DNA of 64,000 nucleotides from Levilactobacillus mulengensis (lineage in GTDB: Bacteria > Bacillota > Bacilli > Lactobacillales > Lactobacillaceae), in the NCBI RefSeq assembly GCF_003946045.1, contig NZ_RHNW01000002.1, forward strand, positions 186,001 through 250,000. The letters are read 5' to 3'. Below the pieces are notes generated by a model, which had not been told where the DNA came from, did not search any database, and saw only the letters and a list, made by a program, of their open reading frames with translations. This document shows, piece after piece, positions 1 to 64,000 of this stretch. Every line of letters begins with the position of its first letter. The stretch's first letter is position 1. A program made the position numbers and the translations under genes.

Positions 1-383
1 TCATCGTTGACCGCCACGGTGTGGGCATCGATGAAGCTGGCCGTACCTTGACGCGTGGAGACCGTTTCCGAATCAAACGCCGCCTGTGCATTCGCTGGGT
101 ATGGCGCAAAGGTGGCCTTCTTCGTTGCCATCAGCGCAGGCCAATCGATTTTAGCAGCCGTCTGAATGCCCCGTTGCTGAAGCTGTTGGGAAATCAAGAC
201 GGACCGCACAGCACCTTCTAGGAAAATCTTGGGTTCGCAACCATAATTGGGGCAGGTTCCCCCGAACAAATCGTTGTCCACAATCAGAACGGTCTGCGAA
301 CTGTGGGCTTCCTTCAACGCCGTCACGAGGCCGTACGCAGCTGGGCCACTACCTAAAACAATATAATCAAATTTTTGAGTCAT
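1..383 (-). CDS. FAD-dependent pyridine nucleotide-disulfide oxidoreductase, partial
   Basis: Only the N-terminal ~127 residues are present; the gene runs off the left edge. The start is a Rossmann FAD-binding motif (VLGSGPAAYG) followed by the redox-active disulfide motif GGTCPNYGCEPK, as in glutathione, mercuric and dihydrolipoamide reductases. The enzyme would pass electrons from NAD(P)H through FAD to a disulfide substrate. Its ATG directly abuts the TAG of the thioredoxin gene upstream, so the two are translationally coupled in one operon. The substrate cannot be told from this part (glutathione-, CoA- or bacillithiol-type disulfide, or persulfide). Confidence 0.88.
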   Translation of the reverse strand, partial: MTQKFDYIVLGSGPAAYGLVTALKEAHSSQTVLIVDNDLFGGTCPNYGCEPKIFLEGAVRSVLISQQLQQRGIQTAAKIDWPALMATKKATFAPYPANAQAAFDSETVSTRQGTASFIDAHTVAVND

Positions 384-707
384 CTAAGCACCTAACGCTT
401 TCTTTAATTCTGCAGCAAACAACGGCTTGGGCCGAGCACCCACCAGGCGATTGATCACCTGGCCATCCTTCTTGATCAGGAAGGTCGGAATCCCCTGAAC
501 GTTGAATCGACTGGCCACTTCTTGGTCATGATCCACATTGATCGACGTGAAGGTCACCCGCTCACCAAATTCTTCACTGGTCGACAGGCTTTTTAAAATG
601 GGGTCCATCATCTTACAAGGCGGACACCAGTCGGCCCGGAAGTCGACAACGGTGACGCCGGTATTGGTTTCATTTTCAAAATTATCATCGTGGATTTCTT
701 TAATCAT
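384..707 (-). CDS. trxA: Thioredoxin
   Basis: A 107-residue thioredoxin-fold protein with the active site WCPPC (slightly different from the usual WCGPC) and the cis-Pro motif GIPTF. It reduces protein disulfides in the cytoplasm. I chose the ATG at 707, 8-9 nt after AGGAGG, instead of an in-frame ATG 36 nt upstream. It is the first gene of an operon with the downstream FAD disulfide reductase. The promoter lies far upstream (850-827) and carries a palindromic operator, so this is probably a stress- or thiol-inducible thioredoxin and not the housekeeping copy. Confidence 0.9.
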   Translation of the reverse strand: MIKEIHDDNFENETNTGVTVVDFRADWCPPCKMMDPILKSLSTSEEFGERVTFTSINVDHDQEVASRFNVQGIPTFLIKKDGQVINRLVGARPKPLFAAELKKALGA

Positions 708-826
708 GAGAAGATCCTCCTGTTTACATACCCCAATAGGCATTCATCCATTAATTAGTCAACGTTTCAATTATTTCATTTCATCATCAAGGCTTATAAA
801 ACGTTAGCTAATTAACAACGAGACTC

Positions 827-855
827 AATATACCCCCTTAGGTATATTTTAGCAA
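827..855 (-). promoter_or_regulatory. Promoter with CsoR/CstR-like palindromic operator for the trx operon
   Basis: On the minus strand TTGCTA (855-850) and TATATT (832-827) are separated by 17 nt. A perfect 8-bp inverted repeat, AATATACC / GGTATATT, with a C-rich 6-nt centre spans 827-848 and covers the spacer and -10. Palindromes of the form ATACCCC..GGGGTAT are the known operator type of CsoR-family (DUF156) copper and persulfide sensors. That a CsoR-family repressor acts here is inferred; no such gene is in the window. Confidence 0.6.
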
Positions 856-893
856 GCTTTTTTGCTTACTTTTTATAAGACGTGACGTAAAAA

Positions 894-921
894 CAGCGCT
901 AGCACGCGAATGCTGGTGCTG
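894..921 (-). terminator. Intrinsic terminator after the tannase remnant
   Basis: Imperfect hairpin: CAGCGCTAGCA at 894-904 pairs with TGCTGGTGCTG at 911-921. It is followed on the minus strand by TTTTT. Confidence 0.7.
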
Positions 922-930
922 AATTATTTT

Positions 931-1293
931 TTACTGACATAACTGATCCATCCAATCAAACAACTCGGGTAAGTCATAATCTCCACTGTGGGGTGTGGTC
1001 CACGGCATGGCGCAATCGACGTCATACCCTTGGTTACGGAGCTTCGTCGCCAAGATTATCGGAATGGCAAACGAGGTATCCCGGTCAGCGGCGCCGTGGC
1101 GAATCCGCCAATGCGGGGCGACCTGGGACTGTTTCTTTAATAGATAAGTCAACGGATTAACCGCGGCTACCAGGTCGGCATCGGCCAACTGTGCCGGCAC
1201 AGTCGTATGCCTTTGGGCAAACGCAGTGAAGTGTCGGGCCGCCGTCAAGCGACTGCCGAAGAAGTCATTAGTGGAAATGCTGGTCGGACGCAA
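931..1293 (-). pseudogene. Remnant of a tannase-type alpha/beta-hydrolase (C-terminal part)
   Basis: The 120 codons match the C-terminal end of the ~480-600-residue tannase/feruloyl-esterase-like alpha/beta-hydrolases of lactobacilli. Recognisable segments are WRIRHGAADRDTS, which carries the catalytic Asp region, and TPHSGDYDLPELF, which carries the catalytic His. No N-terminal half, nucleophile elbow or signal peptide exists upstream, where an unrelated gene (1315-1764) begins, and there is no ribosome binding site at the apparent TTG start. It is therefore a decayed fragment and cannot fold into an active enzyme. It still ends in a good terminator, as expected for the original 3' end. Confidence 0.75.
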
Positions 1294-1314
1294 TTCATTT
1301 GCCGAAACGCATGG

Positions 1315-1764
1315 CTAATTACGCGGTAGATCCTGATTTTGCGTTTGAATCAAGGTGATGAGTTGCCACCGCTCCGTGGGCAACGGCGGCCGTGCAGGAC
1401 TGTCAACTGGTCGACAAACCTTGGTCGGCCAGCTGAGTTGATAGTCCAGGGAAAGCTCGCTGAACAGATTCAGCTGATGGCCCCGATAACCTTTGACATA
1501 GCTGTTGACCCGGCCATTAAAATGGATCACGTCGCCCCGCTCGAGCTGACCCAACCGCTGAAAACCCTTGGTCAGGTTGAACCAGAGGTGGTCCGTCAAC
1601 AGCTGTTCGGTCGTTGCCAAGCGCACCTGCCGCAGTAAAATCGTCGGCTCCTCCCCCTTATAACCAGATTTAATACCGTACCGCTCAAAAATCCCCTTGA
1701 ATGGGTGTCGCTCCGTGCTCCCTAAGTTTGCCAACTGTTGTCGCTGACTCGACCGCGTTTTCAT
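1315..1764 (-). CDS. Hypothetical OB-fold-like protein
   Basis: A 149-residue basic protein with a good ribosome binding site (AGGGGG, 9 nt before ATG). It has no signal peptide or membrane segment. The phrase TDHLWFNLTKGF followed by LERGDVIHFNGRVNSYVKGYRG resembles the strand pattern of small OB-fold nucleic-acid-binding proteins, and similar short proteins are widespread as hypotheticals in lactobacilli. The assignment to a nucleic-acid role is a weak inference. Downstream lies the tannase remnant, so its 3' neighbourhood has been rearranged. Confidence 0.6.
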   Translation of the reverse strand: MKTRSSQRQQLANLGSTERHPFKGIFERYGIKSGYKGEEPTILLRQVRLATTEQLLTDHLWFNLTKGFQRLGQLERGDVIHFNGRVNSYVKGYRGHQLNLFSELSLDYQLSWPTKVCRPVDSPARPPLPTERWQLITLIQTQNQDLPRN

Positions 1765-1931
1765 GGCTGTTGCCCCCTTTTAGGTTAACTCCGTAATTAA
1801 TCGCCAAATGTTTTTTTGAATTCAAAATAGTTTGCCTGTAACCTTTACCAACGTAACCACGTTCACTAACCGTCGGAACTGACGTCTACACCTATCCACA
1901 ACCCATTTGTGAAATCAGCGAGCCATATCCG

Positions 1932-1960
1932 TTGTTGTAAGCGCTATCATCAGGTAGAAT
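1932..1960 (+). promoter_or_regulatory. Promoter with cre site for the APC permease
   Basis: TTGTTG (1932-1937), a 17-nt spacer and TAGAAT (1955-1960) form a promoter. TGTAAGCGCTATCA at 1936-1949 matches the CcpA consensus TGWNANCGNTNWCA at every position and lies between -35 and -10, a repressing position. Carbon catabolite repression of the permease gene is therefore expected. Confidence 0.75.
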
Positions 1961-2030
1961 GACTAAAGGAATTTCACAAGTACATACGACCCGAAACCAT
2001 TATTTAGTTCAATGAAAGCGAGCGATAACT

Positions 2031-3455
2031 ATGCAGAATTTGTCCCGTCACATTTCGTTTCCCCGCCTCCTGATTTTGGGTGCGTCCAGCGTCATCGGCA
2101 GTAGTTGGATCTATACCAATGGCATTTTCTTCGACAAATACGGCGCTGGGGGCGAAATCTTTGGCTTCATGCTGACCACGTTCATCACCGTGCTGGCCTC
2201 CCTGTCCTTTGCGGAGCTCTCCTCCATCTTTCCGCGGAGTGGCGGGCCCGTGGTGTATAGCTATCTGGCCTTTAGCAAACGCTGGGGGTTCGCGACCGGC
2301 TGGGCGATTCTAGGCGCCTATTTGAGCGCGCTATCCTTCTACGTGACGGCATCGAGCATGTTGCTGGCGACGCTGGTGCCGAAGATTTCGACGGGGCCGG
2401 GCTACACGATTGCCGGGGCCCACGTTTCGTTGATGGAACTGGCGATTGGGGTGGCGTTCACTCTCTTCATTTTCGCGTTAAATATCCGCGGCACCAAGCT
2501 GACGGCGGGCGTTCAAGCGGTGCTGTTCATTGGCCTGGTGATTCTGGGTGGCGCGCTGGTCGTCACCGGCTTTACGCAAGGAAGTCCGAAAAACTTCTGG
2601 CCGGCCTTTGCCACCGGGAGTGATCCATTGGCCAACGTGGTGCGGTTCGTCCTGCCAGCCATGACCTTTCTGACGGGGTGGGAGGTCGTGACCATTCTGG
2701 CTGAGGAAGCGGCAATGCCTCCGCGGAAAATCGGCAAGGCCGTGGTCGGTGCCATCCTGCTGGCGGCCAGCTACTACATCATCGTGTTGCTGGCCAGCGC
2801 GTGGGTCTACCCGTGGCAAAAGACGGCGACCTTCAGCATGGGGTCCATCACAGCCTTTACCGAGGCCGGCTTCCCCCTCCTGGGAACGGCGGCCTACCTG
2901 ATTGCCTTTCTGGGCCTGCTGACCAGTTTCATCGGCCTGTTCACGGCGGCGCCCCGGCTAATCTTATCACTGGCGCGGGCCGGTCTCTTGCCACCCAAGT
3001 TTGCGGAGATTAATGAAAAACACAATACGCCGGTCAACGCGACGGTGTTGGTGCTGGTCTTTGCGGTCGGCTTCGGCTGGCTGGGCAAGGGCGCGATGAC
3101 CTACTTTCTGGACCTCGGCGGCTTCTTCGTGGCCATGGCCTGGGCAATCACGGCGGTCGCGCTCTGGCGGATTCGGCGCACCTACCCAACGCTCAACGGA
3201 GGCTTCCGGCTGAAACGCCTGTGGCCGAGTCTATTAGGTGGTCTGTTGGCCGTCACGATTGCCGTGGCAACGCTCTACCCCAAGTCACCGGTCGCACTGG
3301 CCTGGCCGACGGAATACATCATGCTAGCGGTCTGGATCGGCCTGGGCCTACTGTTCTACGCGCTTGGTCGCAAGGAACATCAGCCCAAAGATCAGGCGCT
3401 CCACCATCTGTTGGGCGAAAAGGAATTTCAACGCTTAAAGGATTTGAAAAAGTAG
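2031..3455 (+). CDS. APC-family amino acid permease
   Basis: A 474-residue polytopic membrane protein of the amino acid-polyamine-organocation family with about 12 predicted membrane helices. The first helix carries the family's Gly-rich substrate-binding break (GASSVIGSSWIY). It is monocistronic: a CcpA-controlled promoter stands upstream and a strong bidirectional terminator directly downstream. The ribosome binding site is weak (AAAGCGAG). The substrate cannot be read from sequence; the family covers amino acid and polyamine uptake and precursor/product exchange. The high GC content fits the surrounding backbone. Confidence 0.85.
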   Translation: MQNLSRHISFPRLLILGASSVIGSSWIYTNGIFFDKYGAGGEIFGFMLTTFITVLASLSFAELSSIFPRSGGPVVYSYLAFSKRWGFATGWAILGAYLSALSFYVTASSMLLATLVPKISTGPGYTIAGAHVSLMELAIGVAFTLFIFALNIRGTKLTAGVQAVLFIGLVILGGALVVTGFTQGSPKNFWPAFATGSDPLANVVRFVLPAMTFLTGWEVVTILAEEAAMPPRKIGKAVVGAILLAASYYIIVLLASAWVYPWQKTATFSMGSITAFTEAGFPLLGTAAYLIAFLGLLTSFIGLFTAAPRLILSLARAGLLPPKFAEINEKHNTPVNATVLVLVFAVGFGWLGKGAMTYFLDLGGFFVAMAWAITAVALWRIRRTYPTLNGGFRLKRLWPSLLGGLLAVTIAVATLYPKSPVALAWPTEYIMLAVWIGLGLLFYALGRKEHQPKDQALHHLLGEKEFQRLKDLKK

Positions 3456-3461
3456 CCAAAA

Positions 3462-3494
3462 AAGACGGCCACCTCGCCATGGGGTGGCCGTCTT
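3462..3494. terminator. Bidirectional terminator
   Basis: A perfect 12-bp stem (3462-3473 with 3483-3494) with A-rich and T-rich flanks between two convergent genes; it serves the permease (+) and the dehydrogenase (-). Confidence 0.9.
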
Positions 3495-3504
3495 CACGTT
3501 TAGT

Positions 3505-4449
3505 TTAGTTGTCCTGATCCTGTTTCAACAGTTTTAGCAAATCACGGTCCCGCTGCGCCACAATTTCGGCGCCGGCATCCCCGTCCCAGTCAAAGAACCC
3601 GTGGCCGGTCTTGAGGCCCAGGTCGTGGTCGGCCACCTTTTTCGCCAACGCGGGGTCTTCGCCCTGAGTCGCGCCGAGGTCAGCGTAGAGGTACTTGCTG
3701 ATGTTGTCGAAGATGTCGAGGCCACCCAGGTCGGCGCTGGCAACGGGTCCGACTAGACTCCAGCGACGGCCCAGACTGTATTTGATAATGTCATCGACGG
3801 CCGCGGGTGAGGCGATGCCGGCGTCGATGATGTGCAGGGCTTCCCGCATAACCGCCAACTGAATGCGGTTGCCGACAAAGCCCAGTGATTCGCGTTTCAG
3901 GCTAACGGCGTGCTTGCCAATGTGGTTCATCAGCGCCGTCGTCAGGTCGACCGTGGCCTGGTCGGTCTGCTTGCCGGGAACGACCTCGACCAGTGGCATC
4001 AGCTGTGCGGGGTTCCAGAAGTGGGCCACGACAAAGCGGTTCGGGTGCTGTAAGACCGACTGAATGGCGGTCGGACTGAGCCCGGACGTGTTGGTCGCCA
4101 GAATGGTCCCCTCGCTGACCAGGGACTCGACGCGTTGCCAGACCTGCTTCTTGACGTCGAGGTCCTCGATGATGGATTCAATCACGAAATCGGTGTCGGC
4201 CAAGGCAGCGGCGTAGTCGGTCGTGGGCGTGATACGGTCCAGGATGGTCGCGTCGTCTTCGTGCAGCAGGCCGGCCTCACGAAAGGTGGCCAGGTCATGC
4301 TTGATGGCGGTCAAGCCTTGGTCAAGCGCGGTATCGCTGGTGTCCAGCAACCGAACGGGATACCCCTTCATGGCAAATTGTAGCGCCGTGGCGTGCCCCA
4401 TGGTTCCCGCCCCGAGGTTGGTAATGGTCTTGATAGCTTCTAGGTTCAT
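3505..4449 (-). CDS. 3-hydroxyacyl-CoA / 3-hydroxybutyryl-CoA dehydrogenase family protein
   Basis: A 314-residue NAD-dependent dehydrogenase. The N-terminal Rossmann motif GAGTMGHATALQFA is followed by the 3HCDH signature region (catalytic His in VVAHFWNPA; PLVEVVPG) and the helical C-terminal dimerisation domain ending in KTGHGFFDW. The start at 4449 is preceded by GGAGG at good spacing; the upstream in-frame ATG would place that site inside the gene. Family members oxidise 3-hydroxyacyl-CoA or L-gulonate-type hydroxyacids. With no beta-oxidation neighbours here, the physiological substrate is open. Confidence 0.85.
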   Translation of the reverse strand: MNLEAIKTITNLGAGTMGHATALQFAMKGYPVRLLDTSDTALDQGLTAIKHDLATFREAGLLHEDDATILDRITPTTDYAAALADTDFVIESIIEDLDVKKQVWQRVESLVSEGTILATNTSGLSPTAIQSVLQHPNRFVVAHFWNPAQLMPLVEVVPGKQTDQATVDLTTALMNHIGKHAVSLKRESLGFVGNRIQLAVMREALHIIDAGIASPAAVDDIIKYSLGRRWSLVGPVASADLGGLDIFDNISKYLYADLGATQGEDPALAKKVADHDLGLKTGHGFFDWDGDAGAEIVAQRDRDLLKLLKQDQDN

Positions 4450-4675
4450 TTGAAACGCCTCCAAATAAGTTGTTAGTTGGTTTGCGTTCTCTTTCTGCTC
4501 TCTGGGTTTAGTTTAGCATGGATGGTGGAATAATATCAGCTCGAGAACATTTATAAACGATATAATATCGAATTCAACGTTATCATTTACTCCGGTTCAT
4601 ACTTAATGGTATATTCTAAATAACTGCATACACCTTATGCTCTGACCTAAATCTACTATTTCCGGGGGAATTACT

Positions 4676-5860
4676 TTGAATCTAGTCCAACTACTCAAAT
4701 ACATATCGGTTAATTTTGCTAATGACAGTCAAGATGACTCATTATTTAAACAAAATGCATTTATCCGTACTTGGAAGGAAAGCCTTAACGATGCGCTACC
4801 GCTTCCACTACTCCCTTCAACGATTATCACCGACTTCTCGGCCGGCACAGGAAAATGGGCCCAGATTCCTTGGATGGCATTGTTGGATACAGAGATCACC
4901 AAATCAGTCCAAAAAGGGATTAGTATCGTTTTTCTATTCACTACTGATGCGCAGGGTGTTTACCTAACACTCAATCAGGGGTGGACTTCATTTGAAAAAA
5001 CGTATGGTAAGGAGGCTGCAGCAAGTATTTCCACCATCTCTCAATACTTCCAACGAAAACTGGCAGCATCCGTCAGGGGCAATCAGTTTACAACTGAACC
5101 GATTCACCTAAATTCAAATGGCGACAAGTTACGTAAACTTGCCAAAGGCTATGAAGCTGGTACGGTCTTCAATAAGTACTACGATATCGCTAGCCTGACT
5201 GATAAAGACAATAATCAATTAATCCGCGATCTCTTAGCACTCGCTTTTACCTACCAGCAGCTCAAAGAAACCCTCAACGGCACCGAATACAAAGAGAAAG
5301 TTTCTGAAATTCTAAGCGAGTCCACAACCGTCATCGAGGACGACGCTCCCAACCAAGCTACCAGTCTCCACGAAGATTCCACACCCTATGTGGTTGACTC
5401 TCCAGCTGCTAAATCCGGTAGAGTTACCAAAACAGATTATCTAGAACAGGAAAAAAGAAATGCCGAGCTTGGCCGCCAAGGTGAACAATTTGTGATCGCT
5501 TGGGAAAAGGATCGGCTATCTATGAATCCCCTGCTTAAACCATACGTTGATCAGATACGCCATGTTTCTGTGGAACATGGCGATGGCCTGGGCTACGACG
5601 TTCTTTCTTTCACAGTCGACCCCAAAGATCAAGTCAAAGAAATCCATATCGAGGTTAAAACAACCAACTCTAAGGATTCAAAAACACCGTTCTTTATCTC
5701 AGCCAACGAATGGGCCTATCTAAATGCTAATAAGGATGATTTCCGTCTTTATCGTATTTATGATTTTTCTGGTAACCCACAAGTTAATACTTTTACCACT
5801 GCAGGATTACTTGCCGCAACCACACATACACCTGCCGATTTCCAAATTAGTTTCAAATAA
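4676..5860 (+). CDS. DUF3578 (MrcB-like)-DUF3883 putative restriction/defence protein
   Basis: A 394-residue protein read from a TTG start with GGGGGA 6-7 nt upstream. Residues ~1-190 resemble the DUF3578 (MrcB-family N-terminal) module (SAGTGKWAQIPWMALLD; GVYLTLNQGW). Residues ~260-390 are a DUF3883 domain: GRQGEQF (E ~269), GLGYDVLSF (D ~307) and HIEVKTT (E ~326, K ~328) form a PD-(D/E)XK-like nuclease signature. Such fusions occur in McrBC-like, modification-dependent restriction and other phage-defence loci. It converges on a DUF262 gene with a shared terminator, and both are clearly more AT-rich than the flanks, which suggests joint acquisition. The defence role is inferred. Confidence 0.75.
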   Translation: MNLVQLLKYISVNFANDSQDDSLFKQNAFIRTWKESLNDALPLPLLPSTIITDFSAGTGKWAQIPWMALLDTEITKSVQKGISIVFLFTTDAQGVYLTLNQGWTSFEKTYGKEAAASISTISQYFQRKLAASVRGNQFTTEPIHLNSNGDKLRKLAKGYEAGTVFNKYYDIASLTDKDNNQLIRDLLALAFTYQQLKETLNGTEYKEKVSEILSESTTVIEDDAPNQATSLHEDSTPYVVDSPAAKSGRVTKTDYLEQEKRNAELGRQGEQFVIAWEKDRLSMNPLLKPYVDQIRHVSVEHGDGLGYDVLSFTVDPKDQVKEIHIEVKTTNSKDSKTPFFISANEWAYLNANKDDFRLYRIYDFSGNPQVNTFTTAGLLAATTHTPADFQISFK

Positions 5861-5887
5861 AGAAGCACTCCCGCGGGAGCGCTTCTT
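5859..5887. terminator. Bidirectional terminator of the defence pair
   Basis: Stem AAGAAGC/GCTTCTT continuing into CTCCCGCGGGAG, with T-rich tails on both strands, between the convergent genes. Confidence 0.85.
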
Positions 5888-5903
5888 TTATGGTTCTAAA
5901 CAA

Positions 5904-7652
5904 TTACCAAATCAACGTCACATCATCTGCAAATGATTCTTGGCGTTGCTTAATATCGTCCACGGTCCAGGAACCCGTTGCCAATTGATCGGCTAAGACC
6001 TGGTTGCCCTTTAAGCTGGACTTTCTTAACTGATTAGCAACCTGATCACTGTCCTTGAAGTTGGAAGCCGCTAGATTCTTCTCTAAAATGGTCCAGTTGC
6101 CGATATACGTTTGGTATTCGCCGACTTCTGGCGCCGTACTTAGCTGAACCAAACGATAGTTGTCGTCATCAAAAACTTTGTCGTAGAGGTCATCATTAAA
6201 ATCATCGTAGTGAACTTCATACAGCTCTGACAACAAGTAAACCAGTGTCCACTTCTTAGCACCACGTAAGCCACCGTCTTTACTCAAGACACTAAAGGCT
6301 GCTTCAGTCGCCTCCTTTGTCTTAAGTAACCGACTATCCATACCGGCAATAATATCATCAACACCCGCATATTCCAACGACCAGATATTCTTAGCAATTT
6401 CGGAAAAACCAGTTTCTAGTTTGTTTGTCCCCTCATTAATGATCGTCCGGTGACGAATAAAGACGGAAACAATTTTATTCACAACTTTTAGAATATCGTC
6501 CTCTGTGTACTTACAATGGTACATAGCCATGACAATTGGGAAGTACAGTTTAACATTCATCCGCGACAAAATGTCTAACCGACGAGTCACTCCGACGTTG
6601 CCAAAGAACGTCGTGTGAGCCTTAGGTGTCATAGGGCTCTCCAAAACTGTATACAGGCCAACCAGGTTATCCAAATCCTTCAAAAAGTCTCGGGCTTGGT
6701 TAACATCATGCACTTTATCGCTGACTGCACGGTACAACTTATCTTCTGACACAATTTTATATTGTGCCGCCCAGTATGTCCGAATGAACCGCGTAATCCG
6801 GTCACTATTGCTGTCCAGTTTATCCGTAATAGCGCTCCACATTTGGTTAGCTTCTTCAATATTTTGACCCCTTAATGACATTAAATGAGTCTTAATAATA
6901 TCAGAAGCCTTCAGGTCCTTGCCTCGACTGTTCAACGTTTCAAAAATAGTGAAGGCGTCCTGCAAGCTCGGGGCAGAAATCATGACAATATAAAATCCCT
7001 TGACGAACAGCTTATAAATGCTCTGTAGCTTATTAATCCGATCACTAAGCTGCTTTTCTTCCTTTAATGTGTCTCGAACTTTTCGTTCCATATCATGATA
7101 GGCCGTCTGCATGTTACGCATGGGTTCTGACCTCACACGATCATCTCGAGCACTCTGGCTGCCATGGGTTAGATCAAAGAAATACTCTTGCAGTGGTTTT
7201 TCATCACCGCTATCGGCACCTTTCTGAACCATCAGTGAAGGGTCGCCATCCTCATTGCCACGAATAACATCATTAACCCTATTGGCAACATCTCGCAATT
7301 GATCTCCACTCTCTATGTTAACCTTGACGTCATTGCCTTTAAACTTATCGGCATACATCTGCATGGCAATGTCTCGAATAACGGCTAGAAAAATGGTGCT
7401 CGTTGTCAACCGCTGCTGCCCATCGATAATTTCTTGTTCTTCCTTTTCGTTCTTATACGTCACAATTTGACCAAAGAAATGGCTACTTCGTTCACCATCA
7501 ATCAAATCTTCCAAGTCATCCCAGAAATCTTCAACTTCATTTTTACCCCAAGCATAATTCCGTTGGTAACTTGGCACAATAAAGTTATTATTTTCAAATA
7601 AATCATTAATTCGGGACGTTGCGGGACTAGGAATACTAACTATTTGTACCAT
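5904..7652 (-). CDS. DUF262 (GmrS-like) protein with degenerate DUF1524 C-terminus
   Basis: A 582-residue protein. The N-terminal DUF262 module has PSYQRNYAWGKNEVEDFWDD and the ParB-like motif IIDGQQRLTT (~residues 74-82), an NTP-binding signature of GmrSD-type IV restriction enzymes. The C-terminal region keeps the DUF1524 framework (WTLVYLLSELYE; IGNWTILEKNLAAS, ~517-530), but where the HNH motif EHI-P is expected (~500) it reads VQLSTAP. The catalytic His therefore seems lost. It would still sense or bind, with nuclease activity possibly supplied by the convergent DUF3883 protein. It is AT-rich relative to the flanks. Confidence 0.78.
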   Translation of the reverse strand: MVQIVSIPSPATSRINDLFENNNFIVPSYQRNYAWGKNEVEDFWDDLEDLIDGERSSHFFGQIVTYKNEKEEQEIIDGQQRLTTSTIFLAVIRDIAMQMYADKFKGNDVKVNIESGDQLRDVANRVNDVIRGNEDGDPSLMVQKGADSGDEKPLQEYFFDLTHGSQSARDDRVRSEPMRNMQTAYHDMERKVRDTLKEEKQLSDRINKLQSIYKLFVKGFYIVMISAPSLQDAFTIFETLNSRGKDLKASDIIKTHLMSLRGQNIEEANQMWSAITDKLDSNSDRITRFIRTYWAAQYKIVSEDKLYRAVSDKVHDVNQARDFLKDLDNLVGLYTVLESPMTPKAHTTFFGNVGVTRRLDILSRMNVKLYFPIVMAMYHCKYTEDDILKVVNKIVSVFIRHRTIINEGTNKLETGFSEIAKNIWSLEYAGVDDIIAGMDSRLLKTKEATEAAFSVLSKDGGLRGAKKWTLVYLLSELYEVHYDDFNDDLYDKVFDDDNYRLVQLSTAPEVGEYQTYIGNWTILEKNLAASNFKDSDQVANQLRKSSLKGNQVLADQLATGSWTVDDIKQRQESFADDVTLIW

Positions 7653-7884
7653 TTTCTACCTCGACTTCTTTCTAAAATTAAATGTTATTGACTACCAAAT
7701 ATATACTTCAAACGATTGATTCAATTATACCTGAATAGTCCACCAATTTAAAAGACATCATTGTAAAATAGCAGCAATGTTTCATTTCTCTCGGGCCCCG
7801 TGCTTAAACAGCAAGCATCAATTCCGTAAGCGCCATCAGATCTTGCTATAATAAACCCAAACAACCAGAAAGAAGGCCCCCCCA

Positions 7885-8232
7885 ATGACCCCAATCCCCA
7901 CCTACCTAGCCGCCGTCGCCACAGAACATCGCACCCAACTAACCGATCTGTATCACTTTCTGCAGGACCAGCTCCCAGACGCCACCGAGAAGCTCAGCTA
8001 CGGCATGCCCGCCTTCTTCGTTGCCGGCAAGCCGGTCATTTACTTCGCCGCCATGAAACACCACCTCGGACTGTACCCGACGGCCGCGCCCATTGTCCAT
8101 TTTGCCGATGACCTTACTAACTTCAAAACCTCTAAGGGTGCCATCCAATTACCCTATGATCAACCTTTGCCCACCGCCCTTATCGCCCAGCTCGTGGCGT
8201 TCCGCGTGGCTGAAATCCAAAACGTCGACTGA
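7885..8232 (+). CDS. DUF1801 / YdhG-like protein
   Basis: A 115-residue single-domain protein. The motif KLSYGMPAFFVAGKPVIYFAAMKHHLGLYP is the hallmark of the DUF1801 (YdhG, frataxin-like iron-chaperone fold) family. A ribosome binding site (AGAAGG) lies 9 nt before the ATG, and an extended -10 (TGCTATAAT, -10 hexamer at 7847-7852) is upstream. The proposed iron-chaperone role of the family rests on fold similarity and is not certain. A weak GC-rich hairpin with a T-run follows at ~8231-8262. Confidence 0.8.
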   Translation: MTPIPTYLAAVATEHRTQLTDLYHFLQDQLPDATEKLSYGMPAFFVAGKPVIYFAAMKHHLGLYPTAAPIVHFADDLTNFKTSKGAIQLPYDQPLPTALIAQLVAFRVAEIQNVD

Positions 8233-8363
8233 CCCCCTTTCTCCGGTCAGCCGGCTTTTTTTCACGTCATCCGCGCCTTACTAAATTGTTTGCCCCAAAG
8301 TCTAAGAATCTTCACGATTAGCGACCATACTGAGCGCAACTTAAATTTGGAAGGATGATTCTG

Positions 8364-8987
8364 ATGCAAATCTTTGATGTCACCGATGAGCGCTTTCGCC
8401 CATACGGCCGGATCGTTCACGCTGGCGACCTGGATGAACTGCTCACCAACCTCGCTGCCGTTCCCTATCCCGCTGAAAAGATGAAGTCCGTGGCCAACAA
8501 GACCTCCCTCGCCGATACCAAAGCGGCCCACCGGTTAGAGCAAACCTTCTTCGGTGGCCTGCCGACCGAGACCGGCTACTGCATCGGGCACAACCATCTT
8601 CTGAATAGTCTCGAATTCCACAGCAGTTCCGAAATCAACCTCGCCGCCACCGACCTGGTCCTGCTGTTGGGCAAACGCCAGGACATCCACGACGACCTGA
8701 CCTACGACACCGACCAGCTGGCCGCCTTCCTGATTCCTAAAGGCACGGCCATTGAACTCTACGCCACCACCCTGCACGCCGCGCCCTGTGAAGCCCCCGG
8801 CCAGGATGGCTGCCGTTGGCTAGTCATGTTGCCAGCCGGCACCAACCGCGACCTGGAATTTTCCGTCAACCATGACGACCCCCTGAATCGGCTTCTCTTC
8901 AAGACCAACACCTGGCTGCTGGCCCACCCGGACGCGCCCGTGGACGGCGCTTTCGCTGGCCTAGTCGGCGAGAACTTACGGGTTTAA
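8364..8987 (+). CDS. DUF4867 family cupin-like protein
   Basis: A 207-residue cytoplasmic protein, recognised from MQIFDVTDERFRPYGRI and its beta-rich core (GHNHLLNSLEFHSSSEINLA; ALIPKGTAIELYATTLHAAP-type cupin strands). The ATG at 8364 is 8 nt from GGAAGG; the ATG at 8355 is too close to be used. The family resembles ureidoglycolate-lyase/cupin proteins and is often near sugar genes in lactobacilli, but has no known reaction. It stands alone between terminators. Confidence 0.7.
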   Translation: MQIFDVTDERFRPYGRIVHAGDLDELLTNLAAVPYPAEKMKSVANKTSLADTKAAHRLEQTFFGGLPTETGYCIGHNHLLNSLEFHSSSEINLAATDLVLLLGKRQDIHDDLTYDTDQLAAFLIPKGTAIELYATTLHAAPCEAPGQDGCRWLVMLPAGTNRDLEFSVNHDDPLNRLLFKTNTWLLAHPDAPVDGAFAGLVGENLRV

Positions 8988-9002
8988 TCCTAACTTCTCA
9001 AT

Positions 9003-9041
9003 AAAAAATCGTGAACTGATTATCCCAGTCCACGATTTTTT
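9003..9041. terminator. Bidirectional terminator
   Basis: Eleven-bp AT-rich stem AAAAAATCGTG / CACGATTTTTT extended by ACTG/CAGT, between the convergent DUF4867 and pcp genes. Confidence 0.85.
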
Positions 9042-9062
9042 CTGTCCATCATTATCAAAAGC

Positions 9063-9710
9063 CTAATTCAACGTTCCCTCAATCGTCGCCACATCGCCCT
9101 GGCCGTCGCGTTCCACGATAGCCGTGATGGCCGCCGTAATCCCACGAACGTCATCCGCCAAGGACAAAGACGGTTGGCCCGGCTTAGTCGTCACCTGACT
9201 GGGGAGGAACGGGATGTGCATGAAGCCCGCCCGCAACTGCGGGAATTCCGTGGCGCGCAGGTACTGGACCTGGTACATGATGTGGTTGCAGACGTAGGTC
9301 CCCGCCGTGGTCGACACGCTGCTCGGCAGACCCGCCGCCCGAATGGCCCGGGCCATCGCCTTGACCGGCAGTTGGGTGAAGTACGCCGCGGCCCCATCCA
9401 CCTGAATTGGCTGATCAATCGGCTGTTGCCCAGCATTGTCTGGAATCCGCCCGTCATCTAAATTGATGGCGACCCGCTCCGGCGTCAAGGCCGCACGCCC
9501 ACCGGCCTGGCCAATATTTAACACGATATCTGGTTGTTCCGTCAAAATGGCCTGCCGCACCACCGTGGCACATTGCCCAAACACCGTGGGAATCTCCAGC
9601 TTCACGATGGCTGCGCCAGCAATCTCATCCGGTAGCTGGTTAACCGCGGCAATCGCTGGATTCGTAGGTTCGCCGCCAAATGGATCAAACCCTGTGACTA
9701 AAATTTTCAT
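9063..9710 (-). CDS. pcp: Pyrrolidone-carboxylate (pyroglutamyl) peptidase
   Basis: A 215-residue cysteine peptidase of family C15 that removes N-terminal pyroglutamate from peptides in the cytoplasm. It starts with the family signature [18 protein letters not shown]. The triad is visible: Glu in LTPERVAIN, Cys in TYVCNHIMY and His in GFMHIPFLP. The length is normal. GGAGG stands 8 nt before the ATG. It is monocistronic and part of the peptidolytic repertoire typical of lactic acid bacteria. Confidence 0.95.
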
Positions 9711-9774
9711 CTCATCGGCCTCCTATTATGAGTATTTGATGAGAATTATACGCCAGTTCCGCTAAAATTGCGCA

Positions 9775-9815
9775 AAAAATCAGGCAACCAACCCAACGTC
9801 GGCCACCTGATTTTT
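9775..9815 (-). terminator. Terminator after aga
   Basis: AAAAATCAGG (from 9775) pairs with CCTGATTTTT (to 9815), with a T-run on the minus strand, immediately after the alpha-galactosidase stop. Confidence 0.75.
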
Positions 9816-9822
9816 AATTCAC

Positions 9823-12042
9823 TTATTTTACAGCGTCAATCACAAACAACCGTGAGCTAAAGTCCGCCGACTCCTCGACGCCCTCCGTTGAAGCCAGGAG
9901 GTGCGGAATGAACAAACCGGCATGCATCAGCTCATCGCCGTAGTACACGTGCTGGTCGCCAGCCACCCGATACTGTTGGTCGGGCACCAGTCCCCGCAGA
10001 TACAGGCGGTTATAGGCTGGGTTAGGCCGGTTTAAAATTTGGTAGCGCGCCGCAATGGCATGGTGGCCGTCGGGACTGACGACCGCCCAGCTACCCACGT
10101 TGCCATCCCCGGTAAAGGGATTGTCGATGCGGTAGAACGCGCCTTGCTGGAACAACTCGCGGTGTTGCTTGTAGAACGCCACCTGTTCCTTGATGGCCGC
10201 CTTCTCTGCTGGCGAACATTTCGTCACGTCCAGCTCGTACCCCAGGTCGCCAAAGTAGGCCACGGCCGCCCGCGTTTCGATCGAGGTGATTCGCCCAGTC
10301 TGGTCGTTGGGTACGGCCGAGACGTGCGCGCCCATCATGGCTTGCGGATACCCGTATGAGGTGCCGTACTGAATTCGCAACCGCTCGATGGCATCGGTAT
10401 CGTCGCTGGTCCAGGCCTGTGGCGCGTAGGCCATCATGCCCAAGTCGAACCGGCCACCACCGGAGGCACAGGATTCGAACAGGACTTCTGGATAGTCCGT
10501 GGTCAGACGAGCGTACAGCCGGTAAACGCCCAGCATGTAGCGGTGGGTGAATTCCAGTTGCTGGTCGGCCGTCAGCGTGGCGCTGTAAGCTTCCGTGATG
10601 TTTCGGTTCATATCCCACTTGATGTAATCCAAATGGGCTTCCACAATCAATTTACTAATCTTGCCGTAGAGGTAATCGACCACGTCCGGATTGGCCATGT
10701 CGAGGACAAATTGGTTCCGTCCCGGCGTCTTCTCCCGGTGTGGCGCCACAACCAGCCATTCTGGATGGGCCCGGTACAGGTCACTATCGACGGAAATCAT
10801 TTCCGGTTCGAACCATAAGCCAAACTTGAGGTCCATGCCGTGAATCTGTTCGGCCAGGTGGGCAATGCCGTTCGGGAGCTTGGCGGCATAAACGTCCCAG
10901 TCCCCTAACGACGTGGTGTCATCGTCCCGGTGGCCGAACCAGCCGTCATCGAGGACAAACATCTCAATTCCCAATGCCTTGGCATCACTGGCAATCGCCG
11001 TGAGCTTGGCCTCGTCGAAGTTAAAGTAGGTGCCTTCCCAGTTGTTGATCAGCACGGGCCGGGGTTCCTGGGCAAACCGCGGATTGACCAGGTGATGCTG
11101 GTAGAAGGTCCCCATCTGCTGGCTCAGCTGATTCAGGCCGGCCGACGTGTAGCTCAGGATGGCTTCCGGCGTTTGAAAACTGCTCCCCGCCGTCAGTTGC
11201 CAGCCAAATTCGGTCGGGTTGATACCGGTCAAAATCCGGGCGGCGCCGTAGGAATCCACCTCAATTTGGTCCAGGAAGTTCCCGGAGTAGACCAGGTTCA
11301 AGCCAATCGCCGCCCCCTGATCCTCGGTCGTTTCCGGACGAGCCAAGGCGATGAAGGGGTTCTGTTGTGGACTGGAGGCGCCCCGCAAACTGCCAATGCT
11401 CTGGGTGCCGCTGTGTAACGGCGACCGCACCAGGTGGCGTTCGCGCGCCCAGCTCCCAGAGAACTGGAGCAGATCATACTTCGCGTCCAGCAAGTCCAGC
11501 TGGAGGCTCAGGGCGCGGTCCAGCATCACCGTCTGTTCACCCTGGTTATCAAACTTGGCACTGCGCACAATCACATCTTGGTTGGGGAACACGGCGTAAC
11601 TCAGCGTCAACGTGACGCCATTCACCGCATCCTTCAGGGTAACCAACAACGTCTGGGCGCCGTCGTCTGAATCGTCAAAGGTCGCTGGTAAATCAACCAG
11701 TCGCTGCTTGCCATCAATAATTTCATAATCCTGATACTGAAATTCACTGATGCGGCTGCCATCCGGTCCCGTAATCTGAAACGCCGGGTCGCGATAATCA
11801 CCCTTGCCCAGGCTAGCAAATTCCTGCTTCAGCGTTTCCGGTTGAAAATCTGGTTTATCCAACCGCCAGGCCGGGGCAGCCCCGTGAACCTCACGAACCA
11901 TCAGCTCAGGATAAGCGGCCTGGTCGTGGATGCGCGGGCCGTAATAGAGTTGGCCCAATTCCCCATTTTCCATCACATGAAAAACATAACTACTGTGGGC
12001 CGTTTGCAGGTGAAATTGGTGCTGGTTAACTAAGATTGACAT
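9823..12042 (-). CDS. aga: Alpha-galactosidase, GH36
   Basis: A 739-residue cytosolic enzyme releasing terminal alpha-galactose from melibiose, raffinose and stachyose. The N-terminal beta-sandwich is followed by the (beta/alpha)8 barrel: FVLDDGWFGHRDDD, the nucleophile in YIKWDMNRN (Asp ~477) and the acid/base in WTSDDTDAIERL (Asp ~547), matching the usual GH36 tetrameric enzyme layout. The ATG at 12042 has GGGAG at 8 nt; the 22 extra upstream codons lack such a site. A perfect cre site lies 52 nt upstream, so glucose repression is expected. A PucR-type regulator and HxlR regulator are divergent from it. Confidence 0.93.
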   Translation of the reverse strand: MSILVNQHQFHLQTAHSSYVFHVMENGELGQLYYGPRIHDQAAYPELMVREVHGAAPAWRLDKPDFQPETLKQEFASLGKGDYRDPAFQITGPDGSRISEFQYQDYEIIDGKQRLVDLPATFDDSDDGAQTLLVTLKDAVNGVTLTLSYAVFPNQDVIVRSAKFDNQGEQTVMLDRALSLQLDLLDAKYDLLQFSGSWARERHLVRSPLHSGTQSIGSLRGASSPQQNPFIALARPETTEDQGAAIGLNLVYSGNFLDQIEVDSYGAARILTGINPTEFGWQLTAGSSFQTPEAILSYTSAGLNQLSQQMGTFYQHHLVNPRFAQEPRPVLINNWEGTYFNFDEAKLTAIASDAKALGIEMFVLDDGWFGHRDDDTTSLGDWDVYAAKLPNGIAHLAEQIHGMDLKFGLWFEPEMISVDSDLYRAHPEWLVVAPHREKTPGRNQFVLDMANPDVVDYLYGKISKLIVEAHLDYIKWDMNRNITEAYSATLTADQQLEFTHRYMLGVYRLYARLTTDYPEVLFESCASGGGRFDLGMMAYAPQAWTSDDTDAIERLRIQYGTSYGYPQAMMGAHVSAVPNDQTGRITSIETRAAVAYFGDLGYELDVTKCSPAEKAAIKEQVAFYKQHRELFQQGAFYRIDNPFTGDGNVGSWAVVSPDGHHAIAARYQILNRPNPAYNRLYLRGLVPDQQYRVAGDQHVYYGDELMHAGLFIPHLLASTEGVEESADFSSRLFVIDAVK

Positions 12043-12093
12043 GATTGTGCTCCCTTCAATTGTTTTAACTGCTGTACCTATCGTAGCATATTT

Positions 12094-12107
12094 TGTAAGC
12101 GCTGACA
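12094..12107 (-). promoter_or_regulatory. cre site of aga
   Basis: TGTAAGCGCTGACA matches the CcpA consensus TGWNANCGNTNWCA at all positions. It lies ~50-65 bp upstream of the aga start, close to the promoter. Confidence 0.8.
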
Positions 12108-12333
12108 TCTCGAACTAAACAACTCCCGAGTGACACAACAATCACCACCGTCGTTCAGGAATCAATCCATTTTCTCGCCAGCAAGCGTCGTCTCAGTGGA
12201 CAAGTTGCCCACTAAATGCTAAGCTATTTTTCAGCTAAGCGTGATGACAACGCTGTTATATCAAGTATCAAGCGGCAATAGTGACCACCTAATTATAAAA
12301 TTAATAGGCACTCTGCACACCGGAGGAATAATT

Positions 12334-13353
12334 TTGACAAACGAAACATTTTTACTGAACGCCATTCAATGTGCCTCACTCGACCAACTCATGGGGTTGA
12401 TTGGAACTTACTTAGAACAACCCGTTTCAATTGTGGACCAAGCCGGCACGACTATTAGCCAGAGCCCATCCGCCATCACCCAACCCGATCAGTCACGCAC
12501 CCGGATTCTGTTAGATCCCCAAGCGCTGCACCCCTGGTACCTGGTCCGGGCGCAGCCCCAAACCATCCCCGCAGACCAACTGCGGCTTGCCTTGCAGGTC
12601 ATCAACAACTTCACCGACCGGTACGCGCTCAATCCCAATCAGCGCGAGGTCAACGCGGTGCTGGCGCAGCTCTTACAGTCGCCCGCTCAAGCAGACACCC
12701 ACCTGCTCCGGTCACTCATCACCGACAAAATTGTCTGCGTCACGGTGACCGCCGAGCCGGGAACCGCCCATCCAGCCGAACTGGTGACCGCCCTACAGAC
12801 TTTAGCGGCCCCACTGCCCCTGACCGAAACGTCAGCCGGCCTGGTTCTCCTTCTGTCAGCCAGTCAATTACCCCAAACCCAGGCCGTTTTGACCAAGCTG
12901 GGTAAGCAGACCCACCACGTCTTCTTCATTTCGGAGCCCTACGAAGACGTGGCCCAGACGCCCGAATTTCTCAGCATCTGTCGCCAGGCCGAACAGATTG
13001 CCCGGCGTTTAGGAACGGTCACGGTGCTCAACCCCACGCAAAAGTACAACATCTACATCATTTTGGACCACGTGGACAACGGCAAACTACTCAAGAACAC
13101 TATGTGCACGCAGCTACTCACGTTAAAGCAGTATGACGAGGCCCACCACGCCGCGCTCTTCAACACGCTGTACGCCTACCTGGAGAACGACTGTCACGTC
13201 ACCAAGACGGCGGCCAAGCTACACTTACACCGCAACAGCCTGGGCAAGCGACTCACCAAGATTCAAGCCCTGATCGACATCGACTTTGACAATCCCGACC
13301 GGACCTTTGGCATGCGTCTCAGCTACCGGCTTTTCAATTACCTAGCACTCTAA
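12334..13353 (+). CDS. PucR/CdaR-type helix-turn-helix regulator
   Basis: A 339-residue regulator starting at TTG (12334) with GGAGGA 6 nt upstream; the in-frame ATG at 12241 has no ribosome binding site. The last ~60 residues carry the PucR C-terminal HTH (FNTLYAYLENDCHVTKTAAKLHLHRNSLGKRLTKI). The N-terminal part resembles a ligand-sensing domain (SIVDQAGTTISQSP). Family members activate purine, amino acid or sugar catabolic genes. It is divergent from aga and 20 nt upstream of an HxlR gene, probably in one operon with it. Control of aga is a reasonable guess, not shown. Confidence 0.8.
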   Translation: MTNETFLLNAIQCASLDQLMGLIGTYLEQPVSIVDQAGTTISQSPSAITQPDQSRTRILLDPQALHPWYLVRAQPQTIPADQLRLALQVINNFTDRYALNPNQREVNAVLAQLLQSPAQADTHLLRSLITDKIVCVTVTAEPGTAHPAELVTALQTLAAPLPLTETSAGLVLLLSASQLPQTQAVLTKLGKQTHHVFFISEPYEDVAQTPEFLSICRQAEQIARRLGTVTVLNPTQKYNIYIILDHVDNGKLLKNTMCTQLLTLKQYDEAHHAALFNTLYAYLENDCHVTKTAAKLHLHRNSLGKRLTKIQALIDIDFDNPDRTFGMRLSYRLFNYLAL

Positions 13354-13373
13354 TCACGAAAGGATCCTGCCTC

Positions 13374-13688
13374 ATGGCATTAACGCAACTAAATTTGGGT
13401 AGCGAACTGGGCTTAGAGGTGCTCCACCAACGCTGGTACGCCTTGATTCTGTACCAACTCGATTCCGCCCCCACGGACTTCATGGAGCTTCGCCGGACCG
13501 TCCGCGGTATTTCCACGTTCAACCTCTTGCTCCGTCTTAAAAAGTTGACCGAGCTGGGCCTGATTGAAACTATCCCCGAAGACGACTACAGTTACCGACT
13601 GACCACTGACGGCGCCACGTTTCACACGATTCTAACGACGCTGGAGGACTGGGGCAATCTGCAGCTGACCCGCGAACTTTCTCGCTAA
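13374..13688 (+). CDS. HxlR-family winged-helix regulator
   Basis: A 104-residue protein fitting the HxlR pattern: an N-terminal helix ending in HQRWYALILYQL, then FMELRRTVRGISTFNLLLRLKKLTELGLIE and the wing with SYRLTTDG. HxlR proteins bind DNA as dimers and often respond to electrophiles. The typical N-terminal Cys is missing, so thiol-based sensing is unlikely. AAAGGA lies upstream of the ATG. It follows the PucR-type gene with 20 nt and ends at a strong terminator. Confidence 0.8.
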   Translation: MALTQLNLGSELGLEVLHQRWYALILYQLDSAPTDFMELRRTVRGISTFNLLLRLKKLTELGLIETIPEDDYSYRLTTDGATFHTILTTLEDWGNLQLTRELSR

Positions 13689-13720
13689 ATTCCAGTTCAA
13701 CATCCTATTTGAATACGCCA

Positions 13721-13757
13721 AAAGCGGTTGGACGCACCACATGCCAACCGCTTTTTT
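13721..13757. terminator. Bidirectional terminator
   Basis: Eleven-bp stem AAAGCGGTTGG / CCAACCGCTTT followed by TTT, between convergent genes. Confidence 0.9.
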
Positions 13758-13767
13758 GACGTCATTT

Positions 13768-15204
13768 TTACTTGTCACTCTCGTCCTTGTTCCAAGTCTT
13801 TTCTAGTTCAGTCACGATTTCCGCATGCTTTTCTTCGGTAATCTTGACCTTCTTCAGGAAGATGAACGTCCCAATCAGCACGGCAATTGCTGGTCCGACC
13901 ACCATGATTAGCTTAAAGGTCATGACGTTGCTGGCGGTAATGTCGGTCACTTTGGCGTTTCCAGACATCCCGGCAAGGACGGCCGTCATACCCGTAATCC
14001 CAGTAACCACGGCGCCGGCACACTTATCAATCAGTGGACGCACGGAAAGCACCAGGGATTCGTCCCGGTGACCCAACTTCAGTTGCCCGTATTCCACGAT
14101 ATCGGTGAAAGTCATCAGCACAACCAGGAAGATCAGCGGTTGTGGCAGGTTAAACAGCGCACCCGCTAAGATGACCAGCCAAACGTTCTTGTCGGCAAAG
14201 GAGAACAGGGCCAACGCAACTAAGAGAATCACGATACAGGACACGAACACGTTCCGCCGCTTAAATTTCTTGGCTAAGGCTGGGAACATGGAAACGGCTA
14301 ACAGACCGATGACCATGTTGGCCATCCCCAGAATGGAGAACATCGCCGCGTGACCCAACACGTAGGTGAAGTAGTACAGCATCAGGGAGTTGGTCAGGTA
14401 AGCGCCCATCCCGTAGAGCAGGTAGGCAAAGGACAACCACATCAGTTGGTCGTTGTGAACCAGGACACCAAGCACTTGCTTGAAGCCAGTTTCTTCCTTG
14501 TTTTCCCGCAGTGGTGATTCCACTTCACGAGTTCCAATCCCAATAGAAAGCGCTCCCAAAATTGCGATAATGGCAGCGATAGCGGCATAGATAAACCACC
14601 CACGGGAGTCCCCGGTTCCCCCTTCATTACTCTTAGAGAAGAAGAGGATGACCGGAATAATGGTCACGGTCACGATGGTTCCACCTAAGGTTGAGCCAAT
14701 CCGTGCAATGGTTGCGGTCTTTTCCCGTTCCAGGGAATCAAAGGACAGTGCGGGTAACATGGACCACAGACCGATATCTTTGAATGAGAAGAAGATATCC
14801 ATGATGATGTAAATAAAGGTGAAGACAAACAGGTACATGAATGGGCTTTCCGTCAGACCCCAGAGGTTACTGAACAGCAGCATCATGCAGACCCCGGAAA
14901 TCAAGGTCCCAATGATCACCCACGGCTTGAACTTGCCCCATTTGGTATTCGTCTTATCAATCGTATTCCCAATGAAGGGGTCGATAAACAGTTCGGCAAT
15001 CCGCAGAACAAAGATAATGGTCGTCATAATCCCGATCATTCGGTTGTTGGCGGCGGTATCGCTCCCGTTAAATAAGTGATTGGTCACGAACATAATAAAA
15101 TAGCTATTCATGACTTGATTAAACAAATCGTGACCAAAGGCCCCAAAGGCATACGTGGTTCGCGTTAAAATCTTATTTTGATTGACGTTCTGTTCCATTT
15201 CCAT
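13768..15204 (-). CDS. GPH-family glycoside/pentoside:cation symporter
   Basis: A 478-residue protein of the glycoside-pentoside-hexuronide subfamily of MFS with ~12 membrane helices. Family hallmarks are the early YAFGAFGHDLFNQ segment and FIDPFIGNTIDKTNTKWGKFKPW (helix 2-3 loop). It lies 27 nt behind a GH31 glycosidase gene, so the operon most likely imports an alpha-glycoside (isoprimeverose-like alpha-xyloside or alpha-galactoside) and hydrolyses it inside the cell. There is no C-terminal IIA domain, unlike LacS/RafP. GAGG precedes the ATG by 8 nt. Confidence 0.88.
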   Translation of the reverse strand: MEMEQNVNQNKILTRTTYAFGAFGHDLFNQVMNSYFIMFVTNHLFNGSDTAANNRMIGIMTTIIFVLRIAELFIDPFIGNTIDKTNTKWGKFKPWVIIGTLISGVCMMLLFSNLWGLTESPFMYLFVFTFIYIIMDIFFSFKDIGLWSMLPALSFDSLEREKTATIARIGSTLGGTIVTVTIIPVILFFSKSNEGGTGDSRGWFIYAAIAAIIAILGALSIGIGTREVESPLRENKEETGFKQVLGVLVHNDQLMWLSFAYLLYGMGAYLTNSLMLYYFTYVLGHAAMFSILGMANMVIGLLAVSMFPALAKKFKRRNVFVSCIVILLVALALFSFADKNVWLVILAGALFNLPQPLIFLVVLMTFTDIVEYGQLKLGHRDESLVLSVRPLIDKCAGAVVTGITGMTAVLAGMSGNAKVTDITASNVMTFKLIMVVGPAIAVLIGTFIFLKKVKITEEKHAEIVTELEKTWNKDESDK

Positions 15205-15231
15205 GCTTTCATCCTCGATTCTATCAATTAA

Positions 15232-16791
15232 TTACAGACGCCGATAAGCGGGTAAACTACTGAGCGTAACGGGCACGTCCACTTCAGCCGGACCAGTGAT
15301 GGTTGCGGCGGTCTCGTCCGTCACGGACTGCCACTGTCCCGCTGGGAAATACACGGACTTGGTCGTCGCGTGGGCTTCCAAGACGGGCGCCACTAGCAAG
15401 GCGGGGCCAAGCTTAAATTGGGTCTTCAGGTAAGCTTGGGGCGTCTCTGGATGGTCATAAGCCATCGTTTGCACAATCGGTTCCCCGGTTTTAGCAGCGT
15501 GCTCGGCTAATTTAATAATGGTGGGCGCGAATTGTTGATGCAGATCAGCTGTTTGCCGACAAATGTCTAGATGTTCCTGATCTAAGACCCGCCACGGTGC
15601 TAAGGAGAATTGCATCATCGGCATCAACGCGGAGCACTGTGCCGAGCGCACGATGAGCTCTTGGTCGAAGGTCTCGAGGGATTTCAGACTGCCAATCTCC
15701 CCGCCACCAATCATGTCAGGACAACTGAAGTAATACCCCATCAGCCCCTGCGCAATGGTATCCGGAATCAATTCGGACAACCCCTGCTCGCCCCAGACAA
15801 ATTGCTTATCCTGTAAGCGGTTTACTAGCGGTGCACCTTGATTCTTGTAGAGGGCCCGGAACTCATTGTAAGGGAACTCCTTGCCAAACTTGCCCCACAA
15901 CTCGGTCTGCTGGACTGGAGATAAATTCATGTGGGACACGTCATCGTCCCGGTAGAAGTAGCTATCGCCGGCATCCAATTTGAACCCGTCTACCCCAGTG
16001 GTTTCCTGGAGATTTTGCAACGTTTCCTTGAACCATTGATAGGTGGCCGGGTTGCTGAGATCCAGAATAGCGCTGTAGCCGTTCCACCATTCACGAACGA
16101 CTGGCTTCCCATCAGGGCGTTTCAACAGCATATCCCGGTCCCGCAAATCACGGAACTCTGGTGAATCTGGGCTGACAAATGGGCACGCCCAGACCATCAC
16201 CTTAAAGCCCAAAGTATGTAGCTCCTGAATCATTGCTGGGGCATCTGGGAACTTCCGCGCCGAGAATTCCCACCGACCATAGTAATCCGCCCACAAATCA
16301 TCGATCATGATGATGCCGGCCGGAAAGCCGTTAGCCACAATGCTGTGTGCATAGGCTAAAATGTCGGTCTGGTTCTGCTGGTACAACAGCTCCATCCAAG
16401 TATTCCACTGGGGGAGCTCGAAGAACTCTTGTGGTGGCAGACTGCCTAACGCAAACGTGTGCTGTGCCAGCCACTGCTGTGCCCCCTTGAGACCATCATT
16501 GCCCGCAACTAAATTGACGTGGTCTTGCGTGACAACGCTCAGGCGGTCCCCACTAACTGTCAGTGAAAATGGCGTCTGACTGGTCAAGACGCGACCCTTG
16601 GACGAAATGAAGGCTGACGCCACCTGATTGTACGTTTCCAGGTGGAACAGGTCTAAGGTGTACAAACTCCCTTTGGTCAAGGGATACTGTGAACCAGCAA
16701 AAATGTCGCCCCCATACCACTCCTCTCCGGTTAAAATCTCAATTTGAAGTGGTTGCTTTAGGTTGGTCGTTAATTCGTTGACAGTGATCAT
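15232..16791 (-). CDS. GH31 family alpha-glycosidase (xylosidase/galactosidase-like)
   Basis: A 519-residue GH31 barrel protein: IIMIDDLWADYYGRWEF, MVWACPFVSPDSPEFR, the nucleophile motif VDGFKLDAGDSYFY, and FVWGEQGLSE further on. It is much shorter than classical XylS/YicI alpha-xylosidases (~770 residues), lacking most of the N- and C-terminal beta domains, and resembles compact GH31 members for which alpha-galactosidase activity is also known. No signal peptide is present, so it acts on imported sugar. The ATG at 16791 has AAGGA 8 nt before. It is the first gene of an operon with the GPH symporter. Exact specificity is unassigned. Confidence 0.8.
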   Translation of the reverse strand: MITVNELTTNLKQPLQIEILTGEEWYGGDIFAGSQYPLTKGSLYTLDLFHLETYNQVASAFISSKGRVLTSQTPFSLTVSGDRLSVVTQDHVNLVAGNDGLKGAQQWLAQHTFALGSLPPQEFFELPQWNTWMELLYQQNQTDILAYAHSIVANGFPAGIIMIDDLWADYYGRWEFSARKFPDAPAMIQELHTLGFKVMVWACPFVSPDSPEFRDLRDRDMLLKRPDGKPVVREWWNGYSAILDLSNPATYQWFKETLQNLQETTGVDGFKLDAGDSYFYRDDDVSHMNLSPVQQTELWGKFGKEFPYNEFRALYKNQGAPLVNRLQDKQFVWGEQGLSELIPDTIAQGLMGYYFSCPDMIGGGEIGSLKSLETFDQELIVRSAQCSALMPMMQFSLAPWRVLDQEHLDICRQTADLHQQFAPTIIKLAEHAAKTGEPIVQTMAYDHPETPQAYLKTQFKLGPALLVAPVLEAHATTKSVYFPAGQWQSVTDETAATITGPAEVDVPVTLSSLPAYRRL

Positions 16792-16873
16792 CACAAAATT
16801 CCTTTCCAATGCTAATTTTTAAAACCCGACTCCGCACACATCATATCGAATGAAACGGCAAAATGACAGTAAA

Positions 16874-16888
16874 GTGAATCGCTTTCAT
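16874..16888 (-). promoter_or_regulatory. Partial cre-like site upstream of the GH31 operon
   Basis: ATGAAAGCGATTCAC fits 13 of 15 positions of WTGNAANCGNWNNCW; the last two conserved positions fail. It lies ~85 bp upstream of the glycosidase start, in the 300-bp divergent region, where I see no other clear element. Confidence 0.35.
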
Positions 16889-17091
16889 TTGACCCCCCAA
16901 GACATCCTACCCCATAATTAGTTAAATCACTTGCTTTACCGGTCTAAAACGAACGCTATGTATTGATTCCGTATGCTTTCTGTATCATTTTCATTAACCC
17001 TACTGACTTTGTAAACTAGGTCGGTTATGATGAAAACGTACCTGAAAGTTGAAAATGACTCGACACGTTCAAGATGAAAGGCGGAATTTTC

Positions 17092-18816
17092 ATGAAAATG
17101 CGAACACGCACCTGGACCCGCAAAGCAGCCGCGATGATTTCTCTCGCAGCCGTCACTTTACCCCTGATGACCACGGTCGCCCAAGCCAAAACGGTAACGG
17201 ACAACCTGGCCCCACAAGCTGCGCCTTACGGCTACTTCGTGGACACGTACCAAGCCAACGTCAGCAAGAACACGACCCAGCAAAACAACCCGGTCGTGGG
17301 TGAAATGGCTGAATTCTCTACATATTGGGCAGACGGCAAGAAGTTAAATGAAGGCCTGCTGGCTCAAAACGTGGCCAAGGCTGCCGATATCACCCAGCAC
17401 AGAAACGATGCCGAGGCCGAACGGTCCTACCTCACCGACCGGCGGGACCTGCGCTACAATCTGATTTCCGGCTTAGGGCCTTACGCCACCGCCTTCGTCA
17501 AGAACGCCGACGCTCAAACCGATTTCACCTCGATGCCGAGCGAACCACTTCCCGCTAACGCCCCTTACAGTAAGGTCAACTGGGCCTCTACGACCTCAAC
17601 GCTGGGGCCCCTGGTCCAACTCGTGAACACCACGGCCCGCTCACCATTCTCTGGGACCGGGGTCGTCAAGCACGTGGTGAAGTACGTCCGGCCTTACCGC
17701 CAGAGTGATCAAGTGAAAGTCGTGCCTGCCCTGTCTAAGGTCATGGCTGCTGCCAAGGCTGACGACTACGACTTCCCTAGCGGTCACACAACTGCCGCAT
17801 TTGAAAGTGGGTTGACACTGGCCTACGCCGTGCCTGAACGGTTCCAAGAACTGCTGACCCGTTCCTCCGAAGTTGGTTACGACCGGGTTCTGGCTGGCCG
17901 GCACTCCCCACTCGCCGTTATGGGTGGCCGGATGGTCGGGACGGCCATGACCGCCGCAACCTTGAACGATAGCAACAACCGCGACCTCATGAAGCAAGCT
18001 TACCAAGTAGCGCACTCTGATGCCCTGCTCGGTAGCAAGGACACGACCGCCACAGATACCTTCAGCGATTACCAAACGAACCGTGACGCCTACCGTTTCC
18101 GGATGACTTACGGCTTCAACCAAACCGGTGACACGACCCAAGCGATGCGTGTGCCGAAGGGTGCCGAAGTTCTGCTGGCCACTCGCCTGCCTTACTTAAG
18201 CGATACCCAACGCCGCGACGTGCTCTACACGACTGGGATGCCTTCTGGATACCCCGTGATGGACGACGCTGAGGGATGGGGCCGCTTAGACCTCTTCTCC
18301 GCCGCCAATGGTTATGGCGCCTTGAACGACAACGTCACCGTCAATATGGATGCCAAGCAAGGCGGTTTCAACGCCAAGGACAACTGGCGTAACGATATTG
18401 CCGGTCAGGGTCAATTGACCAAGCAAGGATCCGGTCGCCTGATTCTGAGCGGTCACAACAGCTTCAACGGCACGACCTTGAAGGCCGGCACGTTGGAACT
18501 CGCAAATGCCACCGCAGCCGGTACGGGTAACGTCAAACTGGCCGGTGGTGTGCTGCAACTCAGCACGGCCAAAGTCACTGTTAAAGGCAACTACCAACAA
18601 AAGGCTGGTCAACTGAAACTGGCCCGCAACGCCCACGTCACCATCAAGAAGACCGCCAAATTGGGTGGCACTTTGAAGCTGACCAAGGGTAGCCTCAAGA
18701 GCGGTACCAAGCTCCTGACTTTCCACAAACGGACGGGTAAGTTCACCCACGTTTCCGGCTTGCCTAAGGGCTGGCACATCAGCTACACCAAGCACGCCGT
18801 TAAACTCGTTAAGTAG
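17092..18816 (+). CDS. Secreted PAP2-family acid phosphatase with autotransporter-type beta-strand repeat
   Basis: A 574-residue exported protein. The signal peptide ends at VAQA-KT. The PAP2/class A acid phosphatase motif is complete: K..RP in KHVVKYVRP (~193-201), PSGH in DFPSGHTT (~228-231) and R..H in GYDRVLAGRHSPL (~262-274). Residues ~440-475 form an autotransporter-associated beta-strand repeat (GQGQLTKQGSGRLILSG; GTTLKAGTLEL), unusual in a Gram-positive, followed by a basic, Lys-rich tail (GTLKLTKGSLKSGTKLL) that may bind the wall electrostatically. AAGGCGG lies 7 nt before the ATG at 17092. It is expected to hydrolyse phosphomonoesters outside the membrane. Confidence 0.85.
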   Translation: MKMRTRTWTRKAAAMISLAAVTLPLMTTVAQAKTVTDNLAPQAAPYGYFVDTYQANVSKNTTQQNNPVVGEMAEFSTYWADGKKLNEGLLAQNVAKAADITQHRNDAEAERSYLTDRRDLRYNLISGLGPYATAFVKNADAQTDFTSMPSEPLPANAPYSKVNWASTTSTLGPLVQLVNTTARSPFSGTGVVKHVVKYVRPYRQSDQVKVVPALSKVMAAAKADDYDFPSGHTTAAFESGLTLAYAVPERFQELLTRSSEVGYDRVLAGRHSPLAVMGGRMVGTAMTAATLNDSNNRDLMKQAYQVAHSDALLGSKDTTATDTFSDYQTNRDAYRFRMTYGFNQTGDTTQAMRVPKGAEVLLATRLPYLSDTQRRDVLYTTGMPSGYPVMDDAEGWGRLDLFSAANGYGALNDNVTVNMDAKQGGFNAKDNWRNDIAGQGQLTKQGSGRLILSGHNSFNGTTLKAGTLELANATAAGTGNVKLAGGVLQLSTAKVTVKGNYQQKAGQLKLARNAHVTIKKTAKLGGTLKLTKGSLKSGTKLLTFHKRTGKFTHVSGLPKGWHISYTKHAVKLVK

Positions 18817-18833
18817 TTTTATCCAAGCATGAC

Positions 18834-18880
18834 AAAGGGACCGCAATGACTGGTATCGGCCAGTTGTTGCGGTCCCTTTT
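18834..18880. terminator. Bidirectional terminator
   Basis: Stem AAAGGGACCGCAA (18834-18846) with TTGCGGTCCCTTT (18867-18879) and inner ACTGG/CCAGT. Confidence 0.9.
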
Positions 18881-18885
18881 GTTGT

Positions 18886-20655
18886 CTATTCTTTAAATTG
18901 AATCCGAACGTAATCCCGGTAAATCGGTAAGCTAGCCATCAGTTCCTGGTGCGTCCCGTTACCACTAATGTGACCGTCCTCCACGAAGTAGATGTTATCC
19001 GCGTCCACAATGGTACTCAACCGGTGGGCAATGATCAGTGTGGTCCGGCCCTTCATCAGTTCCGTCAATGCCTGTTGGACCATGGCTTCGGACTCGGAGT
19101 CCAAGCTCGCCGTGGCCTCATCCAACAATAAGATCTTCGGGTCTCGCAGGAAGGCGCGGGCAATCGCCAGCCGTTGGCGTTGACCACCACTCACCTTGAC
19201 GCCCCGTTCACCCACCTGAGTGTCCAGATTGTCTGCCATGTTGTGGACAAAACCATCCGCGGAAGCCAACTGTAAGACGTGCCAGAGTTCGTCGTCGCTA
19301 TAGCTCTGGTCCGCCCCATAGGTCAGGTTATGCCGGATGGTCCCCGCCATGATGGCCGAGTCCTGACTGACATACCCAATTTGAGACCGCCAATCGCTCA
19401 GGTTAAACGCCTCAACATCCTCGCCGCCAATGGTGACCCGCCCCTGTTGTGGGTGGTAGTAGCGTTCAATCATCCCAAAGATGGTCGACTTCCCGCCACC
19501 GGACGGCCCCGCGAAGGCCACGACCGTGTTGGGTTTCGCTTCAAAATTCACGTCCCGCAAAACCGGTTGACCGTCATCTTCGTAGGCAAAGTCCACGTGT
19601 TCCATAGCCAAGGTCTGGTCAGTCACGGACTGAGTTGGCCCACTGGTCAGGCGTTCTTCCGGTTCTGCCAGCAAGTCCCGAACCCGTTCGGTCGAGCCAT
19701 TGGCCTTGGACAGGTCCGTAAAGAACCGGGCCAAGGTACCGGCTGGGCCGATGATTTGAAAGAGGTACATCAGGAAGGAAAACATGGTCCCCATCGTCAT
19801 GGTGCCGGCCGATACCCGCGCAGCCGCGTAGGCCAGGACCCCGACAAAGACCGCCAGCATGGCCGCCGTCATGGCGGGACCCGCGATGGAATCGTAAATG
19901 GCCTCCTTCAGTCCAATGCGGTACAGGTCATTGATCTGGGTCGCCCCATTTTGCGTTTCGTACCCCTCAGCATTGGACGACTTCACCAGCCGAATCTCAC
20001 TCAGTGTTTCGTCCGTGGCACCGCTAAACGTGGCCATAGCGTCCTGCCGTTGATGGCCGATTTTCCCAGACTGCCGCATGATGGGGAACATCACCAGCAT
20101 GACGACGGGCACGGCGACGAACATGATGGTCGTCATCCGCCAATCCATCAGGGCCATAATTACTAGTGCCCCCACTAGTTGGAGTAAAGAAGTGACCATC
20201 TGGGGAAACGAATTGGCCAGCAGATTTTTGATCTGCATGGTATCGTTGACCAGCCGCGAGGTCATCTCCCCGGTCTTCACGTTGTCAAAGTAGCTGACCC
20301 GTAACCGAACTAACTTTTGCCATAAGGTCTCACGTAACCGGGCCACGACATTTTCACCAAAGAACCCCAGGAGCGCGCCGGAAATGGCACTCACAACCGC
20401 ACTCACAATAAATAACACGATCACCATTATCAGCATGGGCTTGTTCAGTGCATGACCCAGTCCGTTGATTAAAGATTGTGCCAGTTTGGGCACCGCTAAC
20501 TGTGCGCCCGTGGCCAACAAGCCTAGGAACAGGCCGACCCATAACTGCCAATACTTCGGCTTCGTTTGCCGAATCAAGTGTAAAAATCCTTTGATATCAA
20601 ACTTGCCAGTCGGCCGTTTGCGGGCGGTCGCCGGTGCTGCCATTCTGTGTTCCAT
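18886..20655 (-). CDS. ABC-type multidrug/lipid exporter (half transporter)
   Basis: A 589-residue fusion of a six-helix exporter membrane domain (~residues 30-330) and an ATPase domain. Walker A GPSGGGKST, Q-loop YVSQDSAIMAGTIRHN, signature VSGGQRQRLAIARAF, Walker B ILLLDEATASLD and the H-loop IIAHRLSTI are all intact. It resembles the homodimeric LmrA/BmrA/MsbA group. It follows a MarR repressor gene by 42 nt; GGAGG lies 10 nt before ATG 20655. The operon arrangement points to substrate-induced drug or toxic-compound efflux. Confidence 0.92.
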   Translation of the reverse strand: MEHRMAAPATARKRPTGKFDIKGFLHLIRQTKPKYWQLWVGLFLGLLATGAQLAVPKLAQSLINGLGHALNKPMLIMVIVLFIVSAVVSAISGALLGFFGENVVARLRETLWQKLVRLRVSYFDNVKTGEMTSRLVNDTMQIKNLLANSFPQMVTSLLQLVGALVIMALMDWRMTTIMFVAVPVVMLVMFPIMRQSGKIGHQRQDAMATFSGATDETLSEIRLVKSSNAEGYETQNGATQINDLYRIGLKEAIYDSIAGPAMTAAMLAVFVGVLAYAAARVSAGTMTMGTMFSFLMYLFQIIGPAGTLARFFTDLSKANGSTERVRDLLAEPEERLTSGPTQSVTDQTLAMEHVDFAYEDDGQPVLRDVNFEAKPNTVVAFAGPSGGGKSTIFGMIERYYHPQQGRVTIGGEDVEAFNLSDWRSQIGYVSQDSAIMAGTIRHNLTYGADQSYSDDELWHVLQLASADGFVHNMADNLDTQVGERGVKVSGGQRQRLAIARAFLRDPKILLLDEATASLDSESEAMVQQALTELMKGRTTLIIAHRLSTIVDADNIYFVEDGHISGNGTHQELMASLPIYRDYVRIQFKE

Positions 20656-20697
20656 CTCTCTTATGCCTCCAGCACTCTATTAATTAGCGACGATTGC

Positions 20698-21228
20698 TTA
20701 CCAGCGGGGCCGCTGTCCCATGGGTCCCATACCGCGGTGGGGCCAGTTGTGATGATTAGGCATGAACTCATCCAGTTTCAAATCGCCCACGTGGTGCGTC
20801 ACCTTCGTCAGTAGGTCACGCAGTTGCGTTTGTTCTTCATCGGATAAACTGCCAAATAACTTTTCGGACCAATCGTCGACGCGTTCATCATATTGGTCAA
20901 ACATCTGGCGCCCCTGGTCGGTCAATTTAACAATGACGGCCCGCTTGTCGTTTTCACTCGGCACCCGTTCCGCCAGTCCGGCATCCGCTAACTTACTGAT
21001 GCCAGCACTGACGGAACTGGGTCGGATATCTAGCATTTCGGCAATATCCGCATTGGTCAGTCCATTCTTGGCCTGATACAACAGGTGGAGTAGGCGCATT
21101 TGACCGCCCCGGCCACCAGGTCCCCCGTGACCGCCCATCCCCGGCTGATGCCCCACGGACATGATGAAAGCTCGGTTCTGTAATAACTTGCCAAACGTTT
21201 GCATTAACTCACGACTTTTTTCACTCAT
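20698..21228 (-). CDS. MarR-family repressor with Gly/His-rich insert and His/Met tail
   Basis: A 176-residue MarR-type winged-helix protein (LTNADIAEMLDIRPSSVSAGISKLADAGLAERVPSENDKRA). Two unusual segments are present: a Gly/His-rich stretch near residues 26-43 (GHQPGMGGHGGPGGRGG) and a C-terminal His/Met/Trp/Arg tail (~156-176, MPNHHNWPHRGMGPMG). Both could bind metals. It heads the operon with the ABC exporter and its promoter -35 is buried in a perfect inverted repeat, so autorepression is very likely. Confidence 0.88.
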   Translation of the reverse strand: MSEKSRELMQTFGKLLQNRAFIMSVGHQPGMGGHGGPGGRGGQMRLLHLLYQAKNGLTNADIAEMLDIRPSSVSAGISKLADAGLAERVPSENDKRAVIVKLTDQGRQMFDQYDERVDDWSEKLFGSLSDEEQTQLRDLLTKVTHHVGDLKLDEFMPNHHNWPHRGMGPMGQRPRW

Positions 21229-21259
21229 CGAAAATGCCTCCTCGTTCTTGATGGAAATT

Positions 21260-21302
21260 ATATTATCACGATAGTTAGCTTTTGTAAACTAAAGCTAACT
21301 AT
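21260..21302 (-). promoter_or_regulatory. marR-ABC promoter and operator
   Basis: On the minus strand TTTACA (21288-21283), a 17-nt spacer and TAATAT (21265-21260) form the promoter. A perfect 12-bp inverted repeat, ATAGTTAGCTTT at 21271-21282 and its complement at 21291-21302, flanks the -35 hexamer, the classic position of a MarR operator. Confidence 0.8.
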
Positions 21303-21335
21303 TTTTGAACTATTTATTTTTCCGGGGCAACACAA

Positions 21336-21361
21336 AAGGCCGTCCACGTACGGGCGACCTT
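21336..21361 (-). terminator. Probable terminator after the VOC gene
   Basis: AAGGCCG pairs with CGACCTT (one G-T pair) with TTTT on the minus strand, 26 nt after the stop codon. Confidence 0.55.
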
Positions 21362-21386
21362 GAAATTTACGATTACATTTGCATGC

Positions 21387-21740
21387 CTAAGCCTTGCCCA
21401 CGGCAAAATACGTGCCCTCGGGATCTGGAAATCCAAAAGCCAGTTGACCGTTGTCATCTACAATCGGCGTGGCGCCCGCCAACTGCTCATGTAACGTCTC
21501 AAAGTTCTCACTGAAGAACATGAGTGACGGGACGTTGTCGAGCACCTCTGGCGAATGGGCTTGAATAAACGCCCGTGAGAAGAACGAGAGCTCGGTCCCC
21601 GCGTTCATCTGGAGGACAACGTTCTGTGAACCATCGGCCAACTCATTTGTGGCGACTAATGGCAGGTCAAAGGTCTCCTGCCAAAATTGAACGACTCGGT
21701 CAACATCTTTTACGTACAGCATAATTCGGGTTTTATTCAT
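21387..21740 (-). CDS. VOC (glyoxalase/bleomycin-resistance-fold) protein
   Basis: A 117-residue protein with the paired beta-alpha-beta-beta-beta pattern of the vicinal-oxygen-chelate fold: MLYVKDVDRVVQFWQETFDLPLV at the N-terminus and AFGFPDPEGTYFAVG at the C-terminus. The usual metal ligands of glyoxalase I are not obvious, so a binding (drug-sequestering) rather than enzymatic role is possible. AAGGA lies 9 nt before the ATG. It is monocistronic. Confidence 0.82.
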   Translation of the reverse strand: MNKTRIMLYVKDVDRVVQFWQETFDLPLVATNELADGSQNVVLQMNAGTELSFFSRAFIQAHSPEVLDNVPSLMFFSENFETLHEQLAGATPIVDDNGQLAFGFPDPEGTYFAVGKA

Positions 21741-21858
21741 CAGCCCACGTCCTTCATTTTTGATTATTCTCAGTCTACCCTAGCGCCGAATCAAAAACAA
21801 TTTAGACAACTTGCCAAATAACCCTAGCTATTCCACCACAAAACAGTTATGATGGGTT

Positions 21859-21953
21859 ATGCAGGTTTGCGCCTGCCTAGTTGCTCTGTACATTCCAGAT
21901 GTAACCTATGGATCAACTAGTTGCCCTCATCTCGGATTGATGAGGGCTTTTTT
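21859..21953 (+). ncRNA. Candidate structured small RNA
   Basis: About 95 nt between two genes fold as three modules: hairpin GCAGG/CCTGC (21861-21876), stem CTAGTTG/CAACTAG (21877-21883 with 21914-21920) enclosing TACAT/ATGTA (21889-21903), and a terminator GCCCTCAT/ATGAGGGC (21923-21947) followed by seven T. A -10-like TATGAT lies at 21848-21853; no convincing -35 is seen. A 22-codon ORF from the ATG at 21851 lacks a ribosome binding site. I do not recognise a known family. Confidence 0.45.
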
Positions 21954-22014
21954 GTACGCTCATTTAAAAACGCCAGCGAGGTCATCCCTCACTGGCGTCA
22001 TTTAGTCGTTAAGC

Positions 22015-22462
22015 TTAGCGATTCCACGGTGCACTGTTAAAAATCCAGAACACGCCATACCGATCAATCACGGTGCCCATCTTATTGCCCCAGAACTGCG
22101 TCTTGTACGGCACCTTCACGGTCACTTGCCGCGAGGCCACGACCCGTTGATACAGCTTGAGCAAGGCCGCTTCGGCTGTCGGGTCCTGACTATTGATATC
22201 CAGCATGACCGACACCTGATTGGAGGCCTGTGGCTGGTCGCCCGAAGCATCCGAGAAGCAGAAATTCAGGTCCATGATCTTGAACCCGCCGTAAATCGTG
22301 ATGTCGGCCAAGTTCGTGTCCGGCGGGAGGTTCAACGCCTGGGCCTGTTGTTGATCCGGACTCAGCCGGTAAACCTCGGTCGCCCCCAAAAACATCTTGG
22401 TAGTAGGCAACGGCCTCTTTCGCGTTGGCAAAGGAAAAATATGGTGTGGTTCTGGCATCCAT
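22015..22462 (-). pseudogene. Frameshifted PhnB-like VOC protein gene
   Basis: The start codon at 22462 (AAGGAG 9 nt upstream) opens the frame MDARTTPYFSFANAKEAVAYYQDVFG, typical of PhnB-like VOC proteins. The rest of the protein (ATEVYRLSPDQQ ... YGVFWIFNSAPWNR) continues in another frame. The shift falls in a run of five C/G at 22383-22387: removing one base restores a continuous ~148-residue protein. It is either a recent inactivating insertion, a slipping homopolymer, or a sequencing error. The C-terminal motif DRYGVFWIF is intact, so the gene may have been lost only recently. Confidence 0.75.
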
Positions 22463-22594
22463 CGTGAACATCTCCTTAATCGTCTTAACTTCATTAAACG
22501 AGTTGCCCGCCAAACTGTCAAGCAACATTAAGTATTGACAGCTAACCCCATTTCGGCCAAACTAAACAGTGACTTAACAAAGGAGGCACTCCCG

Positions 22595-23311
22595 TTGGCT
22601 TGGCTCATCGTTTTATTCGCGGGCTTTTGTGGTGGCTTGGTCCAAGGCCTGACTGGCTTTGGCGCCGTCATCATCATGATGATTTTTCTACCAAATATTC
22701 TGCCCATCGACCAAAGTGCCGGGGTGGCCGGCCTAATGATGCTCGGCAGCGTCATCACCCTGGTCTATCGCAACCGCCATGAGATTCGACTACCCCGCAT
22801 CATTATCCCCTTCCTGGTTTACGCCAGCGTGGCGACCTGGTCGGTACATCTCGGCCACGTCCTCGACGTCCACCTCTTGCGGATATTGCTGGGTGGCCTG
22901 TTAGTCGCCCTTTCCATCTACTTTACCTTCAGCAAGCGGCAGAGTGACAGCCAGTATCCCTGGTTCATCGCCGGCATGTTCATGATCATCTCGGGTTTTT
23001 TCAACGGCCTGTTTGGGATTGGCGGCCCGCTGATGGCCCTCTATTTTCTCTCCAAGGCCCATTCGATGTCCCAGTACCTGGCGGACCTCCAGACCTTTTT
23101 CCTGATTGACACCTTCTACATCACCAGTCTGCGGGTGGCCAGTGGCATCGTGACCCTCCACCTGGTGCCCCTGATTCTGATTGGCATGGTCGGCGCCATC
23201 ACCGGGACCATGATTGCCGCTCACCTGCTGAACCGCCTGAACGTGGTGACCATGAAACGCTTGATTTACGTGTTTATTGGTCTCAGTGGGTTATATTACT
23301 TATTCATTTAA
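22595..23311 (+). CDS. TauE/SafE-family permease
   Basis: A 238-residue membrane protein with ~8 helices and the two pseudo-repeats of the TauE/SafE family: FAGFCGGLVQGLTGFGAVII near the start and SGFFNGLFGIGGPLMALYFL in the middle. The most likely start is TTG at 22595, 8 nt from GGAGG; an earlier in-frame ATG at 22535 has no such site. The family exports sulfite, sulfoacetate and related anions, but the substrate here is unknown. It is monocistronic with a strong terminator. Confidence 0.85.
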   Translation: MAWLIVLFAGFCGGLVQGLTGFGAVIIMMIFLPNILPIDQSAGVAGLMMLGSVITLVYRNRHEIRLPRIIIPFLVYASVATWSVHLGHVLDVHLLRILLGGLLVALSIYFTFSKRQSDSQYPWFIAGMFMIISGFFNGLFGIGGPLMALYFLSKAHSMSQYLADLQTFFLIDTFYITSLRVASGIVTLHLVPLILIGMVGAITGTMIAAHLLNRLNVVTMKRLIYVFIGLSGLYYLFI

Positions 23312-23315
23312 ACTA

Positions 23316-23349
23316 AAAGGAAGCAGCCAGCGCGGTTGCTTCCTTTTTT
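23316..23349. terminator. Terminator after tauE
   Basis: AAAGGAAGCAGCC / GGTTGCTTCCTTT stem with a T-run, between convergent genes. Confidence 0.88.
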
Positions 23350-23367
23350 CAAACGAAAAAGCCCGAC

Positions 23368-24756
23368 CTAGTCGGATTCGACCGGATCAAGCTTCGTAGA
23401 CTTTTTCAATTGACGGGCCAGCAACCAGCAAACGAAGACCATCCCCGTCGACAGCAGGTAACTGAACTTGATGCCGACCAGCTGGCTGTTCATCGACCAG
23501 TGAATGTGGCTGGTGCTGGTCAGACTGATGATGGCCACCAGGAGCGCCGTTCCAAACGAGGCCGCCACCTGCCGCAACGTGTTATAGACCGCGACGCCAT
23601 CAGGAATCATCTGCAACGGCAACATCGACCAGGCGTGCGTCTGAATCGGAATCAGGACTAAGACCAGGCCTAATTGCCGAATTGTTTGCCCCGCGACCAC
23701 GTAGGCCATCGAGGCGTGACTCCCCGTGGCGCTCAACATCAGTGAGCCACTCATGTCGATGGTCAGGCCAATCATGACCATCCGCCGGAAGTTATACTTA
23801 TCATAGAATCGTCCACTCAGTGGGGAAATGATGGCCGTGCAGACCGACCCGGGTAGGAGTGTCAGCCCCGAGACGAAGGCGCTTTGGTGGAACACATTTT
23901 GGACCAGCACCGGAATGATGATGGCATTGCCGTACATCGTGACCATCAGTAACATGTTGATGATCAGTGGTAAATTAAATTGGCGATAACGGAACACGTG
24001 TAAATTTAATAACGGGTAGCGCTTGGTCCACTGGCACTTGACGAACAGGCCCAGCAGGATCACGCCGGCCACCAGGGGCACGACGCCCTTCAGCGACCAG
24101 AATGCCGTCTCGCCAACGTTGGAGAAGCTATAGAGGGCTAACGTCAAGCCGAACCCAGACAACAACAGGCCCGTTCGGTCGAGCCGTTGCTTGTGGAGCT
24201 CCCCCACGTTGCGCAAGAATTTAGGCGCCAAAATAACGTCGACCAACATTAATGGCAGCGTCAGACCAAATAAGTATTGCCAGCTCAGGTGCGTCAGGAT
24301 GACCCCCGCCACGGTGGGCCCGAGGACCGGTGCTAGGTTCAGCGCCAGCCCGACGATGCCCATCGCCGCGCCCCGTTCACTGGGCTTGGTCGAGGTCATG
24401 ACGACCACGTTGACCAGCGGAATGATGATGCCGGCCCCCAACGCTTGAATCATCCGGCCAATGATCAGGATGGGATAGATTGGTGCTGTGGCCCCAATCA
24501 GGGAGCCGATGATGAAGATCAGCGACGCCGTTAAGTACAGTTGCCGCGTGGTGTAGCGTTTGATCAGGTACGCCGTGGTCGGAATCATTAGGGCATTAAT
24601 CAGTAAATACCCGTTGTTGAGCCATTGTCCCTGGGCGGTCGTAATGTGAAACGCCCGCATGATAGCGGGTAAGGCGGTGGACATCAGCGTCTGGTTCAGC
24701 ACGCTGAGTAACGCCCCCACCATGATGAGGCTAAAGGAGAAGCGGTTCTTATGCAT
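23368..24756 (-). CDS. MFS drug:H+ antiporter, DHA2 (14-helix) family
   Basis: A 462-residue EmrB/QacA-type exporter with ~14 helices; LNQTLMSTALPAIMRAF (motif of helix 1), GRMIQALGAGIIIPLVN and the antiporter motif region GPTVAGVILTHLSWQYLFG are visible. The ATG at 24756 fits the promoter described below; the upstream TTG at 24801 lies inside the operator. It is divergent from a MarR gene with which it shares an operator. The pair is a standard inducible multidrug-efflux module. Confidence 0.88.
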   Translation of the reverse strand: MHKNRFSFSLIMVGALLSVLNQTLMSTALPAIMRAFHITTAQGQWLNNGYLLINALMIPTTAYLIKRYTTRQLYLTASLIFIIGSLIGATAPIYPILIIGRMIQALGAGIIIPLVNVVVMTSTKPSERGAAMGIVGLALNLAPVLGPTVAGVILTHLSWQYLFGLTLPLMLVDVILAPKFLRNVGELHKQRLDRTGLLLSGFGLTLALYSFSNVGETAFWSLKGVVPLVAGVILLGLFVKCQWTKRYPLLNLHVFRYRQFNLPLIINMLLMVTMYGNAIIIPVLVQNVFHQSAFVSGLTLLPGSVCTAIISPLSGRFYDKYNFRRMVMIGLTIDMSGSLMLSATGSHASMAYVVAGQTIRQLGLVLVLIPIQTHAWSMLPLQMIPDGVAVYNTLRQVAASFGTALLVAIISLTSTSHIHWSMNSQLVGIKFSYLLSTGMVFVCWLLARQLKKSTKLDPVESD

Positions 24757-24785
24757 ATGTAAGTCAAACGACCTTCCGGAGAATT

Positions 24786-24841
24786 TAGTTGACAAAAGCA
24801 ACTTATCTAATCATAATGGCGATAGTTGCCTTTGTCAACTA
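24786..24841. promoter_or_regulatory. Overlapping divergent promoters with 18-bp MarR operator arms
   Basis: Two 18-bp arms (24786-24803 and 24824-24841, one mismatch) are separated by 20 nt. Rightward, TTGACA (24789-24794), 17 nt, CATAAT (24812-24817) serves marR. Leftward, TTGACA (24838-24833), 17 nt, TATGAT (24815-24810) serves the exporter. Both -35 elements lie inside the arms and the -10 elements overlap, so one repressor would shut both promoters. Confidence 0.85.
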
Positions 24842-24857
24842 CAGAAGGAGCCTTGCC

Positions 24858-25292
24858 ATGAATAATGAAGCCATTACCCAAATTCGGGCATTCGACCGTT
24901 TCTATACCCGAATCTTTCACCTCGCCGATAAGTACCACCTCAAAACAAATTTAACCCTGCTTGAAGCCCGCATCCTCTTAGAAATCGGGGAACACCACCG
25001 CGACACCGCCAGCCTCCTGATCCAGGAACTGACCGTGGACAAGGGCTATCTCAGCCGGGTCCTCAAGCGGTTGGTCGAGCAGGACTTACTCCGCCAAACC
25101 CCGGACGAAACCGACAAACGGGCCAAGCGCCTGTCGCTGACCCCCACCGGCCAGGAACAATTGGCTCTGTTGAATCAGCGAGCCGACGACCAGGTCGCCA
25201 CCCTCTTCGCTGGCCTATCCGCGGTGGAAACCCAGCAGCTGCTGGCCGCCATGCAATACGTGGAAGACCACGTCCACTTACCCCAAGACTAG
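24858..25292 (+). CDS. MarR-family repressor
   Basis: A 144-residue regulator: TLLEARILLEIGEH, SLLIQELTVDKGYLSRVLKRLVEQDLL (recognition helix) and the wing DETDKRAKRLSLTPTG. The ATG at 24858 has AGAAGGAG 7 nt upstream, directly after the operator. It is divergent from the DHA2 exporter. No Cys residues are visible, so ligand binding rather than oxidation is the expected signal. Confidence 0.9.
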   Translation: MNNEAITQIRAFDRFYTRIFHLADKYHLKTNLTLLEARILLEIGEHHRDTASLLIQELTVDKGYLSRVLKRLVEQDLLRQTPDETDKRAKRLSLTPTGQEQLALLNQRADDQVATLFAGLSAVETQQLLAAMQYVEDHVHLPQD

Positions 25293-25340
25293 TAAAAGCC
25301 CCTGAACGTTGCCGATCACTCGGTCGTTCAGGGGCTTTTA
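25293..25340 (+). terminator. Terminator after marR
   Basis: A perfect 16-bp stem (25293-25308 with 25325-25340) starting at the stop codon region. Confidence 0.9.
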
Positions 25341-25434
25341 ATCAGGATATTCCCGAAAACAGCGTGCAATTCGACAAAACACGACTATACTAAATGAATG
25401 TATAAATCATTTAAGCATTCAAGGGAGTGAGTCG

Positions 25435-27039
25435 ATGTATTTAAAAAGGGGATTATTTATTGGCGTTGCTACATTGGGACTGGGGCTAGTGGGTGCCAGC
25501 ATCCCAGGAAACATGTCACCAAGAACCCAAATTACCGCCCATGCTGATGACAGCACTGAAAAACAAGAGGCTATTACCTTATCTCTTGTTTTTCCAAGTG
25601 GCGATTCCATGAATCCCGGTGCCTATATGACTGAGGCCGATCGAGGAAAGATAACCTATGGCGAACTCCTAGCTAGCTATGAAAGTCACAATCAAACGTT
25701 ACCTGGGGGCATAACTGCAGAACTCCAAGCCATCAGTAATATCGAATCTCAAATTTGGACACCAGAACAGGCAGGCAAGGTTGTGATTTTCGCTCAGACA
25801 CCGACACTGACTATTGCAAAACTTACGGAAGCACAAATAGAAGATGGTATTACAACCGAAGCTAGAATACTAAATAGTTTTATGCCATGGATGGTAGACT
25901 CAAGTACACATACAAAACGTCTGTTTAACAAAGAGACATTTAAAGCTTCTGGAGAAGAAACTGCTGAGTTCGCTGGAACCGCCGCTGACTCAGTAGTCGT
26001 CAACTACACTTTACCGGTAGAACCAATTGACACCACAATGAAAATCACTTATAAAATGGCCGACGGTACCAAGCTACCAACTGAGGTCACCAGCCTTGCC
26101 GACAGCAACACCAGTGCCGATGGCAAAGCAGTAACAAAGATTATTTCTGGCTACAGCAAAGGAACCGACCCCGACGCTGAAACGTACTCAGATGCAAAAT
26201 ACCACTACCTGATTCCAGAAGTCCCTGGCTACGTTGCTGACAAAGACCAGGTCACTTTTGACAATAGTAAGCTAGACGCTGATGGTAACCAGGATGTTAC
26301 CGTCACCTACGCCAAAACATCATCGTCATCAGGAAACACCTCTACAGCAACGACAACTGATCCTACGCCGAAGCAGACGACCGCTCCCACGTTCAAAGTC
26401 TATGGAAAACGTGCGCTCTATCGTTATACCAATCGTAACTTTAAAAAGTCTGAACGCGTACAGAACTATGCTAAAAAAGCAAAAATTTACGCACCAACCT
26501 TTACTGTTGTAGATACGCTAAAATCAGACGCCGGCAACCTGCGCTACCAGTTATCTGATGGCACTTACATTACCGCACAGCCCAGCTATGTGGCCAACGA
26601 TTATTGGCAAGGTAAGCACTATACCAAGCTCTACGTGACAAATCCCAAGGGCATTAACACCTATGGCACCACTACCTTCAAGAACCCACTGAGCCACCTA
26701 AAGCAAAATCAGGCAGTCACTGTCACACAAGTTGTAAAGAAGGGCACTATGACCCGCTACGAACTGACGGACGGAACCTACATTACTGGTAATAAGCAAT
26801 TTGTCAGCCCAACGAAGCCCACTACACCAACCCGCGTCAAGACCAAAACTAAGGTCCGGCTCTACCAAACTGTTGGCCTTAAACAGGTTCGCAAGACCTA
26901 CAAAAAGGGAACCCTTATTACAATTAAAGGCTGGGACTACTCTCATGGGACGAACTATAGCTTAACCGGCACCAAGCGTTATCGCGTGGCTAATGGGTAC
27001 ATCACTGCTAACCCTAAGTTTGTTCAAGCCATGCATTAA
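25435..27039 (+). CDS. Secreted MucBP-domain protein with C-terminal SH3-like wall-binding repeats
   Basis: A 534-residue exported protein. The signal peptide ends near AHA-DD. Residues ~200-295 contain a MucBP-like module (MKITYKMADGTKLP ... VPGYVADKDQVTFDNSKLDADGNQDVTVTY). A Ser/Thr/Pro linker follows, then ~3 DUF5776/SH3-like repeats (KVYGKRALYRY, TKLYVTNPKGINTYG, KTKVRLYQTVG, each followed by a YELTDGTYITGN-type strand), which bind S-layer or wall polymers non-covalently. There is no LPXTG motif. It is noticeably more AT-rich than its neighbours, suggesting transfer. A role in adhesion is inferred. Confidence 0.8.
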   Translation: MYLKRGLFIGVATLGLGLVGASIPGNMSPRTQITAHADDSTEKQEAITLSLVFPSGDSMNPGAYMTEADRGKITYGELLASYESHNQTLPGGITAELQAISNIESQIWTPEQAGKVVIFAQTPTLTIAKLTEAQIEDGITTEARILNSFMPWMVDSSTHTKRLFNKETFKASGEETAEFAGTAADSVVVNYTLPVEPIDTTMKITYKMADGTKLPTEVTSLADSNTSADGKAVTKIISGYSKGTDPDAETYSDAKYHYLIPEVPGYVADKDQVTFDNSKLDADGNQDVTVTYAKTSSSSGNTSTATTTDPTPKQTTAPTFKVYGKRALYRYTNRNFKKSERVQNYAKKAKIYAPTFTVVDTLKSDAGNLRYQLSDGTYITAQPSYVANDYWQGKHYTKLYVTNPKGINTYGTTTFKNPLSHLKQNQAVTVTQVVKKGTMTRYELTDGTYITGNKQFVSPTKPTTPTRVKTKTKVRLYQTVGLKQVRKTYKKGTLITIKGWDYSHGTNYSLTGTKRYRVANGYITANPKFVQAMH

Positions 27040-27065
27040 TCAATCGCCCATATCTATCTAACCAA

Positions 27066-27107
27066 AAATAGTGTCCTAATCGGAATTAACTGATTAGGAC
27101 ACTATTT
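27066..27107. terminator. Bidirectional terminator
   Basis: A 16-bp stem, AAATAGTGTCCTAATC and its complement (27092-27107), between convergent genes. Confidence 0.9.
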
Positions 27108-27122
27108 ATTTAAATTGACAGA

Positions 27123-27887
27123 TTAATTTGGAATCGTTTCGACCCACTTCTTCAGCAGGAAGATGTTGATCACGGCCTCAATCACGGCGATGACCAGGAT
27201 ACCAACGATGTTAAGGATAAATTGTCCTTGCCCGCCCGTACTCATGATGCCACCGAGGTTATTGACCTCATGCAGCATGAAACCAGCGACCCGCACAACC
27301 AGGTAAATGACGACCACGTAGAGCACCACGTTGATGGCCCGGCGGCTCACATTTGGTAAGAAATTGTTCGTTGCGCTAACCACTAAGTGCACCAGTGAAA
27401 TCGTGGTCCAGCCGAGAATCACCATCGCTAGTCCCATCAACAGCAAGCCAATGACAATCTTGCCGGCTTCCAGGTTCGTGTACTCTGGCCCGGTGATGCC
27501 ATCCAAGATGCCCTTAATAAAATCGGCATCAATCGATGCGGTGATGGTGTAGAGCACCACCTGAACAATTCCGAAGTAGAGGTACATGACGAAGGAAGAT
27601 AGCAGATTCGTGGTATATAATTTTGTCTCGCCAACCGGAATCAGTCGGTAAGTGTCGCGCGTATAAACGTGTTCGTTAGCGACTGACATCAAGATGAACA
27701 CGGCAAGAAAGGCTGGCCCCGACCAGGACGCCGTGACGCCAAAGAATTCCCCGGAAGAAACTCCCCGTGTCGCCACGCTCCACAAGAGGGTGACCGCAAT
27801 CACAGCCAGTTCCGCCAGAATCACCTTGCTGGTGGTCCGGAACCGGTCCTTACTCATCACTTTAAAAACTGACCCAAAACTAGTCAT
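27123..27887 (-). CDS. ABC transporter permease
   Basis: A 254-residue membrane protein with six helices (e.g. VILAELAVIAVTLLWSVA, FVMYLYFGIVQVVLYTI, FILNIVGILVIAVIEAVI). GGGGG lies 8 nt before the ATG, and the start overlaps the end of the ATPase gene by 8 nt, which implies coupling. It resembles the membrane subunits of YtrABCDEF-like, GntR-controlled exporters induced by wall-active compounds. Confidence 0.82.
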   Translation of the reverse strand: MTSFGSVFKVMSKDRFRTTSKVILAELAVIAVTLLWSVATRGVSSGEFFGVTASWSGPAFLAVFILMSVANEHVYTRDTYRLIPVGETKLYTTNLLSSFVMYLYFGIVQVVLYTITASIDADFIKGILDGITGPEYTNLEAGKIVIGLLLMGLAMVILGWTTISLVHLVVSATNNFLPNVSRRAINVVLYVVVIYLVVRVAGFMLHEVNNLGGIMSTGGQGQFILNIVGILVIAVIEAVINIFLLKKWVETIPN

Positions 27888-28590
27888 GCTTGACGCCCCC
27901 CTCGTATAAACTTTCGTAGTAAGCTTCGATACCAATGCCAAACTCCTCACGGATGGCGTCGCTTGGCTTGTGGGCATAAATTCCCTGGTCCTTAACGATG
28001 ACCACTTCATCCAAGATTGGCGCAATTTCTGACACGTAATGGTCCGAGATGACCATGGTGGCGTCCTCTGGCTTCCATTTGATAATGCTACTGATAATCC
28101 GCTTCCGGCTCATGGAATCAATCCCGCTAAACGGTTCGTCCAGCAGGTACAACTGGGCTTGGCGCGCCAAGGTCAAGGCGATGACCACCTTTTCCTTCAT
28201 CCCCTTGGACAACGCCCCCAGCTTCAGGCTGGTATCAATCTGTAAGAACGTGATCAGTTCTTCAAACCGCTGCCCATCAAAGTCTGGGTAGACCGTCCGG
28301 TAAAAATTCGCCACCCGGTCGATTCGTGTGTTGGACTTGAATCCCCGGAGCTGTTCCGTGAAACTGACGTGGCTCTTATGGTGCGCCACCACGCTGTCAC
28401 CGCACACGGCAATCGTGCCAGCCCCCTTGGCGCTCCCCGTGATCAACCGCATCAAGGTCGTCTTCCCGGCACCGTTTTCCCCTAACAGGCCGACAATTTT
28501 CCCCGTCTCCAGGGTCAGGTCAACATCCTTCAAAATCGTTTTCAAGTTGTGCTTATAAGTTAATTGATTAATCGCTAACACGTTGGTCAT
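27880..28590 (-). CDS. ABC transporter ATP-binding protein
   Basis: A 236-residue ATPase with Walker A GENGAGKTT, Walker B LYLLDEPFSGID and the H-loop VISDHY. The signature motif is degenerate (ALSKGMKEKVVIALTLA instead of LSGGQ), as in YtrB-type subunits. AAAGGGGG precedes the ATG at 28590 by 7 nt. It overlaps the GntR gene by 23 nt and the permease by 8 nt, so the three form one tightly coupled operon. Confidence 0.9.
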   Translation of the reverse strand: MTNVLAINQLTYKHNLKTILKDVDLTLETGKIVGLLGENGAGKTTLMRLITGSAKGAGTIAVCGDSVVAHHKSHVSFTEQLRGFKSNTRIDRVANFYRTVYPDFDGQRFEELITFLQIDTSLKLGALSKGMKEKVVIALTLARQAQLYLLDEPFSGIDSMSRKRIISSIIKWKPEDATMVISDHYVSEIAPILDEVVIVKDQGIYAHKPSDAIREEFGIGIEAYYESLYEGGVKHD

Positions 28591-28957
28591 CTCGCTGCCC
28601 CCTTTGTGCAATATATTGTTTCAAGCTCGCAATGATTTGTTCATCGGTTAAGTTCAGTGCGTGTAATTGTTCGTAGACCCGCTCCAACTGTTCCATGACT
28701 AACTGCTCCTTTAACTGGGTAATTCGTTGTTCATCCATGGTGACGAAATTCCCCTTTCCCCGTTGGGATTCGAGAATCCCCTCCGTGATCATTTCCCCGA
28801 GTGCCCGCTGCACGGTGTTGACGTTAACCGTCAAATCCACCGCCAACTGACGAACGGCCGGCAGCTTGTCCCCTGGCTTCAAAGCGCCGGTCATCATTTC
28901 ATGATAAAGATAATTTTTAATTTGATAGTAAATCGGGACCTTATCATCAAACTTCAT
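28568..28957 (-). CDS. GntR/YtrA-family repressor
   Basis: A 129-residue short GntR regulator: VPIYYQIKNYLYHEMMTGALKPGDKLPAVRQLA and VNVNTVQRALGEMITEGILESQRGKGNFV form the winged helix, followed only by a short coiled tail, as in the YtrA subfamily. It heads the ABC operon and very likely represses it. GGGAGG lies 8 nt before the ATG. Confidence 0.9.
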   Translation of the reverse strand: MKFDDKVPIYYQIKNYLYHEMMTGALKPGDKLPAVRQLAVDLTVNVNTVQRALGEMITEGILESQRGKGNFVTMDEQRITQLKEQLVMEQLERVYEQLHALNLTDEQIIASLKQYIAQRGQRDDQRVSD

Positions 28958-28972
28958 TTGTCCTGCCTCCCT

Positions 28973-28996
28973 AGTGTTCTATTTAACTATTACACT
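28973..28996 (-). promoter_or_regulatory. Possible YtrA-type operator
   Basis: Inverted repeat AGTGT (28973-28977) / ACACT (28992-28996), 16 nt upstream of the repressor start. The half-site is of the kind known for YtrA regulators, but the arms are short. Confidence 0.45.
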
Positions 28997-29056
28997 ATAA
29001 CATATAGGTCACTCGTTAGCAAGTCTCTGACGCCAAAATAATTCTGCGGACACAGT

Positions 29057-29112
29057 AAAAAGCGCGTCCCAACAGCCTTCGTCGTTAACAACGAATTTTG
29101 TTGAGACGTGCT
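29057..29112 (-). terminator. Terminator of the pnt transcript
   Basis: AGCGCGTCCCAACA pairs with TGTTGAGACGTGCT (two mismatches) around an inner TTCGT/ACGAA hairpin, with T5 on the minus strand. It is ~675 nt beyond the pntB stop, which places the two structured repeats inside the 3'-UTR. Confidence 0.8.
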
Positions 29113-29298
29113 CTTTCACCAAATTCGGGTGATTATTTTTAGCGAATCAAGCCAGCATAACTGCCTTCAGCAAACACTGAACATACCAGTCAAAGTAAAC
29201 TGTCCGCTAACAGCCAACCCATCCGGACCAGCAGGATCACCAGTAGATTGCGGCCACCACAATGGAATAGTGAGACTACAATCAGGAGCCGGAGGAAG

Positions 29299-29461
29299 CC
29301 AGGACGGAGCCAGCTGTGTCGGTGATGTTAGACCAAGCGGTTTTTCTCGGCCTTACATCACGGGACGACTTTGGAAACTCGCGATTCTCAGCGAGGTTTC
29401 AAATCGAGGTGGGAGCCCGCCCCTCAGGCGGAAACCGGCCCCACAGCAGGCGTAGTCCTGG
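29299..29461 (-). ncRNA. Structured 3'-UTR element, copy 1
   Basis: Closing stem CCAGGAC (29299-29305) / GTCCTGG (29455-29461). Second stem GCTGTG (29313-29318) / CACAGC (29442-29447). Hairpin A GTGATGT/ACATCAC (29322-29361), hairpin B TTTG.AAAC.CGC/GCG.GTTTCAAA (29370-29403), hairpin C CCGCC/GGCGG nested in GGG/CCC. The sense strand is the minus strand, downstream of pntB and copy 2. Confidence 0.65.
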
Positions 29462-29580
29462 AAGCCGCAGGCGACAACATCCACAACCTCATCACCAAAC
29501 CAACCGGAATCAGCAGGATCACCAGTAGATTGCGGCCACCACAATGGAATAGTGAAGCCACGACCAGGAGCCGGAGGAAG

Positions 29581-29744
29581 CCAGGACGGAGCCAGCTGTG
29601 TCGGTGATGTTAGACCAAGCGGTTTTTCTCGGCCTTACATCACGGGACGACTTTGGAAACTCGCGAACTTCAGCGAGGTTTCAAAGCGAGGTGGAGGACC
29701 GCTCCTCAGGCCGGAACCGTTCCCCACAGCAGGCGTAGTCCTGG
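29581..29744 (-). ncRNA. Structured 3'-UTR element, copy 2
   Basis: The same closing stem CCAGGAC (29581-29587) / GTCCTGG (29738-29744) and hairpins A and B as copy 1. Hairpin C is changed on both sides (GTGGAGGACCG ... CGTTCCCCAC). It begins ~45 nt after the pntB stop codon on the minus strand. Confidence 0.65.
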
Positions 29745-29787
29745 AAGCCGCAGGCGGCCAGCATACCGCAATCTCGTCAGCAACTAC

Positions 29788-31203
29788 TTATTCCAAATAC
29801 TGTTTAGTAGCCGCCACAATCTCCTGGAGACCCTTCTTGGCGTCGGAGAAGAACATTTGCGTGTTGTCCATCGCAAACAGCGGGTTCTGCACCCCAGCGT
29901 ACCCGGTACTCATGGAACGCTTGATGACGACTACGGACTTGGACTTGTCCACGTCCAGAATTGGCATCCCCGAAATGGCGTTGCCGCTTTCTCTGGCCAG
30001 TGGGTTCGTGACGTCGTTGGCCCCAATGACCAAGGACACATCGGTGCTTTCAAACATCGGGTTGGCGTCATCCAACTGCTTCATTTGCTCATAAGGCACG
30101 TTGACGTCGGCCAACAAGACGTTCATGTGCCCCGGCATCCGCCCAGCAACTGGGTGAATCGCGTAGTTCACGCTGATGCCTTGGTCGGTCAAAACCTTGG
30201 CCAACTCGGCCACTTCATGTTGGGCCTGTGCGGCGGCTAGACCATAGCCAGGCACAATCATGACGCTGTGGGCGTAGGCCAGCTGCAGGCCAATGTCGTC
30301 GGCAGAGGTTTCCTTCACGTCGACGGGCACGTCCGCTGCGGCCGCACCACTGTCGCTATCACCAGTCCCAAAGCCCCCAGCCAAGATATTGGCCACGGAG
30401 CGGTTCATGGCATCGGCCATTTGTAAGGTCAAAATGGTTCCGGCCGCCCCCACCAAGGCCCCGGCAATAATCAGGACTTGGTTGTTGATGACGAAGCCGG
30501 CAAAGGCCACAGCTAAACCCGTGAAGGCATTTAACAGCGAAACGACAACCGGCATGTCGGCCCCACCAATTGGCAAGGTCATCAGTAGGCCAAAGATTAA
30601 ACTCATCGCCAATGCCAAGGTGACGTACCAGACGTTGGTCGTCAGCCCCATCATCAGGTAGGCGGAAGCCAGAATCGCGATGACCACAACGATATTTAAT
30701 AATCGCGACCCCGGAAAACTAATCGGCTTCCCGGAAACGTGGCCGGAGAGCTTCCCGGTCGCAATCAGTGAGCCGGAAAAGGTGATGCCCCCGATGACCA
30801 CGTCCAGAAAGACGGGCAGGGAGAAGGCCACGCTCAGACTGGCACCGTCGCCCTTTAACAGGTAATCGAAGATCCCAATCGTGGCGGCAGCCCCGCCACC
30901 CACGGCGTTGAACAGGCTGACCAGCTGTGGCACGTCGGTCATCGGTACCTTGCGTGCCTTGACGATCCCGTAAAGAATCCCCAGCGCCAGGCCGACTAGT
31001 AAGACGACCCAGCCAATTGCATCAATTTTACCTTCAATAATAATCGTCACAATAATCGTGATGACCGCGAGAAACATCCCCACGGCGGAGAGGCCGTTCC
31101 CCTTCCGCGCCGTCTTTGGCGAGCGCATCAGGTGGACCCCCAAGACGTAACAAACGGCGGAGACCAGATAGATTAAAGACGAAATTGTTTGTAGCGCACT
31201 CAT
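29788..31203 (-). CDS. pntB: Proton-translocating NAD(P)+ transhydrogenase, subunit beta
   Basis: A 471-residue subunit: an N-terminal membrane domain of about nine helices (proton channel) and a C-terminal NADP(H)-binding domain III with PGYGLAAAQAQHEVAELA, AGRMPGHMNVLLAD and GANDVTNPLARE. With both alpha subunits it couples hydride transfer between NADH and NADP+ to proton movement. The ATG overlaps the stop of the gene before it by 4 nt. It is the last gene of the operon and is followed by an exceptionally long, structured 3'-UTR. Confidence 0.95.
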   Translation of the reverse strand: MSALQTISSLIYLVSAVCYVLGVHLMRSPKTARKGNGLSAVGMFLAVITIIVTIIIEGKIDAIGWVVLLVGLALGILYGIVKARKVPMTDVPQLVSLFNAVGGGAAATIGIFDYLLKGDGASLSVAFSLPVFLDVVIGGITFSGSLIATGKLSGHVSGKPISFPGSRLLNIVVVIAILASAYLMMGLTTNVWYVTLALAMSLIFGLLMTLPIGGADMPVVVSLLNAFTGLAVAFAGFVINNQVLIIAGALVGAAGTILTLQMADAMNRSVANILAGGFGTGDSDSGAAAADVPVDVKETSADDIGLQLAYAHSVMIVPGYGLAAAQAQHEVAELAKVLTDQGISVNYAIHPVAGRMPGHMNVLLADVNVPYEQMKQLDDANPMFESTDVSLVIGANDVTNPLARESGNAISGMPILDVDKSKSVVVIKRSMSTGYAGVQNPLFAMDNTQMFFSDAKKGLQEIVAATKQYLE

Positions 31204-31514
31204 TTCTGCTCAGCCTCCCCCTTCTTAGCAGCTGGCTTCCGGTCAAACATGCCCAACATCCGGTCAGTCACGGTGTACCCACCAGCCACGTTGACGGCCG
31301 CAAAGAAGGCACCCAGAAAAGCAAGAACATAAAATAACGCGCTGTTGGCCTCCGCCGCAATCACGAAAGCCCCCACGACAACGACGCCGTGAATGGCGTT
31401 AGCCCCGGACATCATGGGCGTTTGAAGGGTCGCGGGAATTTTACTCATGACTTCAAATCCCACTAACAGACTCAAGACAAAAATTGCTAAATTTGTAAAT
31501 AATTCCTGACTCAT
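31200..31514 (-). CDS. pntA2: NAD(P)+ transhydrogenase, subunit alpha 2 (membrane part)
   Basis: A 104-residue protein with three to four membrane helices (LAIFVLSLLVGFEVMSKIP; MMSGANAIHGVVVVGAF), equal to the C-terminal domain II part of the E. coli PntA chain. Here, as in several bacteria, the alpha subunit is split. It sits 2 nt after pntA1 and overlaps pntB by 4 nt. Confidence 0.92.
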   Translation of the reverse strand: MSQELFTNLAIFVLSLLVGFEVMSKIPATLQTPMMSGANAIHGVVVVGAFVIAAEANSALFYVLAFLGAFFAAVNVAGGYTVTDRMLGMFDRKPAAKKGEAEQK

Positions 31515-31516
31515 GC

Positions 31517-32716
31517 CTAATCAACTCCTTTGGATTCAGTTGATTCTGCGGGTGATTCCGCTGGCTGGGCGGGCTCACGTGGGGGTAACTTCATCGCTTC
31601 ACGCACCCGACTACTGATGATGTCACCCTGATAGGTGGCCAGTAGTTCGCCAACCACTTCGTCGTCCACGTCCAGCGCCAATTGGCCATCCTGGACGATG
31701 GCGTTCAGTACGGCCTGCACGTTCTTGGCAAACATATCGGAGGCCGAAGCGGGTAATTGACTGGCCATGTCGCCAGCCCCTACAATCTGGGCCTGTTGCG
31801 GCGTCGTCACGGTCTTGCCTGGTTGTGAACCGGCAACGTTGCCACCTAAGTCACTCGCCGCAAGGTCGATAAATAGGGTCCCCGCCTTGGCCGCGTCCAC
31901 GGATTGCTGGGTAACCAGCAGTGGTGGTCGGCGTCCGGGCACTTGTGCCGTCGTGATGATGACATCGTTTTGGGCAATGAAGTCCGCTAGCTCGGCCTGT
32001 TGCTGCGCCGTCTCTTCTGGCGTCAAGGCCCGGGCATACCCGCCCTCACCGGTAGCGGAGACGGACGTGGTGAGGAACGTGGCGCCCAGTGATTCGACTT
32101 CCCCGCGAGAGGCTGGCCGAATGTCATAGCCAGATACCATGGCGCCGAGCCGTTTGGCGGTCCCAATAGCCTGCAGGCCGGCAACCCCGGTCCCTAAGAC
32201 CAACACCTTGGTGGGTTTTGCCGTCCCGGCAGCCGTGATCATCATCGGTAAATACCGGGCGAATCGGTCGGCCGCGAGCAATGCCGCCTTGTACCCCGCG
32301 ACACTGGCCTGCGAACTCAAGACATCCATGGTCTGAGCCCGTGAAACCGTTCGTGGCAACAATTCAAAGGCTAAGGCATTGACCTTTTTCGCCGCCAATT
32401 CTTTGACATAGTCCAAATCCGTTAGCGGTCGTAACAGGCCCAGTAACGTTTGCCCGGCCGTCAACTGGTCGACCACGTCAGCGCCGGGCTGGCCAATGGT
32501 CGCAATCACATCGGCGCCTTTGATGACGGCGCTTCGCTCACCAATCTTGGCTCCGGCCTGCTCGTAAACGGCATCCGGATAGAAGGACCGCGTTCCGGCC
32601 CCCGCTTCAATCAGTACTTGAAACTCACTCTTGACCAGCTTCCGTACCACTTCTGGTGAGAGGGCAACCCGGTTCTCCCCGGGCGCTTCCCGTAAAGCAG
32701 CAATCGTTAATGACAT
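31517..32716 (-). CDS. pntA1: NAD(P)+ transhydrogenase, subunit alpha 1 (NAD-binding)
   Basis: A 399-residue soluble domain I with the alanine-dehydrogenase/PNT fold: LREAPGENRVALSP at the N-terminus, the NAD-binding GTGVAGLQAIGTAKRLGAMVSGYDIRP and TTAQVPGRRPPLLV. The start at 32716 has GGAG 9 nt before. It ends in a Pro/Glu/Ser-rich linker (PREPAQPAESPAESTESK) where the split from the membrane part occurs. First gene of the pnt operon; supplies NADPH or balances redox. Confidence 0.94.
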   Translation of the reverse strand: MSLTIAALREAPGENRVALSPEVVRKLVKSEFQVLIEAGAGTRSFYPDAVYEQAGAKIGERSAVIKGADVIATIGQPGADVVDQLTAGQTLLGLLRPLTDLDYVKELAAKKVNALAFELLPRTVSRAQTMDVLSSQASVAGYKAALLAADRFARYLPMMITAAGTAKPTKVLVLGTGVAGLQAIGTAKRLGAMVSGYDIRPASRGEVESLGATFLTTSVSATGEGGYARALTPEETAQQQAELADFIAQNDVIITTAQVPGRRPPLLVTQQSVDAAKAGTLFIDLAASDLGGNVAGSQPGKTVTTPQQAQIVGAGDMASQLPASASDMFAKNVQAVLNAIVQDGQLALDVDDEVVGELLATYQGDIISSRVREAMKLPPREPAQPAESPAESTESKGVD

Positions 32717-32870
32717 GCCACCCATCTCCTTTTGAGAATTCCTTCACAATCTCAGCATAGGCTTCTGCGAGGGCCAAAACAAGTTTGCCCCCCTTTATGA
32801 GACGGTTAATAAGTTGAACGTCCAACGCAATTTACCAGCTAGTCATTCACCATAAAAACCAGCTAGGACA

Positions 32871-32913
32871 ACAAAAATGGCCACTCAGCATGATTGTGAG
32901 TGACCATTTTTGT
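32871..32913 (-). terminator. Terminator of the GPP34-like gene transcript
   Basis: ACAAAAATGGCCACTCA pairs with TGAGTGACCATTTTTGT (one mismatch). The T-rich arm lies at the 3' end for minus-strand transcription. Between it and copy 3 are two further hairpins (TTCTGATTTATCAGAA at 32962-32977; GTCTAAA/TTTAGAC at ~32988-33012). The rest of 32717-32870 shows nothing I can name. Confidence 0.85.
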
Positions 32914-33058
32914 CGGCGCAAATAAATTCAGTGAATGTCCTGACTTGCAAATAATCGTGAATTCTGATTTATCAGAACCGTCTAAAGCCTGGTAGATTTA
33001 GACTGATCTTGTTCAGTGAACACCAACAAAGTTGTGAGTTAAAGGCACGCCAAGCGTA

Positions 33059-33297
33059 GGGCTGGGAAAACTGGACCGGTTGTGGAAGTGACCAGAGGCG
33101 AGCCAAGGTGCCCGGCTGTGTCGATGGTCTTGGCTGGAGTCCTTTTCCAGCCTAGCCCATGGGACAACCTTTGAGACCGCTTTTCAGGCTCAAAGTTGAG
33201 GTGGAAGCCCGCCCTTCGGCTGGAACCGGCCCCATAGCAGGGCACCTTGAGCTCGCCGCCGGGAACGGACGCGACCAGGGCCAGTTTTCATCAGCCC
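33059..33297 (-). ncRNA. Structured 3'-UTR element, copy 3
   Basis: Outermost stem GGGCTGGGAAAACTGG / CCAGTTTTCATCAGCCC (ends at 33059 and 33297). Inner closing stem GGCGAGC-CAAGGTGCCC / GGGCACCTTG-A-GCTCGCC around 33097-33256. Hairpin A GGCTGG/CCAGCC (33132-33152) with ATGG/CCAT below it, hairpin B CTTTGAG/CTCAAAG (33169-33195), hairpin C in GGAAGCCCGCCCTTCGGC. It shares the boxes GGGACRAC, GAGGTGG and CCGGCCCCAYAGCAGG with copy 1. It starts ~18 nt after the stop of the minus-strand gene at 33315. Confidence 0.7.
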
Positions 33298-33314
33298 GGA
33301 GGCCACGGCAGCGT

Positions 33315-33983
33315 TTAGCTCAGCCAACCATCCATTTCGAACTTCTTCATCTGGATGATTTCAGCAGCGACCGCCGTAACTTGCTTGACGGTTTGCACGT
33401 AACTATCCCCGGCCGTGGCGGCGGCAAACTGTTCTGACAGTGCCGTTACTTCAGCCTCGTCAAGCAGCCATTTCAAGGCGTCCTGTTGCGTTAAAATCAG
33501 GAACAGATTACTGCCAGCCCGGGTCAGCTTGCCCGCCTGAATCTGGTCCTTGAGCGTGGTCAGAACCGCCTGTTTACTGGTCGCCGTAGGTTCGTAGATT
33601 ACGTGGGGCTTCAAATTATTTTGAAAGAGCACCCGCTCCGTGGTCTGCTCCGCCAGCGTTTCTGCGCCGATGCCGTCGTAAATGGCGTTAACGATATCCC
33701 AGCTCGTCACCAATTTCAAAACCGTTTTCAACCGGTCATCCTGGGCAATATCGCTGGTCAACCGAATCCGGAATGAATTCAGGTATGCCGGCTGTTGATC
33801 CAAGTGGGCCTCGTCAGCCACAATCAGCCGGTCACCTTCTACCTGGAGAATCTCTTGGTCCAATAGGTCGAGGAGCGTCGCCAGCACAAAGTATGCCTGC
33901 GTGGTGAAGCGCGTCCGCAACGTGGGTTTTTGCCCAATATGTTCGGTTACTAGTAAAAAGTTTTTGGCGGTTGTGAGTGCCAA
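33315..33983 (-). CDS. GPP34 (GOLPH3/VPS74)-like protein, tentative
   Basis: A 222-residue cytoplasmic protein without signal peptide. The pattern LLVTEHIGQKPTLRT ... AYFVLATLLDLLDQEILQVEGDRLIV resembles the start of GPP34-family proteins, which in eukaryotes bind phosphoinositides and in bacteria have no settled role. The remainder is helical. The similarity is weak and the name should be taken as a hint. It is monocistronic, followed by a ~400-nt 3'-UTR holding structured element copy 3. Confidence 0.5.
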   Translation of the reverse strand: MALTTAKNFLLVTEHIGQKPTLRTRFTTQAYFVLATLLDLLDQEILQVEGDRLIVADEAHLDQQPAYLNSFRIRLTSDIAQDDRLKTVLKLVTSWDIVNAIYDGIGAETLAEQTTERVLFQNNLKPHVIYEPTATSKQAVLTTLKDQIQAGKLTRAGSNLFLILTQQDALKWLLDEAEVTALSEQFAAATAGDSYVQTVKQVTAVAAEIIQMKKFEMDGWLS

Positions 33984-34136
33984 GTTGGTTCCCCCTTAGA
34001 AAATCTCGAAATTAAAGCCTACGAAGCGTTAGTATACCACACGTTTGCCGGGTCTCAGCTGTTTTTCGGATAGATAGTGTTCCTAGCGCCACCAATTTAA
34101 CCGGAAAATGATTAAACCCCAATTTACCGATGACAC

Positions 34137-34162
34137 AAAAGGACCGACCCGCAAGTCGATCC
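34137..34162 (-). terminator. Terminator of yfcC
   Basis: GGACCGAC (34141-34148) pairs with GTCGATCC (34155-34162) apart from one mismatch, with a T-run on the minus strand. Confidence 0.7.
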
Positions 34163-34238
34163 TCAGTTGCGTTAATCTTAATTGGTTCTAACTGCTTTAC
34201 GCTCTGTGACAGTCGGTAACAGAAACTACATCACTGTT

Positions 34239-35789
34239 CTAGCTGAACAGCACTTCCATCACGAGGATGGCGCCACCAAAGAACAGGACAAACAGAACAA
34301 CTGGCCAAACGAATTTGAACCAGTGCGAATACTTCATGTCCAGCATTTGCAGCGTTGCCATGACCAGACCGGTTGGGGCCAGGAACAGCATTGCGTATTG
34401 CCCGAATTGGTAAGCGGTAACCACGGCGAACCGGGGAATATCAACTGTATCGGCTAAGGGCGCAAAGATTGGCATGGCCAAAACAGCTAAACCAGAAGAT
34501 GATGGCACGATGAATCCCAGAACGAAGAAGATCAGCATCATCACAATGATGAAGACGGACCCACTGACATGGGCAACCAGGTTCGAGGAGTATTGTAAAA
34601 TCGTATCGGAAATCATCCCGTTGTTCATCACCAGGTTAATCCCACGAGCTAACCCAATGATCAATGACACCCCAACTAAACTTGCGGCCCCATTGGTGAA
34701 GGCATCAACCACACCCTTTTCACCGATACCATACTTACCAGTAGCGGTAATAAACATAATGATAATGGCAAAGAGTAGGAAGGAAGACGCCATGGTTGGG
34801 AACCACCAGCCCTGGGACATAACACCCCAGACCATGATAGGGAACGTCACCACGAACAAGACCAAGATGATCTTCTTACGCATCGTGAAGGCCGTGTTGG
34901 CCGTGTGCTCAGAGGAAACGGACCACATTTTATCAAAGGAACTCTTATCCTCATAGGAGTATGAGAATGACGGCGTGTCCTTAACCTTCTTGCTGTACCA
35001 GTGCAGGTAGGCAACGACGAAGGCCGCAGCCACCACCAACCCAGCGATCCGCCAAGTGATCCCTTCGGTAAAGTTAATCCCGGCAGCGTTAGACGCAATC
35101 ACGACGGAGAACGGGTTAATCGTTGAGAAAGCGGTACCAATTGAACTCGACAGGAAGATTGCCCCCACACAGACGATGGAGTCGTAGCCCATCGCAATGA
35201 AGATCGGCACCAGAATCGGGTAGAAGGCCACCGCTTCTTCTTCAATCCCACACAACGTCCCACCAAGAACCATGAGAATGGAAACCATAAAAATCAGTAA
35301 GAACTCGTGCCCTTTCGTCTTCTTCGTCAACGCCATCAGGCCGGATTCAAAGGCCCCACTGGCCTTGACGACCCCAATCAGGCCCCCCAGAACGAAGATG
35401 AAGACCATGATGTCGACGGCCTCAATCGTCCCGTTGACCATACTCGTCGTAATGGCGCCGAGTCCGGCTGGCCGTTGCTTCAAGCGGTGATAGGTATTGG
35501 GAATCGAGACCGCCTGGGTGATTCCGCCAGACGTAAATTCTTTGATTTTAATCTTCACGCCCAACTTATCTAATTCCTGTTGGGTCGCTGGTACTTTAAC
35601 GGTCTTACCAGCTGGACGAGAAATCTCCAGGTGGGAACCGCTATATGATAGCTTAGAATATGAACCGGCTGGAATCATGTAGGTTGCGAGCACGGCGACA
35701 ATCGTCAAAATAAATAAGATGACGAACGCGCCGGGCATTTTCAATTTAAATCTTTTCTTCTTCGGTTTTGGTGCGACTGATGCATCCAT
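34239..35789 (-). CDS. YfcC-family basic amino acid antiporter
   Basis: A 516-residue membrane protein with 11-13 helices of the YfcC/ArcD-like C4-dicarboxylate-type fold (MPGAFVILFILTIVAVLATYMIPAGSY; GGTLCGIEEEAVAFYPILVPIFIAMGYD; FVVPSSSGLAVLAMPI-type loop). The ATG at 35789 has AAGGGG 8 nt upstream; the GTG at 35798 overlaps that site. It follows arcC after a hairpin and is probably an arginine/ornithine or citrulline/ornithine exchanger of the catabolic pathway. Confidence 0.82.
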   Translation of the reverse strand: MDASVAPKPKKKRFKLKMPGAFVILFILTIVAVLATYMIPAGSYSKLSYSGSHLEISRPAGKTVKVPATQQELDKLGVKIKIKEFTSGGITQAVSIPNTYHRLKQRPAGLGAITTSMVNGTIEAVDIMVFIFVLGGLIGVVKASGAFESGLMALTKKTKGHEFLLIFMVSILMVLGGTLCGIEEEAVAFYPILVPIFIAMGYDSIVCVGAIFLSSSIGTAFSTINPFSVVIASNAAGINFTEGITWRIAGLVVAAAFVVAYLHWYSKKVKDTPSFSYSYEDKSSFDKMWSVSSEHTANTAFTMRKKIILVLFVVTFPIMVWGVMSQGWWFPTMASSFLLFAIIIMFITATGKYGIGEKGVVDAFTNGAASLVGVSLIIGLARGINLVMNNGMISDTILQYSSNLVAHVSGSVFIIVMMLIFFVLGFIVPSSSGLAVLAMPIFAPLADTVDIPRFAVVTAYQFGQYAMLFLAPTGLVMATLQMLDMKYSHWFKFVWPVVLFVLFFGGAILVMEVLFS

Positions 35790-35825
35790 TAATTTCACCC
35801 CTTAAGTGATTTTTAACGCCAAACG

Positions 35826-35881
35826 AAAAACGTGGTCCAAGAACGGGTGTCACCAACATCACCGTACGATTGGACCACGTT
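35826..35881 (-). terminator. Hairpin between arcC and yfcC (terminator or attenuator)
   Basis: AACGTGGTCCAA pairs with TTGGACCACGTT around a nested ACGGGTG/ATCACCGT stem, with T5 on the minus strand. Partial read-through would lower yfcC relative to arcBC. Confidence 0.8.
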
Positions 35882-35897
35882 CCGTTAATTTAACTGA

Positions 35898-36827
35898 TTA
35901 AGCTTTGATCAGCGTCCCGACCTTGCCAGCTAAGGCATCGTCGAGGTGATCCAGTGAGGTGATCAGTGCCGTGCGGCCGTTACCGGAAGCGACGAAGCTC
36001 AAGCAAGCTTCAATCTTAGGTAACATACTGCCTGGGGCAAACTGACCCTCGTCAATGTAACGTTGGGCGTCCTTGGTCGACAATTCACGCAAAGCCTTTT
36101 CATCTGGCTTGCCGTAGTTCACGTAAACGTCATCAACGGCGGTCAAGATGATCAGTTGTTCTGCGGAAATGTTGGCAGCCAATAAGGCACTCGAACGGTC
36201 CTTATCGATGACGGCTGGCACACCCTTCAGACCCTCGTCAGTTTCGATGACGGGCACCCCGCCACCACCACCGGCGATTACCAAGTTATCATTTTCAATC
36301 AAGTCATTGATACTCTTGATTTCAATGATAGACTTAGGAAGTGGGGATGGGACAACTTGACGGTAGCCCCGACCTGCATCTTCAACAAACGTGTAGCCCT
36401 TTTCAGCGGCAATCTTGTCAGCGTCTTCCTTACTGTAGAAAGAGCCAACTGGCTTGGATGGGTGATCAAAGGCGGCGTCATTTTGGTCAACTTCAATCTG
36501 GGTCACAACGGAAGCCACGTCCTTCTTGATGCCTTGACGGTGCAATTCGTTGTGCAGACTTTGTTGTAAGTGGTAGCCAATGTAACCTTGGCTCATCGCG
36601 CCACATTCTGGGAATGGGAAGGCCGCGCCTTGGCCATTTTCAGCGGCGTAGTTCATGCCTAAGTTAATCGCCCCAACTTGGGGACCGTTACCGTGGCTGA
36701 TAACCACTTTGTTACCGGCAGCAACCAGGCCAATCAAGGACTTGGCGGTGTGCTTTACTAAATTTAATTGTTCTTCTGGTGATTTACCCAAAGCGTTTCC
36801 GCCTAAAGCAACAACGATTTTAGCCAT
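35898..36827 (-). CDS. arcC: Carbamate kinase
   Basis: A 309-residue kinase that makes ATP from carbamoyl phosphate and ADP, last step of the arginine deiminase pathway. Visible motifs: [52 protein letters not shown] and [17 protein letters not shown] precedes the ATG. It lies 14 nt after arcB in the same operon. Confidence 0.96.
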
Positions 36828-36841
36828 ATGTTATTCCCCCA

Positions 36842-37840
36842 CTATTCGCCTAAGGTTGCAACCATGACAGCCTTGATGGTGTGCATCCGGTTTTCAGCTT
36901 CTTGGAAGACCACTGAAGCATCGCTTTCGAAGACTTCATCCGTAACTTCCATTTCAGTGATGCCAAACTTGTCAGCAATTTCCTTACCAACCTTGGTTTC
37001 AGCATTGTGGAATGAAGGCAGGCAGTGTTCGAAGATGACGTTAGCATTGCCCGTCTTGGCCATCATTTCGCTAGTGATTTGGTATGGTGAGAGTAACTTG
37101 ATCCGTTCTGCCCAAACTGAGTCGGGTTCACCCATGGATACCCAAACGTCGGTGTATAAGACGTCAGAATCCTTAACCCCTTCGTCGATGTCGCTGGTGA
37201 TTAAGATTTCAGCACCGGTCTTTGCGGCGATGGCGTTAACTTTGTCACGGAGTTCCTTGGTTGGGCGTAATTCCTTAGGGCAAACTAAGTGGAACGTCAT
37301 CCCCATGATTGCGCCACCGATCATCAAGGCGTTGGCCACGTTGTTCCGGCCATCACCCACGTAAGTGAAGTGGATGTCGCTGTAGTTCTTCTTCAAAACT
37401 TCTTTAGCCGTCAAGAAGTCAGCTAAGACTTGGGTTGGGTGATCTTCATCGGTCAACCCGTTCCAAACAGGCACGCCTGAGTACTTGGCTAACGTTTCAA
37501 CCGTCCGTTGAGAGAACCCACGATATTCAATTCCGTCGAACATCCCACCTAAAACGCGGGCAGTATCTTTGGCAGATTCCTTCTTACCCATTTGGGTCCC
37601 AGTAGGTCCTAAGTATGTAACTTGTGCGCCTTGGTCGTGGGCACCGACTTCAAAAGCACAACGGGTACGAGTTGAACTCTTTTCAAAGATTAAAGCAATG
37701 TTCTTACCAGCTAATTTTTGTTGTTCAGTCCCAGCGTACTTGGCCTTCTTCAAGTCTTCAGCTAATTGAAGTAAATAGCCCATTTCCTTAGGGGTGTAGT
37801 CCAATAAAGTTAAAAAGCTACGGTTACGAAGATTAAACAT
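36842..37840 (-). CDS. arcB: Catabolic ornithine carbamoyltransferase
   Basis: A 332-residue enzyme splitting citrulline with phosphate to ornithine and carbamoyl phosphate. The carbamoyl-phosphate loop [30 protein letters not shown] (ornithine loop) and FEHCLPSFH are all present, and the length and sequence fit the catabolic type. AGGAGG precedes the ATG. It is the first gene of arcB-arcC-(yfcC). No arginine deiminase gene (arcA) is adjacent: upstream there is a divergent two-component system. Confidence 0.96.
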
Positions 37841-37873
37841 TGTGTGTTCCTCCTTTAGTTAATTACAGTTACT

Positions 37874-37915
37874 AGTATAGAAAGCGGTTTCATAGAACTT
37901 CAAAATGCTTCAAAA
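37874..37915 (-). promoter_or_regulatory. arcB promoter with cre and GlnL-like direct repeat
   Basis: TTGAAG (37903-37898), 18 nt, TATACT (37879-37874). ATGAAACCGCTTTCT (37893-37879) fits all 15 positions of the cre consensus WTGNAANCGNWNNCW, inside the promoter. TTTTGA-N4-TTTTGA (37915-37900) lies at and upstream of the -35. It closely resembles the TTTTGT-N4-TTTTGT repeat reported, as I recall, for B. subtilis GlnL, the family of the adjacent response regulator. Confidence 0.65.
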
Positions 37916-37948
37916 CTTTGTTAAACTTTTTTCGAAGGAGCTCAAAAT

Positions 37949-39244
37949 ATGATGAAACAGTTCCATTTATACCGTCAGGAACGTTATCAACGGATTATCC
38001 TGGCCGCGATTTGCATTGCCCTAGCCTCGCAGGTGAATTTTCAAACCTACGCCCCCGGCTTCATTATTACGCTGTCCGTTTTCATTTTGCCGGTCATCCT
38101 GTACTTCAATAGTGACCTAAATCCCATTCAGTTGCTGGTGGCGGTTACGATTGCCTCACCGATTTTCAGAGGCCTGCTGTTATTCATCGGCCACGCCGTC
38201 GATCCGTACGACAACGTCATCTACATCCTCGCGGACATGGCGTTCTACATGTGTTACGGCATTCTCTACTACTTCTTGTACTGGCGCAAAACGGAACGGA
38301 CCAACACCACCTTTTTCCTCACCATCGTGCTGTGCGATTACCTTTCCAACCTCTTAGAAGTTAGTTTGCTGACCGATTTCTCCCATTATACATACAGACT
38401 TTTTCAGATTTTATTTATCGCCGCCCTGGTCCGCAGCATTGTCAGCTGCCTCTTGGCCTTTCTCTACCACTACTTTAAACTGATGTTACGGGACGAAAAA
38501 CACGAGCAGCGTTACTATCATTTCATCTGGGTGGCCTCGGCTGTCAACAGCGAAGTTTATTTCATGCGCAAGAACATCAGTGAAATCGAGAACGTCATGA
38601 AGAACGCCTACCTCTTGAACCAGGACCTCCAGCACACAGATATCGACAAGGCCGAGCAGGATAAGGCCTTACAGATTGCCCGGGACGTGCATGAAATTAA
38701 GAAAGACTACCAAAACGTGATTCGGGGGCTGGGCGATTACTTCAATGACGATGAAGATACCGCCATGCAACTGTCAGACATTCTAACCATTACGACTTCT
38801 TATATCCGGGAATCCATCAAGGCCAAGTTCCCACACGTCACCATTGAGGTCCACAACCACGTGGATCTCGTCATCCCCAACCACTATTACGTCGTGTCCA
38901 TCCTGTCCAACCTGATTTTTAACAGCGTGGATGCCATGGAAAATCAGCCTTCCGGAACCGTCGTCGTCAGTGCCACCGACCGCGGTAACCACATCATCCT
39001 CAATGTTAGCGACAACGCCAGCGGGATGGACCAGGAAACGCTGTCGATGATCTTTCAGCCCGGCTTCACTACCAAGTTCAACGAGAACGGCGACGTTTAC
39101 CGGGGAATTGGCCTGTCGCACGTGAAGATCATTGCCCAGGAACAGTTTGACGGCGACATCAACGTCACGTCCGAACTCGGCAAAGGCACCAATTTTGAAG
39201 TGACCCTCAGTAAGAAACGCTTAGAGCAGGAGGAAGAAGCCTAA
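37949..39244 (+). CDS. Sensor histidine kinase, GlnK (YcbA)-like
   Basis: A 431-residue kinase. About six helices in residues ~15-190 form a membrane sensor without a large outside domain. The phosphoacceptor is probably the His in ARDVHEIKKDYQNVI. The ATPase domain has the N-box ILSNLIFNSVDAME, G-boxes VSDNASGMD and RGIGLSHVK, and GKGTNFEVTLS. GGAG precedes the ATG by 8 nt. Its stop overlaps the regulator start. In B. subtilis the GlnK-GlnL pair senses glutamine; here it is divergent from arcB, which suggests control of arginine or citrulline use. Confidence 0.88.
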   Translation: MMKQFHLYRQERYQRIILAAICIALASQVNFQTYAPGFIITLSVFILPVILYFNSDLNPIQLLVAVTIASPIFRGLLLFIGHAVDPYDNVIYILADMAFYMCYGILYYFLYWRKTERTNTTFFLTIVLCDYLSNLLEVSLLTDFSHYTYRLFQILFIAALVRSIVSCLLAFLYHYFKLMLRDEKHEQRYYHFIWVASAVNSEVYFMRKNISEIENVMKNAYLLNQDLQHTDIDKAEQDKALQIARDVHEIKKDYQNVIRGLGDYFNDDEDTAMQLSDILTITTSYIRESIKAKFPHVTIEVHNHVDLVIPNHYYVVSILSNLIFNSVDAMENQPSGTVVVSATDRGNHIILNVSDNASGMDQETLSMIFQPGFTTKFNENGDVYRGIGLSHVKIIAQEQFDGDINVTSELGKGTNFEVTLSKKRLEQEEEA

Positions 39245-40077
39245 TGAATTTCTACATTGTTGACGACGACCCCTCGATTCCGATGATTTTACGCCAAATT
39301 TTGGAAAAGAACCCCGACAATACGGTGGTCGGCATCGCCCACGACGCGAAGAAGGCCCTGTCAGACATCATGATCATGGACGTCAACATCGTGTTGGCGG
39401 ACCTCTTGATGCCGGGCATTTCTGGTATCGACCTGATCAAACAGCTCAAGGACCTGAAGCCCGACCTGCGTTCCATCATGATTTCTCAGGTCAAGGACAG
39501 CGACTTACGCGCCCAAGCCTACGAGGCCGGTATCGAATTTTTCATTGATAAACCCATCAACGTGATCGAAGTGAAAACGGTGGTCGAGAAGGTCGCCCAG
39601 AGCGTCCAAATGGCCACCAAGCTCAACAACATTCAATCGCTGGTCGGTGGCGGCGCCGTCACGGCCGCTCCCATGGTCGACCAGCATCAACACCAAAAGG
39701 AAAAGATTCTCTCGATTCTCCGGTTCCTGGGAATCACCTCGGAGGCCGGCTCGTCAGACATCTTAGCAATTGCTCAGGTCATGCTCGACCAAAACATCAG
39801 CTTCCGCGACATCGACTTCAATGCCACCTACCACATCGACGACCGCGAAAAGAAAATCATGTTCCAGCGCATCCGCCGCGCCATCAAGACCGGCCTGACC
39901 AACCTCGCCAACATCAGCCTAGACGGCATGGGCGACGAAATCGTGGTCGAGTACGCCAACACCCTCTACGAATACAAGAACGTCCGCAGTGAGATGCTCC
40001 TACTGGAGGGCACCCGGACTACTGGGGGGAAGACGTCTTTGAAGCGGTTCTTTGATGGGTTGGTGCAGGAGGTTTAG
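39244..40077 (+). CDS. Response regulator, GlnL (YcbB)-like
   Basis: A 277-residue regulator. The N-terminal receiver has the acidic pair DDD (residues 8-10), phosphoacceptor Asp in NIVLADLLMPGISG (~56) and Lys in FFIDKPINVIEV. Residues ~145-277 form a YcbB-type DNA-binding domain (RFLGITSEAGSSDILAIAQVMLDQN; REKKIMFQRIRRAIKTGLTNLANISLDG). It is translated from an ATG overlapping the kinase stop (TAATG). A likely target site sits at the arcB promoter. Downstream is a long structured 3'-UTR. Confidence 0.9.
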   Translation: MNFYIVDDDPSIPMILRQILEKNPDNTVVGIAHDAKKALSDIMIMDVNIVLADLLMPGISGIDLIKQLKDLKPDLRSIMISQVKDSDLRAQAYEAGIEFFIDKPINVIEVKTVVEKVAQSVQMATKLNNIQSLVGGGAVTAAPMVDQHQHQKEKILSILRFLGITSEAGSSDILAIAQVMLDQNISFRDIDFNATYHIDDREKKIMFQRIRRAIKTGLTNLANISLDGMGDEIVVEYANTLYEYKNVRSEMLLLEGTRTTGGKTSLKRFFDGLVQEV

Positions 40078-40085
40078 AGTGCGGA

Positions 40086-40182
40086 ACGAGCCGCTTAGGT
40101 CCTGAGCATTAACGTCGACTAAGTGATGACCCTGGGCTTGGGTCATTGCTTAGTCGGGGTTAAGCGCAGGGACCTGGCTCGT
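40086..40182 (+). repeat. 97-nt imperfect hairpin directly after the response-regulator stop
   Basis: The arms close with ACGAGCC (40086-40092) / GGCTCGT (40176-40182) and continue AGGTCCTGAGC with GCGCAGGGACCT, and CGACTAAGTGATGACCC with GGGTCATTGCTTAGTCG, leaving a short loop. The whole lies between the stop codon and the terminator at 40482. Confidence 0.85.
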
Positions 40183-40418
40183 GTAGCACGTTTCAGAAGC
40201 CGCAAGGTCCGGGATTGTTCCAGGAAGAACCAGTCAAACGATCTAAGAAAATAGAAAACCAACGGCAAGTCCCAGACCTAAACCAACGACGTTAAGCGCA
40301 GGAGTCTGGCTCGTGGAGCACGTTTCGGAAGCCGCAAGGTCCAGGATTGTTCCAGGAAGAACCAGTCCAACGACCTAAGAAAGTAAAGAGTCAACGGCAA
40401 GTCCCAGACCTTAACCAA
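40159..40418 (+). repeat. 132-nt tandem direct repeat, two units
   Basis: Units 40159-40290 and 40291-~40418 share GTTAAGCGCAGG, TGGCTCGTG, GCACGTTTC, AAGCCGCAAGGTCC, GATTGTTCCAGGAAGAACCA and CAACGGCAAGTCCCAGACC. The first unit begins inside the right arm of the preceding hairpin. No coding frame with a ribosome binding site is present. The remainder of 40078-40629 holds only the terminator and the promoter region of the next gene. Confidence 0.85.
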
Positions 40419-40481
40419 TGAAACTAACCGCACACAAAGCTGTTTTCAGACCCAACAAGCCCCCATCCAAACACCTCCCCC

Positions 40482-40510
40482 AAAAAGAATGGCCGCCGCC
40501 ATTCTTTTTT
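40482..40510 (+). terminator. Terminator of the kinase-regulator operon
   Basis: AAAAAGAATGGC pairs with GCCATTCTTTTTT. Confidence 0.9.
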
Positions 40511-40629
40511 AATCCCCCACTACCAAAACAATTACCTACCGTTATTTTCACGTGTACGCCATCGATATTTGGGCGTATAATTAAAAACATTAATTAGTTA
40601 GCCAGCCAAACCCTAGAGAAGTGAGATAG

Positions 40630-41601
40630 ATGCCCATGAAACACGCCAAACGCCTCCCCATCAAAGATCTACTATTCAAGTACCGTATCGTTGTCATGCT
40701 GGGCGCCATTGTGGTCCTTGGTTTTACCGGCATCTTTAGTGTACAAGCACGCCAAAAGCAAGCCACGCCTCACGTCCAAGCTGATAAGCCAGCCACTAGC
40801 CGGCAGATCAGCGCGCAACAGCGACACGTCAAACGACAACTGCATACATATTTCAAGAAACTCACCGCCGATGGCACCACCAGCATCACCTTCTACAATC
40901 TGGGCGCCAACAAGGGGAGTCAGTCGGCCAAGTCAGCCGTCGCCAATCAATTCTACAAATCCGGTAAGCTAGCCACATCGGCCAATGCCCATACGCCAGA
41001 GGTTACCGCCAGCACCTACAAGATCTACATCGCGGCCTACCTTTTCCACCTGAGCAGCCAACAGGCCTACACCTGGACGCCGACGAATCAGGACGGCTTC
41101 CACCGGATGATTGTGAATAGTGACAACGACTTTCCCGAAGGTATCCTCGATACGTACGGCCTCGCTGGCATCAACGAGTACCTCGGCAGCGAGGGCCTCT
41201 ACGCCCCCACCTTTGTCATGAACCAGGAATCGATGACTACGGCCGCCAGCCTGCAGAAGATGCTGGTCAAATTGGCGCGGGCAGATGCACCATTTAATAA
41301 CGCCCATAATCGTCAATGGCTGCTATCCTTAATGAAGCAACAGGTTTACCGTGACGGGATTCCCGCCGGAGCGGCCGCTGCAACCAAGGGCACCCTCGTG
41401 GCGGATAAAGTCGGTTGGTTGGCCGATACCAACAACGACGCCGGCATCGTCACCCTGCCGAACGGGCAACGCTACGTGCTGGTCATCATGACCCACGGCC
41501 ACGGTCAGACCGGCTTCACCGGGTTCCCCCGAATGGCTAAAATTACCAAGCACGTGCAGAAGCTCGTGTACAATCCGCAACTCGTTAAAAACTTAGAATA
41601 G
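40630..41601 (+). CDS. Membrane-anchored serine hydrolase, class A beta-lactamase fold
   Basis: A 323-residue protein with an N-terminal membrane anchor (~residues 19-38) and an extracellular beta-lactamase/transpeptidase-like domain. The motifs are SxxK in ASTYKIY, SDN in VNSDNDFPE and, at the KTG position, KVG in VADKVGWL. The altered third motif and the absence of a clear omega-loop Glu make true beta-lactamase activity doubtful; a peptidoglycan-binding or D,D-peptidase role is possible. The start is ambiguous between ATG 40630 and 40636. Confidence 0.8.
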   Translation: MPMKHAKRLPIKDLLFKYRIVVMLGAIVVLGFTGIFSVQARQKQATPHVQADKPATSRQISAQQRHVKRQLHTYFKKLTADGTTSITFYNLGANKGSQSAKSAVANQFYKSGKLATSANAHTPEVTASTYKIYIAAYLFHLSSQQAYTWTPTNQDGFHRMIVNSDNDFPEGILDTYGLAGINEYLGSEGLYAPTFVMNQESMTTAASLQKMLVKLARADAPFNNAHNRQWLLSLMKQQVYRDGIPAGAAAATKGTLVADKVGWLADTNNDAGIVTLPNGQRYVLVIMTHGHGQTGFTGFPRMAKITKHVQKLVYNPQLVKNLE

Positions 41602-41611
41602 GCTTTTTCTG

Positions 41612-41652
41612 AACGAGCAATCGCTGCACGACTGGCGATCTGCTCGTTTTTT
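41612..41652 (+). terminator. Terminator
   Basis: AACGAGCA-ATCGC pairs with GCGAT-CTGCTCGTT, followed by T-run. Confidence 0.85.
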
Positions 41653-41716
41653 CGTTTCATTTATTCCGCAATATTCCCCACCAAATATCTAATCTTGGCA
41701 TACCGATTTTTTATCG

Positions 41717-41774
41717 TTGACAAATGTAAACGATGGCGGTATGCTTAATTCATCAATTAAGGATTACAGATGTA
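41717..41774 (+). promoter_or_regulatory. Copper operon promoter with two CopY boxes
   Basis: TTGACA (41717-41722), 17 nt, TATGCT (41740-41745). The CopY operator TACANNTGTA occurs exactly as TACAGATGTA at 41765-41774 and with one mismatch (GACAAATGTA) at 41719-41728 over the -35. Two such boxes around a promoter are the standard arrangement for copper-released CopY repression. Confidence 0.85.
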
Positions 41775-41795
41775 AACATAAAGGAGATCGCGCTC

Positions 41796-42167
41796 ATGAC
41801 AAAAATTTTAGTGCTTATCGTTGCCTTACTACTCATCGGATTTATCGCTTGGTGGTTCTTCGGCAAGCACACCACCGCCGCGGTTGACGCCGCCGTGACT
41901 GGTTCCAGCCAGGACGTTGGCGTTGAAGTCAGCGGTGGCTACTCCCCTAGCACCGTGGTCTTGAAGAAGGGCGTGCCCGCCACGCTCACGTTTAACCGGA
42001 AGGACCCCTCCAGTTGTTTGGAACAGGTCGTCTTCCCCGACTTCGGCATCAACGAATTTCTCCCGCAAAATGAAGCGCACGTCATCCCCATCGACACCAG
42101 CAAGCCTGGCGAATACGATTACGCGTGCGGTATGAACATGTTCCACGGCAAGGTAATTATCAAATAA
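41796..42167 (+). CDS. Membrane-anchored cupredoxin-like copper-binding protein
   Basis: A 123-residue protein with an N-terminal membrane segment (ILVLIVALLLIGFIAWWFF) and an outward cupredoxin-like domain. Possible copper ligands lie in DPSSCLEQVVFPDFG and DYACGMNMFHGKVII (Cys, Met, His). GGAG precedes the ATG at 41796 by 9 nt. It is the first gene of the CopY-controlled operon and could deliver or sequester copper at the membrane surface next to the exporter. Confidence 0.85.
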   Translation: MTKILVLIVALLLIGFIAWWFFGKHTTAAVDAAVTGSSQDVGVEVSGGYSPSTVVLKKGVPATLTFNRKDPSSCLEQVVFPDFGINEFLPQNEAHVIPIDTSKPGEYDYACGMNMFHGKVIIK

Positions 42168-42183
42168 ATCGGAGGTCTTCATC

Positions 42184-42456
42184 ATGACAAACAAACAATC
42201 AGCAACGGTCATCGTCAACGGCGGCTACTCCCCAGCAGAAGTCGTACTCACCCAAGGCGTACCCGCTGAACTCACTTTCAAACGCATCAACGACGCCGGC
42301 TGTCTGGACCAAGTGCATTCCGAGAGCCTGAACTTCAGTGAAGACCTCCCCTTAAACGAGGCCCGCACCGTCACCATCGACACCAGCAAGGCCGGCGAAT
42401 TCCCATTTAGCTGTGGGATGGACATGTTCTTTGGAAAGGTGGTCGTTCAGCCATGA
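42184..42456 (+). CDS. Small cytosolic cupredoxin-like protein
   Basis: A 90-residue paralogue of the preceding protein without the membrane anchor. The same framework is present ([53 protein letters not shown]), with Cys residues kept but the His of FHG replaced by Phe. It probably acts as a copper chaperone or buffer handing ions to the ATPase, whose start codon overlaps its stop by 4 nt (ATGA). Confidence 0.85.
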
Positions 42457-44390
42457 GTATTAAAAATCGGTTCGTCTTCTCACTCATCCTGTCCCTGCCC
42501 TTATTAGTTGAAATGTTTACCGCCCCACTCGGCATCATGTTGCCCGGCGGCGTTTGGACCATGTTCTTCCTCACCACAGCAGTCATGGCCGTTTCGGCGG
42601 GTCCCTTCATCGAAAGTGCCTGGGCCGCCTTCCGTCACCACCACGCCAACATGGATACTCTGGTCGCCATCGGGACGATCACGGCTTACCTGTACAGTTT
42701 CTACGCGATGCTAGCCGGCAAGGACGTCTTCTTTGAAAGTGCCGCCTTCGTGGTTACTCTGATCTTATTGGGCCAGTATTTTGAAGAAAAAATGAAGCAC
42801 TCCGCTTCCGGCGCCGTCAGCAAGTTAGTCGACCTGCAGGCCAAGGACGCCGAGGTCATGCGCGACGGGCAACTGGTCAAGGTTCCTCTGGCCGAAGTCG
42901 CTGTCGGTGACATCATCCGCGTCCGTCCCGGCCAAAAGATTGCCGTCGATGGCGTCATCACCGAAGGCACCTCGACCATCGACGAATCCATGGTCACCGG
43001 TGAAAGCATGCCCGTCACCAAGCAGGCAGGCGACCACGTCATCGGCGCTACCATTAACAGCAACGGGACCTTCATGTTCAAGGCCAGCAAGGTCGGTAAC
43101 GACACCCTGCTTTCCCAAATTGTGGAAATGGTCAAGAAGGCCCAAACCAGCCACGCACCCATTCAAAAGTCCGTGGACAAGGTCGCCGACATCTTTGTGC
43201 CCGCCGTCTTGATTGTGGCCATCGCCACCTTTACCATCTGGTACGTCTTCATTGGCGCCTCCCTGGTCACGGCCATGCTCTTCGCCGTTTCCGTGGTCAT
43301 CATCGCCTGCCCCTGTGCGTTAGGGATTGCGACGCCAACCGCCTTAATGGTGGGAACCGGCCGCAGTGCCAAGATGGGCATCCTAATCAAAAATGGGGAG
43401 GTCCTCGAAGCGGCTAACCACGTTAAGACGGTCGTTTTCGACAAGACCGGGACCATCACTGAAGGTCATCCCCAGGTCACGGACATTGTCGGCGACGAAA
43501 CCACGGTCTTACGGGTAGCTGCTAACCTTGAAGTTTCCTCAGAACATCCCCTGGCCGCCGCCATCTTGGACAAGGCCAAGGCTGAAAACGTTGACGTCAC
43601 CGCTGCCGAAAACTTCCAAGCCATCGAAGGCAAAGGGGTTCAGGCCACAGTTGACGGGCAACCAGCCTTTATTGGGAACGATAAATTGATTGCCGATTAC
43701 AAGTTAGACGCGACCCTGAGTGACCGCATGGCCCAGCTACAAGGTGAAGCCAAAACTGTCGTCCTCGTGGGCATCGCCGACCGGATCATTGGGTTGATTG
43801 CCATTCAAGACGCGCCTAAGGTCAGTTCCGCTGGTGCCATGGCTGCACTCAAGGCACGCGGGTTACGGACGGTCATGTTGACCGGGGATAACCAACGGGT
43901 CGCCGAGGCCATTGCGGCCGAAGTGGGCATCGACACGGTCATCGCCGACGTGCTTCCCGGCGACAAGGCCGACCACGTCAAGCAACTCCAGGCCGCGGGG
44001 CCGGTGGCCTTCGTCGGTGATGGAATCAACGACGCGCCCGCCCTAACCACGGCCGACGTCGGCATCGCCATGGGTTCCGGGACCGACATCGCCATCGAAT
44101 CCGGTGGCATCGTCCTGGTCAAGAATGACCTGATGGACGTGGTCCGGGCCCTCGAACTCAGCAAGAAGACCTTTAACCGGATCAAGTTGAACCTGTTCTG
44201 GGCCTTCATCTACAACACGTTGGGCATTCCTGTTGCCGCTGGCGTATTCGCCGTCTTCGGCCTGGCTTTGAATCCTGAAATCGCCGGTCTGGGCATGGCC
44301 TTAAGTTCCCTGTCCGTGGTTGCCAGTTCCCTGTTGTTGAACAAGTCAAAATTAACGTCAACGCCGGCGACCGACGCCCACGTTGCCTAA
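42453..44390 (+). CDS. copB: Copper-exporting P1B-type ATPase
   Basis: A 645-residue ATPase without an N-terminal metal-binding (CxxC) domain. TGES in [12 protein letters not shown], the CPC ion motif in IIACPCALG (~286-288), phosphorylation site DKTGTITEG (~330), HP motif in [10 protein letters not shown] and [11 protein letters not shown] are intact. Missing N-terminal ferredoxin-like domains are compensated by the two cupredoxin-like proteins encoded upstream. It is in the CopY-regulated operon. The exact ion (Cu+ expected) is inferred from CPC and context. Confidence 0.93.
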
Positions 44391-44406
44391 ACCGGAGGAA
44401 TCTCTC

Positions 44407-44511
44407 ATGGATGAAAAATTTTGGAGCAAAAGCACGCGGTTGACCGCCATCGCCGCCATTGTCTACCTCATCGTAGCCACGGGCGTTGGCATGTTGATTA
44501 CGAATCACTAA
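44407..44511 (+). CDS. 34-residue single-helix membrane peptide of the copper operon
   Basis: An ORF too short for usual gene callers: ATG at 44407 with GGAGGA 8 nt upstream, 16 nt after the ATPase stop, and a terminator 14 nt after its own stop. The peptide starts MDEKFWSKSTRL, continues with a ~19-residue hydrophobic helix (TAIAAIVYLIVATGVGMLI) and ends TNH. Charge distribution predicts the N-terminus inside. It may be a small regulatory partner of the ATPase. Confidence 0.75.
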   Translation: MDEKFWSKSTRLTAIAAIVYLIVATGVGMLITNH

Positions 44512-44524
44512 TTTTAGCCAAATG

Positions 44525-44572
44525 AAAACCGTTGCCATCGGCGCCTGCGAGCGTTGGTAGCAACGGCTTTTT
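44525..44572. terminator. Bidirectional terminator
   Basis: CCGTTGC (44529-44535) pairs with GCAACGG (44560-44566), with A- and T-rich flanks, between the copper operon and gpx. Confidence 0.85.
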
Positions 44573-44574
44573 GA

Positions 44575-45045
44575 TTACCTTTGAAGAGCTGTAAGAATAT
44601 CGGGTTCCACCTTCTCAGGCGTGGTAATTGGCGCGTAGCGGTCGATCAGCTGACCATCGCGACCAATCAGAAACTTGGTGAAATTCCACTTGATCCGGCC
44701 GTGACCCGCGGTGGCCTTGAGATAGGTAAACAGTGGGTCCTCGTCATCCCCGTTGACCGCAATCTTTTTGGTCATGGGAAAGGTGACCCCGTAATGCATC
44801 TGGCAAAAGTCGCTGGTGGCGGCGTCGGTCGCTAACTCCTGGTGAAATTGGTTGGATGGCAGGCCCAAAACTTCGAAGCCCTGCTCACGATACTTGCGGT
44901 AAAGCGCCTCAATACCTTCTAACTGGGGCGCGAGGCCACACTTACTGGCAGTATTCACGATCAACAGCACCTTGCCCTGATAGTCCTTGAAGTCAATGGT
45001 TCTGCCACTCATTTCCGTTTCGGTAAACTCATAAATCGTCGCCAT
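44575..45045 (-). CDS. gpx: Glutathione peroxidase family protein
   Basis: A 156-residue thioredoxin-fold peroxidase: active Cys in NTASKCGLAPQ, Gln in LPSNQF and Trp/Asn in IKWNFTKFLI. The second (resolving) Cys is in TSDFCQMHYGV, which indicates the thioredoxin-dependent, Cys-based type. It reduces hydrogen or lipid peroxides in the cytoplasm. It is monocistronic, convergent with the copper operon; copper stress and peroxide stress are linked, but co-regulation is not shown here. Confidence 0.93.
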   Translation of the reverse strand: MATIYEFTETEMSGRTIDFKDYQGKVLLIVNTASKCGLAPQLEGIEALYRKYREQGFEVLGLPSNQFHQELATDAATSDFCQMHYGVTFPMTKKIAVNGDDEDPLFTYLKATAGHGRIKWNFTKFLIGRDGQLIDRYAPITTPEKVEPDILTALQR

Positions 45046-45160
45046 AGAACCGCATCCCTTCTGATTGTGTGCTTAATGTTTAGCTTCTAAACCAGTTGTG
45101 TACAAATCAATTATACATTATCAGGTTTGCATTAGCTCGCAATCCACTGGGCGTCCGACT

Positions 45161-45880
45161 CTAGTCTTTGTCATAGATCGCCCGTAGGCTGGCCAAATCT
45201 GCCGTGGACAGCTGCGTCTTGCCATGATCCAACGGCGTCATGACGGAAGACTTGTCCGAACTGTGGTCCAGGCCCAGCGCGTGCCCCAACTCATGAATGG
45301 CAACAGAACGCTTGAAAGCATGCGGATAGGTGGCGTTGAGCTTGGCCGTGGCCGTGTTGGTCGTCAAGATGCCCCGCCAACTGATGCGCTGCGTAATCTG
45401 CGGGCCCCCGTGGCCGTACTCGATGATGGTCTGACCCTTAGGCTCGCGTTTATGATAGGTGCCAAAGGTGATCTGGTTGGTCTTGGAACTTCCGGTGCCC
45501 GCCACCAGCTGAACGATGCCGGTCTGATTATAGACGTCGACGGCGTAGGCAAAGACCTCGCGCACTTTCTCCGGCGTGTTCTTGGCAAAACGATAGTAGT
45601 ATTTCTTCTGGAGTAAGAGTCCCTGCATGGCCTCCTCCACCGGCGTCTCGTCCGCACCGGTCTGGGTGGTGGCATCACTGGTGTTGCGCAGGATATAGCC
45701 ACTCGCCCGATAATTTCCGGACTGACTCTGACTCGCGGCCGACTGGGCCTTGCCCGTCAGCGTGGCCACGATTGCCGCACGGTAATAGGTAAACTGGGTC
45801 GACAGCGGCTGCCAATTGACAGCGATAAACACACCGATTCCCAAAACAATGGCAAGTAACAAACGTCTAACAATTTTCAC
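45161..45880 (-). CDS. Membrane-anchored matrixin-like zinc metalloprotease
   Basis: A 239-residue protein starting at GTG (GGGAAG 8 nt before). An N-terminal membrane segment (LLLAIVLGIGVFIAV) anchors an outside domain with the metzincin motif HELGHALGLDH (~194-204) and the Met-turn SVMTPLD after it. This fits family M10 (matrixin-like) peptidases known from lactobacilli. Substrates are unknown. No pro-domain with a cysteine switch is seen. It is monocistronic. Confidence 0.88.
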   Translation of the reverse strand: MKIVRRLLLAIVLGIGVFIAVNWQPLSTQFTYYRAAIVATLTGKAQSAASQSQSGNYRASGYILRNTSDATTQTGADETPVEEAMQGLLLQKKYYYRFAKNTPEKVREVFAYAVDVYNQTGIVQLVAGTGSSKTNQITFGTYHKREPKGQTIIEYGHGGPQITQRISWRGILTTNTATAKLNATYPHAFKRSVAIHELGHALGLDHSSDKSSVMTPLDHGKTQLSTADLASLRAIYDKD

Positions 45881-46003
45881 AGCGCAATCTTCCCTTCGAC
45901 TCTCTTCTGCCCCGACAATGTTTCCAATTAAGTTGATTCTAGGCTATCTAGTTGTGGGGCGCAACTAGATTGACCTCATAATTTCTGGCCACACCGATTG
46001 GGC

Positions 46004-46030
46004 GAAAAAAGCCCGCCGGAAGCGGACTTT
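46004..46030 (-). terminator. Terminator
   Basis: AAAGCCCGC (46008-46016) pairs with GCGGACTTT (46022-46030) with one mismatch; T-run on the minus strand. Confidence 0.8.
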
Positions 46031-46037
46031 TAGTGAT

Positions 46038-46490
46038 TTATTTATAGTAAACGTGACCGTAAGTGGGGTGCTTAATCGGTGAGGTTTCAACACTTTCACC
46101 GGTTTGCTTGTAGCCGTACCACTGAGCCTTGTAAGACTTGTGCTTGCGGTTGGTCTTGCTGACTTTGAACTTGTAATAATTCACCAGTTTGCCATGGGTC
46201 CAGCCCATTTCGTGCCCCTTGAGGTAGTAAACGTGACTACCCTTCTTGTGTTGGTAAGTCATGTTCTTATTCGTGACAAATGGCAGTAACAAGGCATTGG
46301 ACTTGATTGTAAACCAAGGGTAATAGTCTAAAGTCTTATCTTTCTTCGGATCAACCCACTTGCCCCGCAAAACCTTCGGCGTCCCCTTGTGCCAGGTTGC
46401 GGCATTGGCGGATTGGGTGGTGCTGGCGCCAATAGCTAAACCAGCAACAACGGCTAAAGCAGTGGTTCCTACTTTCAACATGTTCTTCAT
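46038..46490 (-). CDS. Small secreted basic protein
   Basis: A 150-residue protein with a clear signal peptide (GTTALAVVAGLAIGA, cleavage near ANA-AT). The mature ~120 residues are rich in Lys, Tyr, Trp and His (e.g. KNMTYQHKKGSHVYYLKGHEMGW), similar in composition to small wall-associated proteins of lactobacilli. I do not recognise a family. No anchor motif is present, so binding to the negatively charged wall by charge is likely. Confidence 0.75.
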   Translation of the reverse strand: MKNMLKVGTTALAVVAGLAIGASTTQSANAATWHKGTPKVLRGKWVDPKKDKTLDYYPWFTIKSNALLLPFVTNKNMTYQHKKGSHVYYLKGHEMGWTHGKLVNYYKFKVSKTNRKHKSYKAQWYGYKQTGESVETSPIKHPTYGHVYYK

Positions 46491-46614
46491 GAAGAACCCT
46501 CCCAGAGTGAATTATTTGCTCTTACAAGGTTAATCATACATCAGTAAAACCAAATTGAACTTAAGTAATTTCGGGGCAAATCTTTTCGGTGAATTTAGAT
46601 ACTGCTTTAAGAAA

Positions 46615-46750
46615 ATAAAAACGGCTGGATTTTAGTCCAACCACTTTTTGAGTAATATTCTAAATTTACGTCCTGTTACTCTCAGAGACAACCGTTCAAG
46701 TGAGCAAAATTTTAAGTTAACGTCCCGTTGCCCTCGGAGATTCTCGTACA
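46615..46750 (-). ncRNA. Candidate small RNA with two internal repeats
   Basis: On the minus strand a possible promoter (TTTACG, 16 nt, TATATT at ~46763-46758) precedes ~135 nt that end in the terminator GGTTGGA/TCCAGCC (46642-46623) with TTTTT. Inside, two ~28-nt related segments (46713-46740 and 46661-46688, about 6-7 differences) are 52 nt apart, not a multiple of three. The overlapping 63-codon frame at 46632-46823 lacks a ribosome binding site. Confidence 0.4.
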
Positions 46751-46836
46751 CCAATAATATACCCTGACCCAGCAAAACGTAAATTTTATCTGCCTCACTA
46801 CAACACATAATGTTTCGAATCAAACCAAAAGTCGAC

Positions 46837-48300
46837 TTAAACTAAGGCCAACACCGTAAAGTTAATCACAAACAGAATCGATACGATCCAGATCAACGGA
46901 TGAACGTCCTTAGCCTTCCCCAAGACCACCTTGACGATGCAGTAGAAAATGAAACCAGCCGCAATCCCATAGGTAATGTTGTAGGCAAAGGCCATGACAA
47001 ATGTGGTCATGAAGGCTGGAATCGCCTCGTTTAAATCGTGCCACGGAATCTTGCTGAGGGAACTCATCATCATGATTCCCACTAGGATCAGTGATGGCGC
47101 AATGGCCGCCGTCGGAATGATCGATAGTAACGGTGAAGCCAGAGAGCTGGCCAAGAAGAGCACGGCCACCACAACACTGGTTAACCCTGTCCGGCCACCG
47201 GCCCCAATCCCCGCGGAGCTTTCCACGTAGGTCGTCAGGTTAGACGTCCCAAAGATGGAGCCAACGCCGGTCGCAATCGAATCGGCAAATAACGCCTTAT
47301 CCAGCTTGGATTTAAACCCGGGTTGGCTTTCCAGCTCAAGTTCCCGTTTGCCGGAGAAAATCCCGGTTTGCCGGCCCGTCCCAATGAAGGTCCCCAGGGA
47401 ATCGAAGGTGTCAGACAAACTGAAGGAAAGAATTGTCATCAGAACCAGGATAACGCGATTGTGTTCCGCAAATAATGACCCCATCCCCTCGTGAGAAAAG
47501 GCCGCCAGGAAGGTCGTGCCCAGCTGATGGACCGACGCACCAAATGAAAAGCCACTGGCTAAATGCAGGTTGGTGACCCCCATGGGAATCCCAATAATGG
47601 TCGTCGTTAGGATTCCAATCAGGAGGGCGCCCGGCACCTTGCGAACCTTAAAGATGACCGTAATCACCAAGCCAATCAAGGCCAGCACTAATGACGGTGA
47701 GTTAAAAACTTGGAGCGCTGGCACAATGCCACCACCCGTGACGACTGAACCGATACCCTGGCCAAACGCCTTTTGCGTGGCATCAAAGGCCTTGCCGTTG
47801 ATTGACACGATGTTGCTGGCATCACTGGTAAATTGGAGAAAGTTCGCGTTTTTCAGCCCCACGTAGGCGATGAACGCCCCAATTCCCCCGCTGATAGCTA
47901 GTTGAAGGTTAATCGGAATCGCTGAGATCAGCATTTTCCGAATCTTGGTAGCGGTAATAATGATATTGATAATGCCACAGAAGAAAACCAAGGCCAACGC
48001 CTGCTGCCAGCTAAAGCCCAGCCCCATAACCACGGTGTAGGTGAAGAAGGCATTCAGCCCCATCCCAGGTGCCAGCGCATAGGGCACGTTGGCAAAAAGC
48101 CCCATGACCAAGGTCCCGACGACGGACGCGATAATTGTGGCGAGAAAGACCGCTTGTTGCGGCATCCCCGTTTGCCCCAAGATGGTTGGATTCACAAATA
48201 AGATATAGGACATGGCAAAGAAAGTCGTGACGCCAGCTGCAACTTCGGTACCGACAGTTGTTCCCGATTCCTTAAGTTTAAAGAATTTATCCACAATCAA
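46837..48300 (-). CDS. Purine permease, AzgA/NCS2 family
   Basis: A 487-residue permease with ~12-14 helices. Motifs typical of the adenine/guanine/hypoxanthine (AzgA/PbuG) branch are TFFAMSYILFVNP, PYALAPGMGLNAFF, SLSDTFDSLGTFIGTG and YVESSAGIGAGGRTGLTSV. It imports nucleobases with protons. AGGAGG precedes the ATG, and a PurR-like box stands just upstream, which agrees with purine control. Confidence 0.92.
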   Translation of the reverse strand: MIVDKFFKLKESGTTVGTEVAAGVTTFFAMSYILFVNPTILGQTGMPQQAVFLATIIASVVGTLVMGLFANVPYALAPGMGLNAFFTYTVVMGLGFSWQQALALVFFCGIINIIITATKIRKMLISAIPINLQLAISGGIGAFIAYVGLKNANFLQFTSDASNIVSINGKAFDATQKAFGQGIGSVVTGGGIVPALQVFNSPSLVLALIGLVITVIFKVRKVPGALLIGILTTTIIGIPMGVTNLHLASGFSFGASVHQLGTTFLAAFSHEGMGSLFAEHNRVILVLMTILSFSLSDTFDSLGTFIGTGRQTGIFSGKRELELESQPGFKSKLDKALFADSIATGVGSIFGTSNLTTYVESSAGIGAGGRTGLTSVVVAVLFLASSLASPLLSIIPTAAIAPSLILVGIMMMSSLSKIPWHDLNEAIPAFMTTFVMAFAYNITYGIAAGFIFYCIVKVVLGKAKDVHPLIWIVSILFVINFTVLALV

Positions 48301-48310
48301 TTCCTCCTAG

Positions 48311-48324
48311 AAAATCCGAACATT
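48311..48324. promoter_or_regulatory. PurBox-like site upstream of the purine permease
   Basis: AAAATCCGAACATT contains the CCGAACAWT core of the Gram-positive PurR box with the A-rich 5' part. It lies 11-24 nt upstream of the start codon. A second, inverted box is not clear. Confidence 0.55.
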
Positions 48325-48520
48325 AAAATAATTATAATCAATAAATGTTAGCTATTACATTCATGACTATACCAGATTCAGGCCGAAAAAGATAGACAAA
48401 TATAATTTAACGAACTTTGACTGATTCATCATCAACTGATTATATTCTAATCATCACACTCCGTCGTCCCCAGTCGCCCGCTAGTGTTGGCACGTTCACT
48501 TAATTATTCCGAGAAAACAA

Positions 48521-48552
48521 AAAGGCTAACAATCGTCCTGATTGCTAGTCCC
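48521..48552 (-). terminator. Terminator of the 60-residue gene
   Basis: GGCTAACAATC pairs with GATTGCTAGTC (mismatches near the base), with TTTTT on the minus strand. Confidence 0.7.
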
Positions 48553-48562
48553 ATTTACGCCG

Positions 48563-48745
48563 TCACCGCACGCTATGCTCTGCGTCCTGTCGTAGTTTTT
48601 GTAAATCACGGTCACTGACCCGCAGCTTGACCTCCCCGGTAGCCAAATCAACGTCGGCCACCACGTCAACCGCCTTTGGCGCGACACTCTCCCGTTTGAG
48701 TTTCAAGGGGCCAGTGAACGCCACAGTTGCCAATCTTTTCTGCAA
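48563..48745 (-). CDS. 60-residue hypothetical protein, TTG start
   Basis: A small gene read from TTG at 48745 with an excellent ribosome binding site (GGAGG, 9 nt). The product (QKRLATVAFTGPLKLKRESV ... DLATGEVKLRVSDRDLQKLR) is soluble, charged and probably beta-rich. I do not recognise its family. The longer frame open to 48874 has no ribosome binding site and overlaps the upstream exporter's terminator. It is monocistronic. Confidence 0.65.
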   Translation of the reverse strand: MQKRLATVAFTGPLKLKRESVAPKAVDVVADVDLATGEVKLRVSDRDLQKLRQDAEHSVR

Positions 48746-48834
48746 ATTGCTACGCCTCCTTCCTAAACTTCGGCACCAGTATAGCACCGGTATACCGCGG
48801 TTTCTGGGCAGACGTCTTACAAATTTGCTTATAA

Positions 48835-48877
48835 AAAGGGCCCCGCACCGGTCGCCAGACCAGCCGCGGGACACCCT
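48835..48877 (-). terminator. Terminator of the MFS exporter
   Basis: GGGCCCCGC pairs with GCGGGACACCC (with a bulge), followed by T5 on the minus strand. Confidence 0.75.
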
Positions 48878-48879
48878 AT

Positions 48880-50076
48880 TTACTCTTCTTGCACAGAAAC
48901 TCGTGACGACCGCTGGACCAGGCCAACGAACCCGACCAGCATGCCACTACATAGTCCCAACACGTACCACGGCAGCGTTTCAACGGCCCCATTGTGGAGC
49001 CAACTCATACCATAGGTCAAGGCGCTGACCACTAAATAGTAGCCGAGACTGAACCAGCCACTGGCACTGCCCATCACGGCCTCGTAACCCACCAGCGCGC
49101 GGTTCAAGGCATTGGGGAGGGTCACGTTGAGGCCGAGAAAAGTGAGAAATACAAATGCTAATAAGAGTCCCGCGTGGTCCAAGTAAGCGGCACCCACTAG
49201 CCCCGCACTAGCAATCACACTAAACAGCAAGCCACCCAGAGCCACCTGTTCCGGCGTTGCCCAGTTCAGTAGCCAGTTGACCAGCACGGCGCCAAGTAGA
49301 CTGGCACCGGCCAGGATCAATCCCAGCCAACCGTATTGCACGGCGGAATAGCCAAAACGGCTGATAAAGATGAATGGTGCTTCGGCATAGTAACTGAACA
49401 ATACGCCATTAATACCACCGATTAATAAACCATAACCCCAAACGACCGGGTCTGTTAGCAAGCGGCGCAACAGGACCATTTGATTGACCCGTTTGACCTT
49501 TGTCGTCATCGGTTGTGTTTCGGGCAAACAAGCCCCGGCATACAACCCAACGGCCACGGCCATCGCGACCAGCGTGCCAAAGACGCTACGGTAGCCAAAG
49601 TAAGTCTGCATGATTCCCCCAATTAAGGGACCCAGCGCGGGGGCTAACGCCATGGCGGCACTGGTACGGGCAAAGACTTTGGCCCCGGTCAGCCCACTGA
49701 AGCTCTCGCGCATGATGGTCTGGGTCACCACAGACCCGGCACTGGCGCCAAACGCCTGAACTAGCCGGCTGCCAATCAGCCACCCGAAAGTCGGACTAAG
49801 CGTCAGTCCCAGGTTCCCCGCCAGGTAGACGGCAATCCCCGCCAGCATGGCTGGACGCCGCCCCCATTTGTCAGCCAGTTGGCCCCAAATCAGGACGCCA
49901 ACGGCAAAGGCGACGAAGTACGTGCTCATGGTTAACTGTGCCCGGTTGGCACTCACGCTAAAGGCACTCTGTAGCTGTGGCAACACCGGGGTGAAAATAG
50001 ATTCGCTGATCTGGGGAAACCCTACCAGCGCAATGATCAATCTCAAGGAAGGGACTGTTTGACGGACGTTTTTCAA
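48880..50076 (-). CDS. MFS drug exporter, DHA1 (Bcr/CflA-like)
   Basis: A 398-residue 12-helix exporter from a TTG start with AGGAG 7 nt upstream. MFS motif A is GQLADKWGRRPAML, and the antiporter motif C region is ALAPALGPLIGGIMQ. N-terminal IFTPVLPQLQ fits the Bcr/CflA/MdfA group. A 21-codon ORF with its own ribosome binding site precedes it by 19 nt in the same transcript, which suggests translation-based induction. Likely substrates are antibiotics or other amphiphilic compounds. Confidence 0.87.
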   Translation of the reverse strand: MKNVRQTVPSLRLIIALVGFPQISESIFTPVLPQLQSAFSVSANRAQLTMSTYFVAFAVGVLIWGQLADKWGRRPAMLAGIAVYLAGNLGLTLSPTFGWLIGSRLVQAFGASAGSVVTQTIMRESFSGLTGAKVFARTSAAMALAPALGPLIGGIMQTYFGYRSVFGTLVAMAVAVGLYAGACLPETQPMTTKVKRVNQMVLLRRLLTDPVVWGYGLLIGGINGVLFSYYAEAPFIFISRFGYSAVQYGWLGLILAGASLLGAVLVNWLLNWATPEQVALGGLLFSVIASAGLVGAAYLDHAGLLLAFVFLTFLGLNVTLPNALNRALVGYEAVMGSASGWFSLGYYLVVSALTYGMSWLHNGAVETLPWYVLGLCSGMLVGFVGLVQRSSRVSVQEE

Positions 50077-50095
50077 GATTTTTCTCCTTTTAAAG

Positions 50096-50161
50096 TTAAT
50101 CTAGGGAAAAACGTCCTTGTCCGTTTGCGGGGGCACACGCCATTAATTTATCAATACTCAT
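50096..50161 (-). CDS. Leader peptide of the MFS exporter
   Basis: ATG at 50161 to TAA at 50096-50098 encodes 21 residues (MSIDKLMACAPANGQGRFSLD). GAGGGG lies ~10 nt before the ATG. The exporter's ribosome binding site begins ~7 nt after the leader stop. Nucleotides early in the transcript (TAGGGAAA, ~50194-50187) can pair with TTTCCCTA at the leader's end, so stalling could change the fold around the exporter start. The regulatory role is inferred. Confidence 0.55.
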   Translation of the reverse strand: MSIDKLMACAPANGQGRFSLD

Positions 50162-50194
50162 GGGTTGTCACCCCTCTCTGTTGAATGTTTCCCT

Positions 50195-50223
50195 ACTTTA
50201 CGGGATTCCGGGGGTTCTGTCAA
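50195..50223 (-). promoter_or_regulatory. Promoter of the leader-exporter transcript
   Basis: TTGACA (50223-50218), 17-nt spacer, TAAAGT (50200-50195) on the minus strand, giving a ~100-nt leader. Confidence 0.65.
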
Positions 50224-50253
50224 GGCGTGTAGATATCCAGACGCATTGACAAA

Positions 50254-50286
50254 TAAAAAAGAGGTCGCAGCATCGGCCACAACCTC
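50254..50286 (-). terminator. Terminator of the HAD-gene transcript
   Basis: GAGGT (50261) pairs with ACCTC (50286) with further imperfect pairs inside; T6 follows on the minus strand. It lies ~260 nt after the HAD stop, so structured element copy 4 is in that 3'-UTR. Confidence 0.75.
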
Positions 50287-50364
50287 GTTAACAATTTAAA
50301 TTTAAGTGAACAACATCACCCACCAGCAACGACTGACGAAGGAATTAAACCAGTGTCAGCCGCA

Positions 50365-50529
50365 GGGCTAGTGAAAATGGGCTCAGCCGTGGGAGTTGCC
50401 TTAGCGGGTTTCCCGCTTAGGCAACTGATATCTTTTAGACGCGTTTCTCAGCGGCTCAAAGTAAGCACGGAGACCGCTCTATGGCTCCGAGCGTGCGCCC
50501 ACAGCGTCACGGCCCATTTTCACCAGCCC
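50365..50529 (-). ncRNA. Structured 3'-UTR element, copy 4
   Basis: Outermost stem GGGCTAGTGAAAATGGGC / GCCCATTTTCACCAGCCC (ends 50365 and 50529), then CCGTG/CACGG and GTGGG/CCCAC. Hairpin A: GTTGCCT-T-AGCGGG / CCCGCT-T-AGGCAAC (50395-50425). Hairpin B: CTTTTAGACGC / GCGGCTCAAAG (50432-50461). Hairpin C: GCACG/CGTGC around GGAG..CTCC. It has the same layout as copy 3 and a related outermost stem, but little identity elsewhere. It begins ~18 nt after the HAD stop on the minus strand. Confidence 0.65.
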
Positions 50530-50546
50530 GAAGGCGAGCCCAAAGA

Positions 50547-51353
50547 CTAAAGGATAAATTCCTGAATCGCGTCTGCTACGCCGGACTCGTAGTCGTGCGG
50601 CGTCACAAACTTAGCAACGCGTTTAACCTCATCAATCCCGTTAGCCACGGAAACGGGCATTCCCACCTTCGTCAGCATGCCCAGGTCATTGGCGTTGTCG
50701 CCGATTGCCATGATTTCGTCGGCCCCCACGCCCAGCTTGCGCCCGAGGTCCAGAATCGCGGTTCCCTTGTCGACGCCGGCGTGGTTAACTTCCATATAGA
50801 TACCGGAAGAATAGGTACAGTTGATCTCATCAAACGCCGCGGTGATGGCTTGGAAAACGTTCTGGCGCACACCCAAGTCGGGGTTCATGACGATGACTTT
50901 CATGATTCGCTCGTTTTCAAATTGGTCAAAAGACCCGGTCATTTCGTCAAAGGTCACGCCGCGCGTCTTGAGGTAAGCCATGTCATCTGCCCGGGGCCGA
51001 TAGATGTACAAGTGGTCCAGCGTATAGACGTGGATGTCGACATCAAACTGCGTCATGATTTCAAACGCCTTTTTCGCTTCCGCAAACGGCATTTGATTGC
51101 TGACGATGACTTGATTGTCTTGATTTTCCACGACCACGCCACCATTGTATGACACGACATACTCACCGGGCTTCTGGTACAGGTCCAGTTGTTTCAACAG
51201 GTTTTGCACCGTCAAAAAGCTCCGACCGGTGTTGGGCACAAACTTCACGCCCTTGGCCGAGGCCGCCGCAATCGCGTCGATGTTGGCCCGAGAAATCGTG
51301 CCATCCGTCCGCAGCAGCGTTTCGTCTAAATCGCTGGTGATAATCTTGTACAA
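50547..51353 (-). CDS. Cof-type HAD-superfamily sugar/nucleotide phosphatase
   Basis: A 268-residue HAD phosphatase with a type-II cap. Motif I is SDLDETLLRTDG, motif II FVPNTGRSF, the Lys is in GVDKGTAILDLG and motif IV is MAIGDNANDLGML. The start is TTG at 51353 with GGGAG 9 nt before; the longer frame would include the promoter. Cof-type enzymes hydrolyse sugar phosphates, FMN or pyridoxal phosphate with low specificity. The promoter segment is duplicated upstream of the next gene. Confidence 0.88.
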   Translation of the reverse strand: MYKIITSDLDETLLRTDGTISRANIDAIAAASAKGVKFVPNTGRSFLTVQNLLKQLDLYQKPGEYVVSYNGGVVVENQDNQVIVSNQMPFAEAKKAFEIMTQFDVDIHVYTLDHLYIYRPRADDMAYLKTRGVTFDEMTGSFDQFENERIMKVIVMNPDLGVRQNVFQAITAAFDEINCTYSSGIYMEVNHAGVDKGTAILDLGRKLGVGADEIMAIGDNANDLGMLTKVGMPVSVANGIDEVKRVAKFVTPHDYESGVADAIQEFIL

Positions 51354-51362
51354 GGTAATCCG

Positions 51363-51420
51363 CTCCCTCTGTGGTTTAAGTTTAGTGTACCATGGGATTG
51401 ACAATAGGTATAGGCCAATC
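51363..51420 (-). repeat. HAD promoter segment, copy adjacent to the HAD gene
   Basis: CCCTCTGTGGTTTAAG ... TAGGCCAATC recurs, diverged, at 51765-51827 on the same strand (CCCTCTATGGCTTAAG ... TAGGCCAACC). It contains the 5' region and ribosome binding site of the HAD gene. Confidence 0.7.
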
Positions 51421-51436
51421 TATTTTGTTTCAAAAT

Positions 51437-51655
51437 CTATTCAAGCTTTAAGTGAGTCATAACTTCATACCGTGAAACTACTTCACCTTGACTAGCTTGT
51501 AAGTTCTTAACTACATCTTGATAATCTGATTCATCTTCTAGTCGTTCCAAGATTACTCTTTTCATAAAGGCCGTGACCGTTTCGCCATAAAAATCGGCTA
51601 ATACTTTAATCGCCTCATATTGATCATCTTTAAACCGTAATGATGTTACAGTCAT
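51437..51655 (-). CDS. Orphan ribbon-helix-helix antitoxin-like protein
   Basis: A 72-residue protein of the DUF6290/RelB-like antitoxin type: N-terminal strand TVTSLRFKDDQYEAIKVLADFYGETVTAFMKRVILERLEDE forms the RHH DNA-binding unit, and the rest is a flexible toxin-binding tail. No toxin gene (RelE/ParE type) follows; the next gene is the HAD phosphatase 32 nt beyond the stop and its own promoter. It is AT-rich and flanked by two copies of the HAD promoter segment, as if inserted there. Confidence 0.75.
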   Translation of the reverse strand: MTVTSLRFKDDQYEAIKVLADFYGETVTAFMKRVILERLEDESDYQDVVKNLQASQGEVVSRYEVMTHLKLE

Positions 51656-51764
51656 TTCGCAACACCTCCGTTGCCTTAATATAACACGTTAAGCCTTTAT
51701 CTAAAGCATATTCGTTCCGAACGAACTATTTCGTCGATTTAGCCCGGTAATATAAAGATGAACC

Positions 51765-51827
51765 CCTCCCTCTATGGCTTAAGCGTAGCGTCCCATATAG
51801 GATGAAAATAAGCTTAGGCCAACCCTG
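51765..51827 (-). repeat. Diverged second copy of the HAD promoter segment
   Basis: Similar over ~60 nt to 51363-51420, including the AGAGGGAG ribosome binding site, but followed by no HAD reading frame. It lies upstream of the antitoxin gene, so it may now drive that gene. Confidence 0.65.
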
Positions 51828-52049
51828 CCACTTGATAGCTCTTTACATATCAAATACAAAAATTTCGTTAATCAATCAGTATCTCCACTCCTCCGTACAT
51901 GCTATGATGAGGTGATATTAAATGGCTATCAGCGCAGAGGAGACGCAACCACATGGAGACTGACTAGTTTCAGCAGCTATTGCCATTCTAACTACCGCTA
52001 TCACCAAATTCGTTACCTACATCAATCTAAAGTTAGCAGGTGTTGCCTA

Positions 52050-52832
52050 ATGCTTAATGCACATTCATTGAACCAAGATTATCTATCTTGGCTAGACTCG
52101 AACACCACCTTTGAACAGCTCGGTCCAGAAAACGTTCGCATTGACAGTCCCTTCACCGACGCAATTGATGATGAGATTGTCATGTATGCCCTGCAACAGT
52201 CAGACAACATGATTCTCCTCACAGATGATGGTTGGACGCTCAACAATTTGGCCGCACGTGGCATTACCTTCTCGCGACCATCCCACCGTCAAAAACTCTT
52301 CCACAACCAATTAGTTGCTTATGGCGTCCAGCTTAGTGACGGTGATCTCGTCGTTCACAGTGACCGTCGTCATTTTGCTGAAGCAAAACACCGTTTACTT
52401 CAGGCAATCTTGTTCATCAATGACATGTTCACCTTAGCACCAACTGAAACCGCTCCAGTTTTTCTAGAAGATGTTGCCCATTTTCTGACGGAAAATAACA
52501 TTCGGACCAATCAAAATATGGCCTATGTTGGCGAAAGTGGTCTGATCCATAAATTTGATTTTTCTATTCCCGGTATCAACCAAATTCCCGCCAAACTCAT
52601 CAAAGTCTTGAGTAGTGCCAACAATTCATTACTAGCTAAGGCCACGTTAGCTGATATCGAGCAAACACGGCCAATTGTTCCTGGACCAACTAAATTCTAC
52701 GTTTTTCTGAATGACACGCCTAGCAAGCGTAAGTCCATCAATCCAGATATTTTGAGTCTGTTTCGCCTAAATCAAATCGTCCCACTACTCTATTCGCACC
52801 GAACGGACTACCTCACTGATTTGATCCGTTAA
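52050..52832 (+). CDS. DUF1828-DUF1829 protein
   Basis: About 260 residues from ATG 52050 (frame open from 51912, but the extra part has odd composition and no ribosome binding site). The N-terminal half fits DUF1828: DYLSWLDSNTTFEQLGPENVRIDSPFTDAIDDEIVMYALQ and ILLTDDGWTLNNL. The C-terminal half (~residues 130-260, IRTNQNMAYVGESGLIHKFDFSIP ... PTKFYVFLNDTP) fits DUF1829. The function is unknown; such proteins occur sporadically and near mobile or toxin-antitoxin genes. More AT-rich than the backbone. A ribosome binding site is weak (AGCAGG). Confidence 0.7.
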   Translation: MLNAHSLNQDYLSWLDSNTTFEQLGPENVRIDSPFTDAIDDEIVMYALQQSDNMILLTDDGWTLNNLAARGITFSRPSHRQKLFHNQLVAYGVQLSDGDLVVHSDRRHFAEAKHRLLQAILFINDMFTLAPTETAPVFLEDVAHFLTENNIRTNQNMAYVGESGLIHKFDFSIPGINQIPAKLIKVLSSANNSLLAKATLADIEQTRPIVPGPTKFYVFLNDTPSKRKSINPDILSLFRLNQIVPLLYSHRTDYLTDLIR

Positions 52833-52909
52833 TATAGCTAGCCCACAAGTGTTGACCCCCACCAGGAAAAGTGGTTAACTAAACGCAACTTGAGGAGGTA
52901 ACACACAAT

Positions 52910-53233
52910 ATGACAATTCCGACTGTGATTACGAATTTTATCACCACCACTAATAACGCTGATTCAACCGGCTTCGTCGCCCTTTTCACCGCTGACGCTG
53001 TCCTGAATGATTGGGGCACTGAATACCACGGCCCCAGTGAAATTGCGAAATGGAATCAAACCGACAACATCGGTAAGCAATCCCACTTTGAGCTCGTCGC
53101 CGCTACCCAAAATGACAACGGCAGCTGGACGGTCAACCTAACCGTTAGCGGCAACGGCTTTAACGGCACCAGCCCCTTCCAAATGACGGTTGTGGGCGAG
53201 CAGTTACAAAGTGTTCAGATTTTACCAGATTAA
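52910..53233 (+). CDS. SnoaL/NTF2-fold protein
   Basis: A 107-residue single-domain protein. ITNFITTTNNADSTGFVALFTADAVLNDWGTEYHGPSEIAKW is the typical start of the SnoaL-like (NTF2) fold: helix, then strands lining a pocket. The length is slightly short. AGGAGGT lies 10 nt before the ATG. Known relatives are isomerases, hydrolases or ligand binders, so the reaction is open. Monocistronic with a terminator. Confidence 0.8.
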   Translation: MTIPTVITNFITTTNNADSTGFVALFTADAVLNDWGTEYHGPSEIAKWNQTDNIGKQSHFELVAATQNDNGSWTVNLTVSGNGFNGTSPFQMTVVGEQLQSVQILPD

Positions 53234-53238
53234 TCTCA

Positions 53239-53280
53239 AAAACGCCCGTCACCTATTTTTGCAGGTGACGAGCGTTTTTG
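53239..53280 (+). terminator. Terminator
   Basis: AAAAACGCCCGTCACCT pairs with AGGTGACGAGCGTTTTT (one mismatch). Confidence 0.9.
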
Positions 53281-53347
53281 TTTGGAATCGTTAGAAAATT
53301 GTCCGCGACAAGTTTCTAAAAAGTCAGTACTATTTTATTAATCCGCG

Positions 53348-54232
53348 TTATTTCAGGTAAAGTTTCTGTAGCTTCGTTTGATCTGCCTTTGTCAGTCCCA
53401 AGCCCTTTTGCAGGTACTTGTCTACTGACCCATACTTCTTGTTGATGGCAGAGAAGGCCGCGTTCAAGTAGGACTTCTTGACACTCATCATGTCAGTCAT
53501 CATCTTAATGGTGGCGGCGTCTGCGCCCTTATCTTTCAATTGTTGAATGGCGGCCTTATTGCTGGCGGCCAGGTACTTGTTCGATAACAGGTAGTCACTC
53601 ATAACCGTCTTACGGTTCACGCCTAAGGCAGTCAAGACTAAAGCAGTTCCCACACCCGTCCGGTCCTTACCGGCAGTACAGTGCCAGAGCACAGCTTGGC
53701 CCTTAGGATTCTTCAACAGTACCTTAAACATCTTCTTGTAGGCCGTCTGCCCCTGCTTAGTCATGACCATGGCCTTGTAGCCGTCCTGCATGACCTTGTT
53801 GCCATCCTTACTCGTCAGCGAGAACTGTTGGGAAACATCTTTCACGACCGGGTCGAACACGTAGTTCACGCCTGACATTTTCACGTCGGGATCCTTGGCG
53901 GCTTCCGCCTTGGAACGCAAATCAATATCAGTCCGGACGTGGTAAGTCTTCTTCAGCTTCTGAACATCCGCCTTGGTCAGCTTGTTTAGAGCCGCTGCCC
54001 GCAACAGCACGTGGGCCTTGACCGTCTTCCCCGTCTTAGTTCGGTAGCCGCCTAGGTCACGAACATTGACGGCACCTTTCAGTTTGATTTGTGACCCAGT
54101 CTTGGTGCTGGCACTAGTCGCCACCGCATGTGTGGCCGCTTGAACGGGTGTGGCCACTACCTGGGCACCCAACCCCAGCGTGACCAAAACGGTTCCCAAC
54201 GAAAGTCCTAACCGTAACTTAGATTTCAACAT
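53348..54232 (-). CDS. Secreted tyrosine-protein phosphatase (PTP3/LipA-like)
   Basis: A 294-residue exported protein. The signal peptide ends near VQA-AT. The PF13350-type phosphatase domain starts with GAVNVRDLGGYRTKTGKTVK and LLRAAALNKLT; the P-loop HCTAGKDRTG (~182-191) carries catalytic Cys and Arg. The C-terminus is helical (VDKYLQKGLGLTKADQTKLQKLYLK). Family members hydrolyse phosphotyrosine or phosphoinositides outside the cell. AGGAGGT lies 5 nt before the ATG. Confidence 0.9.
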   Translation of the reverse strand: MLKSKLRLGLSLGTVLVTLGLGAQVVATPVQAATHAVATSASTKTGSQIKLKGAVNVRDLGGYRTKTGKTVKAHVLLRAAALNKLTKADVQKLKKTYHVRTDIDLRSKAEAAKDPDVKMSGVNYVFDPVVKDVSQQFSLTSKDGNKVMQDGYKAMVMTKQGQTAYKKMFKVLLKNPKGQAVLWHCTAGKDRTGVGTALVLTALGVNRKTVMSDYLLSNKYLAASNKAAIQQLKDKGADAATIKMMTDMMSVKKSYLNAAFSAINKKYGSVDKYLQKGLGLTKADQTKLQKLYLK

Positions 54233-54690
54233 AATCTACCTCCTAATTTTTACGCCAAAATCAGGATAACAAGCTACTGTAGATTTTTGATATGAATGCT
54301 GTAAAGGTCTTGTAGACGTCTGATTACAATTTTTATAATCAGTGTCACTATCATTTTCGTTACTTTTTTTAAAATCTGAGAAGTCACAGTCCATTGACTT
54401 TTCAGCCCCCTTTCAAGCATTTTTGCTTAAAGTGAAAAGGGTCACACAAAGGTCGCAAATAACTACAAATTTTCGCGTCACGACGGCTATCAGTGAATTT
54501 TCAGTCCATTATTTTGACGACAGCTAAACCGGCAACGAGGATAATCGTTTTCGACGATTAACTACCATTTACTATAACTGTTTTATGTTATTATTAAATT
54601 ATCAATGAAACACACGACCGCGTCCGTTTTTTCGGATCTGCTTCTGACATCCCCTGCCACGGCCAATGTGTAGGATAGGAGCAGACTCTT
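54233..54690. other. Long divergent intergenic region upstream of the LPQTN protein
   Basis: An AT-rich region of 458 nt without a credible gene. It holds small hairpins: CTTTCAAGCA/TGCTTAAAG near 54410-54440 flanked by CCC/GGG, and TAATCGT/ACGATTA at 54542-54560. A GC-rich box lies before the adhesin ribosome binding site. The length suggests an extended control region for the adhesin gene. No operator is recognised. Confidence 0.5.
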
Positions 54691-57633
54691 ATGAAACAAG
54701 CACACACACCGACCACGACCAAGGTCCATTACAAGCTTTACAAGGCTGGTAAATTCTGGCTAGTTGGTACACTGGCCACGGTATCTTTGGTGGCTAGTTT
54801 GGCGGTCACCAACTCTGCTCAGGCAGATACGGCCGCGACCACTAATTCAGACGCAACGGACAGCTCAGTTGAATCGGAAACGAGTTCTACCGATAGCAAG
54901 GCTGTTGTCCTTCCGAAATCAACGGATTCTTCAACTACTAAGTCCGACACCGATGACACCAAGACTAGCGACGTCGATGAAACGACCACTCCCGCAACTA
55001 GTAAGGGAACTGATTCATCTGATAAAGGAACCAGCGAGCCGGCCTCAACCAATTCTGAAACAACTGATTCAAATAACAGTACAGAGAAATCAGACACTGA
55101 ATCTTCCACAAACTCTACTGCTACAGGTGCGCTCAACACTCAGTCAACCACGCAATCTTTAAATACCAGTAACGATAACAGCGTACCAGCTGACTCAACA
55201 ACTAATACAAATGTCTCAAGGATTCCAGCACAAACAGTCAAGACCTCTGCTGTACTGGCTTCCAGTGGCTTAACTGTGAAGAAGTCTGTTGACTCATTAA
55301 TGAAGTTGCGTCTTGCTCCAAAGTCGCTGAAACATACAGCCGTTTCTCCTGTAGCCGAAACAATGACAGATACAACCACCGGGGTTAAGCCGACTGCACC
55401 TACGCTTTCAGCTGTACCTTTTGTCAACAATCTCTATATCACCGCAACTGGTGAATATGTTTTATACAACGCAAAGGCTTCAGCCAATGTCTATCCTTAC
55501 GTCGTCACAAACTATACTACGTCCAAAGGAAACACAATTATTCAGCCTTATGATTTGCGAATTCAATTATATGGATTCTACGTCATTTTACCCCAAACAA
55601 TTTCTGGTAACCTCACTGAATTTCAAACGGCTGCTGATGCATACGTAACAGCCTTACAACATTTTACGCTACCAGATTCTACCGGTGCCCAGCAAAACGT
55701 TTTCGACATCCAAAGTATTACTGCCTTTGATTTGGGGCTCACTACTGACGGTACCAGCCGACAAGTTTATTACTTCAGACCCAACGACGGGGCAAAAATC
55801 GTCACAATTCCCAGTACCGCTCCAGCTCAGCATTATCAGCCTGCCTTACAATTGCCCATTTCCACCGGAAGCTCTGCCAACGGACCCTTACCAGCCGTTC
55901 AAATTAACGCACCCGTACCTAATGTTACTACCCCAACTATGGACCAATACATTGCGTCTGCTAAAGAATATGATATTTTATTTGCAGGAACCAACAGCTT
56001 TAGCTCGCTATACAAGGGCCAATTCGGCTACACCTTAATTCCAACAAGCAATCTCATCGCCAATGCACCAGACGTATATATGTTAGGTGAGATACCAAAT
56101 TTGGATGGAAGTACTGCTCGTTGGGCTCATACCCTGACCTACGTACACGTCCCCGTAACCGATACCTACAACGTGATGAATGCTGCTGGGACTCTACTTA
56201 AAAAGATTACTGTCAATAATCAAGATGGTTCCACCTATCAAAGAACAGGCATGATTGATACTGTTTCTAACCTGGATAGTTTGTCTAACAGTATCACTTC
56301 AGATAACACCAGTTTCACTGTTACTAATACAACTTCTACTCCTCTAAGTAAAAATTACTGGGGTATATCAACACTTACATCTACCACAAGTGACAATCCA
56401 GGAACTACCACTCAAGAGGCGACACTTATGCCTACCTCTTTGGAAGTTTCCGACCCAACAATAGGTGTACCCGGGAACATCTACACGGTCACCCTAAAAA
56501 ACATTCAGACGACTCTCACCCCTAAAGATGGGACACTAATTGCTGGTCAAAGTTGGGACCCCGCGGATACATTAACCGGCCTTTCACCTGATGGCAGCGC
56601 GTTAGCTGTTGATGATGCTATCCATGGCCTAACACCGACTCTCGGTTCTTTGACCTACACTATTACTGACGCCAACAACAAACCAGCCGATGAAGAATCC
56701 CTGAAAACACCTGGCACTTACTACATCAGCTACAGCTATTTAGACGCTCAAGGAAATACAACGACGAGCACAACCAGATCAACTGTAACTGTTGCCCCAA
56801 ACAAAGCGGCCCTCACAATTGCGCAACCAACAATTTCACTGACTGCTGGTAGCGCCTGGAATCCGACTGCTAACGTCACTAGCATTACAGCTGCTAATGG
56901 TACTAACGTCAAACCGGCCGATGCCTTAACTGATAAATCCTTAACGGTAACTGTCAAGGATAAAGATGGAAATCCTGTCACGATTGATTCTTCGACCAAG
57001 CCTGGCACCTACACCGTCGTCTACCACTATACCGACCCAACTACAAAACTGGATGTCGTCTCTGACCCCGTCACGTTGACCATTGCCCCCGCCCCAACCA
57101 CTGGCGGCGCATCCACGCCGGACAACGGTGAAACGCCAACCACACCGACGACACCTGTCAAACCAACTAATCCAGCCAAAACGACGAAGCCAGCGAAGAC
57201 GGTTCGTCCTGCGAAACCAGTGACTGCCAAGGGGGTCGCCATCAAGGATCCGCCAATCAGAGCCATCGGTGAGCCACAGTACACCCCAGGCATTCAGACG
57301 GGCGTTACCTTCAACAACGCACCCCTTTCCGGTGGTGAAGCTGCAGCGGCTTTAGAAAATCAGAACGGCCAGGCCAATCCGGCAACCGTGTTAACCCAGG
57401 CCCAAGCCGACCAGTTAGCCGCTGAACGAACGACTGCACGTGAGGATGCTGATCGTAACGCCAACGCTAACAACGCCAACCAAAAGAACCAGCAAAACCA
57501 ACTGGCTGACGGCACCAACGCCACTACCACGTTGCCGCAAACCAATGACCAGACCGCTACCTGGACCGCCCAACTCGGCGTCCTCCTGCTGGGCTTGGCC
57601 GGTGCACTGGGTTTCCGGCGCAAACGTAACTAA
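54691..57633 (+). CDS. LPQTN-anchored surface protein with KxYKxGKxW signal peptide
   Basis: A 980-residue cell-wall protein. The N-terminus has the KLYKAGKFW motif of Ser-rich glycoprotein-type signal peptides, then a ~150-residue Ser/Thr/Asp-rich stretch. The middle (~235-610) is a large unassigned globular part (NNLYITATGEYVLYNAKASANVYPYVV). Two tandem Ig-like repeats follow (~620-800; LIAGQSWDPAD and LTAGSAWNPTA with TPGTYYISYSY and KPGTYTVVYHY). A Thr/Pro/Lys linker, an Asn/Gln-rich stretch and the sorting signal LPQTND with a hydrophobic helix and RRKRN end it. Likely a sortase-anchored adhesin, possibly glycosylated. Confidence 0.9.
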   Translation: MKQAHTPTTTKVHYKLYKAGKFWLVGTLATVSLVASLAVTNSAQADTAATTNSDATDSSVESETSSTDSKAVVLPKSTDSSTTKSDTDDTKTSDVDETTTPATSKGTDSSDKGTSEPASTNSETTDSNNSTEKSDTESSTNSTATGALNTQSTTQSLNTSNDNSVPADSTTNTNVSRIPAQTVKTSAVLASSGLTVKKSVDSLMKLRLAPKSLKHTAVSPVAETMTDTTTGVKPTAPTLSAVPFVNNLYITATGEYVLYNAKASANVYPYVVTNYTTSKGNTIIQPYDLRIQLYGFYVILPQTISGNLTEFQTAADAYVTALQHFTLPDSTGAQQNVFDIQSITAFDLGLTTDGTSRQVYYFRPNDGAKIVTIPSTAPAQHYQPALQLPISTGSSANGPLPAVQINAPVPNVTTPTMDQYIASAKEYDILFAGTNSFSSLYKGQFGYTLIPTSNLIANAPDVYMLGEIPNLDGSTARWAHTLTYVHVPVTDTYNVMNAAGTLLKKITVNNQDGSTYQRTGMIDTVSNLDSLSNSITSDNTSFTVTNTTSTPLSKNYWGISTLTSTTSDNPGTTTQEATLMPTSLEVSDPTIGVPGNIYTVTLKNIQTTLTPKDGTLIAGQSWDPADTLTGLSPDGSALAVDDAIHGLTPTLGSLTYTITDANNKPADEESLKTPGTYYISYSYLDAQGNTTTSTTRSTVTVAPNKAALTIAQPTISLTAGSAWNPTANVTSITAANGTNVKPADALTDKSLTVTVKDKDGNPVTIDSSTKPGTYTVVYHYTDPTTKLDVVSDPVTLTIAPAPTTGGASTPDNGETPTTPTTPVKPTNPAKTTKPAKTVRPAKPVTAKGVAIKDPPIRAIGEPQYTPGIQTGVTFNNAPLSGGEAAAALENQNGQANPATVLTQAQADQLAAERTTAREDADRNANANNANQKNQQNQLADGTNATTTLPQTNDQTATWTAQLGVLLLGLAGALGFRRKRN

Positions 57634-57644
57634 TTTTACACACT

Positions 57645-57689
57645 AAACGCGTGACCCTAGCCCTATTCGGCTGTGGTCACGCGTTTTTT
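57645..57689 (+). terminator. Terminator of the adhesin gene
   Basis: AAACGCGTGACC pairs with GGTCACGCGTTTT, then T-run. Confidence 0.9.
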
Positions 57690-57748
57690 GACGGTTGGCT
57701 TACGTGCGTCGTAAGCACCTAATAACTGACCGTATTGAAATACAGACT

Positions 57749-57794
57749 AAAAATAAGGTAGCCCTTCCTCGATTTTTGGGGGACTATCTTATTT
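57749..57794 (-). terminator. Terminator for minus-strand transcripts beyond the TnpB/remnant region
   Basis: AAATAAGGTAGCCC pairs imperfectly with GGGACTATCTTATTT; T-rich on the minus strand. Apart from this, 57795-57929 shows nothing I can name. Confidence 0.6.
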
Positions 57795-57929
57795 CCATGC
57801 CTTAAGCGGCTGTCGGGTTTAATTCACGGCGGCCAGCCGGTCGCTGTGTAAAATTTCATAGTAAATAAGCTGCTAACTCAGTTTTTTTCTCGAATGCCGG
57901 CACTTGGGGAATATTTTTTAAAGGCGAAT

Positions 57930-58013
57930 TTAGAGCTTTTTTTGTTCCTTATATCTCTTAACGGCATATGGAACGATCATGCTGATTGCTATGTAGGCAA
58001 AGATGTACCCGAC
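57930..58013 (-). pseudogene. C-terminal fragment of a membrane protein cut by the TnpB element
   Basis: The minus strand directly after the element's right end reads VGYIFAYIAISMIVPYAV followed by a Lys/Glu-rich tail and a stop (27 codons). The hydrophobic helix plus charged tail looks like the end of a permease. No N-terminal part lies beyond the other end of the element, so the rest was deleted or moved. The identity is unknown. Confidence 0.6.
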
Positions 58014-58175
58014 GTCAATTGCCCCTGAATAAATTCAGAGGCTTGTCGCTCACGTGTCTTGCGACACAGTAGTCCAACATGTCCTGTTAAGACACTCCTA
58101 CTCGTAGTGGCAACATCATCGGGTAATTGACGGCTACCCGTTTAACTATCAGGATCTACCCAACAGTCGTTAGTT
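58014..58175 (-). ncRNA. Putative omega-RNA (reRNA) scaffold and right end of the TnpB element
   Basis: The last part of tnpB and ~140 nt after it are structured: CGGGTA/TACCCG-type pairs, GTGTCGCAAGACAC, and the terminal hairpin CCTCTGAATTTATTCAGGGG (58041-58022). The element ends near CAATTGAC at 58014. This layout matches the 3' omega-RNA of IS200/IS605 TnpB. The guide would be the ~16-20 nt that follow on the minus strand (58013 downwards), currently host-gene sequence. Confidence 0.65.
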
Positions 58176-59376
58176 TCTTAATCTTTGGGTGCTTGATACC
58201 GTTCAACCAATCTCGGCCGAGCATCTCAATATTCATGGCTCCCAAGCGGTCATCGTTACAACGATACTGGCACTGTTGACACCAGTACTCGTGAGTCTCG
58301 TGATGACGATTGGTCTTCTCAACTAGGCCACACTTCGGACATCTCTGCGAAGTGAATGCTGGGTTCACCTTCACAACGGTACTTTGAACAGCCTGAGCCT
58401 TGTACGTTAAGAATGATTCTAGCTGGAAGAAAGACCAGGAACGATGGCTGTTTCGTAAGGGCTTAGGCAGATCATCGGTGTTGAATGTCACGTTGGTTAA
58501 GTCTTCCAAAACAAAGAGTGTATGCGAACCGTATCGTGCAACGAGTGTCTTAGCTAGCCGATGATTCACATCAGTTATCCAGCAGTTCTCTCGTTGCGCT
58601 AGCCGTTTCAACTTTTTCTTGGCAGATTTAGTACCTTTACTTTGTAGTTGTCGACGAATCTCCAGGAACTTCTTTCGTTTAAGTAAGATTTTTTGACCAT
58701 CAAAAAATAGTACCTTGCCTTCATTATCAAAGATAGTCGCTAGAAAACGCAGACCACGGTCAATACCCACAATTTGAGGGCTATCCTTGGGATTGAAATC
58801 ACTAGTTTCCTTCGTGATACCAATATGCAAAAACCACTTACCCTGGGTGTGGACCAGCTTAGCGGTACCCAGCTTCCAGTCGTCGGTGAAGTATTTCTCG
58901 AATCCTTTATCAGTGAACCCCAACTTAGTTCGTTTACCTAGAGTCGTTATTGAGATCTGTTGCATCTTGTCGACAAAAGAGTAATTACTCTGGCGAACCA
59001 GATCTGCTTGTGGTCGTCGAAACTGGATGGGGTTCACCAACCAGTTCAGGTCTCTAGGAACTTGAACCCACTTCTTTTCCTCGTTCTGGTAACGGTAAGG
59101 GTGTTGCTTCATTTGTTCCTGAACAGTTTTGTAGCGAGCTACTACTGTCCGAAAAACAGATTGGACCATCTGACTGTTAAGTGAGGATTCTTGCCGAAAC
59201 ATTTTGTACAGTTGGTGATTGATTTTTAACCAGCTTAACTGAAATTCATGGTCAAAGATCCATTGACTAACAATATTAGCTAATCGTTGATACTCTTGAC
59301 TCATTGCTGAAAATTGTTCTGCCTGATTCGTGTCTGGATAGAGTCTCAGCTTAATTGTTCGCCCTAGTTTAACCAA
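58156..59376 (-). CDS. tnpB: IS200/IS605-family TnpB (RNA-guided nuclease)
   Basis: A 406-residue TnpB. The RuvC triad is intact: Asp in GIDRGLRF (~204), Glu in LFVLEDLTN (~290) and Asp in CNDDRLGAMNI (~375). The zinc finger CPKCG ... CQQC lies between the last two. The N-terminus GRTIKLRLYPDTNQAEQF is typical. No tnpA transposase is nearby, so the element cannot move by itself. AT-richer than the backbone. As a known TnpB it may cut DNA next to its target-adjacent motif under omega-RNA guidance. Confidence 0.93.
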   Translation of the reverse strand: MVKLGRTIKLRLYPDTNQAEQFSAMSQEYQRLANIVSQWIFDHEFQLSWLKINHQLYKMFRQESSLNSQMVQSVFRTVVARYKTVQEQMKQHPYRYQNEEKKWVQVPRDLNWLVNPIQFRRPQADLVRQSNYSFVDKMQQISITTLGKRTKLGFTDKGFEKYFTDDWKLGTAKLVHTQGKWFLHIGITKETSDFNPKDSPQIVGIDRGLRFLATIFDNEGKVLFFDGQKILLKRKKFLEIRRQLQSKGTKSAKKKLKRLAQRENCWITDVNHRLAKTLVARYGSHTLFVLEDLTNVTFNTDDLPKPLRNSHRSWSFFQLESFLTYKAQAVQSTVVKVNPAFTSQRCPKCGLVEKTNRHHETHEYWCQQCQYRCNDDRLGAMNIEMLGRDWLNGIKHPKIKKLTTVG

Positions 59377-59651
59377 TGGATACCTCCCCTGTAGATTGGG
59401 TTAAGTATACCATTTTTAGTTCTTTTGGGGAACGTATGTTTCAAAAAAGATTATTAAGTTCTGGTATTCATCCTGCGATTAAAATCGCAAGTTTTCTGCT
59501 TAGTCTTTAATAAATAAAAACCTCACCAATTTATTTGATGAGGTTATCATATCGTGAATTTACTGCCAATCATAGGCGGTCAGTTATTACGTGCGTCCCA
59601 CCCATTGTGATAACATTAACCTAAGCTCTAAAATTTTAGGAGGTCTTGGGT

Positions 59652-60395
59652 ATGACGGATCGTTTACAAAACAAAACCGCGTTGATCACCGGGGGTGCCG
59701 GTGGCATTGGGATTGGCATTGCGACATGTTACCTGCGTGAAGGGGCGCGGATTATTTTGACGGATTTGAATGAAAGCGCTGCCGAAAAGGACTTGGTTCA
59801 GGCTAACGACCAGGCAACCTTTGTGAAGCAGGACGTCACCAGTGAGGACGCCTGGCAGGCCATTATCGGCGACATCACGACCAAGTATGGCCAGCTGGAT
59901 ATTCTGGTCAACTGTGCAGGAATTTTGCCCGAAATGAAGCCACTTGATGAGATCACGCTCAGCGAATGGCAACGGGTCATTGACATCAATTTGACTGGGA
60001 ACTTTCTGGGGATGAAGCACGCCATTAAGGCGATGAAGGCCCACGGCGGCTCAATCATCGACATTTCTTCCATTGCCGGCATGGTCGCCAGCCCCCTGAT
60101 TTCGTCCTACTCCGCTTCCAAGGGGGGCACCCGCATGCTGACCAAGGCCGCCGCCATCGACGCCACGACCAAGGGCTACAACATCCGCGTCAACTCCGTC
60201 CATCCCGGCGTGATCAACACGCCAATGACCAGTGGCCCTAACGACCAGGTGGCACAGGTCTCCGCGGCCATCCCGATGAAGCGTGTCGGTCAGCCCCAGG
60301 ACATTGGTGAAATCTGTGTCTACTTGGGTTCGGATGAATCCAACTACGTGACCGGGTCCGAATTCACCGTTGATGGTGGGTATACGGCTGTTTAA
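59652..60395 (+). CDS. Short-chain dehydrogenase/reductase, (R)-alcohol dehydrogenase-like
   Basis: A 247-residue classical SDR: cofactor motif TGGAGGIGIGIA, NCAG in ILVNCAGILPE, catalytic Ser in IDISSIAG, YSASKGG (Tyr, Lys) and the C-terminal TGSEFTVDGGYTAV. Asp after the second strand (LTDLNE) points to NADH use. It is close to the L. brevis (R)-specific alcohol dehydrogenase type. The ATG at 59652 has GGAGG 8 nt before. Monocistronic. Confidence 0.9.
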   Translation: MTDRLQNKTALITGGAGGIGIGIATCYLREGARIILTDLNESAAEKDLVQANDQATFVKQDVTSEDAWQAIIGDITTKYGQLDILVNCAGILPEMKPLDEITLSEWQRVIDINLTGNFLGMKHAIKAMKAHGGSIIDISSIAGMVASPLISSYSASKGGTRMLTKAAAIDATTKGYNIRVNSVHPGVINTPMTSGPNDQVAQVSAAIPMKRVGQPQDIGEICVYLGSDESNYVTGSEFTVDGGYTAV

Positions 60396-60411
60396 TCTCA
60401 AAGATGGTTCC

Positions 60412-60441
60412 AAGGTGTCGCCTCGTTGCGGCACTTTTTTT
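60412..60441 (+). terminator. Terminator
   Basis: AAGGTGTCGC pairs with GCGGCACTT (one mismatch), then T-run. Confidence 0.75.
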
Positions 60442-60509
60442 GAAGAGATTATCATTGCTTATCCAACGGTAGACCGTTATTCTTATGCTAATAGGAGGAA
60501 GACTCGCTC

Positions 60510-60737
60510 ATGCTAAAAGTACATTTCAAATGCGAACCTCAAACTTTCACAAGCCTACCGCTCCCTTTCAAGCTCACTAACTTTGTCTTTAAGGCAATCC
60601 CAGGTAATCAGGACTCGCCGATATTTTTACGCATTAGTCCCAATCCATTCACCGACCCCGAATTTATTCGGGAACATCTCGACTGTGCTGATGAAATTCC
60701 CTTTATCCCTGTCACATTGCTGGATAGTGAATTCTAA
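60510..60737 (+). CDS. 75-residue hypothetical protein
   Basis: A small ORF with a strong ribosome binding site (GGAGGA, 10 nt before ATG) between two terminators, which supports a real monocistronic gene. The product starts MLKVHFKCEPQTF and contains FRISPNPF-like and HLDCADEIPFIPV segments. It is soluble and acidic at the C-terminus, with two Cys residues. I do not recognise a family. Confidence 0.65.
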   Translation: MLKVHFKCEPQTFTSLPLPFKLTNFVFKAIPGNQDSPIFLRISPNPFTDPEFIREHLDCADEIPFIPVTLLDSEF

Positions 60738-60772
60738 AAAAGGACCGACTCCTCAACAGGAATCGGTCCTTT
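60737..60772. terminator. Bidirectional terminator
   Basis: AAAGGACCGACTCCT pairs with AGGAATCGGTCCTTT, between convergent genes. Confidence 0.9.
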
Positions 60773-60775
60773 CGC

Positions 60776-61564
60776 TTACTTCAATAAATATTTCGCATCC
60801 AGCTCATGGTCAAACGAGGTCAAAATCTTCGGACCGTCATCCGTGATCACGATGGTGTGCTCGTACTGACAACTCAGGCTACCATCGACCGTGCGGATGG
60901 TCCAGCCATCATCGGCGGGCGCGCTGCATTCCTCGCTCCCCACGTTGATCATGGGTTCGATGGTGATGGTCATCCCCGCCTTCAGCCGGGTGCCATGGCC
61001 CGGACGCCCATAGTGCGGCACGTCTGGGTCTTCGTGCATGGTCGGTCCAATGCCGTGGCCGATGTAATCGCGTACCACGCCGTAACCTAATTGGTTTTCC
61101 GCGTAGTCCTGAATGGCAAAGCCAATGTCGCCGATACGGTTGCCGACAACGGCCTGGTCGATGCCCTTGTACAAAGCCTTCAGCGTCACGTCCATTAACT
61201 TTTCAACCTCGGCGGATGGCTTGCCCACGACAAACGCGTGGCAGGCATCGCTCAGGTAGCCGTCGTAGTCGATGACCGTGTCCATTTTGATCAAGTCGCC
61301 CTCGTGAACCAGAATATCCTTGCTGGGGCAACCGTGGCAGATCATGTCGTTGACGCTGACACAGGTCGAGTACTTGTAGCCCTCAAAGTTGAGCTCCCCC
61401 GGGGTGGCGCCGTGACCGACGATGTATTCGTAGGAAAAGTGGTCGATGTCCCAGGTGGTAATACCGGGCTTGATGTAGTCTTCCAGCTCATGGAAGAGGC
61501 CGACCAGAATGTCGCCAGCCGCTTGCATCCCCGCAATTTCCCGTTGTGATTTTAATGCTATCAT
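60776..61564 (-). CDS. map: Methionine aminopeptidase, type I
   Basis: A 262-residue metalloenzyme removing N-terminal Met from new proteins. The pita-bread fold metal ligands are visible: Asp in KMDTVIDYDGYLSDACHAF, His in YIGHGIGPTMHEDPDVPHYG, Glu in TITIEPMIN and in CQYEHTIVIT. The ATG at 61564 has GGAGG 6-7 nt before; the longer frame adds 24 unsupported residues. Housekeeping gene of the chromosomal backbone. Confidence 0.95.
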   Translation of the reverse strand: MIALKSQREIAGMQAAGDILVGLFHELEDYIKPGITTWDIDHFSYEYIVGHGATPGELNFEGYKYSTCVSVNDMICHGCPSKDILVHEGDLIKMDTVIDYDGYLSDACHAFVVGKPSAEVEKLMDVTLKALYKGIDQAVVGNRIGDIGFAIQDYAENQLGYGVVRDYIGHGIGPTMHEDPDVPHYGRPGHGTRLKAGMTITIEPMINVGSEECSAPADDGWTIRTVDGSLSCQYEHTIVITDDGPKILTSFDHELDAKYLLK

Positions 61565-61616
61565 GTTGTGCCTCCTGATGGTTTGATTGCTCTTTTTAGT
61601 ATACCCCAAGCCGAAC

Positions 61617-61644
61617 AAAAAGGCTGGCAAACTCACCAGCCTCT
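61617..61644 (-). terminator. Terminator of the WxL protein gene
   Basis: GGCTGG (61622-61627) pairs with CCAGCC (61636-61641), T5 on the minus strand. Confidence 0.8.
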
Positions 61645-61661
61645 TGCGTTATTTATTAAAA

Positions 61662-63848
61662 TTAGGAAACGCCATCGATCAGCTGCCAGCCGACGACAAT
61701 CGTATAGTCGCCCACAATGGCATCACTGTTGATCTGCGCCTGCATCCCGGCCTTTTGGCCCCAACTACTGGTCACGTCCGTCGTGCCCGTATCCGTCGCC
61801 GTATTGGTATGGGTCATCACGGTCTGCGGCGTCTGATTCAGCGTGACCTCGGTGCCATTCTGGCGTTTATAAACCAGATTCCCCGAGAGTTGGCCATCCG
61901 GCGTGGTCGCTTGGGCCGTAGCGTTTGCCTGCAAGGTCCACGCACTCCCAGTGCCGCGGGTGTCGATCACGTTAATGGTCCACCCCGCATCCGGCTCAAC
62001 CGCTTGCGCCGAACCGGTCAGTTTGGTGGTGAATTTCGCCTGATCGGAAACGTTGGCCAACTGGAGCACCCCCATGTTTAGCGTCCAGGTGGCGGCGTCG
62101 GAGCTGTTGCCTTCCTCGTCGCTTGCCTTCACCACCAGTGAATTACTGCCCGACACCAGGTCGGCAGCGGGAATCGTGAAGTTAAACTCGCCTTCGTCAT
62201 CCGGTTGGGTCATCAGCGTTTTACCGTTGAGGGTCCCCGTCACGGTAACGTTTCGGTAATCGTAGTCGTCGGGAATATTGTCCATCACCACCGTCCCAGT
62301 CACCTTAGTGTCCTGGTTGGGCTGCACGTTGACCGGGTCGCCGCTGAGCTTGTGGATTGAGATCAAGCGGTTCGGCGTCAGGGTAAACGGCACCGTATCG
62401 GTACTCAAAATGTTATTCGTGCCGTCAAAATTACTGGTCGTGGCGGGCACGGTCGTTTCCTTGGTCACATCATCGGCCGTCCCCAGTAGCGTAATGCTAG
62501 CTTCTTTATTTGAATTACTCAAGTCTTGCGGCAACGTGTACTTGGCCAGCTGACTGGCTAAGTTGTCCCCGGTCAGGGTCGCTACCTTGCTGTCGCCGTA
62601 GCTGACGATTGCCTGATTAAACGTCAGGTCACGTGGCAGGCTGAGCTTAGCCACAATGTTCTTCCAGTCCTGCCGGCCATCGACGTACCCCAGGTTGTAG
62701 GTCAATTTAACCTTGTCGTCCGACTTGACCTTGTCCCCGCTGGCAACGTCTTTGCCGGTCGTGACATCGTTCAGGGTGCTTTTCGCCGTTGCGTTGACCA
62801 GCCCGGGAATCTGTTCAAAAATCACCAAATTATTTTCCCACTTAGACGAATCCGTCGTCCCGGTAAAGCCCCAGCGGGTTTCGCCGGAGTCCGTGGTCGT
62901 GATAGTGGTCGGGTCATTGCCCCCACCCACCAGGCCGCCGGGGTCCAAACTGAAGTCGGCGCCCTGACCCTTCAACTTCTCACCGGTCTGGGGATCCTTG
63001 TCATCAATCACATAATTCATCTTGCTGTACCCGTCCCACGTCAGGGTGAGGTGGTGCCATTTACCATCGGATAGACTTAGATTGTTCACGGTTCCCCGAT
63101 GTAACATATATGGGGCTGAAATAGCTGGGTCAGAAACATACGTCTTGGTATCACTGGGATAATTCCAGGCAATGTGTGCGCCAGAAACACTCGCAACATT
63201 ATCGAACGAATTACTGTAATCTAGGGCACTGCTAGGTGTCTTATTAGTTTCTGTATCAAACTCCATCGCCCAACTGTGCTGAATGGCTGATTTTGCTATC
63301 GTGTCAGGCGTGGTATTGGTGAAGTAACTCGCCCCCCAAACACCTAAACTCTCGCCCTGAATAACGGGCCCGCCTATCAGTGATGACTGATACTTGGTCG
63401 TCGCCGCTAGCCCATTGCTGTCATTCTGCAAGACGAAGGCCATCCCCTCGCCCGCAGTCCCGGCACTCTGCTTGTTGCCAAAGTACATCCACATCGACGC
63501 CGTTTCCTGCACATGCTTCGAATTCAGCGGAAAGGGATTGTTGTCCGTGGACCAAATGGCGCCAGATTGGCCAGAACCATTCGTCACCTCGACCGCTTGG
63601 GTTCCGGAGACCCCAGCACTCTCGGGAACGTCAACCACCTTGGACTGATTGAATTTCTGTTTGCTCCAAGCCGTCCCGGGCGTAAAAATGTTGGCACTGC
63701 TGTCGCTAGCATCTTGAATCTTGATGCCTTGGGGCGCCGTGTTTAACGCATTGTCTAGATCCGCGTCAGCGTGTGCCACCCCATTGGCACCGATTCCCAT
63801 CGCCACAATAAACCCTACTAGTCCTAGGCCCCATTGGGTTAACCGCAT
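61662..63848 (-). CDS. WxL-domain surface protein with L-type lectin domain
   Basis: A 728-residue exported protein. The signal peptide ends near AHA-DA. Residues ~60-355 form an L-type (legume-like) lectin domain (MWMYFGNKQSAGTAGEGMAFVLQND; SWAMEFDTETNKTP; HHLTLTWDGYSKMNYVIDD). Ig-like/adhesin repeats follow (~360-590). The C-terminus is a WxL domain with both motifs, WTL in GSAWTLQANA and WQL in YTIVVGWQLIDG, which binds peptidoglycan non-covalently. Likely a sugar-binding adhesin. GAAGGAG precedes the ATG. Confidence 0.9.
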   Translation of the reverse strand: MRLTQWGLGLVGFIVAMGIGANGVAHADADLDNALNTAPQGIKIQDASDSSANIFTPGTAWSKQKFNQSKVVDVPESAGVSGTQAVEVTNGSGQSGAIWSTDNNPFPLNSKHVQETASMWMYFGNKQSAGTAGEGMAFVLQNDSNGLAATTKYQSSLIGGPVIQGESLGVWGASYFTNTTPDTIAKSAIQHSWAMEFDTETNKTPSSALDYSNSFDNVASVSGAHIAWNYPSDTKTYVSDPAISAPYMLHRGTVNNLSLSDGKWHHLTLTWDGYSKMNYVIDDKDPQTGEKLKGQGADFSLDPGGLVGGGNDPTTITTTDSGETRWGFTGTTDSSKWENNLVIFEQIPGLVNATAKSTLNDVTTGKDVASGDKVKSDDKVKLTYNLGYVDGRQDWKNIVAKLSLPRDLTFNQAIVSYGDSKVATLTGDNLASQLAKYTLPQDLSNSNKEASITLLGTADDVTKETTVPATTSNFDGTNNILSTDTVPFTLTPNRLISIHKLSGDPVNVQPNQDTKVTGTVVMDNIPDDYDYRNVTVTGTLNGKTLMTQPDDEGEFNFTIPAADLVSGSNSLVVKASDEEGNSSDAATWTLNMGVLQLANVSDQAKFTTKLTGSAQAVEPDAGWTINVIDTRGTGSAWTLQANATAQATTPDGQLSGNLVYKRQNGTEVTLNQTPQTVMTHTNTATDTGTTDVTSSWGQKAGMQAQINSDAIVGDYTIVVGWQLIDGVS

Positions 63849-63910
63849 GTCTGCTCACTCCTTCGATTTACTTTGAAAGCAATTTCTGTCGAACATATTC
63901 AATGGTTTTT

Positions 63911-63939
63911 ATTATACACTAAAATCGTTTAAATCGTAA
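63911..63939 (-). promoter_or_regulatory. Promoter of the WxL-lectin gene
   Basis: TTACGA (63939-63934), 17-nt spacer and an extended TG-TATAAT (63916-63911) on the minus strand. The remaining 60 nt to the window end show no gene. Confidence 0.7.
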
Positions 63940-64000
63940 GGTATTTTAAATAACAAACTATTTCGCTTTGCCGTTATCAGGTGAACACCGACTTCTAAGC

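Follow-up and report, generated by a model that had tools for sequence, protein, structure and literature searches.

The window, a stretch of 64,000 nt from Levilactobacillus mulengensis (contig NZ_RHNW01000002.1), contains four strongly folded elements at three loci, each next to the stop codon of a flanking gene (Table 1). All four elements delineated by the sequence-only reading are present and lie on the minus strand. Copies 1 and 2 are of type c1 and are held in the two units of a tandem duplication (232 nt, 90% identity, and a spacing of 282 nt in a repeat search), with the outer side of copy 2 oriented toward the stop codon of the PNTB gene. Copy 3 shares its outermost ends with copy 4, as had been noted from the letters. 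These ends, GGGCTGATGAAAAC...GTTTTCCCAGCCC in copy 3, are of the c4 type, and c3 modules inside such ends recur in other copies, e.g., L071. In copy 4, the R1 match obtained by cmsearch spans positions 50372–50519, and among the BLAST matches listed, at least 39 further copies with 85–92% identity occur in the same genome. At all three loci, the elements are in sense orientation with distances of 43, 17, and 17 nt to the stop codon. The suggestion that the element precedes the terminator of its gene agrees with the terminator-like stem found downstream of copy 4.

Table 1. Features of the window. R1 was built from 30 copies, among them copies of the window; hence, the bit scores of the window copies express consistency and not independence.
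Feature	Position	Strand	Remarks
Copy 1, three-hairpin module type c1	29299..29461	-	R1 162.6 bits; fold z -5.3; left unit of tandem repeat D1
Copy 2, three-hairpin module type c1	29581..29744	-	R1 164 bits; 93% identity to copy 1
Tandem duplication D1 (module and inner flank repeated)	29211..29724	-	units 29211-29442 and 29493-29724
Copy 3, c3-type module inside c4-type outer ends	33059..33297, module 33101-33252	-	126.2 bits; fold z -5.0
Copy 4, module of type c4 with inverted ends of 18 nt	50365..50529	-	86.6 bits; fold z -6.7
Terminator-like stem with T-run; lies downstream of copy 4 as read along the HAD gene	50254..50287	-	read from the sequence
Flanking gene PNTB, NAD(P) transhydrogenase beta subunit	29788..31203	-	Pfam PF02233, E 2.2e-170
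Flanking gene, 222 aa	33315..33983	-	nothing in Pfam at E 0.001; 32 of 35 genomes of the genus have a match
Flanking gene, HAD-type hydrolase	50547..51353	-	Pfam PF08282; 28 of 35 genomes of the genus have a match at E 1e-40

Three of the window folds (copies 1, 3, and 4) were tested against 200 dinucleotide shuffles each and exceed these in stability (z scores in Table 1). The proposed plan of nested stems and three hairpins is upheld by strong covariation: among the 30 aligned copies, pairing is retained in 88% of cells, both sides have changed in 30 of 52 pairs, and the covariation score of 0.386 compares with 0.170 ± 0.008 after shuffling and at most 0.139 when slid. What is common to all four elements is the three-hairpin module of ~160 nt; the shared plan requires correction for copy 3, which represents a second module type placed inside copy-4-type ends. 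The family had not been recognized from the sequence, and no Rfam match was found for the elements, with no matches in the window and none at E 1 in 29000–33400. At five loci from other genera, there is one weak Rfam match (E 0.33), located outside the modules. No published description of the family was found among the openly licensed literature searched.

The elements are abundant. The contig that holds the window carries 76 copies in 280 kb, which extrapolates to ~800 copies per genome, and its two nearest relatives carry 65 and 52 copies in 280 and 220 kb (193 of 210 matches used in this three-genome count). None of these copies lies within a called gene. This corresponds to roughly one module every 4 kb across these stretches. 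The R1 search returned at least 150 matches and BLAST with the c4 type at least 40. Within Lactobacillaceae, the element was found in 58 of 251 sampled genomes belonging to 10 of 40 genera. Plasmid and phage collections contained no match to a c1 copy, and the plasmid collection no match to the element end.

The modules are arranged convergently. Neighbors sharing an intergenic region in the three genomes are oriented "+-" in 36 cases, "-+" in none, and on the same strand in 18. Among the best 150 copies of L. brevis, neighbors within 700 nt comprise 19 "+-", one "++", and no "-+" pairs, and the gap measures 111–132 nt in 15 of the 19 convergent pairs. The same arrangement extends to four other genera, where 13 of 20 copies have a "+-" partner 69–427 nt away.

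A fold situated shortly behind a stop codon may belong to a functional 3′-UTR RNA, the sense strand of which would stabilize or process the upstream mRNA, and the sequence-only reading had put forward a repeated RNA acting in 3′-UTRs. The window loci (three of three in sense, 17–43 nt past the stop codon) and the conserved pairing are in line with this, as is the sense majority of 122 versus 70 antisense among 192 copies in three syntenic stretches. In other genera, 12 of 20 modules are located 19–110 nt after an intrinsic terminator in sense, compared with 3, 3, and 2 in the other arrangements. However, a sample of 61 copies spread over the own genome shows the outer-side gene in sense for 30, in antisense for 29, and without assignment for two. 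Since the modules pair convergently, both orientations occur on any given strand, one per module, and one module of each pair is antisense. In addition, for 150 of 172 copies and for 18 of 20 from other genera, the better fold is that of the opposite strand, and elements are gained and lost between species. On the orientation counts, 3′-UTR placement is not supported as a general rule, and a functional RNA family of this kind is considered highly unlikely.

The complete form of the element can be appreciated in L. angrenensis and its relatives. Herein, the unit has a length of ~640 bp and is bounded by terminal inverted repeats (TIRs) CTRAAGGTTGAAAG, giving the outer pair CTRAAGGTTGAAAG...CTTTCAACCTTYAG, with direct repeats of 8–9 bp. 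One module resides near each end, in opposite orientation and with the outer sides facing outward, and the poorly conserved interior comprises ~125 nt. Four complete units of 639, 641, 637, and 572 bp are accounted for by modules, interior, and ends and have no coding capacity. In related species, CTRAAGGTTGAAAG-like ends with at most two mismatches each bound 22 stretches, eight of which are flanked by direct repeats of 8–9 nt with at most one mismatch, compared with two of 462 cross-copy controls. Target-site duplications, which the sequence-only reading had named as speaking against its proposal, are therefore documented for related copies in sister species, as distinct from the window copies. 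L. angrenensis has 11 TIR-like matches in 140 kb and L. suantsaiihabitans seven in 115 kb, compared with one in 140 kb for L. brevis and three, two, and one in 280, 280, and 220 kb for the own region and the two nearest relatives. A scan of 35 genomes with the TIR pattern GRTTGAAAGCNGAAAA was too strict and matched in one. Because the own region is nearly devoid of outer repeats, the window copies were assigned by their modules alone.

Comparison between species reveals both occupied and empty sites. Of the 48 intergenic regions with a module that were compared, 28 agree in module number across the species and 20 differ. Six of the 20 differing sites were displayed for the three closest species; these exhibit internal deletions, extra tandem copies, and one module type replaced by another at one site, and none has a clean insertion with duplication. 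The history was thus traced in a different set of species, L. brevis, L. angrenensis, and L. suantsaiihabitans. At the first site, a module pair of L. angrenensis faces empty sites in the other two species. At the second, the pair of L. angrenensis is missing from L. brevis, and L. suantsaiihabitans reads through without a pair (S6). A third site (S4) holds a single module in L. suantsaiihabitans with GCCAACTA on both sides and is empty in L. brevis and L. angrenensis. The wording "RNA-shaped mobile element" hence fits the many copies, empty sites, and target-site duplications.

The four window elements are most probably modules of an abundant, non-coding, MITE-like, non-autonomous transposon family of Lactobacillaceae. 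The family is unusual in that each complete unit contains a large three-hairpin fold twice, with the two copies facing each other. The window copies would be older or shortened relatives of the complete unit, a cut-and-paste (DDE-type) transposase would act in trans as the mover, and the folded single strand of each module may matter for transposition or for tolerance by the host. Several observations count against the transposon reading: the near absence of the outer TIR in the own region, the nearest kin, and the L. brevis stretch; the 34 of 76 copies in the own 280-kb stretch that stand alone in their intergenic region; the 14 of 22 TIR-bounded stretches without a near-perfect direct repeat in the frame tested; and pairing in fixed copies that is retained beyond expectation for inert remnants. 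Because the changes cluster, gene conversion may account for the last of these.

A transposase was not found. Where convergent modules are separated by less than 6 kb, the genes lying between them, inspected by eye in three genomes, look ordinary and mostly have orthologues. The third TIR of L. angrenensis, a candidate for an autonomous partner, proved to be a lone 37-nt end preceding an ordinary gene. Reverse transcriptase is not supported as the driver: the family does not track the element and has no match in the own genome.

A further mobile reading is that of a REPIN-like element, in which an HUH (Y1/RAYT) transposase would act in trans on the folded single strand. It agrees with the better fold on one strand and with single changes at core pairs, where A·C outnumbers G·U (48 versus 23 in R1 letters, p = 0.004). 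The elements match REPINs as described (PMC3116915) in being extragenic and folded and in having inverted pairs for a unit, with singlets being remnants. However, the Y1_Tnp family (PF01797) is found in 23 of 35 genomes and has no match in the element-rich genomes G012 and G002; it does not track the element and is not supported as the driver. The module measures ~160 nt and not 20–40 nt, and the L. brevis chromosome halves show no strand bias (39/39 and 37/35, with the origin assumed at the record start). Insertion of the IS200/IS605 type is not expected to produce direct target duplications, which are present here. We regard the REPIN-like reading as very improbable.

The elements may also be old mobile DNA that the host has come to retain for a structural or regulatory role, as an insulator, a roadblock, or a recombination site; selection would then act on the fold. 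At 45 orthologous loci, core pairs show 74 double Watson–Crick changes compared with ~4 expected by independence (assumed to be one third of 11 doubles), and divergence is 6.6% at core paired sites versus 13.8% at unpaired sites. The 28 of 48 regions with equal module numbers point in the same direction. However, just eight of the 74 double changes are isolated and 66 occur in clusters. Given this clustering, the double changes could stem from copy-to-copy conversion or from template switching at the tips of hairpins, which weakens a clean selection argument. Paired sites of the outer arm diverge equally little (6.6%), yet with merely six double changes. Moreover, the module number varies among species in 20 of the 48 regions, and the family is distributed patchily. 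Retention by the host is thus rated as rather unlikely.

A more specific proposal, to which we assign a similarly small probability, concerns the ends themselves. Herein, the modules would be ends recognized as folded single strands with fixed defects (U·U, A·G, and a bulged A) and not as linear repeats, and in Levilactobacillus, they would form the cores of longer hairpins through copying of the host flank in inverted form on the inner side (X-module-rcX), i.e., snap-back growth into host sequence. X would differ per locus and sometimes comprise the last codons of a gene. In the own genus, the own right flank is the best of 60 for 27 copies and among the top three for 39, with a mean inverted-flank score of 32.2 versus 19.0 (sd 4.1). 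For 20 copies from other genera, the own flank is best in none (mean 20.5 versus 20.8), and with 600-nt flanks and stricter scoring, just nine of 76 copies exceed the 95% control. Copy 4 of the window is not significant (score 18, rank 40). A flank copy as part of every insertion was therefore rejected, and inverted flanks, being limited to the own genus and few under stricter scoring, are not taken as the mechanism.

If the transposon reading is true, common food and gut bacteria carry one structured repeat module approximately every 4 kb in the stretches examined. The family would be a case of a mini-transposon in which the conserved part is the fold and not the sequence, with empty sites at hand for the study of insertion. 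Folded elements that occur in many copies close to stop codons may be taken wrongly for 3′-UTR RNAs and should be masked in structured-RNA surveys of lactobacilli.

Group IIC introns are sited shortly after an intrinsic terminator, in sense, and 12 of the 20 copies from other genera resemble them in this position. In contrast, the own genome has no reverse transcriptase match and the elements have no Rfam match. REPINs and REP doublets are reported to show an excess of inverted pairs, which are probably the unit, along with singles that look like remnants, and to be extragenic (PMC3116915); the family described here is alike in all three respects. Compared with the short palindrome of a REPIN, its module is larger and has three hairpins, a Y1/RAYT gene is not linked, and complete copies have direct target duplications. 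BOX, RUP, and SPRITE are small interspersed pneumococcal repeats treated as MITE-like, which share with the present elements a non-coding nature as a rule, many copies, intergenic location, strong folding, and slow present movement (PMC3049150). The present family differs in several ways: its conserved portion consists of two large three-hairpin modules that converge and have covarying stems, its outer repeats are short and hardly occur in the region of the own genome, modules occur about every 4 kb, and no mobilizing IS was found. With MITEs in general, the complete form shares terminal inverted repeats and target duplications.

The four elements of the window share as their common core a module of ~160 nt, consisting of a closing stem, an inner stem GCTGTG/CACAGC, and three hairpins, as became apparent when both strands and the surroundings were read. 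The covariance model R1 was built from 30 module copies of the own genome. R1 orientation herein denotes the minus strand of the window, on which the model was built, and the outer side of a module is its R1 5′ side. All three copies tested fold more stably than shuffled sequences. Over the 30 copies, 88% of cells are paired, both sides have changed at 30 of the 52 pairs, and the covariation score is 0.386, compared with 0.170 for shuffled sequences and at most 0.139 with the partner slid. The sequence-only observation of four folded elements with a shared plan is confirmed. Rfam yielded no match at gathering scores across the window and none at E 1 within positions 29000-33400.

Locations of the folded elements and of further features
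Feature	Location	Strand	Remark
Copy 1	window 29299-29461	minus	
Copy 2	window 29581-29744	minus	
Copy 3	window 33059-33297	minus	
Copy 4	window 50365-50529	minus	
Tandem pair	window 40159-40422		132-nt unit, 88% identity, between genes
MFS gene	window 48880-50040		
Leader of the MFS gene	window ~50060-50165	minus	conserved reading frame
Site 59	G000:C12 ~71691-72739		module types c3 and c4
Isolated element end	G030:C1, L295 position 2100	reverse complement	37 nt

The module is abundant. BLAST with copy 4 gave at least 40 matches in the own genome, and R1 at least 150. The contig of the window (stretch A) holds 76 copies in 280 kb, and the syntenic stretches of the two nearest sister species hold 65 in 280 kb (B) and 52 in 220 kb (C), after exclusion of 17 of 210 matches that were clipped by a stretch end or scored below 42 bits. 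Extrapolated at even density throughout, this would correspond to ~800 modules per genome. None of the copies counted in the three stretches lies inside a called gene, where calls came from our own codon-usage script, which also discarded weak calls overlapping modules. In a first sample, the module occurred in 33 of 58 genomes. Within the genus, 33 of 35 genomes have it, counting the own one; none of 23 from other families does. By its named relatives, among them L. lanxiensis, L. wangkuiensis, and L. brevis, this genus is Levilactobacillus. Among Lactobacillaceae, it was found in 58 of 251 sampled genomes and 10 of 40 genera under strict filters, by which weak copies were possibly missed. 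G022 and G031 are the only genus genomes (2/35) without an R1 match at E 0.001 and could help in dating gain or loss of the module.

The sequence-only reading had proposed a repeated RNA acting in 3′-UTRs or, alternatively, an RNA-shaped mobile element. The former does not hold as a general explanation, since the outer-side gene is in sense for only 30 of 61 copies across the own genome (29 antisense, 2 undetermined) and for 48/76, 42/64, and 32/52 copies in A, B, and C (one B copy has no neighbor). In A, the median outer-side distance to the gene is 58 nt if sense and 100 nt otherwise. The inner-side distance is always long (never below 116, 125, and 96 nt in A, B, and C), and intergenic gaps in A have a median length of 699 nt with a module versus 200 nt without. 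For other genera, 20 copies, two of which look like a single locus in related genomes, were taken from among the best-scoring of 13 genomes; 12 of these copies lie closely downstream of an intrinsic terminator in sense, and the remaining three arrangements account for 3, 3, and 2. Terminator placement is weak in the own genus (13, 12, 4, and 8 of 76 in A for the four arrangements).

Where modules share one intergenic region, their inner sides point toward one another: '+-' neighbors occur 15, 10, and 11 times in A, B, and C, same-strand neighbors 9, 6, and 3 times, and '-+' neighbors in none of the three. Among the best 150 matches in Levilactobacillus brevis, neighbors within 700 nt are '+-' in 19 cases, '++' in one, and '-+' in none, with 15 of the 19 '+-' gaps spanning 111-132 nt. 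Aligned L. brevis units pair modules of unlike type, c1-like with c4-like. A convergent partner at 69-427 nt was also present for 13 of the 20 copies, which represent four other genera. Because the inner side points into the element, outer distances to genes are short and inner ones long.

The whole element can be appreciated at sites that are empty in related species. In L. angrenensis, one module pair lies directly 3′ of a stop codon at a site empty in L. brevis and L. suantsaiihabitans; at a second (S6), L. brevis is empty and L. suantsaiihabitans reads through without the pair. Single modules were found in L. suantsaiihabitans between a stop codon and a terminator, with GCCAACTA at both flanks (S4, the other two species empty), and in L. 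angrenensis immediately past a terminator, the exact duplication being gone (S3, likewise empty in the other two). The element ends are CTRAAGGTTGAAAG, outside of which direct repeats occur, for example TTATTTGT, TTAAACTGA, CTGTATAA, and TTATTAGC. Such repeats of 8-9 nt with at most one mismatch flank 8 of 22 stretches bounded by terminal inverted repeats (TIRs), versus 2 of 462 cross-copy flank controls; a few further TIR-bounded stretches, outside these 8, show shifted-frame 7-nt repeats by eye. Four complete units measure 572-641 bp. A search of the 35 genus genomes gave end-sequence matches in seven, two of which have at least 26 each, whereas the own genome has none. TIR-like matches are few in stretches A, B, and C (3, 2, and 1, respectively) and in that of L. 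brevis (1), against 11 in the L. angrenensis stretch and 7 in that of L. suantsaiihabitans. Since TIR-like ends are scarce in stretch A, the window's copies are placed in the element family by their modules and not by their ends. Most probably, the elements form a new MITE-like family of very high abundance whose subterminal modules are folded. An isolated element end (35/37 identical by eye) lies before an ordinary gene in G030:C1, with no module match in the 16.5 kb of sequence covered.

Module flanks in the own genus are often mutual inverted repeats of a sequence private to the locus and at times extend over the final codons of the gene, its stop included. The module's own flank ranked best of 60 in 27 cases; in a stricter, wider comparison, just 9 of 76 exceeded the 95% control. 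Locus-private inverted flanks were absent from the 20 copies of other genera. As a guess, they may stem from template switching at the hairpin base. The tandem unit that holds copies 1 and 2 of the window repeats a module together with its inner flank. At site 59, orthologous in A, B, and C, two species carry a c4-type module and the third a c3-type one within shared outer arms, and one species retains half of an older module behind the new one, which suggests module replacement in place.

The strand opposite R1 gives the better fold in 150 of 172 copies and in 18 of 20 from other genera. Single changes at orthologous core pairs, in R1 letters, are A.C in 48 and G.U in 23 cases (p = 0.004); arm pairs show 56 and 39 (p = 0.10). 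Better folding and the A.C excess look as if the strand opposite R1 were the folded one. Double Watson-Crick changes in the core of orthologous copies amount to 74 versus ~4 expected. Because 66 of them are clustered (8 isolated) and divergence is equally low at arm and core sites, conversion between copies is a possible source of these double changes.

The leader of the MFS gene contains a short conserved reading frame, read by eye as MSIDKLMAC.PANGQGRFSLD, within which GGACGTTTTTCC can base-pair with GAAAAACGTCC, located where the transporter gene starts. This feature recurs in relatives and looks like a leader-peptide attenuator.

Neither of two candidate drivers of the element is supported: the presence of neither the Y1 family (23/35 genomes) nor a reverse transcriptase (10/35, none in the own genome) tracks it. 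No autonomous copy was seen by eye among genes between convergent modules less than 6 kb apart in A, B, and C, nor at the isolated 37-nt end. No description of the family was found among the openly licensed papers listed by literature searches; in the part covered of the table from a survey of stem-loop families, L. johnsonii is the sole lactobacillus (PMC2267715). REPINs consist of two short palindromes in inverted arrangement and are linked to RAYT transposases (PMC3116915). REPINs and the pneumococcal BOX, RUP, and SPRITE repeats (PMC3049150) are the nearest known systems in architecture.
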